From Scytonema sp. UIC 10036 (GTDB lineage: Bacteria > Cyanobacteriota > Cyanobacteriia > Cyanobacteriales > Nostocaceae): 64,000 bases of DNA. How positions within the stretch are numbered: position 1 is the first letter of the stretch; every line of letters begins with the position of its first letter. The stretch spans positions 1-64,000 of the forward strand of contig NZ_WJFC01000012.1 in the NCBI RefSeq assembly GCF_009725235.1, in the 5' to 3' direction. Shown piece by piece: positions 1 through 64,000 of the stretch. Position numbers and translations under genes: made by a program. The notes beneath the pieces are model-generated. The model did no database searches, had not been told where the DNA came from, and saw only the letters and a list, made by a program, of their open reading frames with translations.

Positions 1-2
1 AG

Positions 3-383
3 TTATTTAGTTTTTTTCTTACACTGTCGGGATTATTTTTACTAACTTCGCAAGTCGCTTTATGTCAAAATATGTCTAAAAGTTCTCCAGTTCAGTCGCT
101 CTCAAATTCCAATTTTTTTAAACCTCCTGTTTGCTATATGCAAACCAAAAAAGGTAATTTGTTGGACTTAAGTAAAATCTGTGGAGTTTCAAACAACCTT
201 GAAAAAACACATCATATCTCCATAGAAACAAACAATATAAAAGAGTCTGTGCAAGTTATTTATGAAAACTATGATGGAAAATTACCTGACGAAGCAACTT
301 TGAAAAAACTAATTTGTGGTAACAAAGAAAATTGCAATGGCAAATTTATAGGTGATGTATCTGTTGTTAAAGAATTTGAGTGA
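3..383 (+). CDS. small secreted protein, 5' end beyond the window
   Basis: The reading frame is open from base 3 to the stop at 381-383, so the gene most likely begins before the window. An internal ATG at 72 would give 103 residues, but the codons before it read as a strongly hydrophobic stretch (LFSFFLTLSGLFLLTS then QVALCQN), which resembles a signal peptide h-region and cleavage site. The mature part has a CYMQTKKGNLLDLSKICG-like segment with paired cysteines. I associate this layout with small exported cyanobacterial proteins of unknown function, but I could not confirm a family. Two more cysteines lie near the C-terminus (CGNKENC). No function is assigned. Export is inferred from the N-terminal hydrophobicity alone. 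Confidence 0.5.
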   Translation, partial: LFSFFLTLSGLFLLTSQVALCQNMSKSSPVQSLSNSNFFKPPVCYMQTKKGNLLDLSKICGVSNNLEKTHHISIETNNIKESVQVIYENYDGKLPDEATLKKLICGNKENCNGKFIGDVSVVKEFE

Positions 384-712
384 GGCAGTTGAGCGCGTCT
401 TCCCTATTCTTCAATTATCCTCAAAATTTTCTAAACTTCAAAAAATTATCAGTCACCTCAATAGTTCAATTTTTATTGAACTAAAAAACCCTAATTTCTA
501 TTTTCTTCTGCCTAGAGTGACAAAAGAGGGTTCAAGTCGGAGGTTTGAAGTCTCTTAATTAGACTACTTTCTCCTTCTGCCCTCTGCCTTAACAGCCATC
601 ACCAAAAGTGCGGAAGATTCCAAAGTTTTTTGCTCTCCTAAGCGATACTCTGTTTTTGTTTCTAAATCGCAAAAGTTAATAACTCTATAGATCCCTGAAT
701 TCTTATACTCAA
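384..712. other. intergenic, no gene seen
   Basis: This A/T-rich stretch lies between convergent genes. A 68-codon frame here (352-558) overlaps the upstream gene and has no recognisable protein character. A pyrimidine-rich run near 570-590 resembles the low-complexity filler common in cyanobacterial spacers. No convincing terminator with a T-tract was seen. Confidence 0.5.
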
Positions 713-1471
713 TCACGTCAAGTCAGTACAAGCTTGGGATAGTGCTATGTAATCCATTCGTTCTAAATCATCACGTTTAAGCCAACTAGTAACGGTATAT
801 TTTTTTTCACCTTTAAATCTATTTAGCAAATAAAAATCAATAACTAAAACATCTTGCTCTTGCAAAAACTTGTTAGTAAAGGCATAGGGGTCTTGGATTT
901 GATAGGCTTTTAGTTGACGAAGATGCGAGCGAAATTGACAGACACCGTTTTCCGATCTGTACTCATCTTCATCTCTATTATTAGGGAATTTTATTACTAA
1001 ATCATAATCTCCTTGCTCAGCATAAAGCCTTTCTATTGATTGACCACTGTTATATAAATGATATCCAATATAACAGCCAACATCACTAGTGATAAAATAG
1101 ATAGATGTTGTATGTAACCAGAGAGACATTGATTTGGCAGTTTCTTCGGACAGAGAAATTATATTATTTTGTAGTAATATGAATGGACTAATGATAGTCC
1201 AAGAGTGTTTCCGAAGTTGAAACATTAAAAAACTAGGTCGATCTACAATTTCAATTTCTCGTTCGTATACATCACGTTCCCAATTAGTTACCTGTTTCAT
1301 CTGACAAACAGCTTGACCAACTTGCTCAATTGGTGCTTTAACAAGAACAAAGAGACCATTAAAATCATAGGTCATAATTCCTCTTCTGTTCTCTAGGGAA
1401 ACATTTGATATATTACTGCTGTTTGAACTTTGCGATTTATCAAAATCATCACCAAAAACTTTGTTTGACAT
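713..1471 (-). CDS. hypothetical protein, member of a local paralogue family
   Basis: This is a 252-residue protein I do not recognise. It starts at an ATG at 1471 and has no signal peptide or membrane segment. It is rich in aromatic and charged residues, which suggests a soluble cytoplasmic protein. Two recognisable landmarks are the block PIEQVGQAV...WERDVYEREIE near residues 48-75 and the tail ERMDYIALSQA near the C-terminus. Both blocks recur on the opposite strand in two decayed copies at 1560-1762 and 2082-2344, so this is the intact member of a small local family. The multiplicity beside a duplicated glycosyltransferase end points to segmental duplication. No neighbour gives a functional hint. 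Confidence 0.6.
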   Translation of the reverse strand: MSNKVFGDDFDKSQSSNSSNISNVSLENRRGIMTYDFNGLFVLVKAPIEQVGQAVCQMKQVTNWERDVYEREIEIVDRPSFLMFQLRKHSWTIISPFILLQNNIISLSEETAKSMSLWLHTTSIYFITSDVGCYIGYHLYNSGQSIERLYAEQGDYDLVIKFPNNRDEDEYRSENGVCQFRSHLRQLKAYQIQDPYAFTNKFLQEQDVLVIDFYLLNRFKGEKKYTVTSWLKRDDLERMDYIALSQACTDLT

Positions 1472-1559
1472 AATACCTTAATCCACCTTAGACTTCTATG
1501 ATATATTTATTATAATTATACTAAAAATTCATGTAATACATCCTTGATCCCCAAGGGTT

Positions 1560-1762
1560 TGGTGCAGAACATTGGGTAACATCTGACCCCTTAAATTACA
1601 CTATCCGCTTTGAAAACGACCCAATTTTTGCGAGAGCAAGATGCCTATGCTCCCGGCATTTCTTGGATAAGGGACTTTGGAGTTGGTCAGAAGGTTACTG
1701 TACGGGTATCAGGTCTTGAACGTAACGATTTTGAACGCATGGACTATATAGCACTAATTTGA
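1560..1762 (+). pseudogene. C-terminal relic of a paralogue of the 713-1471 gene
   Basis: From 1622 the frame reads QFLREQDAYAPG, then later LERNDFERMDYIALI and a stop at 1760-1762. This aligns with the end of the intact gene (FLQEQDVLV..., LKRDDLERMDYIALSQA). Upstream of 1622 similarity continues weakly in another frame (TSDPLNYTIRFEND), so there has been at least one frameshift, and no start codon or N-terminal part is present. It is the tail of a lost gene on the opposite strand to its intact relative. Confidence 0.65.
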
Positions 1763-1935
1763 TGTGTCTCTCAATTTGATGTCATGGGTTTGAAAAGGAA
1801 CAATAAAAGTTAACAGGAAGTACATTTGCACTTACACTTTTGGACGCAAGCTGTACCGTCCCACAATCTCCACGTCTAATTCATAACGCTCGTTCAGCCC
1901 CCAACGCACTAGAGCAAAGTTTATCGCATCCCTTG
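1740..1935. repeat. 196-bp direct duplication, copy 1, carrying the 3' end of a glycosyltransferase
   Basis: This segment matches 2322-2517 without gaps and with about a dozen mismatches. It begins at TGGACTATATAGCAC in the tail of the decayed paralogue and ends inside a minus-strand copy of the last 35 or so codons of the glycosyltransferase at 2414-3172 (ending ...GRYSLRPKV). The rest of the second glycosyltransferase copy is missing, so this is a truncated segmental duplicate. Confidence 0.8.
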
Positions 1936-2018
1936 TGACTTAAAAGATTAAGTGGCAGTTTTTAAAGCATAAAGTGGCAGAGCCAGGGGAGGTAGAACGC
2001 TTATTTTTGTGACTTAAA
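1933..2018. repeat. short relic bounded by a 12-bp direct repeat
   Basis: TTGTGACTTAAA occurs at 1933-1944 and again at 2007-2018. Between them AAGTGGCAG occurs twice. This could be the scar of an excised or decayed insertion that cut off the duplicated glycosyltransferase end, but no transposase sequence remains. Confidence 0.35.
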
Positions 2019-2081
2019 GGAAATGTTTGCCTATCTGAAAACCAAATTATGGTTCAAATCACACGTATCTTGGAGGTTTAA

Positions 2082-2344
2082 ATGAAAAATTTTGGCAGAT
2101 ACATAATAAATCAAGATGGCGTTTCTATAGAGCAGCGTCGAGGAACCGAAAACATTGACTTAAACGATTACCTAGTTCTTGTCCAATCACCCATTGAGCA
2201 AGTGGGACAAGCGTTTATCCAAATGGGACTGGTGGATCTTTGGGAGCGAGATGTATATGCACGCGAAATAGAACTTACAAACAAAAGGAGCTTTATCCTT
2301 TTTCAGTTTCAGAGACACCCGTGGACTATATAGCACTAATTTAA
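2082..2344 (+). pseudogene. internally deleted paralogue of the 713-1471 gene
   Basis: A GGAGG ribosome-binding site sits just before the ATG at 2082. The frame runs 83 codons with a good match to the N-terminal part of the intact gene (PIEQVGQAF...WERDVYAREIE...FQRHPWTI) and stops at 2331-2333. Immediately overlapping in another frame is the family's C-terminal end (VDYIALI, stop at 2342-2344). The middle of the gene is therefore missing, with the junction at TGGACTATA, a string present at both ends of the lost segment in this family. A short truncated protein could still be made. Confidence 0.65.
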
Positions 2345-2517
2345 TGTGTCTCTCAATTTGATGTCATGGGCTTGAAAAGGAACAACAAAAGTTAACAGGA
2401 AGTACATTTGCACTTACACTTTTGGACGCAAGCTATACCGCCCTACAATTTCCACGTCTAATTCATAACGCTCGTTCAGTCCCCGACGCAATAGGGCAAG
2501 GTTTATCGCATCCCTTG
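2322..2517. repeat. 196-bp direct duplication, copy 2
   Basis: This is the partner of 1740-1935. It covers the tail of the deleted paralogue and the true 3' end of the glycosyltransferase gene at 2414-3172. The two copies have the same length with no indels. Confidence 0.8.
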
Positions 2518-3172
2518 CTGCCAGAATTTGCTCAACTCGCTTTTGATGGGACGCACTCTCAGAGTGTCGCCGATAGTAGTAGAGGGGTTTTGCTAAGTGT
2601 TCTATCTTCGTCACTTCAGATAGTCGCAAACATAAGTCATAGTCTTGAGCTAGTTCAAATTGCTCGTTGATTCCGCCCACTTGCTCGTAAACAGATCGAC
2701 GCAGCAGTCGGAAGTGGAATATCATGAAATCAACCAACAATTGCTCTTTAGAATAGGGAATACGACAGCGCTGTCCGTATCCCATGATTTTGTTGCGTTC
2801 ATTGATGACCTGATAGTCGGTGTAGACTAGTCCCACTTCTTTTCGCGCATCAAGTATAGCCGTCGTTTCCTCTAGGGCAGTCGGTGCCAGTAAGTCATCA
2901 CTGTCTACCCACCCAAAGTAGGGACAAGTTGTTTGTGCGATCGCCGCCTTCAAAGATCGTGCTCGCCCTTGATGATCTGCTGCTACTACACGCACCCGTG
3001 GATCAATTTGAGCAAAATAACGAGCGATTTCAACAGAACGGTCAGTGGAACCATCATCCCAAATTAACAGTTCAAAGTCGGGGCAAGTTTGTATTAAGAC
3101 ACTCTTAATTGCGTCAGCAAGATAGCGCTCCCGATTGTACACCGTCATGATGATAGAAATCGATTTTTCCAT
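2414..3172 (-). CDS. family 2 glycosyltransferase
   Basis: This GT-A fold glycosyltransferase of about 252 residues probably transfers a sugar from a nucleotide donor onto a surface polysaccharide or lipid acceptor in the cytoplasm. The N-terminus has the GT2 signature ISIIMTVYNRERYLADAIKSV, then LLIWDDGSTD, and the metal-binding DxD region WVDSDDLL. A later block, LRRSVYEQVGGINEQFELAQDYDLCLRL, matches the usual acceptor-side motif. I chose the ATG at 3172 because MEKSISIIM is the normal family start; an in-frame TTG lies 21 bp upstream. Its 3' end is duplicated at 1828-1935. The acceptor cannot be predicted. Confidence 0.85.
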   Translation of the reverse strand: MEKSISIIMTVYNRERYLADAIKSVLIQTCPDFELLIWDDGSTDRSVEIARYFAQIDPRVRVVAADHQGRARSLKAAIAQTTCPYFGWVDSDDLLAPTALEETTAILDARKEVGLVYTDYQVINERNKIMGYGQRCRIPYSKEQLLVDFMIFHFRLLRRSVYEQVGGINEQFELAQDYDLCLRLSEVTKIEHLAKPLYYYRRHSESASHQKRVEQILAARDAINLALLRRGLNERYELDVEIVGRYSLRPKV

Positions 3173-3535
3173 AAAGTCTTTGCTAGGGTACAAACTTCGG
3201 CTTATTTGAAGCCCTATGTATATTTCATGACTTATTAAAGTGTTGGGATTTCAGACTGTAATTGTCTAAACATCAGATAACACATTATTTAGCTTTGTTA
3301 TATTTAACCCTGACTTTAGAGTTTATCAACACAATTACGCGGTCAATAACAGTAGTCTTACTTATTTGTCATCAAAGATTTAGTATCTCTTACGTAGAAG
3401 CCTCGTTGTTTTATCTAAAACAAGCAAGCCATTATGCAATTGGGAAGCAACGATTTCAAAGAACGAGCTTCCCAAGACTCAGTTGCTATTGCTCGCTGCG
3501 ATCAGAGCGAAAATACTTTAATCCAACTTGACTCC

Positions 3536-4105
3536 ATGCTCTCTCCTAACAAATTCTCATCTAAATATTTTTTCATCGGACTCACTGCCACAGGAAATTA
3601 TACGGCTGCTACTGCGATGCATATGCTGGGGTATAGAGCCGCGCACTTTCCGACCAGTCTTGCTTGGATTCCTGATTTTGATGTGTTAACTGATACCCCC
3701 GTCGCTTTTTGGTTTAGGCCAGGATTGCTACCTCTGGATGCTACTTTTGTCCTAACGGTAAGAGAAATTGAATCTTGGTTGGAGGCATGTCAAGTCTGGT
3801 TTGAGAGCAGACCACTTAGTACGCTTGACCCTTTTACACAACAAGTTCGTTGGTATCTGTATGGTGGACTCACATTTGAGCGAGAGCGTTTTATCAATTG
3901 CTACTGGAATCACTTAGAACAGGCAAGAAAATTAGCTCAAAAGTATGGTTTGAACCTGGTTGAGTGGAATCTGGTTGAAAATCCCCAGTGGGATTTTTTG
4001 TGTAACCTAACTCTGCTAGATGTTCCATCACAACCGTTCCCTTTTAAGTTTGATAAACAATATAAAAGAGGGACTTGGCAGGGTGTCCTTAACACTACTC
4101 CATGA
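3536..4105 (+). CDS. sulfotransferase-like protein
   Basis: This protein of about 189 residues resembles the small sulfotransferase family. FFIGLTATGNYTAATAMHMLGYRAAHFP sits where the PAPS-binding loop of sulfotransferases (GxxKTGTTxL) is normally found, and FVLTVREIESWLEACQVWF matches the 3'-phosphate-binding region (LTVRdpxsW). The usual K-T/S-G-T-T residues of the loop are not kept: TATGNYTA replaces them, so catalysis by the standard mechanism is doubtful. I prefer the ATG at 3536 because similarity begins just after it. An in-frame ATG at 3434 would add 34 unconvincing residues. It could be a divergent or inactive member. Confidence 0.5.
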   Translation: MLSPNKFSSKYFFIGLTATGNYTAATAMHMLGYRAAHFPTSLAWIPDFDVLTDTPVAFWFRPGLLPLDATFVLTVREIESWLEACQVWFESRPLSTLDPFTQQVRWYLYGGLTFERERFINCYWNHLEQARKLAQKYGLNLVEWNLVENPQWDFLCNLTLLDVPSQPFPFKFDKQYKRGTWQGVLNTTP

Positions 4106-4526
4106 TGCATTGAAGACTTTACTCTTCATTAAATGCTTAACCATTTTCTCTCAACATCTACGTACTATTAAGTATCTATAGTTTTAATCATTTTAGTACT
4201 TAACAGGCAGGATATGTATCTTGTGGAAATCGAACTTTTAGGAGCTTAGATTTTATGCGATCGCGTAGCGTCTCCAAAGGAGAATCGCTAAAAACTACAC
4301 CTAAAAATTTAGCCTGAAATAGGCGTTTTAACTTAAGCATATAATTCTGTTTTTGTCAACCGTTATGACTTGATCGGCGCTCTAGTGGGCATTGAAAAAC
4401 TCAGATCCCCAACTTCATTAAGGATACTGTTGGCGAATGATGGATCTGACCCCTCACCGCAACGATTTTGCGTCATTTTAGGCGATTGTAGAGACGCGAT
4501 TAACCCTTGTCTCTACGCAAGATTTG
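4106..4526. other. intergenic with a short interspersed hairpin repeat
   Basis: No gene was seen. Around 4255-4293 is GCGATCGCGTAGCGTCTCC followed by AAAGGAGAATCGC, a cyanobacterial interspersed repeat able to fold (TCTCC/GGAGA with outer GCGAT/ATCGC). The remainder is A/T-rich spacer between convergent genes. Confidence 0.55.
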
Positions 4527-7208
4527 CTATTCTGTAACCTCATTCACAGGAAATCTATCAATCAATTGCGTTGCGCGATTGGCATTACGACGCAAGGTGT
4601 CTGACAAATGGGGTACGTGAGGAATTTGTGAGAGTAAATCTAAAGTCCGGCGTAAAATTCTGACTACGTCGCCTTCATCTAAACTTGTGCTATCGCACAA
4701 TTCTACCCAATCCATTCCCAATGCCCACTGTTCTACTAAAGAAACCAAATTGATATATTTAGTCTCCAAACCCACAGGTAGTGCTACGCCATGGCGGTAT
4801 TGCACTTTAAGTACGGAACGACGAATTTTTTGCAGTCTTGTCCAAGCCTCATCCACGTTGGAGGAGATCTCAAAGTTAACTTTGCTGTCTGGACGTGGTG
4901 ATTCGGTAACTAATGCTGCTACTGTCGCTGCTAAATGTTGCGGATCTAAGTTATCTAGTTCCTTACTAGCAAGTACCAAGCCCAACCACAATTCATTTTC
5001 TCCTCGAAGGGCTGCAGCACTCTGTCCCAATTCTGTGGGAACTAAATCAACCAAACATTCAAAGTGCTGTAGAATTTCAATTAAATTCAGAAATTCCTCC
5101 CAATGGCGCTGGGATTCTTGCTCAACTTGCGATCGCAATTCCTGAATTTCTTCTTTCAATTCAGCCGCACGTGCTTTGCGTTTGGAAAGATTGCTTGCAT
5201 TCCCAGCTTGATGCAAGGGATGAGCCTCTAATTGCTGCTGTACCGAAACGAGACGGCTCAATTGTTCTGCTACTTCTGGAGCCATGTATTCAGTTCCACT
5301 GGGATCGGGAATTTGTTGGGCTATGACTGCTGTTTCCCGATTACCTGCAAGTGTTTGTCCCCGTTTCAAAGGCATCTCTGGTGGTGGCAGTAAATCGGCT
5401 GGCACTTCTACTCTGGGTAATTCTGCATGCAAATCCAACACATCGGAGCTTGTCACGACATACCACCGATTGTCTCGCCCCAAACAAACTAGATAACGCG
5501 TTTGAGAAGGACCTGGTGTTTTCCCCACCAACATAGCTGGAATTGGTGCGGGCATTGTAAAGTTTTTACTCTTGAGACTCAAAAGCGTTCCCGATACGGC
5601 AAAATCTAACATCATTGCCAATTCTTCTTGACGGGTTTCTTGAGCTTGCTCTTGCAGCGTTTTCAATAACTGACGTTCTACTCGCAAGCGTTGCCGCAAT
5701 TTTTCATACACAGCCAGTTCACCTTCGTCAATCGCTTCAATCTGCGCTTCAAGATCGCCTAATTGTGTTTCCAAATAGTCTATATACTCATACTGCGGTT
5801 TGAGATGGAGGTTTGCCAAGTATTGCCCAAAACTGCGTTCTATCAGTTCTCTGGATTGTTCAAGCGTATGAGTTTGCAGTAGGTTTAACACCATGCCGTA
5901 ACTTGGTGTAAACTGACTGACTAGGGGATCTGGTTTCGATGTGGCTAAATATGCTGCTTCCTTTGCTCCTTCAAAAGGAGTTTGCAGCGTCACCACATGA
6001 CCCCGTTCATCCATCCCCCGACGACCTGCTCTTCCTGCCATTTGCAGAAACTCGGAAGCGTTCAACAAGCGATGTCCTGTATCGGTACGCTTGGATAAGG
6101 TAGAAATGACTGTCGTTCTAGCAGGCATATTAATCCCTGCCGCCAAGGTTTCAGTAGCAAATACAACTTTAATCAGCCCTTGCTGAAAGAGTTCTTCTAC
6201 CAGTACTTTCCAAGCAGGTAATATCCCCGCATGGTGTGCGGCAATACCTCGGTACAGCGGTCCAACGTGTCCGGAACGACCTGCATCTGGATTGCGTGTT
6301 AAAAATTCGTCAATTTGCCTGCGTAACTGTTGCGCTTCTTCTCTGTTCACAAGCCAGAGATCGCCGACTTCTCCCACTGCTTTATCACAACCCCGGCGAC
6401 TGAAGATAAAGTAAATAGCTGGTAACATATCCCGTTCGTGGAGTTCGCTCAGAACGTGAATGATTTCAGGTGCTTCAGCTCTTACATTTTTGCCTTTTTC
6501 TTTGTCGCCCTTTTTCTTTTTCTTAAGGAGGCGGGAGTTAATTTTGGTTTTGTCGTCATTCAACAGAGGAAACAGCCCTTTGGTTGTCCCAAAGTGAAAT
6601 TCTAACGGGACAGGTCGAAAATCAGAGTAAATCAAGTCTGTGGGACCGTGGACTTGATTTAACCAGTCAGTCAGTTCATCACTATTGGCAACTGTTGCTG
6701 ACAGGGCTACAAGTTGAACTGTTCGAGGACAATATATGATAGATTCTTCCCAAACGGTTCCGCGTTGGCGATCGTTCATATAATGGCACTCGTCAAGCAC
6801 CACTGCCTCAACATCCGCTAAGGAAATTCCAACTTGCCCGATAGGCGTTCCATAGAGCATATTGCGAAAAATTTCGGTGGTCATAACCAATATCGATGCA
6901 TCACGGTTGATGGAGGCGTCTCCTGTCAACAGCCCGACATTGTCAAAACCAAATTTTTCACGAAAGTCTCGCAGTTTCTGATTTGAGAGTGCTTTGAGAG
7001 GAGTTGTATAGAAAACTCGCTTTCCTCGCGACAGGGCGCGATAAATACCATATTCCCCTATTAATGTTTTACCTGAACCAGTGGGCGCACACACAACTAC
7101 GGAGCGTCCGGCGTTCAGAGAGGCGATCGCATCCTTTTGGAACCGATCCAGTTCAAAAGGGAATATCGAACTTGGGTCAACTTCAGGAGACAGCGCAGGA
7201 TAGTTCAC
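4527..7208 (-). CDS. Ski2/Mtr4-like DExH-box RNA helicase
   Basis: This 893-residue superfamily 2 helicase is probably involved in RNA processing or decay; its relatives include plant chloroplast ISE2. Helicase motifs appear in order: Q-like FELDRFQKDAI, Walker A CAPTGSGKTLIGEY (about 38-51), TTPLKALSNQK, DECH box LDECHYMNDRQRG, motif III ALSATVANS, FATETLAAGINMPARTTV (motif V) and QMAGRAGRRGMD (motif VI). A lysine-rich loop (LLKKKKKGDKEKGK) lies in the linker. The C-terminal third, from about residue 700, matches the DSHCT region (LDEGDVVRILRRTLDLLSQI). Translation appears to start at a GTG (7206-7208), as no in-frame ATG lies just upstream. It is transcribed alone on the minus strand. Confidence 0.9.
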   Translation of the reverse strand: MNYPALSPEVDPSSIFPFELDRFQKDAIASLNAGRSVVVCAPTGSGKTLIGEYGIYRALSRGKRVFYTTPLKALSNQKLRDFREKFGFDNVGLLTGDASINRDASILVMTTEIFRNMLYGTPIGQVGISLADVEAVVLDECHYMNDRQRGTVWEESIIYCPRTVQLVALSATVANSDELTDWLNQVHGPTDLIYSDFRPVPLEFHFGTTKGLFPLLNDDKTKINSRLLKKKKKGDKEKGKNVRAEAPEIIHVLSELHERDMLPAIYFIFSRRGCDKAVGEVGDLWLVNREEAQQLRRQIDEFLTRNPDAGRSGHVGPLYRGIAAHHAGILPAWKVLVEELFQQGLIKVVFATETLAAGINMPARTTVISTLSKRTDTGHRLLNASEFLQMAGRAGRRGMDERGHVVTLQTPFEGAKEAAYLATSKPDPLVSQFTPSYGMVLNLLQTHTLEQSRELIERSFGQYLANLHLKPQYEYIDYLETQLGDLEAQIEAIDEGELAVYEKLRQRLRVERQLLKTLQEQAQETRQEELAMMLDFAVSGTLLSLKSKNFTMPAPIPAMLVGKTPGPSQTRYLVCLGRDNRWYVVTSSDVLDLHAELPRVEVPADLLPPPEMPLKRGQTLAGNRETAVIAQQIPDPSGTEYMAPEVAEQLSRLVSVQQQLEAHPLHQAGNASNLSKRKARAAELKEEIQELRSQVEQESQRHWEEFLNLIEILQHFECLVDLVPTELGQSAAALRGENELWLGLVLASKELDNLDPQHLAATVAALVTESPRPDSKVNFEISSNVDEAWTRLQKIRRSVLKVQYRHGVALPVGLETKYINLVSLVEQWALGMDWVELCDSTSLDEGDVVRILRRTLDLLSQIPHVPHLSDTLRRNANRATQLIDRFPVNEVTE

Positions 7209-7269
7209 TCAATCTTAATTGCAACCATATTATTTACTATATTAACCAGTCTTTTGTCAACTTAGACGA

Positions 7270-7350
7270 TTGTTAATTGCTAATTGCTAATTGCTAATTG
7301 CTAATTCTTAATTTAAGATGAGCCATTAGCCATTAGCCATTAGCCATTAG
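7270..7350. repeat. short tandem heptanucleotide repeats
   Basis: About four to five copies of TTGCTAA are followed by about five copies of AGCCATT, lying between the helicase start and the proC stop. These are the STRR type of repeat typical of heterocyst-forming cyanobacteria. They are contiguous with no unique spacers, so they are not a CRISPR. Confidence 0.85.
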
Positions 7351-7353
7351 CGA

Positions 7354-8169
7354 TTAGCCACGACCCAATTCCTGAGATCTTGCTGTGGCTGCTTTGACTG
7401 CTTGAATTAAAGCCGAACGAAAAGAAGCTTGCTCTAGTTGAGCAATGCCAGCAATTGTTGTACCACCTGGACTGGTAACGCGATCTTTGAGTTCTGCTGG
7501 GTGAAGTTTTGTTTCGTGGAGAAGCTTTGCTGTTCCCAGTACAGTTTGTAGGGCGAGTTGGTTGGCAATTGCTCTTGGTAAACCTGAGAAGACTCCCCCA
7601 TCAGCAAGTGCTTCTACCATCAGCGCTACGTAAGCCGGACCCGATCCTGATAGTCCTGTGACTGCATCCATCAAGCTTTCTGAAACTTCTACGACTTCTC
7701 CTACTGCCGAAAAAAGTTTCTTTGCTATGTCTTGGTGATGTGCCTTGGTATATGCCCCCATACATATCGCAGTTATTCCTGCCCCTACAGTTGCAGGAGT
7801 GTTTGGCATCGCCCGTATGACGGGTGTGTGGGGAAAAGCTGCTTCTAATTGACTCAGAGTCACACCTGCCAAAATGGAAATGACTAAAGGTTTTGAACCT
7901 GTGGATATGACATCTGCTAATTCTTGAGCGATCGCACTAAATACCTGGGGCTTAACTGCCAGAAACAAGACTTCTGTCGCTTGTGTAAAAACCAGACGAT
8001 TATCTGGTGTCAAAGTCACACCGTACTCCTCCTGCAAGAAAACTTGCCGTGAGGGTTGTGGTTCGCTCACTATAACTTCTGATGGTTGGTATATTTTTCG
8101 AGCAATAAGACGGGATAACAGCGCTTCTCCCATTACCCCGCCGCCTATTAAGCCAAATTTAGTTGTCAT
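7354..8169 (-). CDS. proC: pyrroline-5-carboxylate reductase
   Basis: ProC catalyses the last step of proline synthesis, NAD(P)H-dependent reduction of 1-pyrroline-5-carboxylate in the cytoplasm. The protein has 271 residues, the usual length. The Rossmann dinucleotide loop is at the N-terminus (FGLIGGGVMGEALL), followed by LFLAVKPQ and VIRAMPNTPA. The C-terminal dimerisation and active-site block reads VTGLSGSGPAYV and DRVTSPGGTTIAGIAQLE. The ATG at 8169 fits the family start. It follows sepF, pipY and pipX on the same strand, an arrangement found in other cyanobacteria, although the 76-bp gap to sepF is filled with repeat DNA. I am confident of the identity. Confidence 0.96.
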   Translation of the reverse strand: MTTKFGLIGGGVMGEALLSRLIARKIYQPSEVIVSEPQPSRQVFLQEEYGVTLTPDNRLVFTQATEVLFLAVKPQVFSAIAQELADVISTGSKPLVISILAGVTLSQLEAAFPHTPVIRAMPNTPATVGAGITAICMGAYTKAHHQDIAKKLFSAVGEVVEVSESLMDAVTGLSGSGPAYVALMVEALADGGVFSGLPRAIANQLALQTVLGTAKLLHETKLHPAELKDRVTSPGGTTIAGIAQLEQASFRSALIQAVKAATARSQELGRG

Positions 8170-8201
8170 TTGTCATGTGTTATTTGTCATTTGTCATTTG
8201 T
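8166..8201. repeat. short tandem repeat (TTGTCAT type)
   Basis: Several copies of TTTGTCAT, partly degenerate, lie in the sepF-proC spacer and abut the proC start codon. The proC leader is therefore made of repeat DNA with no obvious Shine-Dalgarno sequence. Confidence 0.7.
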
Positions 8202-8245
8202 CTTTAAAATCAGGACAATTGACAAAGGACTAATGACTCATATAT

Positions 8246-8842
8246 TTACTGTGCTACCCGGTTGGCGTCATTGCCCCAATTTTGATTTGGGGTTGCCGTA
8301 GGACGTGGACGTGCAGGTGGTTGGGGAACTTCGTGCAGAACTCCCGATTGAGTGCTAACTTGAACGCAGCTGGGTGTAAACAAGAATATGCTTTCGCCGA
8401 TACGTTCTTGATGACCATCTAGCGCGTAAGTTCCACCTGCAACAAAATCTACTGCCCGTTGTGCCTGATCCGGATCCATAATTGTTAGATTTAACACAAC
8501 TGACTTACGCTCTCGCAATGCTTGAATCGCCTGGGGCATTTCTTCAAAGGTGCGTGGCTCTAGCACCAATACTTCCGAGATTCCGTTCATTGCTCCTGGC
8601 ATACCAATAACATTACTCATCGGCTTAGAACCTGCTGCTATATCATTCCCCATTGTAGGCACAGGTTCGCGCCATCGTCGATTAGTTGGTGTAGGTTCTT
8701 GTGGTGGTGTTTGTTGAGACGCATTTTGTTCTTGATACAGATTTTGGTAACTGTCTGTATCGTTGTCATCTTCTTCATAGTAGTACTCTACTGGCTCATT
8801 TAGACCGACGAAGTCTCTCAACTTGGAAAATATGTTGTTCAT
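8246..8842 (-). CDS. sepF: cell division protein SepF
   Basis: SepF is a membrane-associated FtsZ partner that links the Z-ring to the membrane at the division septum. The N-terminus ([14 protein letters not shown]) is the amphipathic membrane-binding helix. An acidic, Q/P-rich linker follows, then the conserved SepF core from about residue 90: [40 protein letters not shown] and the [20 protein letters not shown] block. I chose the ATG at 8842 because it has AGGAG about nine bases upstream; a TTG 21 bp further up is less likely. In cyanobacteria lacking FtsA, SepF is a main Z-ring tether. It lies in the pipX-pipY-sepF-proC block. Confidence 0.95.
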
Positions 8843-9110
8843 GGTTTGCGCTCCTAGTGCCAATCACTATTGACTGTAGTGACCAAAATAACTCAGTCAA
8901 CCCTCACTGCTACAATGGTTGGACAACCCAGCGAATTCTAGCGCTGTTTGTAGCATTTATTATGTTTTTTTTTATAAACAGAAAATGCCCCCTGAACTTT
9001 CCTTTATATTGTCTTGCATACAACAATGAGTCCAGATTATAACTTAACTGGAACGCTAGGGGAAGTTTATGACATCCTTTTTTTAATCTTTATTAAATCA
9101 GCGACCAGTA

Positions 9111-9158
9111 ACCACCTGACCAGTGACCACCTGACCAGGTGGTCACTGGTCAGGTGGT
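9111..9158. repeat. perfect 22-bp inverted repeat at the pipY 3' end
   Basis: Two 22-bp arms, starting ACCACCTGACCAGTGACC and ending in its exact complement, flank a 4-nt GACC loop. The right arm overlaps the pipY stop codon. There is no T-tract on the minus-strand side, so it is not a classic intrinsic terminator, but such a stem could protect the 3' end or attenuate read-through into sepF. It is built from tandem GACCAGTGACCACCT-like units. Confidence 0.8.
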
Positions 9159-9832
9159 CACTGATACAGTCTTTCACCAAATAGAATGGTGCCCAATCTT
9201 ACCATTGTTGTCCCGGCTTGTATTGCCAGGTGGTAATCACTTGACATACCCATGCTCAGTTGGTGCATTTTAATGTTAGATAAATTTTTTTCTTGAATTT
9301 CTTTCGCTAGGTCTCGAGTGCGATAAAAGACATCCAGTATCTCAGAATCATTTAATCCAAGTGGTGGAATTGTCATCAAACCATTAATTTGTAGGCTTTG
9401 ACATTCATTAAGTTGCGATAAATCTTCTAGTAACTGTGGTACAGTCCAACCTGACTTGTTGGGATCGCTAAGAATTTTGACTTGCAGGCAAACCAAAGGG
9501 CTTCGTCCCAATTGCTGTGCTAATTGGTTTAAGCGTTGAGCCAGTTTCAAACTATCCACAGAATGTATCCACTGGAAGTGTTCAAGGGCAAGTTTTGCTT
9601 TGTTACTTTGCAAGTGACCAATAAAATGCCAGGTAATATCTGGCAAATCTTGCAACTCAACTTGTTTGGTTGCTGCCTCTTGGACGCGACTCTCTCCAAA
9701 ATCGCGAATTCCGGCAGCATAAGCATGGCGCATCATTTCAGAGGTTACTTGCTTGGTAACAGCAATTAACCGAATTGAACTTGGGAGAGATGACCGAATG
9801 GCAATAATACGTTCCTTGGGCGAACTACTCAT
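9158..9832 (-). CDS. pipY: YggS/PipY family PLP-binding protein
   Basis: This is a single-domain pyridoxal-5'-phosphate-binding protein (224 residues) of the family that keeps PLP and amino-acid pools balanced. It is not known as an enzyme with a defined substrate. The PLP lysine lies in LIAVTKQVTSEMM. Other landmarks are FGESRVQEA, WHFIGHLQSNKAK, WIHSVDSLKLAQRL and the C-terminal phosphate-binding block LSMGMSSDYHLAIQAG...VRLGTILFG. Its start (ATG at 9832) overlaps the last 4 bp of pipX (ATGA), which implies translational coupling. The pair pipX-pipY is a recognised cyanobacterial operon tied to nitrogen and PII signalling. The 3' end lies in a perfect hairpin. Confidence 0.95.
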   Translation of the reverse strand: MSSSPKERIIAIRSSLPSSIRLIAVTKQVTSEMMRHAYAAGIRDFGESRVQEAATKQVELQDLPDITWHFIGHLQSNKAKLALEHFQWIHSVDSLKLAQRLNQLAQQLGRSPLVCLQVKILSDPNKSGWTVPQLLEDLSQLNECQSLQINGLMTIPPLGLNDSEILDVFYRTRDLAKEIQEKNLSNIKMHQLSMGMSSDYHLAIQAGTTMVRLGTILFGERLYQ

Positions 9833-10107
9833 TGGAAGGTGCGTTGGAAAACACTGTGAAGCTGATCGTACTCTTGTGATTGTCCGCTACGTCGTAGATT
9901 ACGTAAACGGGTTTCTAATAACATTCTTGCTTCTGTGCGTCCAATTGACTGGAATTTGAGACCCTTAGCATCAGTTGTTACTAAAAAGAACAAGCGCTGT
10001 GCGTAAAGTGTGGTGAACAACTCCTGGTTCTCGTCTACCATACAAATCCTATAAAGCAAACCCCAAGTTGGATGATTTATGTAAGTTTCCGAGTTTTCTG
10101 AGTACAT
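9829..10107 (-). CDS. pipX: PII-interacting protein X
   Basis: PipX is the small coactivator that binds either the signal protein PII (GlnB) or the nitrogen regulator NtcA depending on 2-oxoglutarate level. The 92-residue length is typical. The N-terminal Tudor-like/KOW half reads YINHPTWGLLYRICMVDENQELFTTLYAQRLFFLV, and the C-terminal helices include EARMLLETRLRNLRR. The ATG at 10107 is the natural start. It is the first gene of a minus-strand unit and overlaps pipY by 4 bp. A 168-bp spacer separates it from the pabB-type gene, so a promoter there is likely, though I could not identify an NtcA box with confidence. Confidence 0.95.
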   Translation of the reverse strand: MYSENSETYINHPTWGLLYRICMVDENQELFTTLYAQRLFFLVTTDAKGLKFQSIGRTEARMLLETRLRNLRRSGQSQEYDQLHSVFQRTFQ

Positions 10108-10275
10108 TTAATACTGTTTGATGATGGATTTATCAATAAATGTGCAAAAATTCTGACAGTGATGGATGTATCGCTGAATTTTTGCTGAAAAGTGCCAAAG
10201 TAGTGTAAAACCATTAGATTTTGTCACGAGCTATTAGTCAAGAGCTATTCCAAAAGAAGTCATTTACCAATAGCT

Positions 10276-11883
10276 TCAATTACAGGCTCTGGTCTCACCA
10301 CTCAAAGACTTTTGGTTTAAGACTGCTGCCAGAGCTTGAATTTGTGCTTGCGCTTTAGACAACGATTCATACCATTCTCTCTCAGGATCGCTGTCTGCTA
10401 CAATTCCAGCTCCTACTTGTCCCCAGACAGTGTTGATTTTGGATTTTGGATTTTGGATTTTGGATTTTGGATTTTGGATTTTGGATTTTGGATTTTGGAT
10501 TCTACTTACCTGCTCCTCTGCTCCCTTGTCTGCCTTGTCTCCGTTGTCATCTCTAATACAAGGAGCTAAGAGAAGAGTACGGATGAGGATATTTAAGTCT
10601 AACTTACCCTGCCAATCTAAATAGCCGCATGAACCATAGAACAAGCTGCGCCGTGTAGGTTCGAGTTCTTCAATAATCTCCATGCAACGTACTTTGGGGC
10701 AACCCGTAATTGTGCCGCCAGGAAACATAGCACGAATTAAGTCAAGGGTGTCACAACCCGATTTTAGAGTACCTTTGATGTTGCTGACAAGATGCATGAC
10801 ATGACTGTAACGCTCAATTGTCAATAATTCATCAACAGTCACAGTTCCCCATTCACAGACTCGTCCTAGATCATTGCGTTCTAAATCCACAAGCATAATG
10901 TGTTCGGCGCGTTCTTTGGTATTGCTAAGTAGTTCTTGCGCCAACTGTCGATCTTCGCTCAGTGTTATTCCACGCGATCGCGTCCCGGCAATAGGTCTTG
11001 TAGATGCTAAACATTTTGTGTCTCCATATTTTTGTAGTTGTACTAACCTTTCTGGGGAACAACTTACGACTTCTCCCCAGGGAGTTTGCCAGTAGCTTGC
11101 AAACGGGGAAGGATTGATCTGTTGAAGAACCCGATACACATCCCAACCACAAGCTGTTGTTTGTATTTCAAAACGAAGCGACAGATTTGCCTGAAAAATA
11201 TCTCCAGCTTGAATGTATTTTTTTGCCCGGTTGACTGCTGCCTCGTACTTTTGTTGAGATACGTGGAAGAAGGGAGTGGGGAGGTGGAGAGGTGGGGTGT
11301 TCTGATAACTCGGGGCTGAGGTGGATTTTATTCCTTTGTCATCAGTTGCTTCTAACTTCTTCTCAAGCTCATTGAGTCCAACAGGACTACTGGCGGCTAG
11401 CCATAAAATTTGCTCTTTATGATTTAGGACCGCAAAACACTCTGGTTCGTACCAAAAGGCTACTGGAAATGGTAAGATGTCTGGTCTGTTGAAAGGTAGC
11501 TGTTCAATTTCCCATGCCACATCATAGCCCAACCAACCCAGCCAACCACCTGTGAAGGGGAGAGGGGGAGGGGGAGGGAGTGAGTTGTCCCCTCGTTCCC
11601 TTGTCTCCTTGTCCTCTTGTTCCCGTAGCAACTTGTCTAAAAATGGTAAAACTTCTCCTAGTGGTGGTGTCCACATGCGTGGAACTCCATCAACGATCCG
11701 AGGTGCGCCAGCACAGATAGAATATTGAGCCAGGTGGGGACAATCTGTTGGTGTTGGGTAAGGGCTTTCCAGTAAAGTGGCAATTTTATATGTGGAGGTA
11801 TGGCGAAATAAGGCAATGAAAATATCAGAACCTGTACGATTTTCTAAAGGGAGTGATCGCCAATACCAAGGCTTTGTCATCAT
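10276..11883 (-). CDS. pabB: anthranilate / aminodeoxychorismate synthase component I (chorismate-binding)
   Basis: This chorismate-utilising enzyme probably makes 4-amino-4-deoxychorismate (folate branch) or anthranilate with a glutaminase partner. An N-terminal TrpE-type domain carries an LLES motif (IATLLESPYP). The catalytic domain has STRPIAGTRSRG, MLVDLERNDLGRV, SHVMHLVSNIKG, MFPGGTITGCPKVRCMEII and GQVGAGIVADSDPEREWYE. The PIAGT motif, not PIKGT, is typical of anthranilate synthases but also occurs in some PabB proteins, so the choice between the two is open. The protein is long (535 aa) because of low-complexity inserts: a QNPKSKI tandem repeat at about residues 461-485, from a DNA heptamer repeat, and a P/E/R-rich insert near residues 83-110. 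Both lie in probable surface loops. Confidence 0.85.
   Translation of the reverse strand: MMTKPWYWRSLPLENRTGSDIFIALFRHTSTYKIATLLESPYPTPTDCPHLAQYSICAGAPRIVDGVPRMWTPPLGEVLPFLDKLLREQEDKETRERGDNSLPPPPPLPFTGGWLGWLGYDVAWEIEQLPFNRPDILPFPVAFWYEPECFAVLNHKEQILWLAASSPVGLNELEKKLEATDDKGIKSTSAPSYQNTPPLHLPTPFFHVSQQKYEAAVNRAKKYIQAGDIFQANLSLRFEIQTTACGWDVYRVLQQINPSPFASYWQTPWGEVVSCSPERLVQLQKYGDTKCLASTRPIAGTRSRGITLSEDRQLAQELLSNTKERAEHIMLVDLERNDLGRVCEWGTVTVDELLTIERYSHVMHLVSNIKGTLKSGCDTLDLIRAMFPGGTITGCPKVRCMEIIEELEPTRRSLFYGSCGYLDWQGKLDLNILIRTLLLAPCIRDDNGDKADKGAEEQVSRIQNPKSKIQNPKSKIQNPKSKINTVWGQVGAGIVADSDPEREWYESLSKAQAQIQALAAVLNQKSLSGETRACN
10434..10501. repeat. TTTTGGA heptamer array inside the pabB-type gene
   Basis: Nine to ten perfect copies of a 7-bp unit lie within coding sequence. 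Read on the minus strand, three units encode the seven residues QNPKSKI, so the frame survives any copy number that is a multiple of three, and none of the three phases contains a stop within the array. Related TCTAAAATCCAAAA units occur just before the gene at 59042. Confidence 0.95.
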
Positions 11884-12043
11884 TTTTTATCAGAACGAGC
11901 CACGAATGCTGTTAAGTATATATGGCAATTGGCTATTTTTGCCAAAATCTTTTTCTAAAACCATATTGTACGATGCTGTTCAATATTAACTATATTCAAT
12001 TATTATCTATATCGTTTAATTTTGAATTGCCAAATTGGGTCTA

Positions 12044-12589
12044 ATGAATATTATCACTACGGAAATCCCTGAAGTTCTCATTATCGAACCAAAAGTCTTT
12101 CAGGACGATCGCGGCTTTTTCTTTGAAGCTTTCAATTTCAAAAAATTTACAGAGCAAACAGGTATTTTTGCTAACTTTGTACAAGACAATCACTCCGCCT
12201 CAAAGCAGAATGTTCTACGGGGATTGCATTACCAAATCCAACAACCTCAGGGCAAGCTTATTCGTGCGATCGTCGGCACTATTTTTGATGTAGCTGTAGA
12301 CATTAGAAAAAGTTCTCCTACTTTCGGTCAATGGGTTGGCTGTGAACTCAGCGATTTGAATAGGCGACAATTATGGATACCTCCTGGTTTTGCCCACGGT
12401 TTTGTTGTCCGTTCAGAAACAGCCGAAGTTCTATACAAAACTACAGATTACTACGCCCCCAAATACGAGCGCTGTATTATTTGGAACGATTCCGATTTAG
12501 CTATAGATTGGCATTTGACAAGCCTACCAATCCTATCCCCCAAAGATGCAGTCGGTCAATCTTTCAAAACATCTGAGATTTTTTTATAG
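12044..12589 (+). CDS. rfbC: dTDP-4-dehydrorhamnose 3,5-epimerase
   Basis: RfbC/RmlC epimerises C3 and C5 of dTDP-4-keto-6-deoxyglucose in dTDP-L-rhamnose synthesis. The 181-residue cupin has the family blocks PKVFQDDRGFFFEAFN, FVQDNHSASKQNVLRGLHYQ (with the catalytic His in RGLHYQ), GKLIRAIVGTIFDVAVDIRKSSPTFGQW and LWIPPGFAHGFVV. I prefer the ATG at 12044; a TTG lies three codons upstream. It is followed by a repeat-filled spacer and three minus-strand surface-protein genes, which separate it from rfbD. rfbB is not in the window. Confidence 0.95.
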   Translation: MNIITTEIPEVLIIEPKVFQDDRGFFFEAFNFKKFTEQTGIFANFVQDNHSASKQNVLRGLHYQIQQPQGKLIRAIVGTIFDVAVDIRKSSPTFGQWVGCELSDLNRRQLWIPPGFAHGFVVRSETAEVLYKTTDYYAPKYERCIIWNDSDLAIDWHLTSLPILSPKDAVGQSFKTSEIFL

Positions 12590-12735
12590 TTGCTAACTGC
12601 TAATTGCTGATTGCTAATTGCTAACTGCTAACTGCTAATTGTCAATCTTCCATGAGCCATGAGCCATGAGCCATTAGCCATGAGCCATTAGCCATTAGCT
12701 ATGAGCCATGAGCCATGAGCCATTAGCCATTAGCC
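12590..12735. repeat. long run of heptanucleotide tandem repeats
   Basis: TTGCTAA/CTGCTAA-type units are followed by many GAGCCAT and TAGCCAT units. The run extends into the 3' end of the next minus-strand gene, so the last codons of that gene (LELANG) are themselves written in repeat DNA. Units are contiguous and degenerate, with no spacer sequences. Confidence 0.85.
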
Positions 12736-14459
12736 AATTCAAGAGTGTAATTAGTATTATCTAAGAGGTCAGCAGTATAGACACGAATAAAATAAGTACC
12801 ATGCCCTAATGTTGAGTTAATTGCACCATTTCTCCAAGGATTACCATCAGACTGATACCACTTTTCATTGGTATCATATATACCGTTGCCGTTACTATCA
12901 AAAATTAACTCCACGTCTGCATAGCTACTTAAGCCACTTAAGGACAGATTAAAGTTGCTAGTTTGGTCTAAACTGAAGCGATAGTAATCATTGCGATCGG
13001 CGCTACCCACAAAGTCTGTAAAACTAAGCTTTGTATTTAACAGACCAACATCAACGGCAGTACCAAAAGTGTTACCTGGATCTTTTGGTGTTGTACGTGG
13101 GGCTGCTGTTGCTGATACTCCTAATGTATAGTTAGTGTTGGTGTTCGAGTCAGCAGAAAAGATACGAATGAAGTAAGTCCCCGCTCCTAATGTTGCGTTA
13201 ATTGAACCTTGTTGGTTGCTGCTACCATAACCGTCGTACAACAGTTCGTTAGAATCATAAACTCCATTACCATTAGCATCAAAAATAACTTCAATATCAG
13301 CGGAATCATTTAAATCCGTTAAGGATAAGTTAAAGTAACTCGTTTGAGTGAGGGTAAAGCGATAATAGTCATTGCGATCGCTCGAACCAATAAACTGATT
13401 CGAGAAATTGCGGCTACCATTCAGAAAACCGATATTAAAAGCGTTGCTTAAGGCATTATCATCTCGGTTAGCGGATGGAGAGAGGGTGTCTGGTGGGGCT
13501 GCTATACGATTTTCCAGAAATCCGAAAATCTCAAAGTGTTGTTGCGCCTGCTGGTTGCTGAGGTTTAATGCTTTTAAATCAGAATTATTAGCCAGGTAGT
13601 AACTGACATTAAAAGATTCTGAGGAAGCGCGTCCCTCTTGCAAACCATATTTCTGAAAGTGTTCAAATGATTGAGTGTTAGAAAAACCTGCTGCAATTAA
13701 GTCAGCATGAGCGTTACGGTAGTAATTGCTATCAAAAGAGATGGAAACTCTACGTCCTTCCGCAACACCATAAGTTTCCAAGTGCTCTAACAATTGGCTA
13801 TTATTGAAACCTAAAGCAAATAAGTCAGCATTGACAGCCCGATAGACATTAAGATCGACAAACGATGAAAAGCGACGTCCTTCCTCAAGACCATAATTAA
13901 CAAGATGTTGCAAGGCTTGGTTGTTATTGAAACTTGATAAATCAGTGTTAGTACTGCGGTAAAAGTTGAGATTCACAAAAGACGAGAATTGGCGTCCCTC
14001 ACCTAAACCATAATTTTGGAGATGCTCAAACAGTTGTACGTTGTTTAAGTTTGCTAAGTCACCATTATTGCTACGGTAGAAGTTAAAATCAAAAAACGGT
14101 GAGAACTTTCTTCCTTCCCAAGTCCCATAATTTTGCAAATGCTCAAATAGTTGTTCGTTATTGAAGCTGCCTAAATCCCCATTGTTAGCACGGTAGAAGT
14201 TAAAATCAAAAAATGGTGAGAACTTTCTTCCTTCCCGAACACCGTTGTTTTGTAGGTGTTCGTAAGCCTGGTAGTTGTTAAAGTTGGCTACATCGCTATT
14301 ACTAGCACGGTAAAAGTTGAGATCTACAAGAGAAGAAAAGCGGCGACCCTCATTTAGACCATAGTTTTGAAAGTGTGATAGTAATTGGTTATTATCAAAG
14401 TTTCCTAAGTCAGGATTAGCAGCACGGTAAAAATTAGCATTAAATAGATTTACGGACAT
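12723..14459 (-). CDS. FYR/HFQNYG-repeat surface protein with two PPC domains
   Basis: This 578-residue modular protein starts with about eight repeats of 39-41 residues with the pattern FYRaaNsDL..fnn.QL..HlqnYGl.EGRrfS, from residue 6 to about 325. It ends with two PPC (bacterial pre-peptidase C-terminal) beta-sandwich domains. Each PPC domain contains a calcium-type loop (DANGNGVYDSNE, DSNGNGIYDTNE) and the family motifs DRNDYYRFTL and GTYFIR. Similar repeats occur in secreted and surface proteins, often with calcium-binding or protease modules. No N-terminal signal peptide is present (it starts MSVNLFNANFYR), so export, if it occurs, needs a non-Sec route such as type I secretion. It is a paralogue of the next two genes and shares their upstream motif. 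The gene's 3' end sits in tandem repeats. Confidence 0.75.
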   Translation of the reverse strand: MSVNLFNANFYRAANPDLGNFDNNQLLSHFQNYGLNEGRRFSSLVDLNFYRASNSDVANFNNYQAYEHLQNNGVREGRKFSPFFDFNFYRANNGDLGSFNNEQLFEHLQNYGTWEGRKFSPFFDFNFYRSNNGDLANLNNVQLFEHLQNYGLGEGRQFSSFVNLNFYRSTNTDLSSFNNNQALQHLVNYGLEEGRRFSSFVDLNVYRAVNADLFALGFNNSQLLEHLETYGVAEGRRVSISFDSNYYRNAHADLIAAGFSNTQSFEHFQKYGLQEGRASSESFNVSYYLANNSDLKALNLSNQQAQQHFEIFGFLENRIAAPPDTLSPSANRDDNALSNAFNIGFLNGSRNFSNQFIGSSDRNDYYRFTLTQTSYFNLSLTDLNDSADIEVIFDANGNGVYDSNELLYDGYGSSNQQGSINATLGAGTYFIRIFSADSNTNTNYTLGVSATAAPRTTPKDPGNTFGTAVDVGLLNTKLSFTDFVGSADRNDYYRFSLDQTSNFNLSLSGLSSYADVELIFDSNGNGIYDTNEKWYQSDGNPWRNGAINSTLGHGTYFIRVYTADLLDNTNYTLELANG

Positions 14460-14503
14460 AGTTAAAGTTTAAGAACTTTTTGGAACACTTTTAGGTATTG
14501 TTA

Positions 14504-14520
14504 GTGTTCCCCATGCCCTA
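14504..14520 (-). promoter_or_regulatory. shared upstream motif, copy 1
   Basis: On the coding strand this reads TAGGGCATGGGGAACAC and lies about 45 bp before the start of the 12723-14459 gene. The same motif occurs at nearly the same distance before the other two paralogues. A shared operator or core promoter element is inferred. Confidence 0.5.
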
Positions 14521-14624
14521 TAGCTTTTTTTATGTATAAATACGGAAAATTAGCCAATCTTATGATGATTCTTAAAAACCGTACTAATTTCGAAAGGCTT
14601 GTTAGCCCCTCTATGTGTATTGTA

Positions 14625-17012
14625 CTACGATGATAACGTCATAGTGTAACCACTATTACTGTCAGAATACTCAGTATACACTCGAATAAAGTAAGTCCCT
14701 GCTCCCAATGCTACGTTAATGGTAGCATCACCATACTGACTACCGTAATCATATCTGATTTGTTCAGCAGGGTCATAAATACCATTGTTGGTGGTGTCAT
14801 AAATAAGGTCTACAGAAATAGAGTCTGTTAAATTTGTCAATGACAAGTTAAGGTTATAGTTAACGTTGCCAGACAAATTGAAGCGGTACCAGTCTTCGCG
14901 ATCGCTACTACCCACCAAGTCATTATATGTGCGCGTACTACTTAAAGTACCAAGATTGAGAGCACTAGCCATATCGCTGCCAGGATCGGTGGGATTTGCG
15001 TTGTAAGAAGTGCGTGTCAAGCTGAGAAAGTAATTCGTATTGTTATAGAAGTAGTCAGTATAGATACGAACAAAGTAATTCCCGGCTGCCAGAGTAGCTT
15101 GTATTGAAGCATTGGAATAGCTACTGCCAGAGCTATATCCTAATTCCTCACCAGAATCATACACACCATTGCCGTTGCTGTCGTAAATCAGATCCATCTC
15201 AGCAGAATCATTTAAACCAGACAGAGACAGGTTGACTTTACTGTTTTGAGCTAATGTGAAGCGATAATAGTCATTGCGATCGCCACTGCCGACAAAATCT
15301 GTGTAACTGCGGCTGGTGTACAAGGTACCGACATCAACAACCGTGTCAAAAGAACTCCCTGGATCTTTTGGTGTTGTGCGAGGAGCAGGCGTCGCCGATA
15401 GTCCTAAGGTATAGCTCGTGTTATCGTTGGAGTAGTTGGTATAAACACGAATTAAGTAAGTACCTGCTCCCAAAATCGCATTGATAAGAGCATTGTCGGA
15501 AACATAACCCGAGTCATATTTTAACTGTTCGTTGGAATCCTGTACACCGTTACCATTACTGTCGTAGATCAGTGCAACATAAGCAAGATCGCTTAAACCA
15601 GATAAGGATAGGTTGACATTACTGTTCTGAGTGAGGCTGAAGCGGTAGTAATCGTTGCGGTCAGCACTGCCTACAAAATCTGTGAAACTGCGATTGGAGT
15701 TCAATGCCCCAATATCATAAGCCTTACCAAAAGTATTGCCTGGATCTTTTGGTATTGCCCGTGGGGCAGCAGTTACGGATACTCCTAAAGCATAATTACT
15801 GTTATCGTCGGAGTAGTTAGTATAGACACGAATGAAGTAAGTGGCTGCTTCTAAGGTAGTACTCATTGAGGCTTTATCGTAGGTACCTCCAGAGTCATAG
15901 TTCAATTGCTCATAATCATTAAGATCGTATACACCGTTGCCGTTGGTGTCATGAATGAGCGATAAGTAAACAAGATCGCTCAAACCAGTTAGGGACACGC
16001 TCACATTGCTTAACTGAGCTAAGGTAAAACGGTAATAATCATTGCGATCTGTAGTACCGATAAATTGGTTGGTGATATTACGGCTACTATTGAGAATGCC
16101 AATGTTAAAAGCACTGCCTAGGGTATTGTCATCTCGGTTGGCTAATGGCGAAATTGAGTTTGGCTCAGAAGCTTGGCGTTTTTCCAGAAACCCAAAAATC
16201 TCAAAATGTTGTTGTGCCTGCTGGTTATTGAAGTTTAATGCTCTTAAGTCAGAATTATTAGCTAGGTAGTTGCTGACACTAAAGGATTCTGAGGAAGCAC
16301 GCCCTTCACTTAAGCCATAAGTTTGAAAGTGTTCCAACAATTGATTGTGAGATAGACCTGCTGTTTTCAAATCAGAATGGGTATTGCGATAATAATTGCT
16401 ATCAAAAGATACGGAAAACCTCCGTCCTTCAGCAATACCAAAAGTTGTGAAATGCTCTAACAGTTGGCTATTATTTGCACCTGTCGCAAACAAATCGGGA
16501 TTGGCAGATCGATAGATATTGAGATCGACAAACGGTGAAAAACGGCGTCCTTCTTCAACACCAAACATGATGAGATGTTGTAGGGCTTGATTGTTGCTAA
16601 AACTAGATAAGTCACTATTGACACTGCGGTAGAAGTTAAGGTTGACAAAAGAAGAGAATTGCCTTCCTTCCTCTATCCCATAATTTTGCAGATGCTTAAA
16701 TAGTTGCTCATTGTTTAAGCTTGCTAGGTCACCATTAGTAGCACGGTAAAAGTTGAAATCGAAAAACGCTGAGAACGTTCTTCCTTCCCGAACACCATAG
16801 CTTTGTAAATGTTCGTAAGCTTGATAGTAGCTAAAATTAGTAAGATCGCTATTACTGGAACGGTAGAGATTCAGATCTACAAGTGGAGAGAAGCGACGAC
16901 CCTCATTGAGGCCATAATTTTGAAAGTGTGACAGTAATTGGGTATCGTTGAAGCTGGCGAGATCGGAATTAGCAGCACGATAAAAATTGGCATTGAATAA
17001 GCTGATAGACAT
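14625..17012 (-). CDS. FYR/HFQNYG-repeat surface protein with four PPC domains
   Basis: This 795-residue paralogue of the preceding gene has seven N-terminal repeats of the FYRaaNsDL...HFQNYGL.EGR type (residues 6 to about 285), then four PPC domains (about 300-410, 425-530, 545-655 and 670-795). Each PPC domain has an acidic DTNGNGVYD or DSNGNGVYD-like loop and GTYFIRVYT-type strands. Compared with its neighbour it has one N-terminal repeat fewer and two PPC domains more, which points to unequal recombination. It too lacks a signal peptide (MSISLFNANFYR). The likely role is extracellular, for adhesion or calcium-stabilised matrix building; this is inferred from domain types only. Confidence 0.75.
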   Translation of the reverse strand: MSISLFNANFYRAANSDLASFNDTQLLSHFQNYGLNEGRRFSPLVDLNLYRSSNSDLTNFSYYQAYEHLQSYGVREGRTFSAFFDFNFYRATNGDLASLNNEQLFKHLQNYGIEEGRQFSSFVNLNFYRSVNSDLSSFSNNQALQHLIMFGVEEGRRFSPFVDLNIYRSANPDLFATGANNSQLLEHFTTFGIAEGRRFSVSFDSNYYRNTHSDLKTAGLSHNQLLEHFQTYGLSEGRASSESFSVSNYLANNSDLRALNFNNQQAQQHFEIFGFLEKRQASEPNSISPLANRDDNTLGSAFNIGILNSSRNITNQFIGTTDRNDYYRFTLAQLSNVSVSLTGLSDLVYLSLIHDTNGNGVYDLNDYEQLNYDSGGTYDKASMSTTLEAATYFIRVYTNYSDDNSNYALGVSVTAAPRAIPKDPGNTFGKAYDIGALNSNRSFTDFVGSADRNDYYRFSLTQNSNVNLSLSGLSDLAYVALIYDSNGNGVQDSNEQLKYDSGYVSDNALINAILGAGTYLIRVYTNYSNDNTSYTLGLSATPAPRTTPKDPGSSFDTVVDVGTLYTSRSYTDFVGSGDRNDYYRFTLAQNSKVNLSLSGLNDSAEMDLIYDSNGNGVYDSGEELGYSSGSSYSNASIQATLAAGNYFVRIYTDYFYNNTNYFLSLTRTSYNANPTDPGSDMASALNLGTLSSTRTYNDLVGSSDREDWYRFNLSGNVNYNLNLSLTNLTDSISVDLIYDTTNNGIYDPAEQIRYDYGSQYGDATINVALGAGTYFIRVYTEYSDSNSGYTMTLSS

Positions 17013-17060
17013 ATTTGCAGTTCTAGAACATCATGACTAACTAGCAGTTCGCTATGTCTA

Positions 17061-17080
17061 GTGTTCCCCTATGCCCTGTG
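17061..17080 (-). promoter_or_regulatory. shared upstream motif, copy 2
   Basis: The coding strand reads CACAGGGCATAGGGGAACAC, 49 bp before the start of the 14625-17012 gene. It matches copies 1 and 3 at the core GGCATrGGGAAyAC. Confidence 0.5.
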
Positions 17081-17259
17081 ACTTAAAACCGTTCTAACAT
17101 TTAGGTGAATAAGTTTTACAAACAATTTACATATTCAGTATGAGCGAGCTAAATGCGTATTTTACGTACTCAATATTAATTAAGCATGTTGAAAAAACGA
17201 GTGAAGAATGGTAGATGCTCCTACTTTTCCTTATGAAGAGAAAAGAAAAGCTTTTCAGT

Positions 17260-18447
17260 TTAAGCAAGAGTACCTAAATCTTGCACCCAGTAGTGGTTGT
17301 AATTAATGGTGCCAGTGTCATGGGCAAGATAATAGTATCCAACTCCAAGGAATTGAAATACTGGATTTAATATATTGGCACGATGTTCCGGACTGTTCAT
17401 CCATCCTTGAAAAACCTGTTGAGGAGTTGACTGACCTGCGGCAATATTTTCTCCAATGGTGGAATATTGGAAGCCCGCCGCTATAGCGCGATTGCCCACG
17501 GAGGAACCATTAGAATCGGTGTGGCTGAAAAAGTCGTTGAGCGCCATATTTTGAACGTGTGTCTGGGCTGAATTATTTAACTTGTCACTCAACTGAAGCA
17601 GTTGTACGCCTGCTTTCTGACGTTCGGCATTTGTCAAATCTAAGATACTCTGTATGAAAGAATTGTTACCTGCACTTAAAGGTTGTGGGACTGAAGTAGG
17701 TACGGGTGATGATGTCGGTACACCAGACAAGCTCAAATTGTAGTTAGTATTTGCACCGCCAACTCCTTGATAAACTCGAACGTAATAAGTACCAGCTTGT
17801 AAATTGCTAAAACTCAGAGCTTCATTTGCAGCACTGCCGTTAGTCGATGCCGATATGATTTGTCCGGTACTATTCAGTAGTTGTACGTCTGCATTAGCAC
17901 TTAAACCATTTAATCTTAAGTTAAGGTTGGTGTTTTGAGAACTTAGGTCTACACGGTAGTAATCATTTTGGTCAGCATCACCAATAGATTCCCTGTATAC
18001 AACTGTCTGGGAATTTAAAACAATGTTGCGAGCCAAATTTAACGCATTACCAGCATAATCGCGACTCATGCTGATATCGACAAAGGGAGACGCTTGGCGA
18101 CCTTCGGTTAAACCAGAGGTGCGTAAATGGTCAAAAAGTTGCTCGTTGCTTAAGCTTGCAAGGTCAGCGTTGTTCTGACGGTAGAAATTGAGGTCAAAAA
18201 AGGGTGAAAATCGCCGTCCTTGTGAAATACCGTAATTGGATAAATGGTCGTAAGCTTGTTGGTTGCTGAAATTAGCTAAATCGCTATTGCTAGCACGGTA
18301 GAAGGATAAATCAACTAACGGAGAGAAGAGGCGATTTTCTGCCAGACCAAAGTTTTGAAAATGTGACAGCGCTTGTGCATCTGTTAGATTTTTGAGGTCT
18401 GGATTGGCACTTCGATAAAAATTCACATCAAATGCATTTACGGACAT
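17260..18447 (-). CDS. FYR/HFQNYG-repeat protein with PPC and CAP (SCP-like) domains
   Basis: This 395-residue protein has three N-terminal repeats of the family (FYRSANPDLKNL...HFQNFGLAENR and so on), one PPC domain (about 130-245, with DQNDYYRVDL and GTYYVRVY), a proline/serine linker, and a C-terminal CAP/SCP domain (about 265-395). The CAP signature is clear: LDLTNAERQKAGV, LNNSAQTHVQNMALNDFFSHTDSNG, IGENIAAG, VFQGWMNSPEHRANIL and HYWVQDLG. Bacterial CAP proteins are secreted, with proposed roles in surface, lipid or protease functions. Like its two neighbours it has no signal peptide. The combination of the repeats with a CAP end suggests that the repeats act as a common targeting or matrix module. 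Confidence 0.8.
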   Translation of the reverse strand: MSVNAFDVNFYRSANPDLKNLTDAQALSHFQNFGLAENRLFSPLVDLSFYRASNSDLANFSNQQAYDHLSNYGISQGRRFSPFFDLNFYRQNNADLASLSNEQLFDHLRTSGLTEGRQASPFVDISMSRDYAGNALNLARNIVLNSQTVVYRESIGDADQNDYYRVDLSSQNTNLNLRLNGLSANADVQLLNSTGQIISASTNGSAANEALSFSNLQAGTYYVRVYQGVGGANTNYNLSLSGVPTSSPVPTSVPQPLSAGNNSFIQSILDLTNAERQKAGVQLLQLSDKLNNSAQTHVQNMALNDFFSHTDSNGSSVGNRAIAAGFQYSTIGENIAAGQSTPQQVFQGWMNSPEHRANILNPVFQFLGVGYYYLAHDTGTINYNHYWVQDLGTLA

Positions 18448-18490
18448 AGGTAGCGTTCAAAGAGATACTTAATGGGTTTGTTTTACCTTG

Positions 18491-18510
18491 GTATTCCCTA
18501 TGCCATAACA
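18491..18510 (-). promoter_or_regulatory. shared upstream motif, copy 3
   Basis: The coding strand reads TGTTATGGCATAGGGAATAC, 44 bp before the start of the 17260-18447 gene. It is slightly diverged from copies 1 and 2 but keeps GGCATAGGGAAyAC. Confidence 0.45.
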
Positions 18511-18711
18511 TCTCAAACCTTGAAAATACTGAATTTTCAAAGTAGAGAGTTTAAGAAAAAATGTTAAATGGGAACACAAGCAAATATGGTATCAAAAGAA
18601 ATCCCAAAATACTTGTAAACTAAAATACATAAATTTTCAGAAGCATTTTCCGGATTTATGCAAGCGATCGATGATAATCTAGATTCACTGTTGCTAGACT
18701 AAGGGGAAAAA

Positions 18712-19599
18712 ATGAGTCAATCCATTCTGCTGATTGGCAGCAACGGTCAAGTGGGTACAGAACTGCAAAAAATCCTGACCCCCTACGGAAATACCGTCGC
18801 AGTTGCACGTCCAACTATAGACATGACAAAACCGGAGACTCTGTGCAGTATCATTGGAGAATACAAACCTCAAATTATCATCAACGCTGCTGCATATACC
18901 GCTGTTGACAAAGCAGAAAATGAAGTGGAAGAAGCAATGGCTGTCAATGGCATAGCACCAGGAATTTTAGCTGAAGAAGCTGACAAATTAGGCGCTTCCC
19001 TGATACACATCTCTACTGATTATGTTTTTGATGGTAACAATAGTCGTCCTTACTTGGAGACTGACACAATCAATCCTTTAAGCGTCTATGGCAAAACCAA
19101 GCTCAGAGGAGAAGAAGCGATCCAAAAACTTTGTACCAATTACTTTATTCTTCGCACGGCTTGGGTATATGGAACTTTCGGTAAAAGTAACTTTGTCAAA
19201 ACCATGCTGAGACTGGGAGGAGAAAGAGAAGAACTTCGCGTTGTAGCCGATCAAATTGGTAGCCCGACTTGGGCGAGAGATATTGCAGCTGCGATCGCCC
19301 AAATTCTTCCCCAACTTAGTCCAGAAATGTCCGGAATTTACCATTACACTAACAGTGGTGTTGCGAGTTGGTACGACTTTGCTGTTACCATTTTTGAAGA
19401 AGCGCAGCGGCTTGGGTTTCCCCTAAAAGTGCAGAAAGTTATCCCTATCTCGACATTAGAATATCCAACACCAGCCCGCCGCCCCAGCTATTCTGTGCTT
19501 TCTTGTGCCAAAATAACCAAAGTTTTAGGAACTTATCCACCTCACTGGCGACAAAGTCTTAGGGAAATGATTGAAGAGTTGTTAGTTGTTAGTGGTTAG
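18712..19599 (+). CDS. rfbD: dTDP-4-dehydrorhamnose reductase
   Basis: RfbD/RmlD performs the final NAD(P)H-dependent reduction to dTDP-L-rhamnose. The 295-residue protein is a short-chain dehydrogenase. The Rossmann loop is LLIGSNGQVGTEL, then INAAAYTAVDKAE, HISTDYVFDG and the catalytic YxxxK in VYGKTKLRGEE. C-terminal features are ILRTAWVYG, VVADQIGSPTWARDIA and PARRPSYSVLS. An AGGGG ribosome-binding sequence precedes the ATG at 18712. It heads a plus-strand group with rfbA and two glycosyltransferases, consistent with rhamnose-containing surface glycan assembly. The stop codon runs straight into tandem repeats. Confidence 0.95.
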   Translation: MSQSILLIGSNGQVGTELQKILTPYGNTVAVARPTIDMTKPETLCSIIGEYKPQIIINAAAYTAVDKAENEVEEAMAVNGIAPGILAEEADKLGASLIHISTDYVFDGNNSRPYLETDTINPLSVYGKTKLRGEEAIQKLCTNYFILRTAWVYGTFGKSNFVKTMLRLGGEREELRVVADQIGSPTWARDIAAAIAQILPQLSPEMSGIYHYTNSGVASWYDFAVTIFEEAQRLGFPLKVQKVIPISTLEYPTPARRPSYSVLSCAKITKVLGTYPPHWRQSLREMIEELLVVSG

Positions 19600-19735
19600 T
19601 TGATAGTAGATAGTTGTTAGTTGTTAGTTGTTCTAAATAAGAGTAATAACAAATGGCTAATGGCTAATGGCTAATGGCTAATGGCTCATGGAAGACTGAC
19701 AAATGACAAATGACAAATGACAAATGACAAATGAC
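19600..19735. repeat. three adjacent heptanucleotide repeat blocks
   Basis: GTTAGTT-type units are followed by about five ATGGCTA units and then about five TGACAAA units. The last block ends at the rfbA start codon (...AAATGACTATGAAAGC), so the whole leader of rfbA, including the place for a ribosome-binding site, is tandem repeat. Confidence 0.9.
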
Positions 19736-19736
19736 T

Positions 19737-20813
19737 ATGAAAGCATTGATTCTCTCAGGCGGTAAAGGTACGCGTCTACGACCTCTCACTTATACGGGAG
19801 CAAAACAACTAGTACCGGTTGCAAATAAACCAATATTATGGTACGGCATTGAAGAAATGGTCAGTGCTGGGTTGACGGATATTGGCATCATTATCAGCCC
19901 GGAAACGGGAGGAGAAGTTAAAGCCAAAACCGGAAATGGGGAACTTTTCGGAGCAAATATCACCTATATCTTACAAGATCGACCTGCAGGGCTTGCTCAT
20001 GCAGTTCAAGTTGCTCATCCGTTTCTGGAAGATTCTCCATTTCTGATGTATTTGGGGGATAACTTAATTCAACAAGGCGATTTAAGCCATTTTCTACAAC
20101 TTTTTACTCAAAATCAGCAAGACGCTTTGATTCTTTTACGTGAAGTTACTAACCCCAGTGCTTTTGGAGTGGCTAGGGTTGATGAAACAGGGCGAGTGGT
20201 AGAGCTGATTGAAAAACCAAAAGACCCTCCTTCCAATCTGGCTTTGGTTGGTGTTTATTTCTTTTCTCACGTGATTCATGATGCGATCGCTAATATCAAA
20301 CCTTCTGCAAGAGGCGAATTAGAAATCACTGATGCTATTCAATGTCTGATTGACAATCAAAAACACGTGGTAGCTTGTCAATTGGAAGGTTGGTGGTTGG
20401 ATACTGGGAAAAAGGATGATTTACTAGAAGCTAATCGGCTGATTCTCGATACTTACTTAAAGACTTCTATTTTAGGAGAAATTGATACCCAAAGCCAAAT
20501 TATTGGACGGGTGAAAATTGGGAGTGGCTCTAAAATCATCAACTGTACAATTCGTGGACCAGTTGTCATTGGTAACAATTGTTATATAGACAACTGTTTT
20601 ATTGGTCCTTACACTAGCATTGCTAACGACTGTACCCTCATTGAGACAGATGTGGAACACAGTGTTTTGTTGGAAGGTGCTAAAATAGTGGGCATTCATC
20701 AACGTATTATTGATAGCGCGATCGGACAACGAGCACTGTTGAGTGCTACACCCCGCCATCCAAAAGCTTTACGATTTCTCATTGGTGATGACAGTCAAAT
20801 AGAATTAACGTGA
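19737..20813 (+). CDS. rfbA: glucose-1-phosphate thymidylyltransferase, long form
   Basis: RfbA/RmlA makes dTDP-glucose from glucose-1-phosphate and dTTP, the first step to dTDP-rhamnose. At about 358 residues it belongs to the long-form group, with a nucleotidyltransferase domain (MKALILSGGKGTRLRPLT, KQLVPVANKPI, LGDNLIQQG, EKPKDPPSNLALVGVYFF, GWWLDTGKKDDLLEANR) plus a C-terminal left-handed beta-helix of hexapeptide repeats (INCTIRGPVVIGNNCYIDNCFIG split over two coils). I prefer the ATG at 19737 (MKALIL); an ATG two codons upstream lies in repeat DNA. The stop overlaps the GTG start of the next glycosyltransferase gene by four bases, indicating coupling. Confidence 0.93.
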   Translation: MKALILSGGKGTRLRPLTYTGAKQLVPVANKPILWYGIEEMVSAGLTDIGIIISPETGGEVKAKTGNGELFGANITYILQDRPAGLAHAVQVAHPFLEDSPFLMYLGDNLIQQGDLSHFLQLFTQNQQDALILLREVTNPSAFGVARVDETGRVVELIEKPKDPPSNLALVGVYFFSHVIHDAIANIKPSARGELEITDAIQCLIDNQKHVVACQLEGWWLDTGKKDDLLEANRLILDTYLKTSILGEIDTQSQIIGRVKIGSGSKIINCTIRGPVVIGNNCYIDNCFIGPYTSIANDCTLIETDVEHSVLLEGAKIVGIHQRIIDSAIGQRALLSATPRHPKALRFLIGDDSQIELT

Positions 20814-21667
20814 TTTATTTTTTAACAATTAACTATTATTCTACTCCTCTTGTTAAGAAGTTAATTAGTTCTTTACCAGATACTGAACAGTGTGAATACA
20901 AGATTATAATCATTAACAATTCTCCTGATGATAATTCTATCAAACAACTCGAAAATGAATTTGTAGTGATTTTTGAGTCAACTCATAATCTGGGTTTTGG
21001 TCATGCTTGTAATGTAGGTTTGAAATGGATTTACGAGCAAGACCCTCAAGGGATTGTGTGGATTATAAATCCAGATGCTTATTTATCAGAAAACCCTTTA
21101 GACAAAGTTCGCTCGTTCTTTGAGTCAAATCCCGAAATATCAATTCTTGGTACGATTATTCATACTCCCACAGGAGAAATTTGGTTTGCAGGTGGATGCT
21201 TTACTCCTGCTACCGGGACGATCGCCACTCAAGATTTATTAACACATACAGAAACAGAGTATGTAACCTGTAATTGGGTATCAGGTTGCAGCCTAATTGT
21301 CAATCTTCGGAAATTTGATAATGTTCCTCAATTTGACAGGGCTTACTTTCTCTATTATGAAGATTTTGACTTATGCAAAAGATATGCACTTCAAGGACAT
21401 ATTATTGCAGTCACTAAGCGATTTGGTGTGATTCATCAACCTTCTTCAATTACCAATAAATACATTTTTAGAAAAATAAAACACAGTACTTATAGTTATT
21501 TAATGACTTTAGAGAAATATACAAATAATTTGATTCTAGTACTGCGATTAATCCGTCTGCTTGCTTACGCTATAGTTTTAATAATTGTCAAGCCTCAAGT
21601 TGCATTTGGTAAATTTTCAGGAGTTTTGATGTATTTTAGGCGAATGGTGAGTAACACCCTTCATTAA
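20810..21667 (+). CDS. family 2 glycosyltransferase, rhamnosyltransferase-like
   Basis: This 285-residue GT2 enzyme starts with a GTG that overlaps the rfbA stop (GTGA). The N-terminal strand is IYFLTINYYSTPLVKKLISSL, then KIIIINNSPDD, NLGFGHACNVGLKWI and the donor/metal site WIINPDAYLSE. CNWVSGCSLIVNLRKFDNV and FDRAYFLYYEDFDLCKRY complete the pattern seen in rhamnosyl- and related glycosyltransferases. A hydrophobic C-terminal stretch (LILVLRLIRLLAYAIVLIIV) suggests membrane association. Coupling with rfbA fits transfer of rhamnose to a surface glycan; the exact acceptor is unknown. Confidence 0.85.
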   Translation: MIYFLTINYYSTPLVKKLISSLPDTEQCEYKIIIINNSPDDNSIKQLENEFVVIFESTHNLGFGHACNVGLKWIYEQDPQGIVWIINPDAYLSENPLDKVRSFFESNPEISILGTIIHTPTGEIWFAGGCFTPATGTIATQDLLTHTETEYVTCNWVSGCSLIVNLRKFDNVPQFDRAYFLYYEDFDLCKRYALQGHIIAVTKRFGVIHQPSSITNKYIFRKIKHSTYSYLMTLEKYTNNLILVLRLIRLLAYAIVLIIVKPQVAFGKFSGVLMYFRRMVSNTLH

Positions 21668-21674
21668 CCACTCT

Positions 21675-21725
21675 CGTTCCCAGGCGGAGCCTGGGAATGC
21701 AGTCTGGGAGGCTCTGCCTCGTGCT
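21675..21725. repeat. interspersed hairpin repeat
   Basis: TTCCCAGGC-GGA-GCCTGGGAA (21677-21697) is a 9-bp stem with a 3-nt loop, followed by GGGAGGCTCTGCCTCGTGCTCCC. A related CTCGTTCCC...GGGAACGAG element occurs at 44788-44854. It is a repetitive cyanobacterial spacer element that could also slow transcription between the two glycosyltransferase genes. There is no T-tract. Confidence 0.7.
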
Positions 21726-21777
21726 CCCTGTAGTGCCCACCCTACTAAATTTTTGTCAAAACCGATCGCAATCTTAA

Positions 21778-22875
21778 ATGAGCAAATTATTAATTAATCT
21801 ATCAGTTGTTTTTTCCCAGCCTACTGGTATAAGCAACTATGCAAAAAATCTTTTTCCCTATTTAAAAACCCTCAATCCAACTTTATTAACTGCCTATGAC
21901 TATCCTGATTTTAGTTGTTATTCAATTCCTGGAAAACTCACACCCGCTCAAGGTACAAAAGGGCATTTTGACCGCCTTCTATGGACTCAATTTCAACTCC
22001 CTCAAATTTATAAAAAGCTAGAATCTCACCTGATATTTTCACCCATACCGGAAGCGCCTTTGTATAGAAAATGTCGTTTTATTGTCATGGTTCATGACCT
22101 CATTCCAATACGCTTTCCCAAACTTTCGTCCCCGCTAACATACTATTTTCGCTATTACATTCCTCAAGTGCTCAATCAAGCACAACATATTGTTTGTAAC
22201 TCTCATTCTACAGCCAAGGATATCGCTCAGTTCTACCGCATACCAGAAAGCAAAATTACTCCCATTCCCTTGGCGCATGATGCCAGTCGTTTTTGCCCTG
22301 TTTCTTTGGAGGCTAACGAGCAAGCTTCCCTCACCACAAAATGTCCCTACTTCCTTTATCTTGGGCGACAAGACCCCTATAAAAACTTACTCAGACTCAT
22401 TTCAGCTTTTGCTGCAATACCCAATCATAAAGATTATGAACTGTGGTTTGCCGGATCACAAGATAAACGCTACACTCCAAGTTTACAAAAACTAGCTGAG
22501 GAACTTAATGTTATCCATCAAATCAAATTCCTCAACTATGTTCCCTATGAAGATTTGCCCAAAATTATCGGAGGTGCGATCGCTCTAGTTTTCCCCAGTC
22601 TTTGGGAAGGATTTGGTTTTCCAGTTTTAGAAGCAATGGCTTGCGGTACGCCCGTAATTACGTCTAATATTTCCTCTTTACCAGAAGTCGCTGGTGATGC
22701 TGCTATTTTGATCGATCCCTACAATGTTAAGGAAATAACCGAAGCCATGCAATTAATAGCAACTGATTCACAATTGCGTCAGCGTCTTTCTACCGAAGGA
22801 ATCCATAGGGCAAATCAATTCAGTTGGGAAAAAACAGGGCTAGCTACAGTTGAGGTTTTATCGCGTTATTTATAA
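21778..22875 (+). CDS. family 4 glycosyltransferase
   Basis: This 365-residue GT-B fold glycosyltransferase transfers a sugar from a nucleotide donor with retention of configuration and probably acts in the same surface-glycan pathway as rfbACD. The N-terminal domain includes FSQPTGISNYAKNLFPYL and FIVMVHDLIPIRFP, followed by HIVCNSHSTAKDIAQFY and the inter-domain region TPIPLAHDASRF. The C-terminal domain has FLYLGRQDPYKNLLRLI, then the GT4 donor site ALVFPSLWEGFGFPVLEAMACG (EX7E) followed by TPVITSNISSLPEV. It follows the GT2 gene on the same strand after a 110-bp spacer containing a hairpin repeat. Confidence 0.92.
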   Translation: MSKLLINLSVVFSQPTGISNYAKNLFPYLKTLNPTLLTAYDYPDFSCYSIPGKLTPAQGTKGHFDRLLWTQFQLPQIYKKLESHLIFSPIPEAPLYRKCRFIVMVHDLIPIRFPKLSSPLTYYFRYYIPQVLNQAQHIVCNSHSTAKDIAQFYRIPESKITPIPLAHDASRFCPVSLEANEQASLTTKCPYFLYLGRQDPYKNLLRLISAFAAIPNHKDYELWFAGSQDKRYTPSLQKLAEELNVIHQIKFLNYVPYEDLPKIIGGAIALVFPSLWEGFGFPVLEAMACGTPVITSNISSLPEVAGDAAILIDPYNVKEITEAMQLIATDSQLRQRLSTEGIHRANQFSWEKTGLATVEVLSRYL

Positions 22876-22886
22876 ACTACTGCAAT

Positions 22887-23642
22887 TCAAGCACGGATAA
22901 TAGTTATCCCAGCTGCTTTGTAAGGCTGAAGGGCTTGCTCGCTAACAGTGTTTTCAGTCACTAAGTGTGTCAGTTGAGCGATCGCCCCTACAATATATGG
23001 TGCGGCTGTTCCCAATTTTTCCTCAGAAGCAAGCGCAACAACCTCAGCAGAACTATCCATCATTGCACGCTTGACATAAGCTTCCTCTAGATCAAGTACA
23101 CCAATTCCCATATCTGGGTGCAAGCTGCGTACACCTAACAGGCATAAATCGGCACGGATACTCCGCAAAGTATCAACAGTTGCAGCCCCAACTGCTACCA
23201 AAGAATTTTTCAAAAGCCTTCCACCAAGGAGTATGACTTCAATATTTGAATTTTCTACCAAAGCTACAGCAATTGGGGGACTGTGGGTGATGATTGTAGC
23301 GTGTAAGTCTTTTGGTAAATATTCTACGACTTGTAGTGTCGTTGTACCACCGTCCAAAAGCACCACCTGTCCCCGACGAACCAAACCCGCAGCTGCCTTT
23401 CCAATCGCTACCTTCGCTTTTTGAGCTTGGCTTTGCCTTGCTGTGTAGGTAAGTGCTTGCCCAGACACGGGCAACGCGCCTCCATGTACGCGCATCAGTA
23501 GCCCAGCTTCAGCCAAATCACGTAAGTCCCGACGAATGGTGTCTTCTGAAACATTCAGATGGTTGCTCAAGTCCGATGAAAGCACCTTTCCTTCACGGCG
23601 TAGGGATTCCAGAATAAACTGTTTTCTTTCAGCATTCAACAT
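22887..23642 (-). CDS. DeoR/GlpR family transcriptional regulator
   Basis: This 251-residue DNA-binding repressor has an N-terminal DeoR winged helix (RKQFILESLRREGKVLSSDLSNHLNVSEDTIRRDLRDLAEAGLL, split here as one motif region at residues 5-50) followed by VHGGALP. The C-terminal DeoR sensor domain starts near residue 75 (KVAIGKAAAGLVRRGQVVLLDGGTTTLQV) and resembles the sugar-phosphate isomerase-like effector fold, so a phosphorylated sugar is the likely ligand. It is divergent from a Cof-type HAD phosphatase. The 123-bp space between the two start codons carries TGCGTTT direct repeats that are plausible operators for both genes. Confidence 0.9.
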   Translation of the reverse strand: MLNAERKQFILESLRREGKVLSSDLSNHLNVSEDTIRRDLRDLAEAGLLMRVHGGALPVSGQALTYTARQSQAQKAKVAIGKAAAGLVRRGQVVLLDGGTTTLQVVEYLPKDLHATIITHSPPIAVALVENSNIEVILLGGRLLKNSLVAVGAATVDTLRSIRADLCLLGVRSLHPDMGIGVLDLEEAYVKRAMMDSSAEVVALASEEKLGTAAPYIVGAIAQLTHLVTENTVSEQALQPYKAAGITIIRA

Positions 23643-23648
23643 CGGTTT

Positions 23649-23722
23649 TGCGTTTTAATACAGGTTTATGTTTGTAAATGCGTTTTTATGCGTTTATAAT
23701 CTGATATATAAGTTTCAACGCA
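23649..23722 (+). promoter_or_regulatory. promoter of the HAD gene with repeated TGCGTTT boxes
   Basis: A -35-like TTGTAA (23672-23677), a 17-bp spacer and a perfect TATAAT (23695-23700) face the HAD gene. TGCGTTT occurs at 23649, 23679 and 23689, the last two 10 bp apart inside the spacer, and an inverted AACGCA occurs at 23717-23722. Direct repeats with one-turn spacing over a promoter, beside a DeoR-type gene, suggest autoregulated repression. The sequence pattern is seen; its function is inferred. Confidence 0.55.
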
Positions 23723-23765
23723 CAGTGTTGCTTGAATCTTTCCATTGTACGCGGAAGAAAAGACT

Positions 23766-24590
23766 ATGAAAAAGGCGATGACTACAACAACTTACCAGCT
23801 TGCTGCGATCGACCTTGATGATACTTTATTGGGTCCTGACAAACAGATTAGTTCTGAAAACAGAGCCGCAGTACAATTATTGCGGAACCTTGGTATGCGT
23901 GTGGTACTGGCTTCCGGGCGCAAACATCAGAATATATTGCAATTTCACCAACAGCTTGGTTTGCGCGGTCTCATCGTGTCCAGTCATGGAGCATTAGTCA
24001 AAGACGCAGAAACAGGCACAATCCTGCAACAGCAATTAGTACCTGCCAATCTTGCACGTCAGGTAATGGCAGATGGACTAGCTTATGGCTTGACTCTCAT
24101 CTGCTACTACAGTGACGGAGTACGTGTCAGCGAGAAGAATGTTTGGACTGATTTGTACCAGAAGCGCACTGGTGAGGCGGTAACGGAGGACAGCAATCTT
24201 GTTCAAAATCTACATGAGGCTCCGCAGAAGATAATTTGGAGTGGAGATCCCGAACGTATTTCAGAACTACATCAAGCTGCAAAGGCAAGCTATCAGGAAC
24301 ACCTCAACATCATACCAACAGATCCAGAGAATCTAGATTTTACAGCCTTGGAAGTCAATAAGGCAGTCGGAGTAGCAGCCGTCGCTCAGCATTATGGTGT
24401 CAAGCCAAGTGAAGTTATTGCTTTTGGCGATGGTAACAACGACGTACCTCTGCTCTCTTGGGCGGGTCTTGGAATTGCAATGTCTCACGCTTGTCCAAGT
24501 GCGAAAAAATCAGCTGTCTTTGTGGCTTCCCCCGGTAATCCAGAAACTAGTTTCGCCCGTGCTGTTGCAATGGCGTTGGCTTCCAGCTGA
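23766..24590 (+). CDS. Cof-type HAD family phosphatase
   Basis: This 274-residue HAD superfamily IIB (Cof) hydrolase probably dephosphorylates sugar phosphates or similar metabolites. HAD motif I is AAIDLDDTLLGPDKQIS (nucleophile Asp in DLDDT), motif II lies in VVLASGRKHQNI, the cap domain is in the middle, and motifs III/IV are EVNKAVGVAAVAQHYGV and VIAFGDGNNDVPLLSWAG. The ATG at 23766 has GGAAG about eight bases upstream; a TTG at 23745 is a weaker alternative. It is divergent from the DeoR-type regulator and likely under its control, with a phosphosugar linking the two. Confidence 0.9.
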   Translation: MKKAMTTTTYQLAAIDLDDTLLGPDKQISSENRAAVQLLRNLGMRVVLASGRKHQNILQFHQQLGLRGLIVSSHGALVKDAETGTILQQQLVPANLARQVMADGLAYGLTLICYYSDGVRVSEKNVWTDLYQKRTGEAVTEDSNLVQNLHEAPQKIIWSGDPERISELHQAAKASYQEHLNIIPTDPENLDFTALEVNKAVGVAAVAQHYGVKPSEVIAFGDGNNDVPLLSWAGLGIAMSHACPSAKKSAVFVASPGNPETSFARAVAMALASS

Positions 24591-24684
24591 TTTAGCCGCT
24601 TTGCTGTACTCTATCAATAAACAACGCCGCACTTTGTCCTTCAGCTTAAAACGGGCGATCGCTTTCTTACGTCTTTAACCGAGA

Positions 24685-25593
24685 TTAATTAGAATTCTCT
24701 TGCAGCCAAGTCAGCAAATCTGATTCATTAGAAAAATCTAATAGTGCAAGAGCTAAATTCTCTAGTTGTGTTACTGATAATCGAGCCATACGTTGTTGCA
24801 ATTGCTGAGTGACTCCCCCTATGCGGCGTTCAAGTTGACGCAAAATTAACTGTAGTGCTTCTTCCTGCTTAGCTTCCTCTTTGACTTCTTCGCGAACTTC
24901 CTCTTTGACTTCTTCGCGAACTTCCTCTTTGACTTCTTCGCGAACTTCCTCGTAGTACCTTGTCTTCTTGATGTCAAAATCACTCATTCTGAACATTTTA
25001 GCTAACTCCTGACGGTTAATACGTGGTAGTTTGTACAGTACAATTGTTTCTATCAAGTCTAGCACTTGCTGTTGTGCGTGTTTGGGCAGTTGTGTACGTG
25101 CTTTGTCAACTAAAGTTTGTGCTGCTCGTGGAGTGCGTTTTTTTGTCTCCACAACTAGCTTCATGATTCCAACTCCCAAGGATTGTTCAGCTATATCCCC
25201 TAGCTCGTTTAAATACAAACACGTGACTTGCTCGCTTCCCAGTAAAGTCACAAATGGATCTACTTCCTTTGGTTCCATACTACGTCTGGCAAAAATCACA
25301 ACAGCACGCCACTTTTTAGTTGGCGCATAAAGACGTATGTAGAGAAAAATTTCCGAGAATAACCTGGCGTATAGTTCAGGATCTTTCTGAAATTGAACTT
25401 CAACAAAGAAAATCGGTTTTTCCTTTAAATTAGGAGTGGGAAGAAATATCCCATCTATCCGAAAAGCTGTTTGTTTTAATTCCACGGAAGCAAAATCATA
25501 AGCACTTGCTTCCGTTTTTTGCTGGGAAATAAGTTCAAAAAAAGCTTCCGGGAATGTTTGAAATAGACGGTAAAAAATCGAGTCAGTTTTCAT
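24685..25593 (-). CDS. Rpn family PD-(D/E)XK nuclease
   Basis: This 302-residue protein belongs to the Rpn (recombination-promoting nuclease / YhgA-like) group that is very common in cyanobacteria. The nuclease core is N-terminal: FRIDGIFLP supplies the Asp (about residue 47) and FFVEVQFQ the E-x-Q (about 65-67), a known variant of the E-x-K motif. IFLYIRLYAP and WRAVVIFARRSME follow. The C-terminal half is helical, with a charged coiled-coil tail of VREEVKEE repeats encoded by three identical 24-bp units, then LRQLERRIGG and a leucine-rich end. Rpn proteins cause DNA cleavage and recombination; whether this one is for defence or genome plasticity is not known. Confidence 0.85.
   Translation of the reverse strand: MKTDSIFYRLFQTFPEAFFELISQQKTEASAYDFASVELKQTAFRIDGIFLPTPNLKEKPIFFVEVQFQKDPELYARLFSEIFLYIRLYAPTKKWRAVVIFARRSMEPKEVDPFVTLLGSEQVTCLYLNELGDIAEQSLGVGIMKLVVETKKRTPRAAQTLVDKARTQLPKHAQQQVLDLIETIVLYKLPRINRQELAKMFRMSDFDIKKTRYYEEVREEVKEEVREEVKEEVREEVKEEAKQEEALQLILRQLERRIGGVTQQLQQRMARLSVTQLENLALALLDFSNESDLLTWLQENSN
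24873..24951. repeat. in-frame 24-bp tandem repeat in the Rpn gene
   Basis: Three identical 24-bp units plus a 7-bp partial encode the repeated octad VREEVKEE on the minus strand. The copies are identical at the DNA level, which suggests recent expansion. The unit is a multiple of three, so copy-number change would lengthen or shorten the coiled coil without shifting the frame. Confidence 0.9.
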
Positions 25594-25738
25594 GTCAGCT
25601 TAGATAAACATTCCTATTATTTTAGGAGGATGTGTGCCAAGCCTCAATTTATTTTTGTCTGGGCGATTGGGAGTCGCGCTATACAGGTAAAACCCACCTG
25701 TTTGAGTTTAAAATCCTTGATTCTTCATTAGTCTTTAG

Positions 25739-26431
25739 TTAAGGAACAATTTCTACCAATGTACCTTTTTGTACAACCTGATATAATTCCTCTACATCTT
25801 TGTTCTTCAAAGAAGGACATCCCAATGTCCAGTTCGTGCGATCGTCTATCATGTTGTCTGCACCTTGAGGAACACCGTGAATACCAACTTCGCCACCGAT
25901 AGGCTGATACCAAGCAATTTTACCTTGAGTTTTTGCTTGGAAATGTTTTCTCCAGGATTGAGGGTTGGGATAATCTAACCATAGAAACTTTGACCATTGC
26001 GGGTGAGGGTATAAATCTTTGATACGCAGGATACCTTCTGGAGTACGATTATCACCTTGTTGTAACTTATCTCCTGTTGGAGTCCCACCGAAAACTACAG
26101 GGTAAGATTTCAATGGTTTTTGATTGTAGTAAACTGTGAGTCGATACTTTGACTTTTCAATCAAAATAGAGGTTTTTTCCTTAACATTTGCACTATTAAT
26201 AAGTTGTGAAAGAGATTTGTTGTAGTTCAATAATTCTTTGCCTGTGGGAGGAACGTGCAAGATTTGTTGTGACGGACACCCTGTTAGACATAGTACCTCT
26301 GGAATTGACGTAAAGGGAACCATAAATCCCTGACGAGCTAAAAGAAAATATAGGGTGGCAAAACTGGCTCCTAATAAGGCAATTCCAAAAATATTCCTTT
26401 GGTTATTTTTGTAAAAACTTTTCCAACTCAC
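25739..26431 (-). CDS. L,D-transpeptidase (YkuD) family protein
   Basis: This 230-residue membrane-anchored enzyme acts on peptidoglycan in the periplasm. One N-terminal transmembrane helix (about 14-32, IFGIALLGASFATLYFLLA) is followed by the YkuD domain: ILIEKSKYRLTVYYNQKPLKSYPVVFG, then TPEGILRI and the active site GIHGVPQ (His near 185) with TLGCPSLKN (Cys near 205). The usual GC-I/V-R-M/L is here GCPSL, so the conserved arginine after the cysteine is missing; related cyanobacterial proteins may share this. Translation starts at GTG (26429-26431). It may form 3-3 crosslinks or attach proteins to peptidoglycan. Confidence 0.85.
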   Translation of the reverse strand: MSWKSFYKNNQRNIFGIALLGASFATLYFLLARQGFMVPFTSIPEVLCLTGCPSQQILHVPPTGKELLNYNKSLSQLINSANVKEKTSILIEKSKYRLTVYYNQKPLKSYPVVFGGTPTGDKLQQGDNRTPEGILRIKDLYPHPQWSKFLWLDYPNPQSWRKHFQAKTQGKIAWYQPIGGEVGIHGVPQGADNMIDDRTNWTLGCPSLKNKDVEELYQVVQKGTLVEIVP

Positions 26432-26774
26432 AGTATTTAATAAAATAGAAGTCTTTCTCTGCTAGTTTAGTTTGGAAAATTTTAAATCCGCAAGGAAATT
26501 TGTTTGAAAAGTTTTTAGAAGTGCTTCTAGTTTATACTGTGAAAGCCTAACAACTGTTCTTTTTCAGAATGGGTTCACAAAATTTGTAGGGGCGCAATGC
26601 CTTGCGCCCCTACTAAAGCGCTATTCTACAAAGGCTTTTGAATGCGCTTGCAGTTCCAAGAAGGAATGCGATCGCTGGTATCAATCGGTCATAATAATTA
26701 CAAAGGCGGCGGAGGCAAATATGCTAGCGCCCATTGAACTACCTGGCTTTTCTAACCTGGAATTCTGGTGAAAC
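26432..26774. other. intergenic with a perfect hairpin repeat
   Basis: No gene was seen between these divergent genes. At 26586-26613 GTAGGGGCGCAA and its exact complement TTGCGCCCCTAC flank a TGCC loop; part of the same element recurs near 52921-52945. It is a dispersed palindromic repeat. Confidence 0.6.
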
Positions 26775-27626
26775 ATGACTAACGATATGCGACGCGAGTT
26801 TAGCAACCGCGATGAACTAGTAACCTACCTCCGCGAACAATTTCCTGAAGCCGCACAACGCGATAACAACGTCAGTAAAACTGTAGGTGGACGCAAAGCC
26901 GCCAATAAAGTACTGCAAAAAGTAGATCCAGCACGCTATGGAAAAACACGTAACTTTTTCACAGGTGCTGTCACTCGGCTTTCTCCCTATTTTCGCTATG
27001 GTGTACTCAGTTTACGCGAAGTTAAGGACTACGCCCTAGAAAAAGTCAAAAACCAAGATGATGCCACAAAATTGGTTAATGAATTAGGTTGGCGCGATTA
27101 CTGGCAAAGGCTGTACGCCAAACTAGGTGATGGCATTTGGAAAGACCAAGAAGAATATAAAACTGGTTACACTCTTGCTGAATATGCGCCCGAACTACCC
27201 GATGAAATTAAACAGGGAACCACAGGACGAGTTTGTATAGACAGCTTTAGCCGGGAGTTGCGGGAGACTGGTTATTTGCACAACCATGCACGCATGTGGA
27301 TGGCAGCATATATGGTGCATTGGCGGCGCATCCGTTGGCAAGCAGGTGCAAAGTGGTTTCTCGAACACCTTCTTGATGGCGACCCAGCCAGTAATAATAT
27401 GTCATGGCAATGGGTAGCCAGCACCTTTAGTCACAAACCCTATTTTTTCAACCGCGAAAATTTAGAACGCTACACTGAAGGCGTTTACTGTCGCCAATGT
27501 CCTCTATACGGTCATTGTGATTTTGAGGGAAGTTATGAAGCAATAGAAGCAAAACTTTTTCCCAAAGGAGAATTTACCAAACAACCCAACAGCCAAAGTT
27601 GGCAGAAAGGGAAAAAGCGACGGTGA
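26775..27626 (+). CDS. FAD-binding domain of photolyase/cryptochrome, stand-alone, with four cysteines
   Basis: This 283-residue protein is equivalent to the C-terminal FAD-binding half of photolyases and cryptochromes. TRLSPYFRYGVLSLREV matches the family block that contacts FAD. WRDYWQRLY, RELRETGYLHNHARMW and MSWQWVASTFSHKPYFFNRENLERYT are the standard FAD pocket blocks. The N-terminal antenna domain is absent here but is encoded 112 bp downstream. Cysteines at about 154, 239, 242 and 248 (GRVCIDSF; CRQCPLYGHC) have roughly the layout of the 4Fe-4S ligands in bacterial iron-sulfur photolyases. Iron-sulfur binding is inferred. DNA repair or light sensing are both possible. Confidence 0.85.
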   Translation: MTNDMRREFSNRDELVTYLREQFPEAAQRDNNVSKTVGGRKAANKVLQKVDPARYGKTRNFFTGAVTRLSPYFRYGVLSLREVKDYALEKVKNQDDATKLVNELGWRDYWQRLYAKLGDGIWKDQEEYKTGYTLAEYAPELPDEIKQGTTGRVCIDSFSRELRETGYLHNHARMWMAAYMVHWRRIRWQAGAKWFLEHLLDGDPASNNMSWQWVASTFSHKPYFFNRENLERYTEGVYCRQCPLYGHCDFEGSYEAIEAKLFPKGEFTKQPNSQSWQKGKKRR

Positions 27627-27738
27627 TTCACAATCTAGCGTTGCTCTCTTACCTCCGTGTTCTCTGCGTCCTCTGCGGTTCAAAAAAATAAGTAAAACTA
27701 GGATTGCTATACCAACCATTCGTAAATCCACACATCCT

Positions 27739-28155
27739 ATGACTAAACCAATCATCTGGATACACGGCGACTGTCTCAGCCCTCGAAACCCCGCACTTGA
27801 AGAATACCCCAACGCACCAGCTATTTGGGTTTGGGACGAAGCTTTGATAGAAGAATGGCAACTCGGCTTAAAGCGCCTTACCTTTATCTACGAATGCTTG
27901 CTGGAATTACCTGTTGTCATTCGCCGTGGCGATGTCGCAAAAGAAGTTTTAGCTTTTGCCAAAGAGCACAATGCTAACAAAGTCGTCACAGCAGATAGTC
28001 CCAGTCCTCGATTTGATGCTATCTGTGACGAAATTGAACAATCTTTAGAATTGGAAGTCTTTGAGGTAGAACCATTTTTTGACTACGACGGTTATATTGA
28101 CCTCAAGCGCTTTTCTCGTTATTGGAAAGTAGCAGAACAATACGTATTTGAATAA
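27739..28155 (+). CDS. photolyase N-terminal (antenna) domain-like protein
   Basis: This 138-residue protein resembles the N-terminal alpha/beta domain of photolyases. It begins TKPIIWIHGDCLSPRNPAL, like the normal 'iWfrrDLRl.DN.AL' strand, then APAIWVWDEAL, LKRLTFIYECLLEL, LPVVIRRGDVAKEVLAFAKEH and KVVTADSPSPRFDAICDEI. It stops where the FAD domain would start. The FAD-domain gene lies just upstream on the same strand, so the two halves are encoded separately and in swapped order. A spacer of 112 bp contains a cyanobacterial repeat (CTCTGCGTCCTCTGCGGTTC). A complex of the two products is the natural guess. Confidence 0.75.
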   Translation: MTKPIIWIHGDCLSPRNPALEEYPNAPAIWVWDEALIEEWQLGLKRLTFIYECLLELPVVIRRGDVAKEVLAFAKEHNANKVVTADSPSPRFDAICDEIEQSLELEVFEVEPFFDYDGYIDLKRFSRYWKVAEQYVFE

Positions 28156-28354
28156 ATTTTGATTTTCCTCAAAAGGGTTCAAAAAGCGCTCTTGCTATGT
28201 TCTGAGTTCTCACCATAAACCTGATATATCGAATACACCTAAAATACGCGGGATCGATATGAAGTGAAAATTTCTGCCTTTTCCCGTGTAATACTTGGTA
28301 AATTGTTACGCCTAGCAATGTGTTCTCAGTAAGTAGGCACGGGTTAAGCCTAAG

Positions 28355-28613
28355 CATTCAGAAGCAATACCCAATGCCTTCCAAGTATAATCTGTCAACC
28401 GTATAGAACGGCAAACAGAGCCACGCTCACCGAACTTTAATCAACGGCTTTCCACTAACGTCAAGTCCTTCTAACCAATTAGTACTTTGGTGCCCTTGAG
28501 GACAAGTAACTTTTTCATTATCCCAAACGAGGCTGAAACTTAGAACTATCAAATCCTTGTTGCGCCTTCGTTTGCCAACTGGGGTCTACCCGCACCGGAG
28601 CGATAATTTCTAT
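28355..28613 (-). pseudogene. IS1182-family transposase relic
   Basis: On the minus strand the frame APVRVDPSWQTKAQQGFDSSKFQPRL continues after a frameshift as VWDNEKVTCPQGHQSTNWLEG, then LDVSGKPLIKVR and a further shift. This order (DPSWQ..., KVTCPQGH.S..W, H-G-x-P-I) is the middle of IS1182-type transposases, just before the CRxCPxRxxCT segment. Only about 85 codons remain, with at least two frameshifts, and no terminal inverted repeats were recognised. Confidence 0.6.
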
Positions 28614-28817
28614 ATCATACTGAGTTTAAGGTGTTCAATAAGGAACCTAATCAGAACCGCTACACTAGCAAGGCTTTGCTGAAAAAAGCGTTCCCGAAAA
28701 GTTAACGCCGACTTCCAGCCAGAATCCCCGCAACTTTAGTTCGGGAAGGTGGCTCAAGCCCACACCATACGTCCGCTTGTTGGGCTATTTTCGCACGCTT
28801 TTTTTCCTCTAACCAAT

Positions 28818-28912
28818 TTACCCCCCTTAATCCCCCCTTATAAAGGGGGGAAATTGAATTTCCAATTCCCTCCCCTTTCCAAGGGGAGGGTTAGGGTGGG
28901 GTAGAAATCCGA
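28818..28912. repeat. dispersed palindromic repeat cluster (TTACCCCCCTTAATCC family)
   Basis: Two adjacent hairpins are present. The first pairs CCCCCCTTATA with AAGGGGGG, and the second pairs CCCTCCCCTT with AAGGGGAGGG and is followed by TTAGGGTGGGGT. The same unit occurs at 34665-34763, 34794-34847, 35225-35315 and partly at 47741-47808 and 52504-52569. Confidence 0.85.
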
Positions 28913-29340
28913 CTAAAATCTAAAGTTTTGGATACCTCACCTCACCACTTTTAAAACATCCTCGTTATCTGTTTATCAAATTTACATATTTTTACATATT
29001 TTTTTTAAAGATCGACTAACTTATCCGAAATTCTAATTTTCCAAATTGAAGTTCTGATTATAGAACTCCAATTTGATTTTGAAAACATCTTGACAGGGCT
29101 TATGCATAGCCTCATTAAGGATATTTTGGGGAATTTACAACATATGAAATCCTCAAACTCCCGTTAAGTCTGTGCAAGTCTTTTTTAAGATTTAAAAGCT
29201 CATTTTGTCAGGTTTCGTCTGAAATTCTTTTCAGAAATCAGACAGGATTTCTATAGTTGGAATTCAACCGAAACAAATCAGAAATCATGAAAGAGCTAAT
29301 ATCTAACATTGCATCTGTAAAATGCGGGTTCTTGTCCAAC

Positions 29341-29673
29341 ATGAAATTTTTTAAGCCAATTCATCTATTAGTTTTAGTAAATACTAGCGCTGTTGTGCTT
29401 GGTTTTCCCCTTCAAGCTAAAGCAGGATGGTTGACTATCGGTTATGATGACATACAACGTCCAATATACATAAATAGTGAATCGGTTTATATAAAGGGTA
29501 ATTTACGCGGTGCTGAAATTAGATCTGCAACTATTGGACGTGCGCTCTTTGTAGTAAATTGTAGCACAAATAATTATTACATTCAAACCAATAGGGGAAA
29601 AACTACAGGTTATGCAGCACCTGGGACAGTTGCTGGTGTTATAGCGGCAGAAATTTGCGAAAACTACAGGTAA
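29341..29673 (+). CDS. small secreted protein, unknown function
   Basis: This is a 110-residue protein with a clear signal peptide: basic MKFFK, the hydrophobic LLVLVNTSAVVLG and an AKA-GW cleavage site near residue 28. The mature part of about 82 residues is mainly beta-type (WLTIGYDDIQRPIYINSESV), with two cysteines (VNCSTN and AEICENYR) that could form a disulfide. I preferred the ATG at 29341 because the signal peptide begins there; in-frame starts at 29257 and 29287 would put 28 polar residues in front of it. I do not recognise the family. Confidence 0.6.
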   Translation: MKFFKPIHLLVLVNTSAVVLGFPLQAKAGWLTIGYDDIQRPIYINSESVYIKGNLRGAEIRSATIGRALFVVNCSTNNYYIQTNRGKTTGYAAPGTVAGVIAAEICENYR

Positions 29674-29716
29674 TGACCAAGGTAGATAGGTGAGTTCCAC
29701 TTATAAAACAAATGTA

Positions 29717-30064
29717 CTAGAATGGCTGAATCATCCAAACCAGCATACCGAGAATTTGTTCAACAGGTGGAACTGGATAATCCATGACATCGAGTGTTAG
29801 GGTACTGTCTTCAAGTTTGAGAAACCGCCATTGTGTTCCCGTGCTAACACATCCATAAACAACTGGAATCGATAAGTGTTTGTTTTGATGAAACCGTTGT
29901 GCTGCTACCATTGTGGCTGCACATTGTCCCAGTCCGGTTTTGATGTTTTCTTGCTTTGCTTCAACGATCGCCACTACTGGAGCTTCCACTTCGATTTGTT
30001 CTGGCGATCGACTGATTAAAAAATCACAGTATCCATTAAATCGTTTATGATTCCTATAATGACA
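29717..30064 (-). pseudogene. 5'-truncated PD-(D/E)XK nuclease-like gene
   Basis: The frame is open from 30064 down to the stop at 29717 and reads ...RFNGYCDFLISRSPEQIEVE, then APVVAIVEAKQENIKTGLGQC, MVAAQRF and PVPPVEQILGMLVWMI. The Asp in GYCDF and the E-A-K in VEAKQ fit the metal-binding core of a PD-(D/E)XK fold seen in a family of about 200-residue cyanobacterial proteins. Roughly the first 80 residues are missing. A stop lies directly upstream and the ATPase gene starts only 21 bp further on. A 90-residue product from an internal GTG (29989) would lack the Asp. Confidence 0.55.
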
Positions 30065-30085
30065 TTATAACTTGACATAACTTAT

Positions 30086-31135
30086 ATGTTACAAGACATT
30101 ACTATTTTAAATTATCGTTGTTTTCAAGATTTCTACATAGATAATTTAGCACGTGTCAATCTTATCGTAGGTATGAATAACAGTGGCAAAACGAGTTTGC
30201 TAGAAGCTATCTATTTATTAGTGAATCAGGGCGGAATTCCTCGGTCTTTAATTGAAATGCTAAATAGTCGTGAAGCTCTAAAGAAATCGTTTAATAAAAA
30301 TTTATCCAATCAACCTTTCCGTATCTATAATGAAGAACTTAAGAATATATTTCAAGGTTATCAAATTAGCTCTCACCATCCAATTCGGATAATTTCTCAA
30401 AAAAAAGACCCATTATCACTTGCAATTGAACCCCAATTAAGCGATCGCTATCTTTTAAACTCTGATAATTTTGAAATTGTTTTTTCCTATGGATTACAGC
30501 TTGAAAATCAGATAATTATTCATAGTGATGGAACTATTAGAGGTCAAAATGGACAATTTTTAAGCTCTAATTATCCCAGTAAATTTCTTACTATTAGCAC
30601 TCTAAGTTTTGATGAAATGGCTGAGTTATGGAATAGTATTTTATTAACTCCTAAAGAAAACAAAGTTGTAGAAGCTTTACAAATTTTAGAGCCATCTATA
30701 GAACGAATTGGTTTTACCAGTCACCCGACTTCTACTTATAGTATTCTACTTAAGTTAAGTGGAAATTCTCATCCTATTCCCTTAACAAGTATGGGAGATG
30801 GAATGCGCCGTATTCTTGCTATTGCTATAGCAGCAGTCACAGTTGAAAATGGTTTTTTACTTGTGGATGAAATTGACACAGGATTATACTATCAAACTCA
30901 AACCGATATGTGGCATTTTGTTTTGGAAGTCGCAAAACAACTTAACATACAGGTATTTGCGACAACACACAGTTGGGACTGTATAACTGCATTTGCAGAA
31001 GCTGTTGCTCAATCAGAGGATCGTTCTGTTGGAAAACTATTTCGTTTAAGCCGACGTGATGAAAATATACGTGCAGTTGAGTATACGCCTGATGAATTAT
31101 CTATTGCTGTAAACCAAAGTATAGAGGTGCGTTAA
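30086..31135 (+). CDS. RecF/OLD-like AAA ATPase
   Basis: This 349-residue ABC-type ATPase belongs to the group usually paired with a TOPRIM or DUF3226-type partner. Walker A is GMNNSGKT (29-36) after ITILNYRCFQDF. The signature-like block is LTSMGDGMRRILAIAIA, Walker B FLLVDEIDTGLYYQ, and the H-loop VFATTHSWDCI. The coiled-coil or Zn-hook insertion is short. The stop codon overlaps an ATG (TAATG) that opens a partner gene reduced to seven codons, so the normal two-gene unit is broken. Such ATPases are frequent in defence islands, often guarding nucleases; the role here is inferred from family and position. Confidence 0.85.
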   Translation: MLQDITILNYRCFQDFYIDNLARVNLIVGMNNSGKTSLLEAIYLLVNQGGIPRSLIEMLNSREALKKSFNKNLSNQPFRIYNEELKNIFQGYQISSHHPIRIISQKKDPLSLAIEPQLSDRYLLNSDNFEIVFSYGLQLENQIIIHSDGTIRGQNGQFLSSNYPSKFLTISTLSFDEMAELWNSILLTPKENKVVEALQILEPSIERIGFTSHPTSTYSILLKLSGNSHPIPLTSMGDGMRRILAIAIAAVTVENGFLLVDEIDTGLYYQTQTDMWHFVLEVAKQLNIQVFATTHSWDCITAFAEAVAQSEDRSVGKLFRLSRRDENIRAVEYTPDELSIAVNQSIEVR

Positions 31136-31158
31136 TGCCAAAAGCTTTATCAACGTAG
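31135..31158 (+). pseudogene. stub of the ATPase partner gene
   Basis: ATG overlaps the ATPase stop (TAATG) and reads MPKALST before TAG. MPKAL is how I remember DUF3226-type TOPRIM partners of these ATPases beginning. The stop is supplied by the left arm of a palindromic element that starts at 31155. After the element the sequence could read KVLVIFDAKTEE, loosely like the LLVVEGKDE strand of that family, but this is weak. Confidence 0.4.
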
Positions 31159-31224
31159 GTTGGGTTGAGGAACGAAACCCAACACAAGAATTCATGTTGG
31201 GTTTCGTTCCTCAACCCAACCTAC
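31155..31224. repeat. 70-bp perfect palindromic element
   Basis: Two perfectly complementary 30-bp arms (starting GTAGGTTGGGTTGAGG and ending CAACCCAACCTAC) flank a 10-nt loop CAAGAATTCA. It is a MITE-like or REP-like hairpin of a type I associate with cyanobacterial genomes, here sitting inside a translationally coupled gene junction. Confidence 0.9.
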
Positions 31225-31285
31225 TAAAGGTATTGGTTATTTTTGATGCTAAAACAGAAGAGACAGCAAATACTGAGTATTTATA

Positions 31286-33373
31286 ATGACTTCAAATCAA
31301 CAAAAAGCACTGTTGCTTCTCCGTCAAGCGCTTGATGACCCCGCAGCCGAGTTTCGTTCTGGTCAGTGGGAAGCTATCGAAGAGATAGTCGAGAAGCGAT
31401 CGCGTCTGTTAGTGGTTCAACGTACTGGTTGGGGTAAAAGCATAGTTTATTTTCTAGCAACGCGTTTAATAAAAGACCAAAGTGCTGGTTGTACGCTGTT
31501 AATCTCACCACTGCTTGCTTTGATGCGAAACCAAATAGCAGCCGCACAACGTATTGGTATCAAAGCAGCCACAATCAACTCCAGTAATACAGAAGAATGG
31601 GAAATTGTACAAAACCAATTGTTAGCAGGAGAAGTAGATATTCTGTTAATTTCGCCAGAAAGATTAGCAAATGATGAATTTCGAGAAAAAGTGCTTTTGC
31701 CCATTTCTCAACGAATCAGTTTATTTGTTGTTGATGAAGCCCACTGTATTTCTGACTGGGGACATGATTTTCGTCCTGATTATCGAAGAATTGTGAGAAT
31801 TTTACAAGCACTTCCTTCAAATATTCCAGCCCTTGCTACCACAGCGACAGCGAACAATCGAGTCATAAACGATATTATTGCTCAACTTGGAAGCAACTTG
31901 CGTGTATTCAGAGGTTCTTTAACCAGAAAAAGTTTACATTTACAAAATATTTTTATTCCCAGTCCAGCCGCACGAATGGCATGGTTAGCAGAACAGATTC
32001 CTAAAATACCAGGAAGTGGTATTATCTATACATTAACAGTGCGAGATGCGGACAGAGTTGCTGGTTGGTTAAAAATGCAAGGTATCAACGCCAAATCATA
32101 CCATAGTGAAATTGAAAGTTCTTTTCGGGAAACATTAGAAGAACAACTTCTAAAAAATGACATCAAAGCCTTGGTAGCTACAACTGCTTTAGGAATGGGT
32201 TTTGACAAACCAGATTTAGGATTTGTGATTCATTACCAACGCCCCGGTTCTGTTATTCATTATTACCAACAAGTGGGACGAGCAGGGAGAGCAGTAGAAA
32301 AAGCTTACGGGATTCTTCTTAGCGGACATGAAGACGATGAAATTACTAACTACTTTATCAATACAGCTTTTCCTCCACAAGCTCATACACAACAAGTTCT
32401 AAATGTTTTAAACCAAGCAGATAATGGGCTTTCAGTTCCCCAGATAGAACAGCAACTCAATCTCTCTAAAAGTCAAATTGATAAAGTGTTAAAACTACTT
32501 TCTCTGGAGTCTCCCGCTCCAGTTATTAAACAAGATTCAAAATGGTATGCAACCCCAATCAATTATCAGGTAGATGAAGAAAAGATAAGAACAATAACAC
32601 AAATTCGCCGTCAAGAACAGGCTCAAATGTTAGCATATATGCAAGCTCAACAATGCCTCATGTCTTTTCTTGCAGCAGAATTAGACGATCCCAATCCTAT
32701 GCCTTGTGGTAAATGTGCTGTGTGCTTGGGTAAACCATTATTCCCATCCAACCCTTCCATAGAGCTTGTCAATCAAGCTATTCAGTATTTGCGTCGCAGC
32801 GACCAAATTCTTGAACCACGTAAAATGTGGATCGCACAAGCACTTCCCAGTTATGGTTTTTCTGGAAAAATTAAAGATAATTTAAAAGCTGAAGAGGGAC
32901 GAGCGCTCTCCCTCTGGGGCGATTCAGGTTGGGGAGAGTTAGTTAAGCAGGGAAAATATCAGAATAATCGTTTTGACGATACACTAGTTCAAGGTACTTT
33001 TGAAATGATTCAACGCTGGGAACCTCAGCCCTTTCCTAGTTGGGTTACCTGTGTTCCTTCTTTGAATCGTCCGGAGCTTGTACCGAATTTTGCTCAACGA
33101 TTGGCTGAAAAATTAGGTATTCCTTTTAGACCAGTTGTGAGAAAAATTCGTCCGACTCAGTTACAAAAACAAATGAGTAACAGTTACCAACAAGCGAAAA
33201 ATTTAGATGGTGCTTTTGCGGTTGACTCTTGGGAAGGTATGGGAGGTTCGGTTTTTTTAGTAGATGATATGGTAGATTCCCGTTGGACTTTTACTGTGGT
33301 TGCAGCACTTTTACGTGGTGCTGGAAGCAGTCAGGTTTTTCCTTTAGCACTAGCACTGAATACATTCGCTTGA
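31286..33373 (+). CDS. RecQ-family helicase fused to a phosphoribosyltransferase domain
   Basis: This 695-residue protein couples a RecQ-type 3'-5' DNA helicase (about 20-350) to a C-terminal PRTase-like domain (about 560-695). Helicase motifs are FRSGQWEAIE, Walker A TGWGKS (47-52, with Trp where RecQ usually has Gly), LLISPLLALMRNQ, the RecQ-type DEAHCISDWGHDFRPDYRRI (from 150), TTATAN, ATTALGMGFDKPDLGFVIHYQ and YYQQVGRAGRAVEKAYG. A zinc site follows: QQCLMSFLAAEL then CGKCAVC. The PRTase end has VFLVDDMVDSRWTF (DD at about 660-661), the PRPP-binding motif of ComF-like enzymes. No HRDC domain is seen. Only 15 bp separate it from the DprA-like gene, so the two form an operon. Confidence 0.9.
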   Translation: MTSNQQKALLLLRQALDDPAAEFRSGQWEAIEEIVEKRSRLLVVQRTGWGKSIVYFLATRLIKDQSAGCTLLISPLLALMRNQIAAAQRIGIKAATINSSNTEEWEIVQNQLLAGEVDILLISPERLANDEFREKVLLPISQRISLFVVDEAHCISDWGHDFRPDYRRIVRILQALPSNIPALATTATANNRVINDIIAQLGSNLRVFRGSLTRKSLHLQNIFIPSPAARMAWLAEQIPKIPGSGIIYTLTVRDADRVAGWLKMQGINAKSYHSEIESSFRETLEEQLLKNDIKALVATTALGMGFDKPDLGFVIHYQRPGSVIHYYQQVGRAGRAVEKAYGILLSGHEDDEITNYFINTAFPPQAHTQQVLNVLNQADNGLSVPQIEQQLNLSKSQIDKVLKLLSLESPAPVIKQDSKWYATPINYQVDEEKIRTITQIRRQEQAQMLAYMQAQQCLMSFLAAELDDPNPMPCGKCAVCLGKPLFPSNPSIELVNQAIQYLRRSDQILEPRKMWIAQALPSYGFSGKIKDNLKAEEGRALSLWGDSGWGELVKQGKYQNNRFDDTLVQGTFEMIQRWEPQPFPSWVTCVPSLNRPELVPNFAQRLAEKLGIPFRPVVRKIRPTQLQKQMSNSYQQAKNLDGAFAVDSWEGMGGSVFLVDDMVDSRWTFTVVAALLRGAGSSQVFPLALALNTFA

Positions 33374-33388
33374 GGTGATTAAAATATC

Positions 33389-34618
33389 ATGTTAAATCAC
33401 GTGCTGTCGTCAGATACTCAAGCTATCTTACTGTTATGTGCTAGCTTTGGGCAAAATCGTCAACTTGAACCCCAACCTCTCACCTTGAGTGAATATAACT
33501 CTTTAGCTGATTGGTTGCGATCGCAGCAGTTGCGTCCAGCAGATTTACTGGAACCAACAGCAAAAGAAGTTGTAGAAAAAATAACCAATCCTAAACTTCA
33601 CCCCCACAGGTTACTAACTTTACTAGAGCGGGGTGCGATGCTGAGTTTAGCTGTGGAGAAGTGGACAAATCAGGGGTTGTGGGTGTTGGGGAGAGGTGAC
33701 TCCAATTATCCCAAGCGTCTCAAGCAGAGACTGAGACACTCCGCACCTGCAATTCTCTACGGTGTTGGCAATATTGAATTGCTCTCAAGGGGAGGATTGG
33801 CAATTGTGGGTTCTCGCGATGTGGATGGGGAAAGTCTCAGTTATACTCAAAGGGTTGCACAAACTTGCTTTGCTCATGACATCCAGGTGATATCTGGTGG
33901 AGCGCGTGGAGTAGATCAAGCAGCAATGTTAGGTGTATTGGAATCTGGGGGAACATCCATCGGCGTACTAGCAGATAGTTTGACTAAAGCATCTGTTAAT
34001 GGTAAGTATCGTACTAGTATCAAAGAAGGTAGACTTGCCTTAATTTCTAGTTATGACCCTGATGCTGGTTTCAATACTGGTAATGCAATGGGACGAAATA
34101 AGTATATCTACGCCTTAGCAGATCGTGCTCTTGTTGTCAGTTCGTCGCTGGGGAAAGGGGGTACTTGGGCTGGGGCCGTGGAAGCTTTGGAAAAAATTAG
34201 GGATATACCGATTTTTGTACGGATGCATCCAAGTGTATCAGAAGGTAATCAGCAACTGCATGACAAAGGGGCAAAACCTTTTCCATCCGAACCTTGGGAG
34301 ACTTCTTTTAAAGAACTTTTGGCAACATCTGCATCTTTGGATGAACCAGTACAGATACCTCAGGCGATCGCACACTCTCACCTACAAAACGGTGACGATG
34401 GCACAAAGGACATTATATATGAAGCAGTCTTGCCATTGATCCTCGAGCATCTACAGCAACCACAAAATGTAGAAGCACTTGCTGAGTCTTTAAATGTGAG
34501 GCGATCGCAAATGCAGGATTGGTTAGACAAAGCTGTTGTGGAAGGTCATGTGAGAAAAACAAACAAACCTGTTACTTATGTGATGAATCAATCAGCAACT
34601 CAGCTTTCTTTTTTATAG
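33389..34618 (+). CDS. DprA/Smf-like SLOG-fold protein with winged helix
   Basis: This 409-residue relative of DNA-processing protein DprA has an N-terminal helical region, LWVLGRGDSNYPKRLKQRL (the usual YP..L entry), the Rossmann-type SLOG core LAIVGSRDVDGES, VISGGARGVDQAAMLGVLE, LADSLTKAS (replacing the usual G.d..YP block) and ALVVSSSLGKGGTWAGAVEAL. A C-terminal winged helix follows (ALAESLNVRRSQMQDWLDKAVVEGHV). DprA proteins load RecA on single-stranded DNA, but this subgroup is longer, departs in the ligand pocket and is coupled to RecQ-PRTase, so it is unlikely to be the housekeeping DprA. Nucleic-acid or nucleotide sensing in defence is one inferred role. Confidence 0.85.
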   Translation: MLNHVLSSDTQAILLLCASFGQNRQLEPQPLTLSEYNSLADWLRSQQLRPADLLEPTAKEVVEKITNPKLHPHRLLTLLERGAMLSLAVEKWTNQGLWVLGRGDSNYPKRLKQRLRHSAPAILYGVGNIELLSRGGLAIVGSRDVDGESLSYTQRVAQTCFAHDIQVISGGARGVDQAAMLGVLESGGTSIGVLADSLTKASVNGKYRTSIKEGRLALISSYDPDAGFNTGNAMGRNKYIYALADRALVVSSSLGKGGTWAGAVEALEKIRDIPIFVRMHPSVSEGNQQLHDKGAKPFPSEPWETSFKELLATSASLDEPVQIPQAIAHSHLQNGDDGTKDIIYEAVLPLILEHLQQPQNVEALAESLNVRRSQMQDWLDKAVVEGHVRKTNKPVTYVMNQSATQLSFL

Positions 34619-34664
34619 CCATTAGAGGATGTTTGAAAAGTCACGATTGGTGTATTAAATATTT

Positions 34665-34763
34665 TTACCCCACCCTAACCCTCCCCTTGTAAAGGGGAGG
34701 GAATTGGAAATTCAATTTCCCCCCTTTATAAGGGGGGATTAAGGGGGGTAATCATGTGATTAA
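34665..34763. repeat. dispersed palindromic repeat, copy before xisI (1)
   Basis: It contains ACCCCACCCTAACCC, the CCCTCCCCTT/AAGGGGAGGG hairpin and then the CCCCCCTTTATAAGGGGGG hairpin ending GGTAATCATGTGATTAA. The last 54 bases (34710-34763) are repeated exactly at 34794-34847. Confidence 0.85.
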
Positions 34764-34793
34764 AATGACAATCAACCACTTTTCAAATAACCT

Positions 34794-34847
34794 ATTCAAT
34801 TTCCCCCCTTTATAAGGGGGGATTAAGGGGGGTAATCATGTGATTAA
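34794..34847. repeat. exact 54-bp second copy next to xisI
   Basis: It is identical to 34710-34763. It ends 19 bp before the xisI start codon and so forms most of the xisI leader. Confidence 0.9.
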
Positions 34848-34866
34848 TAAGAGAGGTTATTGTACA

Positions 34867-35202
34867 ATGGATAAATTAGTGAAGTATCGCGAATGCATTC
34901 AAAAGCTACTGACAGAATATGTAGCAGTACCGATCTCTAATGGCGAAATTGAATCGCAAACAGTTTTTGATACTCAGCAAGATCGCTATCAAGTCATGAA
35001 TGTTGGCTGGGATGGATATCGACGGGTGCATGGTTGTGTTATGCATCTAAACATTAAGGATGGTAAGATTTGGTTAGAGCACAATTCTACAGAGATGCGA
35101 ATTGCTCATGAGTTGGTGGCTATGGGAGTACCTAAAGAGGATATTGTATTGGGATTCCAAGCGCCGTATGTAAGAGAATATACAGGATTTGGAGTAGCAT
35201 AG
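34867..35202 (+). CDS. xisI: XisI-like protein (fdxN element excision controlling factor)
   Basis: This 111-residue protein of the XisI family was first known as a factor needed for excision of the fdxN element during heterocyst formation in Anabaena; most homologues sit elsewhere and have no proven role. The family pattern is clear: MDKLVKYRECIQKLLTEY, FDTQQDRYQVMNVGWDGYRRVHGCVMHL, KIWLEHNSTE and GVPKEDIVLGFQ. I chose the ATG at 34867, the usual family start with GAGAGG upstream; a GTG 27 bp earlier lies in repeat DNA. xisH, its normal upstream partner, is missing, and the gene is bracketed by inverted copies of a dispersed repeat. Confidence 0.9.
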   Translation: MDKLVKYRECIQKLLTEYVAVPISNGEIESQTVFDTQQDRYQVMNVGWDGYRRVHGCVMHLNIKDGKIWLEHNSTEMRIAHELVAMGVPKEDIVLGFQAPYVREYTGFGVA

Positions 35203-35224
35203 TGTTTCAAGATACAAGTGGGAT

Positions 35225-35315
35225 TTACCCCCCTTAATCCCCCCTTATAAAGGGGGGAAACTGAAAATCAAGTTCCCGGACTAATACATCGGGGAGGGTT
35301 AGGGTGGGGTAAAAC
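35225..35315. repeat. inverted copy of the dispersed repeat after xisI
   Basis: TTACCCCCCTTAATCCCCCC and TTATAAAGGGGGG are the reverse complement of the element at 34794-34847. They are followed by a degenerate second half, GGGGAGGGTTAGGGTGGGGT. xisI therefore lies between inverted repeats about 375 bp apart. Confidence 0.8.
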
Positions 35316-35349
35316 ACAAAGGGCGATCGCATATTGAAAGAGCATCCAT

Positions 35350-37443
35350 TTACTTCTCATTTTGAGATTGTTCAAATTGTTCGGGGGGAAATCCCAGTGC
35401 GATGGCTTTGTCCTTTGCTTGTTGTGCTTCTTGAATTTTTCCTAACTTCTCTAAAGCCGACCATAAATTAGCCCAAACATAAGGATTGTCTGGAGCCAAC
35501 TCTTTAGCTTTGTTAAAAGACGCTAGAGCTTCTTCATAGCGTTCTAAATCGTAAAGTACTAATCCTTTTTCTTGCCAAGTCGGATAAAAATCACTTCTTA
35601 ATTGAATGGCTTGGCCAAAGGATTTTAAAGCTTCCTCATGTTTTTGAAAGTGACGTGCTAGTAAAATTCCTCGTGCATACCAAATTTGATCGTCTTGTGG
35701 ACGGATTTGACTGGCTTGATTAAAAGCTAAAAGTGATTCTTCATACTTTCCCATTCTAAAAAGGATATTACCTTTACCAAATAAAGCCTCATAAAAATTG
35801 CGATCAATTTTAAGTGCTTTCTCATAAGAATCAAGTGCTTCTGGAAGCATATTCAATTTTTGTAAAACGTTTCCACGATCGCTTAACTCAATGAGGGCAT
35901 CAGGATGTTTTTTGATAAAATTGTTATAAAGCCATAGTGCTTCTTTAAAGTATTCTTTGGCTGTTTGTGCTCCTTGGAACGGTTCCACTGCTAAACCGAT
36001 TTCATACCAAATATTCGGTATATCTGGTCTAATTTGCCTGAGCTTCTGAAAAGCATTTGTTGCTTCTTTATACTGTCGCAAGCTCATATAGGCTATCCCT
36101 TTACCACTCCAACCTTCGGCATTATTAGGGTCAAGTTTTAATACCTTTTCATAAGTCTCTAGAGTTTCTTGATATTTCTGTAATTTATATAAAGCTCTCC
36201 CTTTACTATTTAAGGTTTTTAAATCATTAGGTTTGTAGAAGAGAGCTTTCTCATATGCTGATAATGCTCCTGGATAGCGTCCTAGGCTAAAAAGAGAATC
36301 GCCTCTCCCTTTCCATGCTTCAAAAGAGTTTGGCGCGATCGCTATAATGTTTTCAAATTCTTCACTAGCTGCTTCTGGCTGACGCAAATCCAGTAAACGA
36401 TTCCCTTGATACAAGTAATAGAACGGGCGGATAAACGGATGAATTAGAAATTCAATAAAAATGACAAAAAGACTGATTGCTAGTAGCCCAATTGCAGTGT
36501 ACCAAGGCTTGAACCATATCTGTGAAGGTAATAAAGTTCTGTCATTTTGTGTTATAGATACTGGTGTAACGTTAATTTTTGTTTCTGGTAGATTGGGAGT
36601 CCAATTTTTAACAACTCCATTTGCTTGCACTGTAATTTCACTTAAATTTTCAATGACTTCGTCTACTGTTTGGTAGCGACGCTCGGTGCTAAAATGCACC
36701 ATTTTTGTTAAAATCTTGGATAATTTATCGTCAGGCTCAACCCCTTTAGGAAATTTCACATTATCCTGTTCATCTCGTTTTAAATCTCTTGGGTGTATTC
36801 CAGTCAAAAGATGAATTGCGGTCATACCCAAGCCATAAATATCACTGTTAAAGCTTGGTCTGCCATCCATTTGTTCTGTAGGAGCATACCCAGGAGTTCC
36901 AATCATGGTATGCGTTACTAACTGCTGTCCTGATTTTAAAGATAAATCTTGTTGCTCTAGTTGTTTAACAGAACCAAAGTCAATGAGAATGAATTTTTTG
37001 TCTTCATCTCTTCTTATAACATTAGATGGTTTAATATCACGATGAATAATATTTATTTTATGAAGTGAGTTTAGAATGAATAGCATTTCTTGCAAAAAAT
37101 TAATGACTTTTTGCTTTTCCCACCGTCGTTCGAGTAATTTATCTAAAGATTGCCCTTGAATATATTCTTGAACTAAGTAGTAATTTTGTCCTTCTTCAAA
37201 ATAATTTAGAAATTTTGGTATTTGTTGATTTCTTTGCAAAAAGTTCAGAGTCTGTGCTTCTCTTTGAAATAATATCTTTGCCGTCTCAATGTCTGCATTC
37301 TGAGGGTTGAGCTTTTTGACAACGCAAGGAGAGTTGGAAGATACAATGTCTTGAGCAAGATATGTTACACCGAAGCCCCCTCGTGCTATTTCTTTGACAA
37401 GTTGATATCGTCCAACTATTAATCCTTTCGTTTCTTGTGTCAT
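35350..37443 (-). CDS. membrane Ser/Thr protein kinase with TPR repeats
   Basis: This Hanks-type kinase of about 697 residues has one transmembrane helix and a TPR-rich C-terminal half. The kinase domain occupies about 10-285: glycine loop IARGGFGVTYLA, catalytic Lys CVVKKL, HRDIKPSN, DFG in LIDFGSVKQL and APE-like GTPGYAPTEQ. The helix (AIGLLAISLFVIFIEFLI) lies near residue 325, then at least eight TPR units (for example AWKGRGDSLFSLGRYPGALSAYEKAL, over two helices). The ATG at 37443 gives MTQETKGLIVGRY; a TTG 54 bp upstream is less likely. It is divergent from the TpsB gene at 37815 and part of a duplicated locus. A role in sensing or controlling the exported system is inferred. Confidence 0.92.
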   Translation of the reverse strand: MTQETKGLIVGRYQLVKEIARGGFGVTYLAQDIVSSNSPCVVKKLNPQNADIETAKILFQREAQTLNFLQRNQQIPKFLNYFEEGQNYYLVQEYIQGQSLDKLLERRWEKQKVINFLQEMLFILNSLHKINIIHRDIKPSNVIRRDEDKKFILIDFGSVKQLEQQDLSLKSGQQLVTHTMIGTPGYAPTEQMDGRPSFNSDIYGLGMTAIHLLTGIHPRDLKRDEQDNVKFPKGVEPDDKLSKILTKMVHFSTERRYQTVDEVIENLSEITVQANGVVKNWTPNLPETKINVTPVSITQNDRTLLPSQIWFKPWYTAIGLLAISLFVIFIEFLIHPFIRPFYYLYQGNRLLDLRQPEAASEEFENIIAIAPNSFEAWKGRGDSLFSLGRYPGALSAYEKALFYKPNDLKTLNSKGRALYKLQKYQETLETYEKVLKLDPNNAEGWSGKGIAYMSLRQYKEATNAFQKLRQIRPDIPNIWYEIGLAVEPFQGAQTAKEYFKEALWLYNNFIKKHPDALIELSDRGNVLQKLNMLPEALDSYEKALKIDRNFYEALFGKGNILFRMGKYEESLLAFNQASQIRPQDDQIWYARGILLARHFQKHEEALKSFGQAIQLRSDFYPTWQEKGLVLYDLERYEEALASFNKAKELAPDNPYVWANLWSALEKLGKIQEAQQAKDKAIALGFPPEQFEQSQNEK

Positions 37444-37814
37444 TTTATATACTTGATTTAGTCTTTCAGGTTTACGTAAGCATTCGTTACCAAACAAGCA
37501 GAGAAAATTAGAATTCCGTTAACCTTATCTTTAACTTTCTAGTATTGTGTAGCTAAAATTACGATAGTTTCCATTGCCATTGATGTGAATTGTATAAATT
37601 TTATTAAGTTGACAGTATTTTGTCTACTTTATTTGTACCGACCAACTTAATTTCCCCACTATAAATCAGTTAATTTGGATTGCAATTGTAGTGACTTACA
37701 AGAACAATCTGTGGTAGATATTCCTTAAGTCAGATGTAATCCACTTTCTTAACTCAACTTAATACAGGGATTGCTTTCTACAAGAGAAACTTTTAGAGAG
37801 GAGTAAATTTTACC
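37444..37814. other. divergent intergenic region, kinase / tpsB copy 1
   Basis: No gene was seen. A TTGACA hexamer at 37609-37614 lacks a good -10. The conserved leader element at 37689-37730 and a GAGGAG ribosome-binding sequence just before the tpsB ATG are the recognisable signals. Confidence 0.5.
37689..37730 (+). promoter_or_regulatory. conserved tpsB leader element, copy 1
   Basis: TAGTGACTTACAAGAACAAT and TGGTAGATATTCCTTAAGT match TAGTGACTAACAAGGGAAAC and TGGTAATTATTCCTAAGT upstream of the second tpsB. Both lie 85-86 bp before the start codon, while the surrounding spacer has diverged. A shared promoter or regulator site is inferred. Confidence 0.5.
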
Positions 37815-39671
37815 ATGATTATGGGTAAACAGCCTGCGTGCTTAAAACTCAATCTAGCTGTTTCATTGATACTCGAAGTATCAATCGCTTCACTTTCGTG
37901 CAAAGCCTTGGCTGAAAGCTTGCCTAATGAAGATCGAAGTACGAAAAGTTTACCTCCTTCTGAATTTCAGATTCAGACTCCGAAAGATAACAACACGGTA
38001 CCACCTTTCATTTTATCTCAGGTTCAGAATCCTACCGACCTGTCTCAAACCGATCCACCAGGTACTATCCTCCCTCGTCCAATTCCTCCCCCACCACCAA
38101 AGCCAATTCCTACTCCGCAGCCTGTTCTGGAACCTCCACTGGATGTAACGCCAACACCCCAGCCATCAGAACAGCGCCCTGGAATTCCTGGAAATATCAC
38201 TGTTGAAAGATTTGAGTTTGAAGGTAACACAGCATTTAACGACCAAAAATTAAACGAGATTACAGTTAACTTTACTAATAGACCAATTACCTTTGCTCAA
38301 CTGCTGCAAGTTGAGGCCATTATTACTAAACTTTATACCGATGCTGGGTATGTCAATTCTGGTGCTGTTATCCCTGCAGGACAAGCATTGTCACCACAGG
38401 GAGCAGTCGTCAAAGTTCAGATTGTTGAAGGTTCAATTGAGGTCATTAAAGTCACAGGAACTCGTCGATTGAACTCGAATTACATACGCAGTCGAATCAA
38501 ACTTGGTACCTCTAAACCTTTAAATCGATTCCGTCTGCTAGAAGCACTGCAGCTATTGCAACTCAACCCTCTCATCGAAAATCTTTCAGCTGAATTGTCC
38601 GCAGGTTCGCGTCCAGAACAGAGTGTCTTGCAAGTTAATGTCGTAGAAGCAGACTCCTTTAGAACAGAATTTTTACTTGATAATGGTCGTGCTCCCAGTG
38701 TTGGTAGTTTCCGACGGGGTATCCGCATTAGCGAAGGCAATGTCTTTGGCTTTGGTGATGGTTTTTCTGCCACCTACACCAATACTGATGGTAGCAATAC
38801 CCTTGACCTCAGCTACTCAGCACCAGTCAATCCCCGCAATGGTTCTATCCTTGTGCAAGGTGGATTTAACGATACTTCGGTCATTGAACCACCTTTTGAC
38901 CGTATAGACATTACGGGAGATTCTTTCTACATAAATTTGGGTTTCCGTCAACCTGTCATCCAATCTCCTACTCAAGAATTAGCACTGGGTTTCACCTTTT
39001 CTCGACAGCAAAGTAGGACGCAAATTCAAGGACTGGGTTTTGGCAACCTGTCCCCAGGAGCAGATGAAAATGGAGAAACCCGCATATCAGCACTGCGCTT
39101 TTTTCAAGAATATACACAGCGTAATTCTCAACAAGTCTTTGCCTTGCGCTCTCAATTTAGTTTGGGAGTGGGGTGGTTTGATGCGACTGTCAACAACAAT
39201 GCTCCTGATAGTCGGTTTTTCTCCTGGCGGGGACAAGGGCAATATGTACGGTTGTTAGCACGAGATACGTTACTGGTTTTGCGTTCTGATGTCCAGCTAT
39301 CAACAAGCGATTTGGTACCTTTAGAACAATTTGGTGTAGGGGGTTTGCAAAGCGTTCGAGGTTACCGCCAGGATGAACTGTTGGTCGATAATGGTGTTTT
39401 TGCGTTAGCGGAGGTAAGGTTGCCTATTCTACGAGTGAGAAATATAGATGGACTTTTGCAACTCGTGCCATTTGCTGATTTTGGTGTTGGCTGGAATAGT
39501 TCTGGGAGACCTAACCGAAGCCCCAATACTTTAGTTGGTGTTGGCGTGGGCTTGCAATTTCAGATAGGTGACACTTTGAATGCTCGCTTGGACTATGGTT
39601 TTCCACTGACTGATGTTGAGTCAAGGATAGCGATAGGACTTTGCAAGAGAGAGGTTTTTATTTTCAGTTAA
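37815..39671 (+). CDS. TpsB/FhaC-type outer-membrane translocator, copy 1 (C-terminus frameshifted)
   Basis: This two-partner-secretion pore should export the TpsA proteins next to it. A signal peptide (to about residue 34, ALAES) is followed by a proline-rich linker (PRPIPPPPPKPIPTPQP), POTRA domains (about 130-290; VERFEFEGNTAF, EGSIEVIKVTGTRRL) and a 16-strand barrel with the conserved VRGYRQDEL in loop 6. Compared with the copy at 53132, two single bases are missing near the 3' end: one G after TCAAG (about 39625) and one T in the ATTTTC run (about 39662). The last strand reads ...CKREVFIFS instead of ending in FSVNFSPF (restored stop 39687). The final barrel strand and terminal Phe are lost unless these are sequencing errors. 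Confidence 0.9.
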   Translation: MIMGKQPACLKLNLAVSLILEVSIASLSCKALAESLPNEDRSTKSLPPSEFQIQTPKDNNTVPPFILSQVQNPTDLSQTDPPGTILPRPIPPPPPKPIPTPQPVLEPPLDVTPTPQPSEQRPGIPGNITVERFEFEGNTAFNDQKLNEITVNFTNRPITFAQLLQVEAIITKLYTDAGYVNSGAVIPAGQALSPQGAVVKVQIVEGSIEVIKVTGTRRLNSNYIRSRIKLGTSKPLNRFRLLEALQLLQLNPLIENLSAELSAGSRPEQSVLQVNVVEADSFRTEFLLDNGRAPSVGSFRRGIRISEGNVFGFGDGFSATYTNTDGSNTLDLSYSAPVNPRNGSILVQGGFNDTSVIEPPFDRIDITGDSFYINLGFRQPVIQSPTQELALGFTFSRQQSRTQIQGLGFGNLSPGADENGETRISALRFFQEYTQRNSQQVFALRSQFSLGVGWFDATVNNNAPDSRFFSWRGQGQYVRLLARDTLLVLRSDVQLSTSDLVPLEQFGVGGLQSVRGYRQDELLVDNGVFALAEVRLPILRVRNIDGLLQLVPFADFGVGWNSSGRPNRSPNTLVGVGVGLQFQIGDTLNARLDYGFPLTDVESRIAIGLCKREVFIFS

Positions 39672-39768
39672 TTTCAGTCCGTTTTAGAGAATGTCATTTA
39701 CGGGAAAATTCCTCTTCCCCTACACCCTACCCCCTACCCCTACTCCCATTTTCCTTTAAGTATTAATT

Positions 39769-42700
39769 ATGAAACAAGTTAAGCGATCGCTCTTTTTATT
39801 CACCTTACCCCCTGTCACCTTAGGGTTTCTTGCTTCTATCAGCACTGTCAGAGCGCAAATTTCTTCTGATGGCACTCTCTCGACGACTGTCAATACCACT
39901 AATGGTATAGATTTCACCATAAATAACGGCGATAGAGCAGGGGGAAACCTGTTTCACAGTTTCAGAGAATTTTCTGTGCTCACAGGTGGCTCGGCTTTCT
40001 TCAACAATGCTCCCGACGTGCAAAACATTATCAGCCGAGTCACGGGTGGTTCGATTTCGAGTATTGATGGTTTAATTCGCGCCAATGGCGGTGCTAACTT
40101 ATTTCTACTCAATCCTGCTGGTATTGTTTTTGGACAGAATGCCCAATTGAACATTGGTGGTTCATTTTTGGCAACCACAGCCAGCAGTTTCCAATTTCCT
40201 GATGGTAGAGAGTTTAGCGCTACTGACACACAAGTAGCACCACTGTTAAGCGTAAATATTCCCAATGGCTTGCGATTTCGAGAAAATCCACAACCAATTC
40301 AGGTGCAGGGTTTTGGTCAGCAGGCGGGACTTGATGGCACATCTGAAAGTTTTTCTAGCCCAACACTCGAAGTGCCAATAGGAGAGAATTTAGCCTTAGT
40401 CGGTGGTAATGTCAGTTTAGAAGGCGGGGTGTTGCAAGCCCCCGGAGGTCTAGTTAAGGTGGGAGGCTTGGCTTCCCCTGGAGTTGTAGAGATACAGAGT
40501 GATAGTGTGCGTTTTAACGATTTGCGTTTTCCTACGGGTGTGCAACGTGCTGATGTCTCTCTAACCAATCAAGCAGGTATCAACGTTATTACTGACCGAT
40601 TTGGTGGTGGAAGTACTAATATTACCGCTCGAAATATAAGTATTTCAGGAACAAGTTTGCTGACCTCTGGCTTTTTTAGTAATTTGGGAACGGTTAACTC
40701 TAGAGCTGGGGATATTACGCTTGATGCTACTGGAGAAACCAGAATAGACCAAAGCAGAATTGAGAACAATGTCAACTTTGGAACTACGGCTAATGGTAGT
40801 AATATCAATATTAGAACAGGTTCATTTGTTCTAACCAATCAGGCACAGTTGGATGCCTCAAACTTTAGCTTTGGTGGGGCTGGTAATATCTCTGTTGTTG
40901 CCGGGAGCGTGCTTATCGATCAGGCAGAATTAAGTTCCAGTATCTTTGGCTCTAGTAAAGCTGGCGACATATCTATCGAAGCTAGTGGCGCTGTGGAGTT
41001 AAAAACTGGTTTGTTTTTTAGCAATGTGGCTCCTGGAGCACAAAATGGTCAAGGGGGTAACATTACCATCAAAGCTGGCTCCCTTTCTTTACTTAGTGGT
41101 GCACAACTGCAATCCAGTGTTCTTGGTTCTACAGATAACAATTCTTCGACCACTCAAGGAAACAGTGGCAATGTGACGATTGATGTTCTGGGCAATGTGA
41201 CGATTAGTGGTTTCGACCCACAAAATGAAAACCCCAGTGCCGTTTTTACTAATGTGCAAACGGGAGCTATTGGTGATGCTGGCAATATTAATATTACAGC
41301 TAGAACATTCTCCTTAAGAGATAGCGCTGAATTGCAAACCCTTGTTTTCGGCTCTAACCCACAAAGTTCAGATGTTGTACGTGGAAATGCAGGTAGCATA
41401 TTAATAGATGCTACTGATGGGATCTCCTTTATAAATCAGTCTGCAATACGAACTTCTACTGCGCGATTGGGTAATGCTGGGAGCGTAACGCTACGAGCAG
41501 AGAATGGAGATATTTCGTTTACTGGTGTAAATGCGGTTTTCAGTACAGTAGAACGGGGAGGAATTGGTGATGCAGGTAACATCAATGTCCTTGCCAGAAA
41601 CCTTTTCTTAAGAGATGGCTCTCAACTGCAAACCAGTGTTCTTGGACAAGGAAATGCTGGCAGCATTGGCATTCAAGCTAGTGGAGAGGTCTTGTTTACT
41701 GGGTCTACAGATAGAGATGTTTTTTCAGGCAATCCAGGATTTTTCCCTAGTGGTGTCTTAAGCACGGTAGACCAGGGAGGAATCGGCAATGGTGGAAATA
41801 TTAATATTACAGCCAGAACATTCTCCTTAAGAGATGGCGCTGAATTGCGAACCCTTGTTTTCGGCTCTAACCCACAAAGTTCAGAGATTGTACGTGGAAA
41901 CGCGGGTAGCATATTAATAAATGCTACTGATGGCATCTCCTTTGTAAATCAGTCTGCAATACAAACTTTAACCCAAAGATTGGGTAATGCTGGAAGTGTG
42001 ACGCTACAAGCAGAGAATGGAGACGTCTCGCTGACTGGTGGAAGTGTGGTCTTTAGTACGGTAGAACGGGGAGGAATTGGTGATGCGGGTAATATCACTG
42101 TCCTTGCCAGAAACCTCTTCTTAAGAGATGGCTCTCAACTGCAAACCAGTGTTCTTGGACAAGGAAATGCCGGCAGCATTGGCATTCAAGCTAGTGGAGA
42201 GGTCTTGTTTACCGGGTTCACAAACAGAGATATTTCAGGCAATTCAGGACTCTTCCCCAGTGCCATCTTCAGCACAGTAGGACAGGGAGGCATCGGCAAT
42301 GGTGGCAATATCAATATTACAGCTAGAAATTTCTCCTTAAGAGATGGCGCTGAATTGCAAACCCTTGTTCTCGGCTCTAACCCACAAAGTTCAGAGGTTG
42401 TACGTGGAAATGCAGGTAGCATATTAATAGATGCTACTGATGGAATCTCTTTTATAAATCAGTCTGCAATACGAACTTCCACTGAGCGATTGGGTAATGC
42501 TGGGAGCGTAACGCTACGAGCAGAGAATGGAGATATTTCGTTTACTGGTGTAAATGCGGTTTTCAGTACAGTAGAACGGGGAGGAATTGGTGATGCGGGT
42601 AATATCACTGTCTTTGCCAGAAACCTCTTCTTAAGAGATGGCTCTCAACTGCAAACCAGTGTTCTTGGACAAGGAAATGCCGGCAGCATTGGCATTCAAG

Positions 42701-44421
42701 CTAGTGGAGAGGTCTTGTTTACCGGGTTCACAAACAGAGATATTTCAGGCAATTCAGGACTCTTCCCCAGTGCCATCTTCAGCACGGTAGAACAGGGAGG
42801 CATCGGCAATGGTGGTGGTATCACCATTCAAGCGGGCTCGCTATCATTGAATGATTCTAGTGGAATCTCCACTGTGACTTCTGGTCGGGGAGCATCAGGA
42901 GGTGTATCAGAAGCAGGTGATGTATCAGTACGGGTTAATGATTCGGTTACGCTTGCTAACTCCAGCCAAATCAATAGCTCTGTAGGACAAGGAGGGATAG
43001 GGATTGGTGGTGATATCGAAATCAGGGCGCGATCGCTCACCCTCACAGATGGTGCTGCAATCGGTGCTGTTGTTTTCCGAGCAGAAAATGGTCAACCAGG
43101 TGGAACCGGAAGAGCGGGAAATGTAACTGTCAATGCTACAGATTTTGTCAATATTTCTGGCATTGGTTCTACAGGATTTTCCAGTGGATTGTTTGCTAGT
43201 GCCGAAAGAGGAACAACTCCCACAGAACCGATTGCCGCAGGAAATATTATCCTGACAACAGGAGACTTTCGCTTAGCGGACGCGGCTGTAATTGAAGCAT
43301 TAACTGACAATTCTGGTCGTGGTGGAGACATCACGATTAACGCCAATACCTTTACCGCGACTGGTGGCGGACAAGTAATTGCAACGAGTCGTAATACCGG
43401 TCGTGCTGGAGATATTACCTTGAATGTTGCCGATCGCCTCACCCTTTCCGGTTTTGACCCTAACTTTGAAAGTAATCAAGGAGCTGCCAGTGGGATATTT
43501 GCTAACGCCACCGCAGGGGGACAGGGAGGAAACTTGACAATTCAGAACACTAGAGATTTGCCAGTTAGAGAAGTGACAGTTGAGAATGGAGGAACGGTTT
43601 CGGTGAGCAGCCCGCAAGGACAAGCAGGAAATTTAGATATTTTTGCGAGAACGATTCGCTTGAACAACGGAAGTCTAATTGCTGAAACCGGAAGATCGAG
43701 CGATAATCAACCAGGAGCCAATATTACGCTACGGGGCTTAGAGTTATTGTCGTTGCGAAATGGTAGCCTCATTTCTGCTCAGGCAAACCCAGACACGAAT
43801 GCCAATGGAGGTAACATTACTATTGATGCAGCCAGGGGTTTTGTAATCGCATTTCCAAGACAAGACAATGACATTATTGCCAATGCTTCAACAGGTTTCG
43901 GCGGTGATATTCAAATTACATCTCAAGGTATTTTTGGTTTAGTTCAAACTCGCGCAATTCGTGGAAACGCAAATAATGAAATTGATGCTAGCTCAAATCT
44001 CGGTGCTCAGTTCAGTGGTACAGTGCAATTCAACACACCAGAAGTCGATCCCAGCCAAGGGTTAGTTGAATTGTCAGAGAATTTTGTAGACCCCACACAA
44101 CAGATTGCCCAAAATCCTTGTCAACAGTTTTCTGCTAGTGAATTTATCATCACCGGACGTGGCGGTGTACCAACTAGCCCCAATCAAGTTATAGGCAGTG
44201 ACAATGTTCGCGTTGATTTGCTTGCGCCTATTGCTAGTACCACGAATTCTGGTAACGCAACGATAAATCAGCTATCCACCAGTCCAACTGCCAAACAGGT
44301 TGTACCCGCTCAAGGGTGGGTATTCAACGACAAAGGCGAGATAGTTCTGACAGCTTATGACCCCATTAGTACTGGTACGCAACGCTCTTGGCAAACGCCT
44401 GCTAGTTGTGCTGCACCCTGA
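39769..44421 (+). CDS. TpsA exoprotein (filamentous haemagglutinin N-terminal domain), copy 1
   Basis: This 1550-residue secreted beta-helix protein has a signal peptide ending TVRAQ (about residue 30) and then the TPS domain that directs it to TpsB: GGNLFHSFREFSV, QNIISRVTGG, ANLFLLNPAGIVFG and LNIGGSFLATTA. The long middle is a right-handed beta-helix of NITARNFSLRDGAELQT-type coils, including three near-identical units of about 170 residues (41284-42816). The C-terminal region has NPCQQ (Cys 1451), FIITGRGG, GWVFNDKGEIVLTAYDP and ends SCAAP (Cys 1547), two cysteines conserved in the other TpsA copies here. It lies 97 bp after tpsB in a tpsB-tpsA-CHAT unit. Adhesion or matrix function is likely from the family. 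Confidence 0.92.
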   Translation: MKQVKRSLFLFTLPPVTLGFLASISTVRAQISSDGTLSTTVNTTNGIDFTINNGDRAGGNLFHSFREFSVLTGGSAFFNNAPDVQNIISRVTGGSISSIDGLIRANGGANLFLLNPAGIVFGQNAQLNIGGSFLATTASSFQFPDGREFSATDTQVAPLLSVNIPNGLRFRENPQPIQVQGFGQQAGLDGTSESFSSPTLEVPIGENLALVGGNVSLEGGVLQAPGGLVKVGGLASPGVVEIQSDSVRFNDLRFPTGVQRADVSLTNQAGINVITDRFGGGSTNITARNISISGTSLLTSGFFSNLGTVNSRAGDITLDATGETRIDQSRIENNVNFGTTANGSNINIRTGSFVLTNQAQLDASNFSFGGAGNISVVAGSVLIDQAELSSSIFGSSKAGDISIEASGAVELKTGLFFSNVAPGAQNGQGGNITIKAGSLSLLSGAQLQSSVLGSTDNNSSTTQGNSGNVTIDVLGNVTISGFDPQNENPSAVFTNVQTGAIGDAGNINITARTFSLRDSAELQTLVFGSNPQSSDVVRGNAGSILIDATDGISFINQSAIRTSTARLGNAGSVTLRAENGDISFTGVNAVFSTVERGGIGDAGNINVLARNLFLRDGSQLQTSVLGQGNAGSIGIQASGEVLFTGSTDRDVFSGNPGFFPSGVLSTVDQGGIGNGGNINITARTFSLRDGAELRTLVFGSNPQSSEIVRGNAGSILINATDGISFVNQSAIQTLTQRLGNAGSVTLQAENGDVSLTGGSVVFSTVERGGIGDAGNITVLARNLFLRDGSQLQTSVLGQGNAGSIGIQASGEVLFTGFTNRDISGNSGLFPSAIFSTVGQGGIGNGGNINITARNFSLRDGAELQTLVLGSNPQSSEVVRGNAGSILIDATDGISFINQSAIRTSTERLGNAGSVTLRAENGDISFTGVNAVFSTVERGGIGDAGNITVFARNLFLRDGSQLQTSVLGQGNAGSIGIQASGEVLFTGFTNRDISGNSGLFPSAIFSTVEQGGIGNGGGITIQAGSLSLNDSSGISTVTSGRGASGGVSEAGDVSVRVNDSVTLANSSQINSSVGQGGIGIGGDIEIRARSLTLTDGAAIGAVVFRAENGQPGGTGRAGNVTVNATDFVNISGIGSTGFSSGLFASAERGTTPTEPIAAGNIILTTGDFRLADAAVIEALTDNSGRGGDITINANTFTATGGGQVIATSRNTGRAGDITLNVADRLTLSGFDPNFESNQGAASGIFANATAGGQGGNLTIQNTRDLPVREVTVENGGTVSVSSPQGQAGNLDIFARTIRLNNGSLIAETGRSSDNQPGANITLRGLELLSLRNGSLISAQANPDTNANGGNITIDAARGFVIAFPRQDNDIIANASTGFGGDIQITSQGIFGLVQTRAIRGNANNEIDASSNLGAQFSGTVQFNTPEVDPSQGLVELSENFVDPTQQIAQNPCQQFSASEFIITGRGGVPTSPNQVIGSDNVRVDLLAPIASTTNSGNATINQLSTSPTAKQVVPAQGWVFNDKGEIVLTAYDPISTGTQRSWQTPASCAAP
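41284..42816 (+). repeat. three ~510-bp intragenic repeats in tpsA copy 1
   Basis: The units 41284-41796, 41797-42306 and 42307-42816 are near-identical, each beginning NINITAR.FSLRDGAELQTL and ending in GGIGNGG. They preserve the frame (171 and 170 codons). The high DNA identity indicates recent unequal recombination and predicts length variation among strains. Confidence 0.9.
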
Positions 44422-44439
44422 CTTCCTCGTTAGCTTTAT

Positions 44440-44783
44440 CACATCACAGCTTTTGCCGAACAAAGTTTGTCCTTAAATGGTATAGTACAAATAAATACGC
44501 CAGATGTCGATCCCAGCCAAGATTTAGTTGAATTGCCAGAGAATGTTGTAGATGCCACACAGCAGCTCGCCCAAAATCCCTGTCAACAGGATCTAGGTAG
44601 TAGGTTTTTCATTACCGGGCGTGGACAAATCAGCCCTCAATCAGTTCTACTGTTAAACAGATAGTACCAGCCCAAGGATGGGTATTCAACGATAAAGGCG
44701 AGATAGTTCTGACAGCTTACGATCCCACAAGTACTGGCACGCAACGCTCTTGGCAGACACCTGCTAGTTGTGCAGCACGCTGA
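44440..44783 (+). pseudogene. tail fragment of a TpsA gene
   Basis: The frame starts without a start codon as HITAFAEQSLSLNGIVQINTP, then DVDPSQDLVELPENV, NPCQQ and FFITGRGQ. After a frameshift near 44640 it ends as TVKQIVPAQGWVFNDKGEIV and TPASCAAR with a stop at 44781. This is the last 110 or so residues of a TpsA protein, in tandem behind the intact tpsA. The sequence after each of the two stop codons is the same (TGACTTCCTCGTT), which marks the duplication junction. Confidence 0.8.
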
Positions 44784-44787
44784 CTTC

Positions 44788-44854
44788 CTCGTTCCCTTGC
44801 TTTGCATGGGAATGTCTTTGAGAAGTGCGTTCCCAGAGTGAGTCGGGGAACGAG
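44788..44854. repeat. interspersed inverted repeat
   Basis: CTCGTTCCC and GGGAACGAG flank 49 bases containing smaller GGGAATG/CGTTCCC pairs. It resembles the element at 21675-21725. It lies between the TpsA tail and the CHAT gene. Confidence 0.65.
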
Positions 44855-44882
44855 TCCAAAAACTTGACGGGAGTAAAGAAAT

Positions 44883-47711
44883 ATGAAATCCAGAGACTCT
44901 AGACTCAAAAAATTACAAACTTTCTTCAAAAGAATATATAGAAGACGTTCCCTTTTTCTTGCCGCCTTATTATTTATTCTCTCAGCAACCATCTCGCCTG
45001 TTGTTGCTAACGTGTCTTCACCAACCCCCATTGTCTCATCTCAGCAAGATGGGGGACAGCTAGCAAACAAGGCTACTGCACTCTACCGCAATGGAAAGTT
45101 TGAGGAAGCAGCGACGGTATGGGAACAAACAGCAACTGTTTTTGCTGCCAAAGGAGATGGTTTAAACCAAGCAATGGCGTTGAGCAATCTCTCTTTAACT
45201 TATCAACAATTGGGAGCTTGGGATAAAGCAACAAAAGCAGTTGAAGATAGCTTGGGACTTTTAAAAACGCAACCGCAGGAAAATGAAAAACTCAAAATCC
45301 AAGCTCAAACTTTGGATGTTCTGGGTTATTTACAACGGGAAAGAGGCCAATCAGCAGATGCTCTAAAAACTTGGCAACAAGCTGCTCAAATATACAGTCA
45401 AATTGAGGAAAAGTCAAAATTAGCTCAAAGCAAGATTAACCAAGCTCAAATCATGCAAGATATGGGTCTTTTTCCTCGTGCTTGCAATACTTTGTTAGAA
45501 GTTTTAAGTCAAGAAATTGGAGTTCAAAATTGTCAAAAATTCAGTGAATTAAGTCCAGTTCAGGTTACAATGAAACTCCAAAAAATTAGGAATCAAGCCT
45601 CTTCTCTACCTGTAGTTGTGGCATTAAGAAGTTTGGGAGAATTGCTGCGGTTTGAGGGTCAGTTAGAAAAGTCTAGAATCATTTTAGAACCGAGTCTAGA
45701 ATTAGCTCAAAAATTGAACTCTCGCCAAGAGATAGCTGCTACCTATCTGAGTTTAGGCAATACCTTACGAGCTCTCTCTGAAGGAGAAATCATTCTGGAC
45801 AAAAAACAAAAATATGAAACCAGCGCATTAAATTATTATAACCAAGCGGCGAAGTTGTCCCCATCACCAACCACTCGCCAGCAAGCACAACTCAATCATC
45901 TCAGTTTCTTGATACAACTTGACCAATTGCCAGCAGCAGAAGAACTGACGCGATCGCTCTACCCTCAACTAAGTAGCCTCTCCCCCAGCCACACAGGAGT
46001 GTACCGCCAAATCAACTTTGCCCAAAGTCTTGTGAAATTGGCTCAGAAAGATAGTTCTATGCTCAAGACTAACACCCAACAACCATCATTCAACGAGATC
46101 GATCAAATCTTAGTACGAGCAGCAGAACAAGCTCAAAGTTTGGGAGATAAAAGAGCCGAAGCTTATGCTTTGGGAAATCGGGGCGGAGTGTATGAAGTGT
46201 CTGGCTCAATGCAAAATTTGTCCCGATCGGAAGAATTGACAAAACAGGCTTTGCGCTTGGCTTCAACCTTTGAATCTCCAGATATATCCTCGCAGTTTTT
46301 CTGGCAGTTGGGAAGGATACGGAGACAAACAGGAGACATTCAAGACGCAATTAGCGCTTATACCCAAGCTTATAATGCCCTACAGTCACTGCGTAACGAT
46401 TTATTGGCAATCAACCCAGAAATTCAGTTTTCGTTTCGAGACAGTGTTGAACCAGTGTACCGAGAGTTAGTTGCGTTAGATTTGGAATACGCAACTTCTT
46501 TAAAACAAGCAGGGAAAAATGAGGAGAGTAAAGAACCGCTCGTTCAAGCGCGGAATGTGATAGAATCACTCCAAGTTGCAGAACTTAACAACTTTTTTAG
46601 AGAAGCCTGTGTCACCTCAAATCCCCGACAGGCTGATGAAGTAGACCAAACAGCAGCAGTTATTTACACAATTGTTTTGAAAAATCAATTAAATGTTATT
46701 CTCAGCCTACCCACTCAAAACAATCAGCGAACCTTAAGCCTTCATGCAACACCTATTGAGCCAAAAGAGTTTGAAGAAACTGTAGAACAGGTACAACGTT
46801 CTTTGAAAACTCCTGTCAGTAATGCAGAAGAGTTTTCGCGCACGTACTATAAACAGTTGTATGATTGGCTGATCGAACCCCTAGAGGCAGAGTTAGCAAG
46901 TAGGAATAATATCCGAACTCTGGCTTTTGTGCTAGATGGAAATTTACGAAATATCCCAATGAGTGTGCTATTTGATGGCAAACAATATCTAGTAGAAAAG
47001 TATGCTGTTGCTGTCACACCTACTTTACAGCTAGTCGATCCAAAACCAATCACACAGATTAATTTCACAGCTCTCACAGCAGGGCTCAGCAAAATTAATG
47101 AAGAATTTCAATCGGAATTTCAACCATTACGCAACGTAGAACTGGAACTGAAAAAAATTCAGGAATTTGGAATCTCAAGTCGGTTGATTCTTAACGAGCA
47201 ATTTACAAGCAAACAAATCAAACAACAGATTGCTAATGCTCGCGTCCCTTCCATAGTTCATCTAGCGACTCACGGTCAATTTAGCTCTAAAGCTAACGAC
47301 ACCTTTATCCTCGCTTGGGATAGACGTATCGGTGTCAATGATTTAGGTAATATACTTAGGGGTAGCTCTCTTTCCCAAACTAGACCAATTGAATTATTGG
47401 TTTTGAGTGCTTGCGAGACAGCTGTTGGAGATAACCGAGCTGCTTTGGGGCTAGCTGGAGTCGCAGTGCGAGCTGGTGCTCGCAGTACACTAGCAACACT
47501 GTGGCGAGTTGAAGATCAAAGCACTGGTGATATGATGAGTGAATTTTACGACCAGTTAAACCAAGCTAGGAAGAACAACACCAGTAAAGCAGAAGCACTG
47601 CGTCAAGCACAACTGGCCCTTCTCAACCCCAAGAATGTGCGGTACAAGCTATTTAATTTCAAGCATCCCCATTTTTGGGCACCCTTTGTTCTTGTAGGAA
47701 ATTGGCAGTAA
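44883..47711 (+). CDS. exported TPR-CHAT protein, copy 1
   Basis: This 942-residue protein has a signal sequence (KRIYRRRSLFLAALLFILSATISPVVA, about 17-43), a long TPR region (about 55-560; NLSLTYQQLGAWDKATKAVE and others) and a C-terminal CHAT domain (about 640-942). CHAT is a caspase-like clan CD peptidase fold. The catalytic pair is visible: His797 in VHLATHGQFSS and Cys844 in LLVLSACETAVGD. The end HPHFWAPFVLVGNWQ is typical of the family. Being exported and in line with tpsB-tpsA, it may process the TpsA protein or act beside it at the cell surface; this is inferred. A second copy is at 59042. Confidence 0.93.
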   Translation: MKSRDSRLKKLQTFFKRIYRRRSLFLAALLFILSATISPVVANVSSPTPIVSSQQDGGQLANKATALYRNGKFEEAATVWEQTATVFAAKGDGLNQAMALSNLSLTYQQLGAWDKATKAVEDSLGLLKTQPQENEKLKIQAQTLDVLGYLQRERGQSADALKTWQQAAQIYSQIEEKSKLAQSKINQAQIMQDMGLFPRACNTLLEVLSQEIGVQNCQKFSELSPVQVTMKLQKIRNQASSLPVVVALRSLGELLRFEGQLEKSRIILEPSLELAQKLNSRQEIAATYLSLGNTLRALSEGEIILDKKQKYETSALNYYNQAAKLSPSPTTRQQAQLNHLSFLIQLDQLPAAEELTRSLYPQLSSLSPSHTGVYRQINFAQSLVKLAQKDSSMLKTNTQQPSFNEIDQILVRAAEQAQSLGDKRAEAYALGNRGGVYEVSGSMQNLSRSEELTKQALRLASTFESPDISSQFFWQLGRIRRQTGDIQDAISAYTQAYNALQSLRNDLLAINPEIQFSFRDSVEPVYRELVALDLEYATSLKQAGKNEESKEPLVQARNVIESLQVAELNNFFREACVTSNPRQADEVDQTAAVIYTIVLKNQLNVILSLPTQNNQRTLSLHATPIEPKEFEETVEQVQRSLKTPVSNAEEFSRTYYKQLYDWLIEPLEAELASRNNIRTLAFVLDGNLRNIPMSVLFDGKQYLVEKYAVAVTPTLQLVDPKPITQINFTALTAGLSKINEEFQSEFQPLRNVELELKKIQEFGISSRLILNEQFTSKQIKQQIANARVPSIVHLATHGQFSSKANDTFILAWDRRIGVNDLGNILRGSSLSQTRPIELLVLSACETAVGDNRAALGLAGVAVRAGARSTLATLWRVEDQSTGDMMSEFYDQLNQARKNNTSKAEALRQAQLALLNPKNVRYKLFNFKHPHFWAPFVLVGNWQ

Positions 47712-47740
47712 ATACCTCTGAGATAGTACACCGTAGCGAT

Positions 47741-47808
47741 GGATTGGGAGGGAACTTGATTTCTTGTTCCCTCCCCTTTACAAGGGGAGGGTTAGGGTGG
47801 GGTAAAAC
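47741..47808. repeat. dispersed palindromic repeat (CCCTCCCCTT/AAGGGGAGGG)
   Basis: This hairpin, followed by GTTAGGGTGGGGTAAAAC, is the second half of the element seen at 28818-28912. It lies between the convergent CHAT and tpsA genes. Confidence 0.8.
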
Positions 47809-47824
47809 TCCCGCCATTCTGTCC

Positions 47825-50800
47825 TCACAATGCAGGGCAAGCTGTCGGTGTTTGCCAGGAGCGCTGGAAGCCAGTACTGCTTGAGTCAAATGCTGTGAGA
47901 ACTACCAGACCCTTTTCATTAAAAACCCATCCTCGAGCGGGTTCAATCTGTTTGACTGTTGAACTCATGGATTGCTGATTCTGAATTGTACTCTTAAAAC
48001 TCCTTGTGTTAGCAACAGGTTTTACCAAATCAATGCGAACATTGTCGCTACTGATGGTTTGATTGGGATTAAGAGGTAATCCGCCTCGTCCGGTGACAAT
48101 AAATTCACTTCGAGCAACTTGCTGACATGGATTTTGGGCAATCAGCTGTGTGGGGTCTACGACATTCTCTGGTAATTTCACTAACTCCCGATTGGTGTCA
48201 ACTTCTGGGGTGTTAAGAGTGACAGTGCCACTCAAAGACGGATTTTGTTGGGAAATGGCACTAATATCATTAGTCAGTATTTGTCTTGGATCTAAATCAT
48301 CGGGACGCAACTTCTCCAACTCTTGACGGCTGCGAGGTACAAACCCAAAAATGCCATTTGAGTTGATAACCACTTGACCACCCTGACCCCTAAAAGCATT
48401 AGCGGTGATATCGTTGTTTTCATCGGGTGTGGCGATCGCAAAGCCTCGGTAACCAGGAAGGTTATTGATAAAGATATTGCCGCCGTTACCACCATCAGTC
48501 TCCCGTGTGCCTGCAGAAGTAGAAATTTCGCTATTGCGGCGCATGAATAAATAGTCTCTGAAGTTGAGAGTGATGTTACCACCGTCACCTCCCCTGGAGG
48601 TAGCTGTGATGACGCCTTGATTGTTAAGGTTGATAGTGCGAGCTGTGATTTCTAGGTTGCCTGCAAGTTTGTTATTTTCGCTACTGACGGTTATTTGACC
48701 CCGATCCCTGACAATTAACTTGTCAGTATTAAGTATTAATGTTCCTCCATTGCCCGTACTATCTGCTGTAGCTCTGGCACTGATTGAACTCGTGAATTTA
48801 CGGTTGGTGGTTTTACCAACAACTTCACCAAACACCTCTATAGAATCTTTGGCAGTGATTCGCAACGTCCCTGCATTGCCATCACCTTCAGTAAATACTG
48901 TGACTGTTCCGCCATCTCGAACACGTAATCTATCAGTTTCTATAGTTACAGTTCCGCCAAAATCGCCTTTGGGTGGAGCGGTAGTTTCATCCTCATCTAC
49001 TTGAAAGCCAGCAAATATACCCCCCTCAAAGAAGTCAGCCTTACCTGGTGTGTCATAAATGTCGATATCAGAAGCGCGAATCAATAAATCGCCTGCATCG
49101 CCTTTACCGAAAACAGCGACTTGTACTTTGCCACCATCACCAATACTTAAGCGTGGAGTGTTGACAGTCAGGTCCCCCCCTTTACCTTCTCCTTGGGTAT
49201 TCACCTGAGAGAACAAACCAGCAGGGTTTCTAATTGGCGGCTTTCCAGGTTCTGGGTTAATGCCAAAGACTTTTCCAGTGATTTCTACTGACTCGGAAGC
49301 GTTAACTGTAAGATTACCTGCATCTCCTTTGCCAAAAGTCGAAGCTCCTACTTGAGCATTTCTGATTACTAATTTTTTTGTGTCGATAGTTAAATTTCCG
49401 CCAGATCCCGTGGCTTCTCGTTCTACGTTAGCCCGCAAAGAAGGGTTTGTATTGGGTTCTTCTGTACCAAGCACTTCTACTAACTCACTGGCTTTGATAG
49501 ACAAGTTGCCAGCATTTCCTTCTCCAAAAGTACTGGCACTGATTACAGAACGATTAGTCACAGACAAAGAACCAACATTAATGAACAAATTGCCAGCATT
49601 TCCTTTTCCAGAAGTACTGGCACTGATTACAGAACGATTAGTCACAGACAGAGAACCAACATTAATGAACAAATTGCCAGCATTTCCTTCTCCAAAAGTA
49701 TCCGTGAATACTCCTGCTCCATCTCTGATGCTCAAGAGTCCAGTAGTATTGATAGTAATATCTCCCCCTGCTCCTTTGGCGTAAGTACTGGAATCGATTA
49801 AAGAACGATTAGTCACGGACAGAGAACTAACATTAATGAACAAATTGCCAGCATTTCCTTCTCCTTGAGTACCCGTGAACATTCCTGCTCCATCTCTGAT
49901 GCTCAAGCGTTCAGTGTTGAGAGTAATATCTCCCCCTCGACTGGTGGCTCCTGAGTAGACAAAAGTTACTAAAGCGCTGGGAACTAAACTAAATGGAGAG
50001 ACCCCAATCAAATCTACTGAATCGGAAGCGTTTACTACCAAACTACCTCCTGGTTCAGACTCTAGAGTACTTGCTTCAATCTGGGAACCATTGGTGAGAG
50101 TAATTTGCCTGCCTGTTACGTGTACATCACCGCCACCTTTCCCACTAGCATCAACTGTCGTCTGTTGGGATAGTTGAATATTGCCGAAGTTTTGCACGCC
50201 ACCATAGTCCAGGGATAAACCTTTATTAATTGGATTGAGGCGAACTAAACCAACTCCAGCAACACTACCCAATTCAATTCGTCCTCCAGCAGTCTTTAAG
50301 GTTGCTCCCTCCAAACTGAGATTGCCACCCACTAAAGCTAAGGTTTTATCGGATTCCACCCGCAATGCATCTACAGTATCTATAAGATCATCGTTTAATC
50401 TGACTCCCTGACCATTGCCCTGCACCAGAATCTTCTCTGGATTATCCCGAAATCGCAAACCATTAGGAATATTAACACTTAACAGTGGTGGTGCTTGGGG
50501 ATTAGTAGCACTAAACTCAAAATTATTATCAAATACTAGACTGTTGGCTGTACTTGCTAAAAATGAACCACTCACGTCTAGACGGGCATTCGGTCCAAAG
50601 ACAATGCCGTTAGGATTGATGAAGAATAGGTTAGCGTTGCCCAATACACCTAACGTCCCCAGAATGTTCGAGGGATTATTCCCTGTGACTCTACTCAGAA
50701 TGTTCTCAATCCCAGGCGGATTCCTAAAATACGCTCCTCTTGCTTCACCCACATTGAATTGCTGAAAACTGTGGAACAGGTTTGTTCCGCGAACTGCACC

Positions 50801-50980
50801 TCCATCAATGCGATCGCTCGGAACTCCCTTAATCTCAACATCGGGAGTCACGACGGAACTTTCATTTCCAAGACTGTTATCTGGGGTGATTTGCGCTTTG
50901 GCGGTGTTTATAGAAGCAATCCACCCCAAGGTGACTAGGGGTATGGTTGTAAGAAACAGCGATCGCGTACTCTGTTTCAT
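47825..50980 (-). CDS. TpsA exoprotein, copy 2 (inverted, no own TpsB)
   Basis: This 1051-residue paralogue of the other TpsA proteins is read toward the CHAT gene. The signal peptide is MKQSTRSLFLTTIPLVTLGW with a site near AKAQ. The TPS domain follows (DRIDGGAVRGTNLFHSFQQF, ENILSRVTG, NANLFFINPNGIVFG, LDVSGSFLAST). The beta-helix includes near-identical short tandem coils (GNAGNLFINVGSLSVTNRS at 49500-49860). The tail has NPCQQ, FIVTGRGG, GWVFNEKG and PTACPAL, so the cysteine pair is kept. I prefer the ATG at 50980 over a TTG 12 bp upstream. It has no tpsB of its own, so it must use a neighbouring pore if it is exported. Confidence 0.9.
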   Translation of the reverse strand: MKQSTRSLFLTTIPLVTLGWIASINTAKAQITPDNSLGNESSVVTPDVEIKGVPSDRIDGGAVRGTNLFHSFQQFNVGEARGAYFRNPPGIENILSRVTGNNPSNILGTLGVLGNANLFFINPNGIVFGPNARLDVSGSFLASTANSLVFDNNFEFSATNPQAPPLLSVNIPNGLRFRDNPEKILVQGNGQGVRLNDDLIDTVDALRVESDKTLALVGGNLSLEGATLKTAGGRIELGSVAGVGLVRLNPINKGLSLDYGGVQNFGNIQLSQQTTVDASGKGGGDVHVTGRQITLTNGSQIEASTLESEPGGSLVVNASDSVDLIGVSPFSLVPSALVTFVYSGATSRGGDITLNTERLSIRDGAGMFTGTQGEGNAGNLFINVSSLSVTNRSLIDSSTYAKGAGGDITINTTGLLSIRDGAGVFTDTFGEGNAGNLFINVGSLSVTNRSVISASTSGKGNAGNLFINVGSLSVTNRSVISASTFGEGNAGNLSIKASELVEVLGTEEPNTNPSLRANVEREATGSGGNLTIDTKKLVIRNAQVGASTFGKGDAGNLTVNASESVEITGKVFGINPEPGKPPIRNPAGLFSQVNTQGEGKGGDLTVNTPRLSIGDGGKVQVAVFGKGDAGDLLIRASDIDIYDTPGKADFFEGGIFAGFQVDEDETTAPPKGDFGGTVTIETDRLRVRDGGTVTVFTEGDGNAGTLRITAKDSIEVFGEVVGKTTNRKFTSSISARATADSTGNGGTLILNTDKLIVRDRGQITVSSENNKLAGNLEITARTINLNNQGVITATSRGGDGGNITLNFRDYLFMRRNSEISTSAGTRETDGGNGGNIFINNLPGYRGFAIATPDENNDITANAFRGQGGQVVINSNGIFGFVPRSRQELEKLRPDDLDPRQILTNDISAISQQNPSLSGTVTLNTPEVDTNRELVKLPENVVDPTQLIAQNPCQQVARSEFIVTGRGGLPLNPNQTISSDNVRIDLVKPVANTRSFKSTIQNQQSMSSTVKQIEPARGWVFNEKGLVVLTAFDSSSTGFQRSWQTPTACPAL

Positions 50981-51310
50981 AATCAATTTCAAATTTTTTA
51001 TTCAAAATTTTTATTTATTTTCTAGTCTTTCTTAAAGAATTCTCATTGAGAGATTTTTTCTCAAAAACGTAAAGTAACTACATCCATCAACACAATTAGC
51101 AAATTAATAAACTCCTAAAAGATGTTAAAAAACGTATCAGCGTAAAAATTCAAGAAAATGTATCCGTATTTTTCGTGAAAGGGTATAAGACAGTGCAAGC
51201 TACGCTGTCTTCGCAGGGCTTTTAACCCGTTTTAACAGGTTTAAGCTGCCCGTTGGCGTTAGCGTGCGCGAAGAGCGTAGTATTTTAATTTAGGACTCAA
51301 ATGAGTGAGA

Positions 51311-51895
51311 CTAAAACCCAGGAGGTAAAAGCACCCGATTAACTTCAATAATCACACCATTCTTGGTTTGAGTTGAGGGATGTATTCCAGTCGCATTATT
51401 CAGCTTAACTGTGTCGTCCTTAACCGTAATCTTGACCTTTTGACCCTCTAGAGTTGTAATTTCCTTACCGTTGAGATTTTTGTCAGTAATTAGACCTTGA
51501 ACCACGTGGTATTTCAAAACTTTTACGCGATTTAGCTTTTGGCTGTAGCGTTGATACTCTTCTTTAGATAAAGCCTTAAAAGCTTCATTGGTAGGAGCAA
51601 AAATTGTCAATTGACCTTTTTGCTTGAGAGTGTCTAGAAGACCTGCTTGTTTTAATTCATATACCAAATTATCAAATTTGGTATCTTGGGCAAGAGTATC
51701 AGCAATGCTCTTCTCAGAGTTACGGTAGGGATAACTGCGAGCCGCATAAGGCTGGAACAGACTATAGGGGGGATAAAATTTTTTAGCAAGTACAGGAAAG
51801 CTGATAAGAGTGATAGCGCTAGCAATTCCCACAACACAAGCTAATTTTCTGAACCAATCTTTAGTTTTTAGGGTATTCAGATTTTGAGTAAGCAT
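51311..51895 (-). CDS. exported fasciclin (FAS1) domain protein, copy 1
   Basis: This protein of about 194 residues has an N-terminal signal or anchor (CVVGIASAITLISFPVLA) and one FAS1 domain (about 65-194): SIADTLAQDTKFDNLVYEL, LTIFAPTNEAFKAL, VLKYHVVQGLI, VKLNNATGI and the end VIIEVNRVLLPPGF. FAS1 domains mediate adhesion and matrix contacts. I chose the ATG at 51895 by comparison with the paralogue at 61984-62571, which starts at the equivalent place. It is one element of the duplicated kinase/TPS/CHAT/FAS1 locus. Confidence 0.9.
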   Translation of the reverse strand: MLTQNLNTLKTKDWFRKLACVVGIASAITLISFPVLAKKFYPPYSLFQPYAARSYPYRNSEKSIADTLAQDTKFDNLVYELKQAGLLDTLKQKGQLTIFAPTNEAFKALSKEEYQRYSQKLNRVKVLKYHVVQGLITDKNLNGKEITTLEGQKVKITVKDDTVKLNNATGIHPSTQTKNGVIIEVNRVLLPPGF

Positions 51896-52330
51896 AAGTA
51901 TAGATACCTCCACAGATACTATTTGATACTTTCTCAACTTTCGCTTAAGGATAGGACTTACATCTTGACAAAAGTTTTCATATGCGCGTAACCCCTACCC
52001 TTTTTTACTAAATGGAAGTTTAGCTCAAAGAGCTTTCCTCATACATTCTTACTGGGGTAAACAAAATTAACTTTTTATGCACTTTTAATTAAGAAGATTT
52101 TCCGCCGACTCAAACACACTACTCAACGCAGTGCCACTTGTACACATATGAACCCAAATGTACTGTTATCTGGTTATGGAAAACTCTTTAGGTGAAGTTT
52201 CCTTTCAGGTTTTACCCCAACAATAACTACAACCTACTCATTGCTGATTCCGTAAATCTCATCTAACCAAACTTGGCTCTACCTGATTTACTTTAATTGT
52301 TGCATACCATATTAGGTATTTCAATATCAA

Positions 52331-52411
52331 TGTTATACCAAAGCATCCTTGTAATAATTCTTTAACAATTTTGTAGCGTCCAACTATTAAACCTTCCGTT
52401 TGTTTCGTCAT
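52331..52411 (-). pseudogene. N-terminal relic of a Ser/Thr kinase gene
   Basis: On the minus strand from the ATG at 52411 the frame reads MTKQTEGLIVGRYKIVKELL then QGCFGIT, clearly homologous to the start of the kinase at 35350-37443 (MTQETKGLIVGRYQLVKEIA, RGGFGVT). Similarity ends after the glycine-rich loop. Orientation and position relative to tpsB copy 2 match those of the intact kinase relative to tpsB copy 1. Confidence 0.8.
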
Positions 52412-52503
52412 TTTTATACACTTAATTCTTTAATTTTTCAGCAACAGTTTGTCACTCCCCAGGTCAACAAAATTTAATATATTATAGCAAATTTCAACCT
52501 AGT

Positions 52504-52569
52504 GAGGTACAAAAATTACCCCCCTCTGTCCCCCCTTACTAAGGGGGGATGAAAGGGGGGTGTACCTCA
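52504..52569. repeat. dispersed palindromic repeat
   Basis: Outer arms GAGGTAC/GTACCTC enclose CCCCCC-rich and GGGGGG-rich halves with the core CCCCCCTTACTAAGGGGGG. It is a divergent member of the C/G-run repeat family found at several places in the window. Confidence 0.75.
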
Positions 52570-53006
52570 TTAGACTGAGAAAGGCTATATTATTTCATAT
52601 CTGACATCTTGCACCTTCTCAATAAAGGGGTGGTAGGCATAGCCCTACCTACGTGTATTTTAAAAATCAAATAGAATTCCTATACCTATTCTCAAGTTAC
52701 CTGTACTCTATTATAATTAAGTGATTCACATTACATTGTTATTGTTAAATTAAACGCACGTGAATTTGCAGGTTTTATTAAAAATCTATACTTTCTATAC
52801 TATGTGAATTTCTCACTCAGAGTAAATTTTATCTAACTAATGGCAAGAGGCAGTTTCTTCTCATAATTCATGATTTTTTATTAGGGACTTCCAATTAAAC
52901 AATCATCCCATCTTAAGGGTCTAATGCCTTGCGCCCCCACACGTTAGTTTTGAATTTGGGATAATTTATTTTTTGGTGTTCCCTTATGTAAGGATTGTTA
53001 AATTTA

Positions 53007-53046
53007 TAGTGACTAACAAGGGAAACTATGGTAATTATTCCTAAGT
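53007..53046 (+). promoter_or_regulatory. conserved tpsB leader element, copy 2
   Basis: TAGTGACTAACAAGGGAAAC and TGGTAATTATTCCTAAGT lie 86 bp before the ATG of tpsB copy 2, the same distance as the matching element before copy 1. Confidence 0.5.
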
Positions 53047-53131
53047 AGAAAAAATAACTCTAATCTTGTTTAAAATACCAGACGCGAGCGTTGCTTGCAA
53101 GAGTCAAATTTACGAAGGAGTGAATTATACC

Positions 53132-54988
53132 ATGAGTATGGGCAAAGAGCCCGGTTATTTAAAAATTAATTTCGTTGTTTCATTAATGCTGAAGGCGTTA
53201 ATAGCTACCTCTTGCACTTGTAAAGTCTCAGCTGAGACTTTACCTCGCGAGCGTATCAATTCCAGAGGTTTACCCCCTTCTGAATTAGAGAGCTTAACTT
53301 TTACAGATAACAAGACAGCGTCCGACAACATTATTATTTCTCAGGCTCCCAATCCCCCCGATATCCCCAATCCTTTAACTCCCACACCACCACCACCACA
53401 ACCTATCCCCGCTCCACAACCCTTACCAGAAACTCCACTTGATACCACTCCACCTACACCTCCTTCCTCAGAATCCAGTCCTGATGTTTCTGAAAGTATC
53501 ACAGTCAAAAAGTTTGAATTTGAAGGTAACACAGCCTTTAGTGATGAAACCTTAAGCAAGAGGACAGCAGAATATACTAACCGACCAATTACCTTTTCCG
53601 AACTGCTGCAAGTTGAGGCTGTCATCACAAAACTTTATGTTGATGCTGGATACATTAACTCTGGTGCTCTGATTACAGCAGGACAAGAATTATCTCCGGA
53701 AGGAGCAATTGTTAAAGTTCAAATTGTTGAAGGCGGAGTTGAGGAAATTAAGATTACAGGAACTCGACGGTTAAATCCAAACTACATACGCTCTCGCATC
53801 AAACGTAGTACATCTAAACCTTTAAATCGAGATCGCCTGCTCAAAGCACTACAATTACTACAACTTAATCCCTTAATTGAAAGGCTTTCTGCTGAAGTGT
53901 CCGCAGGTTCGCGCCCCGAACAGAGTGTAGTGGAAGTGAGGGTTGTTGAAGCAGACTCTTTTAGAACAGAATTATTTGTCGATAATGGTCGTGCTCCTAG
54001 TGTGGGTAGTTTTCGCCGAGGTATCCGTATTAGTGAAGGCAATGTTTTTGGTATAGGTGATGGCTTTGCAGCAACATATACAAATACAGATGGAAGTAAT
54101 GCCCTTGACCTGAGCTACAGTGTACCAGTCAATTCCCGCAACGGCTCTATCAATATAGCAGGCGGATTTACTGATACTACAGTGATTGAACCCCCCTTCG
54201 ATCGCATTGATATCACGGGTGATTCTTTTTACATAGAAGCAGGGTTTCGCCAACCTATCATCCAAACACCGTCCCAAGAATTGGCGCTGGGCTTATCCTT
54301 TTCTCGCCAGCAAAGCCAGACAGAAATTGACGGGGAAGGCTTTCCCATTTCTGCAGGCGCTGACAGGAATGGAGAAACACGTGTATCAGCACTGCGGTTT
54401 GTACAGGAATATACACAGCGCAGCCAGCGACAAGTCTTTGCTCTCCGCTCTCAATTTAGTCTTGGTGTAGGGTTATTTGATGCAACTATTAATAACGATC
54501 CCCCAGATAGTCGATTTTTCTCTTGGCGGGGACAAGGACAATACATACGACTTTTAGCACCAGACACCCTACTGTTATTTCGCTCCGATCTACAGTTTTC
54601 CTCGAAATCCCTAGTCCCTCTAGAGCAAATAGGCTTGGGGGGTTTGCGAAGTGTCCGGGGTTACAGACAGGATGAACTGTTGGTTGATAATGGCTTTTTT
54701 GCCTCAGCAGAAGTTAGGTTTCCGATTCTACGCGTACAAGAGGTGAATGGAGTTTTGCAAATCGTCCCATTTGTTGATTTTGGTGTTGGCTGGAACAGTT
54801 CTGATACCCGCAGCCTAGATGACAATACTTTAATAAGTGTTGGTTTGGGCTTGCAATGGCAAATGAACGACACGTTAACCGCCCGTATCGATTACGGTAT
54901 TCCTCTGATTAACGCTGATTTGAGGGATAACGATCGCACTTTACAAGAAAAAGGCTTTTATTTTTCAGTCAATTACAGCCCTTTTTAA
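53132..54988 (+). CDS. TpsB/FhaC-type outer-membrane translocator, copy 2
   Basis: This is an intact two-partner-secretion pore of 618 residues. The signal peptide (to about KVSAET) is followed by a proline-rich linker (PPPPQPIPAPQP), POTRA domains (VKKFEFEGNTAFSDETL; EGGVEEIKITGTRRL) and a barrel with VRGYRQDELLVDNG. It ends GFYFSVNYSPF, the expected terminal aromatic residue for outer-membrane assembly. The start is the ATG at 53132 after GAAGGAG, as in copy 1; a TTG 66 bp upstream is in frame. Large parts of the barrel are nearly identical to copy 1. It may serve TpsA copies 1 and 2 as well as the adjacent copy 3. Confidence 0.94.
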   Translation: MSMGKEPGYLKINFVVSLMLKALIATSCTCKVSAETLPRERINSRGLPPSELESLTFTDNKTASDNIIISQAPNPPDIPNPLTPTPPPPQPIPAPQPLPETPLDTTPPTPPSSESSPDVSESITVKKFEFEGNTAFSDETLSKRTAEYTNRPITFSELLQVEAVITKLYVDAGYINSGALITAGQELSPEGAIVKVQIVEGGVEEIKITGTRRLNPNYIRSRIKRSTSKPLNRDRLLKALQLLQLNPLIERLSAEVSAGSRPEQSVVEVRVVEADSFRTELFVDNGRAPSVGSFRRGIRISEGNVFGIGDGFAATYTNTDGSNALDLSYSVPVNSRNGSINIAGGFTDTTVIEPPFDRIDITGDSFYIEAGFRQPIIQTPSQELALGLSFSRQQSQTEIDGEGFPISAGADRNGETRVSALRFVQEYTQRSQRQVFALRSQFSLGVGLFDATINNDPPDSRFFSWRGQGQYIRLLAPDTLLLFRSDLQFSSKSLVPLEQIGLGGLRSVRGYRQDELLVDNGFFASAEVRFPILRVQEVNGVLQIVPFVDFGVGWNSSDTRSLDDNTLISVGLGLQWQMNDTLTARIDYGIPLINADLRDNDRTLQEKGFYFSVNYSPF

Positions 54989-55027
54989 GAAATTTCTCAC
55001 AAATACTTTTGAATTGTGGATTTAATT

Positions 55028-58000
55028 ATGAAACAGATACAGCGATCGCTCTTTTTCTTCTCTTTCCCCTTGTGCTCTATTGCAAGTCTTGTCGCTGTCA
55101 CCCCTGCAAACGCACAACAAGTTATTCCCGACAACACCTTAGGTAGTGAAAGTTCTATTGTCAATACTAATGTTGATGTGAAAGGCAGTCTTGGCGATCG
55201 CATTGACGGTGGAGCGACTCGCGGGACAAGTTTGTTCCATAGCTTTGAGAAATTTAACGTCGATCCCAACGGGAGAATCTACTTTAATCCGCAAAGTGGC
55301 ATTCAAAATATTTTCAGTCGAGTGACAGGAACAAATCAATCAAATATTCAAGGAACACTGGGTGTGCTGAGTAGTAATGCTAACTTATTCTTCATCAATC
55401 CAAATGGCATTGTCTTTGGACTAAATGCGCGTCTAGATGTGGGTGGTTCATTTTTTGCCAGTACTGCTGAGAGCTTATTGTTTGATGGATTCGAGTTTAG
55501 CGCCACCAATCCTCAAGCACTACCACCAACGTTAAATATTAATATTCCTATTGGCTTGCGTTTTCGAGATAATCCCAGCTCAATTGAGGTGCGGGGTTCC
55601 GGTCAGAATTTGGGACAAAAGAATGGTGCAGAGGCAAGTTTCAAGAACACCGATCTTAACAACGTGCCGCCAGGACAGACCGATCTAGCTTTACTCCAAG
55701 TGCCAGCAGGAAAGACTTTAGCTTTTGTGGGGGGAAATGTCACTTTAGATGGTGGCGTTTTGCAAGCTCCCGGCGGTCAAGTTCAGTTGGGAGGTTTGGC
55801 AAAACAGGGAACAGTAGAGCTAAAGGACAACACTTTAATCTTTCCTGAAGGAGTGCAACGAGCTGATGTAACCTTAACGAATCAAGCAGGAATCAATGTC
55901 ATGGTTAATGACAACCGGAGTGGTGGAAGTATTACGATTAATGGACAAAACATTAGAATTTCAACTGGCAGCTTACTAACAGCTGGCATCGCCAAAGACT
56001 TGCAAACGGATAACGCTACAGCTGGAGATATTAGACTCAATGCGATTGAGTCTGTCTCGGTCACGGATAATTCAAAAATAGATAACCGTACTTATGGACA
56101 GGGGAATGCAGGCAATGTCATTATCAATGCTGGTGAGAACGTCTTATTTAATAGAAGTAGAGCCGCAAGCCCTGCAGATTCAACGGATGCCATAGGCAAT
56201 AGTGGAGACATTCGCATTACTACCAAAACGCTCACACTTACCAATAATACAAACTTTTATACTGCTAGCGTGGCACAGGGGAATGCAGGCAACATTATCC
56301 TAAATGCGAGTAACCGCATCCAGATCGATTCAGGAAGTCAAGTCAATAGCAGTGCAGCTGGCAACAGTCCGGTCAAGGGCAAGGGCGGAAATATTGAAAT
56401 TACAACAACCCCCGGTGTTTTTTCCCTTACCAATGGCAGTCAGCTTTTCGCTGATACAAATGGAAAAGGGAATGCTGGTAATGTAATTATCAATGCCAAT
56501 GAGGTCAACTTGGTCGGCCCAGATAGTTTTATTTTTAACAGGGTACTAGCAAACGCTGAGGGAAAGGGTGGTGAAATTCGTATTAATACCAACTCGTTTG
56601 TAGCAAAAAATGGCGCTACACTCTTTGCCGCTATCTTCGGAAAAGGGGATGGTGCCAATGTCATTATTGATGCGAAAGAGCGAGTGACCTTTGATGGCAG
56701 CGTAGGATTTAATGCCATTTTTAGCCCAGTGCAAGGTGGTGCTGAGGGAAATGGCGGAGCAATCCGCATTAATACCAAATTGTTGGAACTCACTAATGGG
56801 GCTACATTCAATACCAGTGTAGATCAAAATGGTCGGGGCAAGGGCGGAAATATTGAAATTACAGCCGGAGTGCTTTCTCTTATCAATAGGGGTCAGCTGT
56901 TGGCTGATACATCTGGAACAGGGAATGCTGGTGATGTCATTATCAAAGCCGAGCGGGTCGAGTTAGTTGGTGCAAATAGTGGTATTTATGATAGAGTACA
57001 AAAAGGCGCTGTGGCAAACGGTGGCGAAATCCGCATTAATACTAACTCGTTAGTAGCAAAAGATGGTGCAGCACTGTTTGCAGATATCAACGGAAAGGGG
57101 AATGGGGCTAATGTCATTATTGATGCCCAAGAACAAGTGATTTTTGATGGCAGGGTAGGAGATAATAGTAGTGGCGTTCTGAGCGTAGTGCAAGGTGGTG
57201 CCGAGGGAAATAGCGGAGCAATCAGCATTAAGACCAAATTGCTTGAACTCACCAATAGAGCTACATTAAATGCGAGTCTAGCTAAAAACGGTCAGGGCAA
57301 GGGAGGAAATATAGAAATTGAAACCGGAGTGTTTTCCCTTACCAATGGCGGTCAGCTGTTAACTGATACAGGTGGAAGAGGGAATGCTGGTGATGTAACT
57401 ATCAAAGCCGAGCAAGTAGAGTTTGTTGGTGTAAACACTGGTATTTTTAATAGGGTACAAAAAGACGCTGTAGGAAATGGTGGTAAAGTCCGCATTGATA
57501 CCAACTCTCTCGCAATGAGAAAGGGTGCTCAAGTGTTTGCAGATATAAGTGGAGAAGGGGCTGGTGCCAGTGTCTTTATTGATGCCAAAGAGCGAGCAAC
57601 CTTTGACGGTAGAGAGCCAGTGCTCGTTGATGGCAAACCAGACTTCAGTAGTAGTGGCGTTCTGAGCGTAGTCCAAGCAAGTGCTGTGGGAAATGGCGGA
57701 GAAATCCGCGTTAATACCAAATTGCTTGAACTCACTAATGGGGCTGCATTGAATACCTCTTCTAGTGGAAATGGATCTGCAGGCGACATCAATATTAATG
57801 CTAGCGATCGCATTTTTATCCAAAATACTCAAGATTTTTCTGAAAATAACACGACTGGTATTTTCAGCTTAACAGGAGGAAATAACATATCAAACAACCC
57901 ACCAGAGATTCAGATTAAAACTCGCGAGCTTTCCCTAGTTGGTAACGCTCAAATAAATGCTAGTACAACGGGGCAGAATTTAGCAGGTAATGTGATTATA

Positions 58001-58993
58001 GATACTGAATCCCTTTCTCTAAGTCGTGGAGCACAAATCCTTGCCGGAGTCAAAAAGGACGCACAAGGAACTGCTGGCAGTATTACAATTACATCCAAAA
58101 CATTAACTGTTGAGAACCAAGGTAGTAGAATAGTTGTCAGCAGTCAAGGAGCGGGAAAAGCGGGGGATATTACAATTACAACAAATAGTTTGACGCTCAG
58201 CGATAGAGCGTTCATTTCAGCAGAAACACAAAGCACAGAAGGTGGTAATATCAGACTAAATGTGCGAGATGTTTTGCGGTTGCGTCAACGTAGTGGGATT
58301 TCTACAAGCGCAGAAGGGACACAATCTGGTGGAAGTGGTGGTAACATTAATATCGACGTCCCTCTCATTGTTGCTTTTCCCGAAAATAATGACATTACTG
58401 CCAATGCTGTTAGTGGCAGAGGTGGGAATGTCAGAATTACGGTAAAAGGTTTGTTTGGAATCGCCCCCCTGAGTCGAACAGAGCTGGCGCAACGCTTGAA
58501 TAAGACAGAATCCGATATCCTCAACCCAGCTGAGCTACCAACGAGTGACATCACTGCAATTTCTCAACAACAGCCAAGGTTAGACGGTAGAGTACAACTG
58601 AACACGCCAGATATTGACCCCAATCGAGGATTAGTAGAATTGCCAGAGGACGTCACAGATCCGACACAACAAGTGGCTCAAAATCCCTGTCAACGAGGAG
58701 TCGGTAGTACTTTTGTGGTCACTGGACGCAGTGGTTTACCGCCAAGCCCAACTCAATCTCTCAGCAGTCACAATGCACGTGTTGGTTTGCTCGAACCAGT
58801 TGCTAGTACCGCAACCTCTGCAACTCCAAGTCAGTTAACTTCACCCTCTACCACTTCAATTGTTCAACAGCTAATACCAGCCCAAGGATGGGTACGAAAT
58901 GAAAAAGGTAAGGTCGTACTTACAGCTTATGACCATACTAGCACTGGTTCGCAACGTTCTTTACGAACAGCTACTAGCTGTGTTGCGCGTTGA
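55028..58993 (+). CDS. TpsA exoprotein, copy 3
   Basis: This 1321-residue filamentous-haemagglutinin-type protein lies 39 bp after tpsB copy 2. The signal peptide is MKQIQRSLFFFSFPLCSIAS up to NAQQ. The TPS domain reads DRIDGGATRGTSLFHSFEKF, QNIFSRVTG, NANLFFINPNGIVFG and LDVGGSFFAST. The beta-helix contains three repeats of about 153 residues (56390-57786). The C-terminal region has NPCQRG, FVVTGRSG, GWVRNEKGKVVLTAYD and ATSCVAR, again with the two conserved cysteines. I prefer the ATG at 55028, matching the MKQ start of the other copies. It is followed closely by CHAT copy 2. Confidence 0.93.
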   Translation: MKQIQRSLFFFSFPLCSIASLVAVTPANAQQVIPDNTLGSESSIVNTNVDVKGSLGDRIDGGATRGTSLFHSFEKFNVDPNGRIYFNPQSGIQNIFSRVTGTNQSNIQGTLGVLSSNANLFFINPNGIVFGLNARLDVGGSFFASTAESLLFDGFEFSATNPQALPPTLNINIPIGLRFRDNPSSIEVRGSGQNLGQKNGAEASFKNTDLNNVPPGQTDLALLQVPAGKTLAFVGGNVTLDGGVLQAPGGQVQLGGLAKQGTVELKDNTLIFPEGVQRADVTLTNQAGINVMVNDNRSGGSITINGQNIRISTGSLLTAGIAKDLQTDNATAGDIRLNAIESVSVTDNSKIDNRTYGQGNAGNVIINAGENVLFNRSRAASPADSTDAIGNSGDIRITTKTLTLTNNTNFYTASVAQGNAGNIILNASNRIQIDSGSQVNSSAAGNSPVKGKGGNIEITTTPGVFSLTNGSQLFADTNGKGNAGNVIINANEVNLVGPDSFIFNRVLANAEGKGGEIRINTNSFVAKNGATLFAAIFGKGDGANVIIDAKERVTFDGSVGFNAIFSPVQGGAEGNGGAIRINTKLLELTNGATFNTSVDQNGRGKGGNIEITAGVLSLINRGQLLADTSGTGNAGDVIIKAERVELVGANSGIYDRVQKGAVANGGEIRINTNSLVAKDGAALFADINGKGNGANVIIDAQEQVIFDGRVGDNSSGVLSVVQGGAEGNSGAISIKTKLLELTNRATLNASLAKNGQGKGGNIEIETGVFSLTNGGQLLTDTGGRGNAGDVTIKAEQVEFVGVNTGIFNRVQKDAVGNGGKVRIDTNSLAMRKGAQVFADISGEGAGASVFIDAKERATFDGREPVLVDGKPDFSSSGVLSVVQASAVGNGGEIRVNTKLLELTNGAALNTSSSGNGSAGDININASDRIFIQNTQDFSENNTTGIFSLTGGNNISNNPPEIQIKTRELSLVGNAQINASTTGQNLAGNVIIDTESLSLSRGAQILAGVKKDAQGTAGSITITSKTLTVENQGSRIVVSSQGAGKAGDITITTNSLTLSDRAFISAETQSTEGGNIRLNVRDVLRLRQRSGISTSAEGTQSGGSGGNINIDVPLIVAFPENNDITANAVSGRGGNVRITVKGLFGIAPLSRTELAQRLNKTESDILNPAELPTSDITAISQQQPRLDGRVQLNTPDIDPNRGLVELPEDVTDPTQQVAQNPCQRGVGSTFVVTGRSGLPPSPTQSLSSHNARVGLLEPVASTATSATPSQLTSPSTTSIVQQLIPAQGWVRNEKGKVVLTAYDHTSTGSQRSLRTATSCVAR
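56390..57786 (+). repeat. three ~459-bp intragenic repeats in tpsA copy 3
   Basis: Units start at 56390, 56849 and 57308 with NIEI...GVFSLTNGGQLL-type coils and share RINTNS, IDAKERVTFDG and NTKLLELTNGA blocks. They are more diverged than the repeats in copy 1; the third has a small insertion (VLVDGKPDFSSSG). All keep the frame. Confidence 0.85.
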
Positions 58994-59041
58994 GTTTAGA
59001 CGTGGCTTTCTCAATCCAAAATCTAAAATCTAAAATCCAAA

Positions 59042-61816
59042 ATGGTATTACGTCATTTCTTCACCAGAATATACAGAAGGCGCTCTCTTTTCCTCGCAGC
59101 CTTATTATTTACCCTCTCAACAATTTCACCTGTTATTGCCAAAGTTTCTTCACCCATCTCTATTGTCCAATCTCAGCAAGATGCCAAACAGCTTACCAAA
59201 AAAGCGAGTGAATTATACCGCCATGGCAAGTTTGAGGAATCCGCAATGATGTGGGAACAAATAGCAAATATTTTTGCGGCTCAAAAAGATAGCTTAAACC
59301 AAGCAATGGCGTTGAGTAATCTTTCTTTGATTTATCAACAATTGGGTCAATGGAGTAAAGCTGAAAAAATACTTCAAGACAGCTTAGCTATCCTAAAAAA
59401 TCAACCACAAAGCCAGGAAAAATTTAAAATTTATGCCCAAACTTTGGATATTCAAGGAAACTTACAAAGCGAAGTAGGACAATCGGCAGATGCGTTGAAA
59501 TCTTGGCAAGAAGCTACGAAAGTATACAGCACAATAGATGAGCCAGAAAAGTTAGCTCAAAGCCAAATTAATCAGGCTCAAGCAATGCAGGATATGGGGC
59601 TTTATAGCCGTTCTTGCAATACTTTACTACAAGTATTAAGTCAAGAAATTGAGATTCAAAATTGTCAAAAACTAAGAGAACTCACTCAAGTAGAATTAGC
59701 GAAAAAGCTGGAAAAAGTCAGCAATAATCAATATCCCATACACATACTAGTGGGATTGAGAAGCCTTGGTGAACTGTTGCGATTACAAGGTCAGCCAGAG
59801 TTAGCGGAAACTACTTTAATGTCAAGTATAAATTTGGCACAAAAACTGAATTCTCCTTTGGAAGAGGCTGCTGTGTATCTTAGTTTAGGCAATAGTTTAA
59901 GAGATATAGCAAAAGGCAAAACAGCTCGCGGCGAAGTACAGGATTATGAACAAAAAGCACTCTCCTACTATAATAAGGTAGTCGCTTTATCTCCACCGCT
60001 TATCACACGACAGCAAGCACAACTCAATCAACTGAATTTATTGTTGAAATTTGAGGAATTTCCACAAGCAGAACAATTATGGCGATCGCTCGAGCCTCAG
60101 ATAACGAGCTTACCTCCCAGTCGTGCAGGTGTCTACCTTCAAATCAACTTTGCTCATAACTTTGTTGAGCTAGCACAAAAAGATTTCTTCACAAAAGCTA
60201 ATTTCCAACTTCCAACTTTAAACAAAGTCAATGGAGTCTTATCAAGAGCATCTGAACAAGCCAGAAGTTTGGGAGACAAAAGAGCCGAAGCTTATGCATT
60301 AGGTTATCGTGGCAATTTGTATATGGCTAACCCAATACAAAATTTGCTTCAAGCTGAAGAATTGACAAAGCAAGCTCTGCGTATTAGTTCAACTTTTGAT
60401 TCTCCAGACATATCTTACCAGTTTTTCTGGCAGTTAGGACAGATACGCAGACAAAAAGGAGATATTAAAGATGCGATCGCAGCTTATACTAAAGCTTATG
60501 ACGCTCTGCAATCATTACGTAACGATCTGGTTGCACTCAATCCAGAAGTCCAATTTTCTTTTCAAAACACTGTAGAACCAGTCTATCGTGAGTTAGTCGA
60601 GTTAGACTTAGAATACGCAAAATCTTTAAAAGATGTGGGGAAAAATCGGGAAAGTCAAGAATTTTTAGTTCAAGCCCGTAACGTCATAGAATCATTACAA
60701 CTGGCTGAACTCAACAACTTTTTTAGAGAAGCTTGTGTAGAGGAAAAGCCCAAACAAATTGATAGCATAGATCGGACAGCAGCAGTTGTTTATACAATTG
60801 TGTTAAAAAACAGATTAGAGGTTATTCTTAGCTTACCCAATCGAGAACAATCAACTCTCAGCTTTCATACACAGCAGTTTAAGCCGGGTGAATTTGAGGA
60901 CACTGTAGACAAGGTACAACGTTCTCTCACAGATCCCAATAGTATCGAATCAGATTGGCGAATATACTACAAAAAGTTGTATGACTGGCTGATTCAACCT
61001 ATAGAGACGGAATTGAAAAACTCTAAAGTCACAACTTTAGCTTTTGTATTGGATGCAGAGTTGCGAAACCTCCCGATGAGTATCCTTTATGATGGCGAGC
61101 AGTATCTGGTACAAAAGTATGCGATCGCCCTAACGCCCGGTTTACAACTCGTCGATCCAAAACCAATTACAAAAGTTAATTTAAAAGTCTTCACCGCCGG
61201 ACTCAGCAAAATCCGAGAGGACTTCGAGCCACATAGAGACTTTAAGCCATTAAACTATGTGGAACGCGAACTAGAACAAATCAAGAAAATTGGCCTCTCA
61301 GACCGATTGATTCTCAACGAGAAATTCACTAGCACACAAATCAAAAAAGAAATTTTTGCTTCTCGTGTTCCTCCCCTAGTTCATTTAGCCACTCATGGTG
61401 AGTTTAGCTCTAAAGCGAGCGAGACATTTATTCTTGCTTGGGATGAACGTATCAGTGTTAAACGCTTAGGTGACTTATTGCGAGACGATCGGTTATATCA
61501 GAGTAAACCTATCGAGTTATTAGTTCTTAGTGCTTGTGCAACAGCAAGTGGAGACAAACGGGCTGCTTTAGGACTAGCAGGAGTCGCAGTACGCTCTGGC
61601 GCTCGCAGTACCATAGCAACATTGTGGCCTGTTGTAGATGAAACCACAACACAGATTATGGGTGAATTTTACAGCCAGTTAGAACAAGCTAAGAAGATAA
61701 ATTTCAGTAAAGCTCAAGCCCTGAGAAAAGCACAATTAGCTTTTATTGAGAAATACGAAAAGTACAGGCATCCTCACTTTTGGGCACCTTTTGTTCTAGT
61801 TGGAAACTGGCAATGA
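59042..61816 (+). CDS. exported TPR-CHAT protein, copy 2
   Basis: This 924-residue paralogue of the protein at 44883 has a signal sequence (RIYRRRSLFLAALLFTLSTISPVIA, to about 34), then TPR repeats, then a CHAT domain with His785 in VHLATHGEFSS and Cys832 in LLVLSACATASGD; it ends HPHFWAPFVLVGNWQ. The start codon is preceded directly by CCAAAATCTAAAATCTAAAA-type heptamer repeats, so there is no normal ribosome-binding site. It is only 48 bp from tpsA copy 3 and likely co-transcribed. The signal peptide and both catalytic residues are kept in both copies, which argues for selected, active, exported proteins. Confidence 0.93.
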   Translation: MVLRHFFTRIYRRRSLFLAALLFTLSTISPVIAKVSSPISIVQSQQDAKQLTKKASELYRHGKFEESAMMWEQIANIFAAQKDSLNQAMALSNLSLIYQQLGQWSKAEKILQDSLAILKNQPQSQEKFKIYAQTLDIQGNLQSEVGQSADALKSWQEATKVYSTIDEPEKLAQSQINQAQAMQDMGLYSRSCNTLLQVLSQEIEIQNCQKLRELTQVELAKKLEKVSNNQYPIHILVGLRSLGELLRLQGQPELAETTLMSSINLAQKLNSPLEEAAVYLSLGNSLRDIAKGKTARGEVQDYEQKALSYYNKVVALSPPLITRQQAQLNQLNLLLKFEEFPQAEQLWRSLEPQITSLPPSRAGVYLQINFAHNFVELAQKDFFTKANFQLPTLNKVNGVLSRASEQARSLGDKRAEAYALGYRGNLYMANPIQNLLQAEELTKQALRISSTFDSPDISYQFFWQLGQIRRQKGDIKDAIAAYTKAYDALQSLRNDLVALNPEVQFSFQNTVEPVYRELVELDLEYAKSLKDVGKNRESQEFLVQARNVIESLQLAELNNFFREACVEEKPKQIDSIDRTAAVVYTIVLKNRLEVILSLPNREQSTLSFHTQQFKPGEFEDTVDKVQRSLTDPNSIESDWRIYYKKLYDWLIQPIETELKNSKVTTLAFVLDAELRNLPMSILYDGEQYLVQKYAIALTPGLQLVDPKPITKVNLKVFTAGLSKIREDFEPHRDFKPLNYVERELEQIKKIGLSDRLILNEKFTSTQIKKEIFASRVPPLVHLATHGEFSSKASETFILAWDERISVKRLGDLLRDDRLYQSKPIELLVLSACATASGDKRAALGLAGVAVRSGARSTIATLWPVVDETTTQIMGEFYSQLEQAKKINFSKAQALRKAQLAFIEKYEKYRHPHFWAPFVLVGNWQ

Positions 61817-61983
61817 GCAATTGTGAGACAACAACGATAAATTGGCAAAATTGTGACTCGATCGTTGTCAGTGCTGATTGTCCCAAATTGAAGCTCCGCC
61901 TCAAGTTTTTGACTGTGGGAGGCGGAGCCACAGGAACGAGCAGAAACCGGGTTTTTGCTCCGGGCGATCTGAACAGACTTTGC

Positions 61984-62571
61984 TTAAAATCCAGGTGGAA
62001 GAAGCACTCGATCGATTTCAACAATGACACCATTCTGTGCTTCGAGCGACGGTGGTTTACCAGTAGCATTATTTAGCTTGATCGTACCGTTTGCCTCATC
62101 GACAGTTACTTTGACCTTGTGACCTTCTAACAAAGTTTGTATTTCCTTACCATGTAAGTTTTCATCAGAGATTACCCCTGAAACTAAATGATATTTCAGC
62201 ACTTTCAGTCGATTTTCTGGCTTGTTGTACCGCTGATACACATCTCTAGGTAGAGCCTTAAAAGCTTCATTGGTTGGAGCTAGAACTGTGAAACGACCAT
62301 TCTTAAGGGTTTTAAGAAGTTGAGCTTTGTTCAATTCATAGACAAGATCGGTAAATTTCCCTTCTTGACTCAGGGTATCAGCAATGTTTTTTTGAGAGTT
62401 ACGGTAGGGATAGTTACGATAAGCAGAAGGTTGGAAAAGAGCCGATGGAGGATAAAATTTAGCCAAGACAGGAACACAGATGGTGGTACTGATACCAGCA
62501 ATTGCGATCGCGAAGGTAAACTTCTTCAACCAATTTTTAGGAATTGGGGTCTTTGAATTTTGAGGAAGCAT
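61984..62571 (-). CDS. exported fasciclin (FAS1) domain protein, copy 2
   Basis: This protein of about 195 residues has a signal peptide (FAIAIAGISTTICVPVLA) and one FAS1 domain: NIADTLSQEGKFTDLVYEL, FTVLAPTNEAFKALP, VLKYHLVSGVI, IKLNNATGKP and the end VIVEIDRVLLPPGF. It is a close paralogue of the gene at 51311-51895 and holds the same position, convergent with the end of a CHAT gene. The start at 62571 matches the paralogue. It is a possible adhesion partner of the TpsA proteins, inferred from co-location in both copies of the locus. Confidence 0.9.
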   Translation of the reverse strand: MLPQNSKTPIPKNWLKKFTFAIAIAGISTTICVPVLAKFYPPSALFQPSAYRNYPYRNSQKNIADTLSQEGKFTDLVYELNKAQLLKTLKNGRFTVLAPTNEAFKALPRDVYQRYNKPENRLKVLKYHLVSGVISDENLHGKEIQTLLEGHKVKVTVDEANGTIKLNNATGKPPSLEAQNGVIVEIDRVLLPPGF

Positions 62572-62885
62572 AAAGCGAGCACCTTTGATGTAAACGAATA
62601 AATACTTTTTCAACTTATAGTTAAGATGAAAACTTTTGCCTTTACAAAATTTTGATTCTGTGCATTATAATCCCCTTTATTGACGGGGAGTTGTTCCCAC
62701 TATATATATATCAATTAAAAACTCATGAATTACGCATCTTTAAAAAACTTTTGAAAGCTATAGCAGTCCTCGGTGAGTTCGACGAAGCACTCATCAGACT
62801 TCACCCCGAACCCCACGTTGTCTCGGTTAAAAGTATCAGTACGCCTGTTCCCTGTTAAGCGTTCCTCGTTCTCTTTTTTTAAGAA
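62572..62885. other. intergenic, no gene seen
   Basis: A/T-rich with an ATATATATAT run near 62703. A 68-codon plus-strand frame here (62652-62858) has no protein-like features and is disregarded. Confidence 0.5.
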
Positions 62886-64000
62886 TTATTTCAACTTCTG
62901 TAATTGTTCGCGGGGAAAACCTAATTCAACTGCTTTGTCATAAGACTCGCGAGCTTCTTGAGTTCTCATTAAAATCTCTAAGACATAACCTCGATTAGCC
63001 CAAATATACGGGTTCTTTGGTTCTAGCTCTTTGGCTCTGTTAAAAGCATCTAGCGCATCACTGTATCGTTGTAGCTCTAGTAGTGCTAGTCCTTTGCTTT
63101 GCCAAGCAGGGGAAAAATCATTTCTCAAGTCAATGACTCTGTTAAAAGAGTCTAATGCTCCTTGATGATCTTTAAAGGATTGCGCCAGTACAATTCCTCG
63201 ATTATACCAAACTTGATAATCTTGCGGACGGAGCTTGCTGGCTCGTTCGAAAGCAGAAAGGGCTTCTTCACGTTTTTCTGCACCCATAGAAAAAAGTACG
63301 TTGCCCATACCAAGTAAAGCTTCATAAAAATTTGGATCGATTTCCAGTGCTTTTTGATAAGAAGCCAATGCATCTTTAGGGCGATTTAACTTTAGTAAAA
63401 CAGTCCCTTGGTCAGTCCAAGCAATTAAATTTTGTGGTTTTCTTTTAAGCAAAAGGTTGTAAGATGCTAACGCTTCTATATAATGTTCTCTGGCAACTTG
63501 TGGTCCCTGTACCTGTTCTGTAGCCAAACCTACTTCGTACCAAATTTTCGGATCGTCAGGTCTAATTTGCCTGAGTTGATTGAAGGAATCCGATGCTTCC
63601 TTATACTTTTGCATCCCCATATAAGCTAAGCCTTTACCACTCCAAGATTCAGCATCTTTAGAGTCAATTTCCAGGGCTTTTTCGTGCATATCTAAGGCTT
63701 CTTTATACCTACGTAATTTGTAGAGAACCTTACCTTTATTATTTAGGACTTTTACATTCTTGGGTTGTAAAGACAGGGCTTTATCATACGATCCCAAGGC
63801 TCCTGAATCACGTCCTAAGCTTAAAAGAACATCACCTCGACCTTTCCAACCTTCAACAGAATCAGGTTTCATTGCGATAAGGTTTTCAAAGTGTTCTAGA
63901 GCAGCTTCTGGTTGACGCATATCCAGTAACTGATTACCTCGATACGCGTAATAAAAGGGTCGGATAAACGGATTAATTAATTCTAAAGTGACTGCAATAA
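62886..64000 (-). CDS. Ser/Thr kinase-TPR protein, C-terminal part (runs off the window)
   Basis: The frame is open through the right edge of the window. Just before the TPRs it reads LINPFIRPFYYAYRGNQLLD, matching the post-membrane segment of the kinase at 35350-37443 (LIHPFIRPFYYLYQGNRLLD), so the missing N-terminal part very likely contains a kinase domain and membrane helix. About 360 residues are visible, with at least nine TPR units (for example GWKGRGDVLLSLGRDSGALGSY). It ends FPREQLQKLK, similar to the other kinase. A methionine at 63920 is only an internal residue. It sits beyond fasciclin copy 2 and may belong to a third copy of the locus. Confidence 0.88.
   Translation of the reverse strand, partial: IAVTLELINPFIRPFYYAYRGNQLLDMRQPEAALEHFENLIAMKPDSVEGWKGRGDVLLSLGRDSGALGSYDKALSLQPKNVKVLNNKGKVLYKLRRYKEALDMHEKALEIDSKDAESWSGKGLAYMGMQKYKEASDSFNQLRQIRPDDPKIWYEVGLATEQVQGPQVAREHYIEALASYNLLLKRKPQNLIAWTDQGTVLLKLNRPKDALASYQKALEIDPNFYEALLGMGNVLFSMGAEKREEALSAFERASKLRPQDYQVWYNRGIVLAQSFKDHQGALDSFNRVIDLRNDFSPAWQSKGLALLELQRYSDALDAFNRAKELEPKNPYIWANRGYVLEILMRTQEARESYDKAVELGFPREQLQKLK

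What the first reader, a model, noticed from the sequence alone, without database searches (positions are those of the whole stretch)
35350..64000. Duplicated kinase-TPR / TpsB-TpsA-CHAT / fasciclin locus as a candidate exoprotein system
The same plan occurs twice: kinase-TPR gene on the minus strand, then tpsB-tpsA-CHAT on the plus strand, then a fasciclin gene on the minus strand. Copy 2 keeps only a kinase relic but is followed by another kinase-TPR gene. The conserved linkage of a secretion pore, a giant adhesin, an exported caspase-like CHAT-TPR protein and a FAS1 adhesion protein suggests one functional system, perhaps regulated surface display with proteolytic maturation. The linkage is seen; the joint function is inferred.
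Basis: partly seen in the sequence, partly recalled or inferred. Interest (0 to 1): 0.75.

Follow-up and report, generated by a model that had tools for sequence, protein, structure and literature searches.

The report
Adhesin secretion locus with built-in caspase
A cyanobacterial DNA stretch carries two old copies of a gene set that pairs a large surface protein and its outer-membrane exporter with a caspase-like protease, and the same pairing, often as one fused protein, recurs in many cyanobacteria, which suggests a protease dedicated to controlling how the surface protein is displayed or released.

Summary
The gene order is real and present twice, with corrections: a third tpsA (47825-50992, minus) sits between CHAT1 and FAS1a, and the copies are old paralogues (CHAT 64%, TpsB 67% identical). 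The linkage is not accidental. In 388 genomes of one order, 316 of 318 with this CHAT type also have a TPS protein, against 31 of 70 without it. From 29 of those 31 genomes I sampled 40 TpsAs; of 34 with a complete 3' end, 24 carry CHAT fused in the same protein. Where CHAT stands alone, TpsAs mostly end in a two-cysteine tail instead (27 of 35). The window's FAS1 subfamily and kinase-TPR gene form a variant: all five genes recur in five other genomes. CHAT looks exported, keeps the caspase His-Cys pair, and its model matches the TPR-CHAT protease Csx29. Best reading: type Vb secretion with a dedicated caspase-like protease on the periplasmic side, likely acting on the TpsA C-terminus to control retention or release, like LapG-CdrA but with unrelated parts. 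Association is shown; cleavage, site, and the FAS1 and kinase roles are inferred.

The parts
35350..37497 (-). Ser/Thr kinase, one hydrophobic segment (about residues 329-347), then TPR repeats; likely start ATG near 37443
   Evidence: Pfam Pkinase 115.6 bits and TPR_1; hydrophobic segment; TPR in the periplasm is inferred
37815..39671 (+). tpsB1: POTRA and ShlB/Omp85 barrel exporter
   Evidence: Pfam ShlB 94.3 bits, POTRA_2 47.7 bits; profile matches CdiB and FhaC chains
39769..44421 (+). tpsA1: TPS domain, repeats, C-terminal two-cysteine tail (C1451, C1547, its only cysteines)
   Evidence: Pfam TPS 202.7 bits; cysteines
44470..44793 (+). degenerate second copy of the TpsA1 C-terminus
   Evidence: blastn 81-86% to pieces of 44016-44431, 85% protein identity over 53 residues; broken frames
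44883..47711 (+). CHAT1: signal-peptide-like N-terminus, TPR, C-terminal CHAT domain with H797 and C844
   Evidence: Pfam CHAT 200.7 bits; invariant H797 and C844; hydrophobic N-terminus; model like Csx29
47825..50992 (-). tpsA3: further TpsA with the same two-cysteine tail (C956, C1052)
   Evidence: Pfam TPS 203 bits; cysteines
51311..51937 (-). FAS1a: small fasciclin-domain protein with a hydrophobic N-terminus; likely start ATG near 51895
   Evidence: Pfam Fasciclin 97.8 bits; subfamily alignment A2
52310..52427 (-). relic of the kinase N-terminus
   Evidence: tblastn 51% over 35 residues, E 3e-7; blastn 52330-52427 to 37362-37458, 79%
53066..54988 (+). tpsB2; likely start ATG at 53132
   Evidence: Pfam ShlB 98.0 bits; 67% identical to TpsB1
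55016..58993 (+). tpsA2, 27 bp after tpsB2; two-cysteine tail (C1225, C1322)
   Evidence: Pfam TPS 183.9 bits; spacing; cysteines
59042..61816 (+). CHAT2, 48 bp after tpsA2; CHAT-TPR with signal-peptide-like N-terminus and His-Cys pair
   Evidence: Pfam CHAT 191.3 bits; 64% identical to CHAT1
61984..62613 (-). FAS1b
   Evidence: Pfam Fasciclin 94.2 bits; 58% identical to FAS1a
62886..64000 (-). TPR part of a probable second kinase-TPR gene, cut by the window edge
   Evidence: 58% identical to the TPR part of 35350-37497; no kinase domain inside the window

Best explanation
A two-partner (type Vb) secretion system with its own caspase-like protease. TpsB exports TpsA, a long surface protein that ends in a conserved tail whose two cysteines could close a disulfide loop and hold the C-terminus on the periplasmic side of TpsB, as proposed for HMW1 and HxuA. 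The TPR-CHAT protein, encoded next to tpsA and with an export-type N-terminus, works on that side: TPR binds, CHAT cleaves, and the most likely target is the TpsA C-terminal region, so CHAT sets whether TpsA stays anchored or is released. In another branch of TpsAs the CHAT domain stands where the tail would be, in the same protein. In the window's variant a transmembrane kinase with a TPR part and a small FAS1 protein are the likely control parts. Shown: gene set, conserved linkage, CHAT in cis or in trans, conserved catalytic pair, export-type N-termini, the cysteine tail. Inferred: periplasmic site, cleavage, the target, disulfide anchoring, and the control roles.
Against: No cleavage, localisation or disulfide was measured. 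The tail also occurs in TpsAs mostly away from CHAT genes (18 of 20 closed ones in G001), so it may be a plain anchor unrelated to CHAT. Fusion-type and tail-type TpsAs differ in their TPS domain (about 150-192 against mostly 230-355 bits with the profile) and the four fusions in the tree lie together on long branches, so the swap of tail for CHAT may be one or few old events. 8 of 34 and 3 of 35 closed TpsAs have neither tail nor CHAT (a few end in masked stretches). Two CHAT-plus genomes lack TPS. One frame (L248) holds tail and TPR-CHAT together. Ten of 47 well-flanked CHAT loci have no TPS or TpsB. Export-type N-termini are not special to linked CHATs: 11 of 11 that I labelled linked, but also 6 of 12 others in G001, pass the same hydrophobicity mark of 1.8. 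In the fusions CHAT could equally well be carried outside.
Confidence: 0.5

Rival explanations
1. CHAT is a surface effector: TpsA is a stalk that carries a caspase-like protease outside the cell to act on neighbours or foreign proteins, in the manner of CDI stalks.
For: In 98 of 120 listed relatives of one fusion both domains are in one protein, and in the 24 fusions CHAT forms the C-terminal end, the place where CDI-type TpsAs carry effectors.
Against: Standalone CHAT has no TPS domain, so by the known rule TpsB should not export it (established knowledge). The C-terminal domain is CHAT again and again, not a set of varied toxins, though the first list was found with a CHAT-bearing query. 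No immunity family was seen among the 17 window proteins scanned; they were not sought elsewhere.
Confidence: 0.2
2. CHAT is a quality-control protease and chaperone that clears TpsA stalled in the periplasm, like DegP for FhaB and HMW1.
For: TPR plus protease; 316 of 347 genomes with TPS have this CHAT type.
Against: A CHAT in cis at the TpsA C-terminus suits a timed, single-substrate event better than general clearance; a clade-specific kinase and FAS1 partner suggests regulation.
Confidence: 0.15
3. An envelope alarm: TpsA or the TPR senses attack or stress and CHAT acts as a death or defence caspase, with the kinase as relay.
For: CHAT domains are named among effectors of bacterial conflict systems (PMC10907252, passages). 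The kinase domain matches PADLOC models of the anti-phage kinase PD-T4-6 at up to 304.7 bits. Plasmid copies exist.
Against: The PADLOC kinase matches cover the kinase domain only, many such models match, and CHAT1 matches only a TPR model; the other five of seven proteins given match nothing. Presence in 316 of 347 genomes with TPS does not look like a patchy defence system.
Confidence: 0.1
4. Accidental neighbours.
For: None beyond the repeat-rich region.
Against: Linkage, fusion and co-occurrence results.
Confidence: 0.02

Closest known systems
LapG-CdrA (Pseudomonas aeruginosa) regulated adhesin release
   Same: A TpsA adhesin with a C-terminal tail on the periplasmic side and a periplasmic protease that cuts it (review PMC5422565, passages).
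   Different: LapG is of another protease family (recalled); here the protease is TPR-CHAT, is encoded beside or fused to TpsA, and the tail cysteines are about 96 residues apart.
HMW1 and HxuA C-terminal disulfide anchor
   Same: C-terminal region with a disulfide expected to lock TpsA in TpsB (PMC5422565, passages); the Hmw1B group of TpsBs holds many cyanobacterial sequences (PMC4104836, passages), not tested for these TpsBs.
   Different: No neighbouring protease is reported for them in the passages read.
SphB1-FhaB maturation (Bordetella)
   Same: A protease releases a TpsA.
   Different: SphB1 is a subtilisin autotransporter whose gene is outside the TPS locus; the same review says maturation protease genes appear not to be part of TPS operons (passages). 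Here a putative protease gene is.
Csx29 TPR-CHAT protease of Craspase
   Different: Csx29 is cytoplasmic and RNA-guided (recalled); this one looks exported and is linked to secretion; the sequence match to the Csx29 family model is only 18.6 bits against a cut-off of 300.
CDI stalks (CdiA-CdiB)
   Same: TPS export with a C-terminal enzymatic domain in the fusions; the TpsB profile matches a CdiB chain best.
   Different: No varied toxin module seen; CHAT also occurs as a separate protein; immunity genes not systematically sought.

Membership tests
Two-partner secretion (type Vb) | TpsA with N-terminal TPS domain | tested here: met
   Pfam PF05860 202.7, 203 and 183.9 bits
Two-partner secretion (type Vb) | TpsB with POTRA and ShlB/Omp85 barrel, adjacent | tested here: met
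   PF03865, PF08479; 97 and 27 bp upstream of tpsA
Two-partner secretion (type Vb) | TpsB-dependent export of TpsA | not testable with these tools
   needs an experiment
CHAT / caspase-like (clan CD) protease | His-Cys catalytic pair | tested here: met
   H797 and C844 invariant in 22 rows; 87 of 87 and 99 of 99 domain matches
CHAT / caspase-like (clan CD) protease | caspase-like fold | tested here: met
   Model pLDDT 79.9; Csx29 and separase among matches
CHAT / caspase-like (clan CD) protease | proteolytic activity | not testable with these tools
   needs an assay
LapG-type adhesin-release system | LapG-family (transglutaminase-like) protease | tested here: not met
   CHAT1 matches CHAT and TPR models but no other peptidase family in the Pfam list. 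The works-like claim is kept, membership is not claimed
LapG-type adhesin-release system | TpsA held by a C-terminal periplasmic tail | tested here: inconclusive
   Two-cysteine tail in 75 of 76; anchoring not measured
CDI (CdiA) | exchangeable C-terminal toxins with immunity genes | tested here: inconclusive
   CHAT at the C-terminus in the 24 fusions; immunity genes were not systematically sought
Fasciclin (FAS1) domain | PF02469 match | tested here: met
   97.8 and 94.2 bits

The most novel reading that the evidence does not exclude
Cyanobacteria run a widespread form of type Vb secretion in which most TpsAs are paired with a caspase-like protease, either as a separate partner that acts on a two-cysteine anchor tail or as a domain that stands in the place of that tail, giving a regulated switch between anchored and released surface fibres; kinase-TPR plus FAS1, or CHAT-CHASE2 plus DUF1822 plus DUF928, are interchangeable control modules.
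Probability: 0.45. Interest if true: 0.85.

Novelty: new variant of a known kind. Interest (0 to 1): 0.7.

Why it matters
[quoted passage not shown] Here is a large group in which a putative protease is in the operon or in the protein itself. It gives a likely job and place (the cell envelope) to part of the very large CHAT complement of filamentous cyanobacteria (67 CHAT matches in one genome), and a clear test: is the TpsA C-terminus the substrate? If so, surface adhesion in cyanobacteria would have a caspase-type release switch.

Tried and rejected
Accidental linkage: rejected by conserved sets, fusions and co-occurrence. FAS1 in general as a part: rejected; in six genomes with complete CHAT lists, 3 of 36 FAS1 places lie within 2 kb of a CHAT (compared by eye) and these are the three that score under 105 bits; p 1.4e-4. 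Defence island: the kinase matched PD-T4-6 and other kinase models, CHAT1 a TPR model, five further proteins nothing. Recent duplication: rejected by identities and tree (quick method, 98 rows). The top Foldseek rows, DdvA, have query TM-scores of 0.23 and 0.38 and are not among the 50 rows of the second look, so they are not used. DUF928 model: weak matches only (best MtxA, TM 0.32). Promoter-like patterns: 128 in the window against 99 expected, no use made. Kinase topology: of six other kinase frames looked at, five show a hydrophobic segment and L131 shows none at the mark used. Literature, held library only (open licences, no subscription journals): no paper has both 'CHAT domain' and 'hemagglutinin', or all of CHAT domain, two-partner secretion and cyanobacteria. 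A search for at least 2 of CHAT domain, CHASE2, DUF1822, TpsA, filamentous hemagglutinin found 59 papers, 20 listed, none of those with CHAT domain. DUF928 occurs in one paper. In the listings I saw no paper joining TPS and CHAT; only the listed rows were seen. Passages read: PMC3482391, PMC10907252, PMC4104836, PMC7517822, PMC3501461, PMC4374960, PMC5422565; no paper was read whole.
Full report
WHAT IS IN THE WINDOW. Pfam confirms the listed genes and BLAST shows them to be paralogous pairs. The kinase relic upstream of tpsB2 is real (about 52310-52414). In copy 2, tpsB-tpsA-CHAT have gaps of 27 and 48 bp; in copy 1 the gaps are 97 and 461 bp, the latter largely filled by the broken TpsA piece. 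No whole genome is held for the window.

LINKAGE ACROSS CYANOBACTERIA. With profiles built here, 47 of the 80 have at least 9 kb on both sides: 37 have TPS or TpsB, 36 have DUF928, CHASE2 or DUF1822, 29 have both kinds, 44 have any of these or FAS1; three have none. TPS lies directly upstream on the same strand in 41 of 70 loci with at least 3 kb of left flank, TpsB in 6. Four plasmid stretches of Nostoc (two), Anabaena cylindrica and Planktothrix carry TpsB, TpsA and CHAT with DUF928 and CHASE2 genes. In the near-complete genome G001 (Scytonema sp. NIES-4073, L016), one search gave 8 ShlB matches, two of them pieces of one gene; of these 7 places 6 lie about 3 kb from a canonical CHAT (150 bits or more) and the seventh is a 26-bit match. 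From the CHAT side, 6 of 23 canonical CHATs lie within 8 kb of ShlB (rotations: mean 0.28, 24 of 20000 as high), 7 of 23 within 8 kb of TPS (mean 1.01, 17 of 20000), none near FAS1. Of the 23, the 12 that score over 300 bits with the profile are the secretion-linked type: 10 of 12 lie within 11 kb of TPS or 3.7 kb of ShlB, against 1 of the other 11 (p 6e-4; the distances were chosen after seeing the data).

CO-OCCURRENCE. In 388 genomes of the order of Fischerella muscicola (drawn from a larger group), a match to the CHAT alignment at E 1e-120 or better occurs in 318 (two candidates scored per genome) and a TPS domain in 347. Comparing the handles by eye: both 316, CHAT only 2 (G142, G347), TPS only 31, neither 39; Fisher p 8e-32. 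Genome size and kinship confound this, since small genomes lack both more often.

CHAT IN CIS OR IN TRANS. A single open frame with TPS at the start and CHAT at the end was seen in Microcoleus sp. EPA2 (L041) and in G015. Of the 120 listed relatives of the first (the query included; 1830 passed the E-value), 98 carry both domains by profiles built here. I then sampled TpsAs from genomes that have TPS but no CHAT match of this type: 40 TpsAs, picked by me from the upper part of the list for length and room on the contig, from 29 of the 31 genomes (G273 and G397 left out as short pieces). Six run off the stretch; of the 34 closed ones 24 are TPS-CHAT fusions, 2 have the tail described below and 8 have neither; 20 of the 29 genomes have at least one fusion. 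As control, 30 mostly small genomes that have standalone CHAT gave 67 TPS matches; I took the first 40 by score with an open frame of at least 700 residues, which favours the tail type: of 35 closed, 27 have the tail, 5 are fusions, 3 neither. Tail 27 of 35 against 2 of 34, p 7e-10. One of the 27 (L248) has tail, then TPR-CHAT, in one frame. In G001, 18 of 20 closed TpsAs fetched mainly from places away from CHAT genes have the tail and none is a fusion. Fusion-type TpsAs have a different, lower-scoring TPS domain and the four fusions in the CHAT tree lie together on long branches, so the two forms may be old lineages that parted once or a few times rather than a change repeated often.

THE TAIL. 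76 of 87 TPS frames of the 85 records share a C-terminal signature with the window TpsAs; none of the 120 fusion-list proteins has it. 75 of the 76 have two cysteines in the last 170 residues; in 66 these are the only cysteines of the mature part, with median spacing 96; in the window C1451/C1547, C1225/C1322, C956/C1052. By analogy with HMW1 and HxuA (PMC5422565, passages) this suggests a disulfide anchor held at TpsB. The tail is not limited to TpsAs next to CHAT genes, so it may be a general anchor.

FAS1 AND KINASE. The window FAS1s belong to a divergent subfamily. Searching the 388 genomes with its alignment and reading the 30 best loci with 1.5 kb flanks, CHAT lies next to FAS1 in 11 of 30 and a kinase in 6 of 30; two more lie beside TPS frames that prove to be TPS-CHAT fusions. 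With about 10 kb flanks for 20 places, some have the kinase but no CHAT (L129, L130, L135, L140, L141) and L123 and L126 have neither. The complete set of five occurs in F. muscicola, F. thermalis, T. campylonemoides (L088), G061 (L125) and G013 (L131, Oscillatoria princeps genome, kinase beside FAS1). In a 98-row CHAT tree (quick method) the 16 rows I labelled FAS1-linked (one of them, L008, with FAS1 about 6.6 kb away) need 5 label changes against 15.1 for shuffled labels, 0 of 500 as low; three unlabelled rows sit in the main FAS1 clade, one of them (L009) at a contig end. CHAT2 joins T. campylonemoides before CHAT1 (supports 99 and 98), so the duplication predates that split.

HOW IT MIGHT WORK. 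A putative protease that comes either beside TpsA or as its C-terminal domain, with conserved catalytic residues and an export-type N-terminus, most simply acts on TpsA at the envelope. Because standalone CHAT has no TPS domain it should stay in the periplasm (established rule for TpsB export), and because CHAT stands where the tail would be in the fusions, the TpsA C-terminus is the best guess for where it acts. The window kinase has one hydrophobic segment after the kinase domain, so its TPR part is probably periplasmic (inferred; the kinase of L131 shows no such segment). This would work like LapG-CdrA but with unrelated parts. None of the biochemical steps is shown.

Noticed in passing
   Followed up: yes
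28816-28910, 34661-34751, 35223-35314, 47746-47811: A dispersed repeat of about 65-90 bp (84-98% identical, both orientations); one copy fills most of the gap between CHAT1 and tpsA3, so it may mark a rearrangement there.
   Followed up: no
L001:20028-27148, L002:15896-23284, L003:11932-17815, L004:2822-14478: A sister cassette on plasmids: TpsB, TpsA, CHAT with DUF928 and CHASE2 genes (DUF1822 too in three of four). In L002 the CHASE2 protein also has a weak CHAT match (44.8 bits), so the cassette may hold a second caspase-like protein.
   Followed up: partly
L085:2560-11568: A 3002-residue TPS-CHAT fusion with a TpsB gene 55 bp downstream on the other strand.
   Followed up: yes
L248 frame 473-5365: TpsA with two-cysteine tail signature followed by TPR-CHAT in one frame, a possible link between the two forms.
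   Followed up: partly
41276-42815 and 56370-57606: Long internal repeats in tpsA1 (about 0.5 kb period, 90-93% identical) and tpsA2 (459 bp unit, 2.7 copies).
   Followed up: no
7269-19735, for example 10435-10501: Several runs of 7-base tandem repeats.
   Followed up: no
L132:6779-13147, and L133, L134: FAS1 sits between two different CHAT genes, one scoring 128-130 and the other 427-428 bits with the profile.
   Followed up: no
34840-35202: A XisI-family gene (157.9 bits) just upstream of the locus.
   Followed up: no
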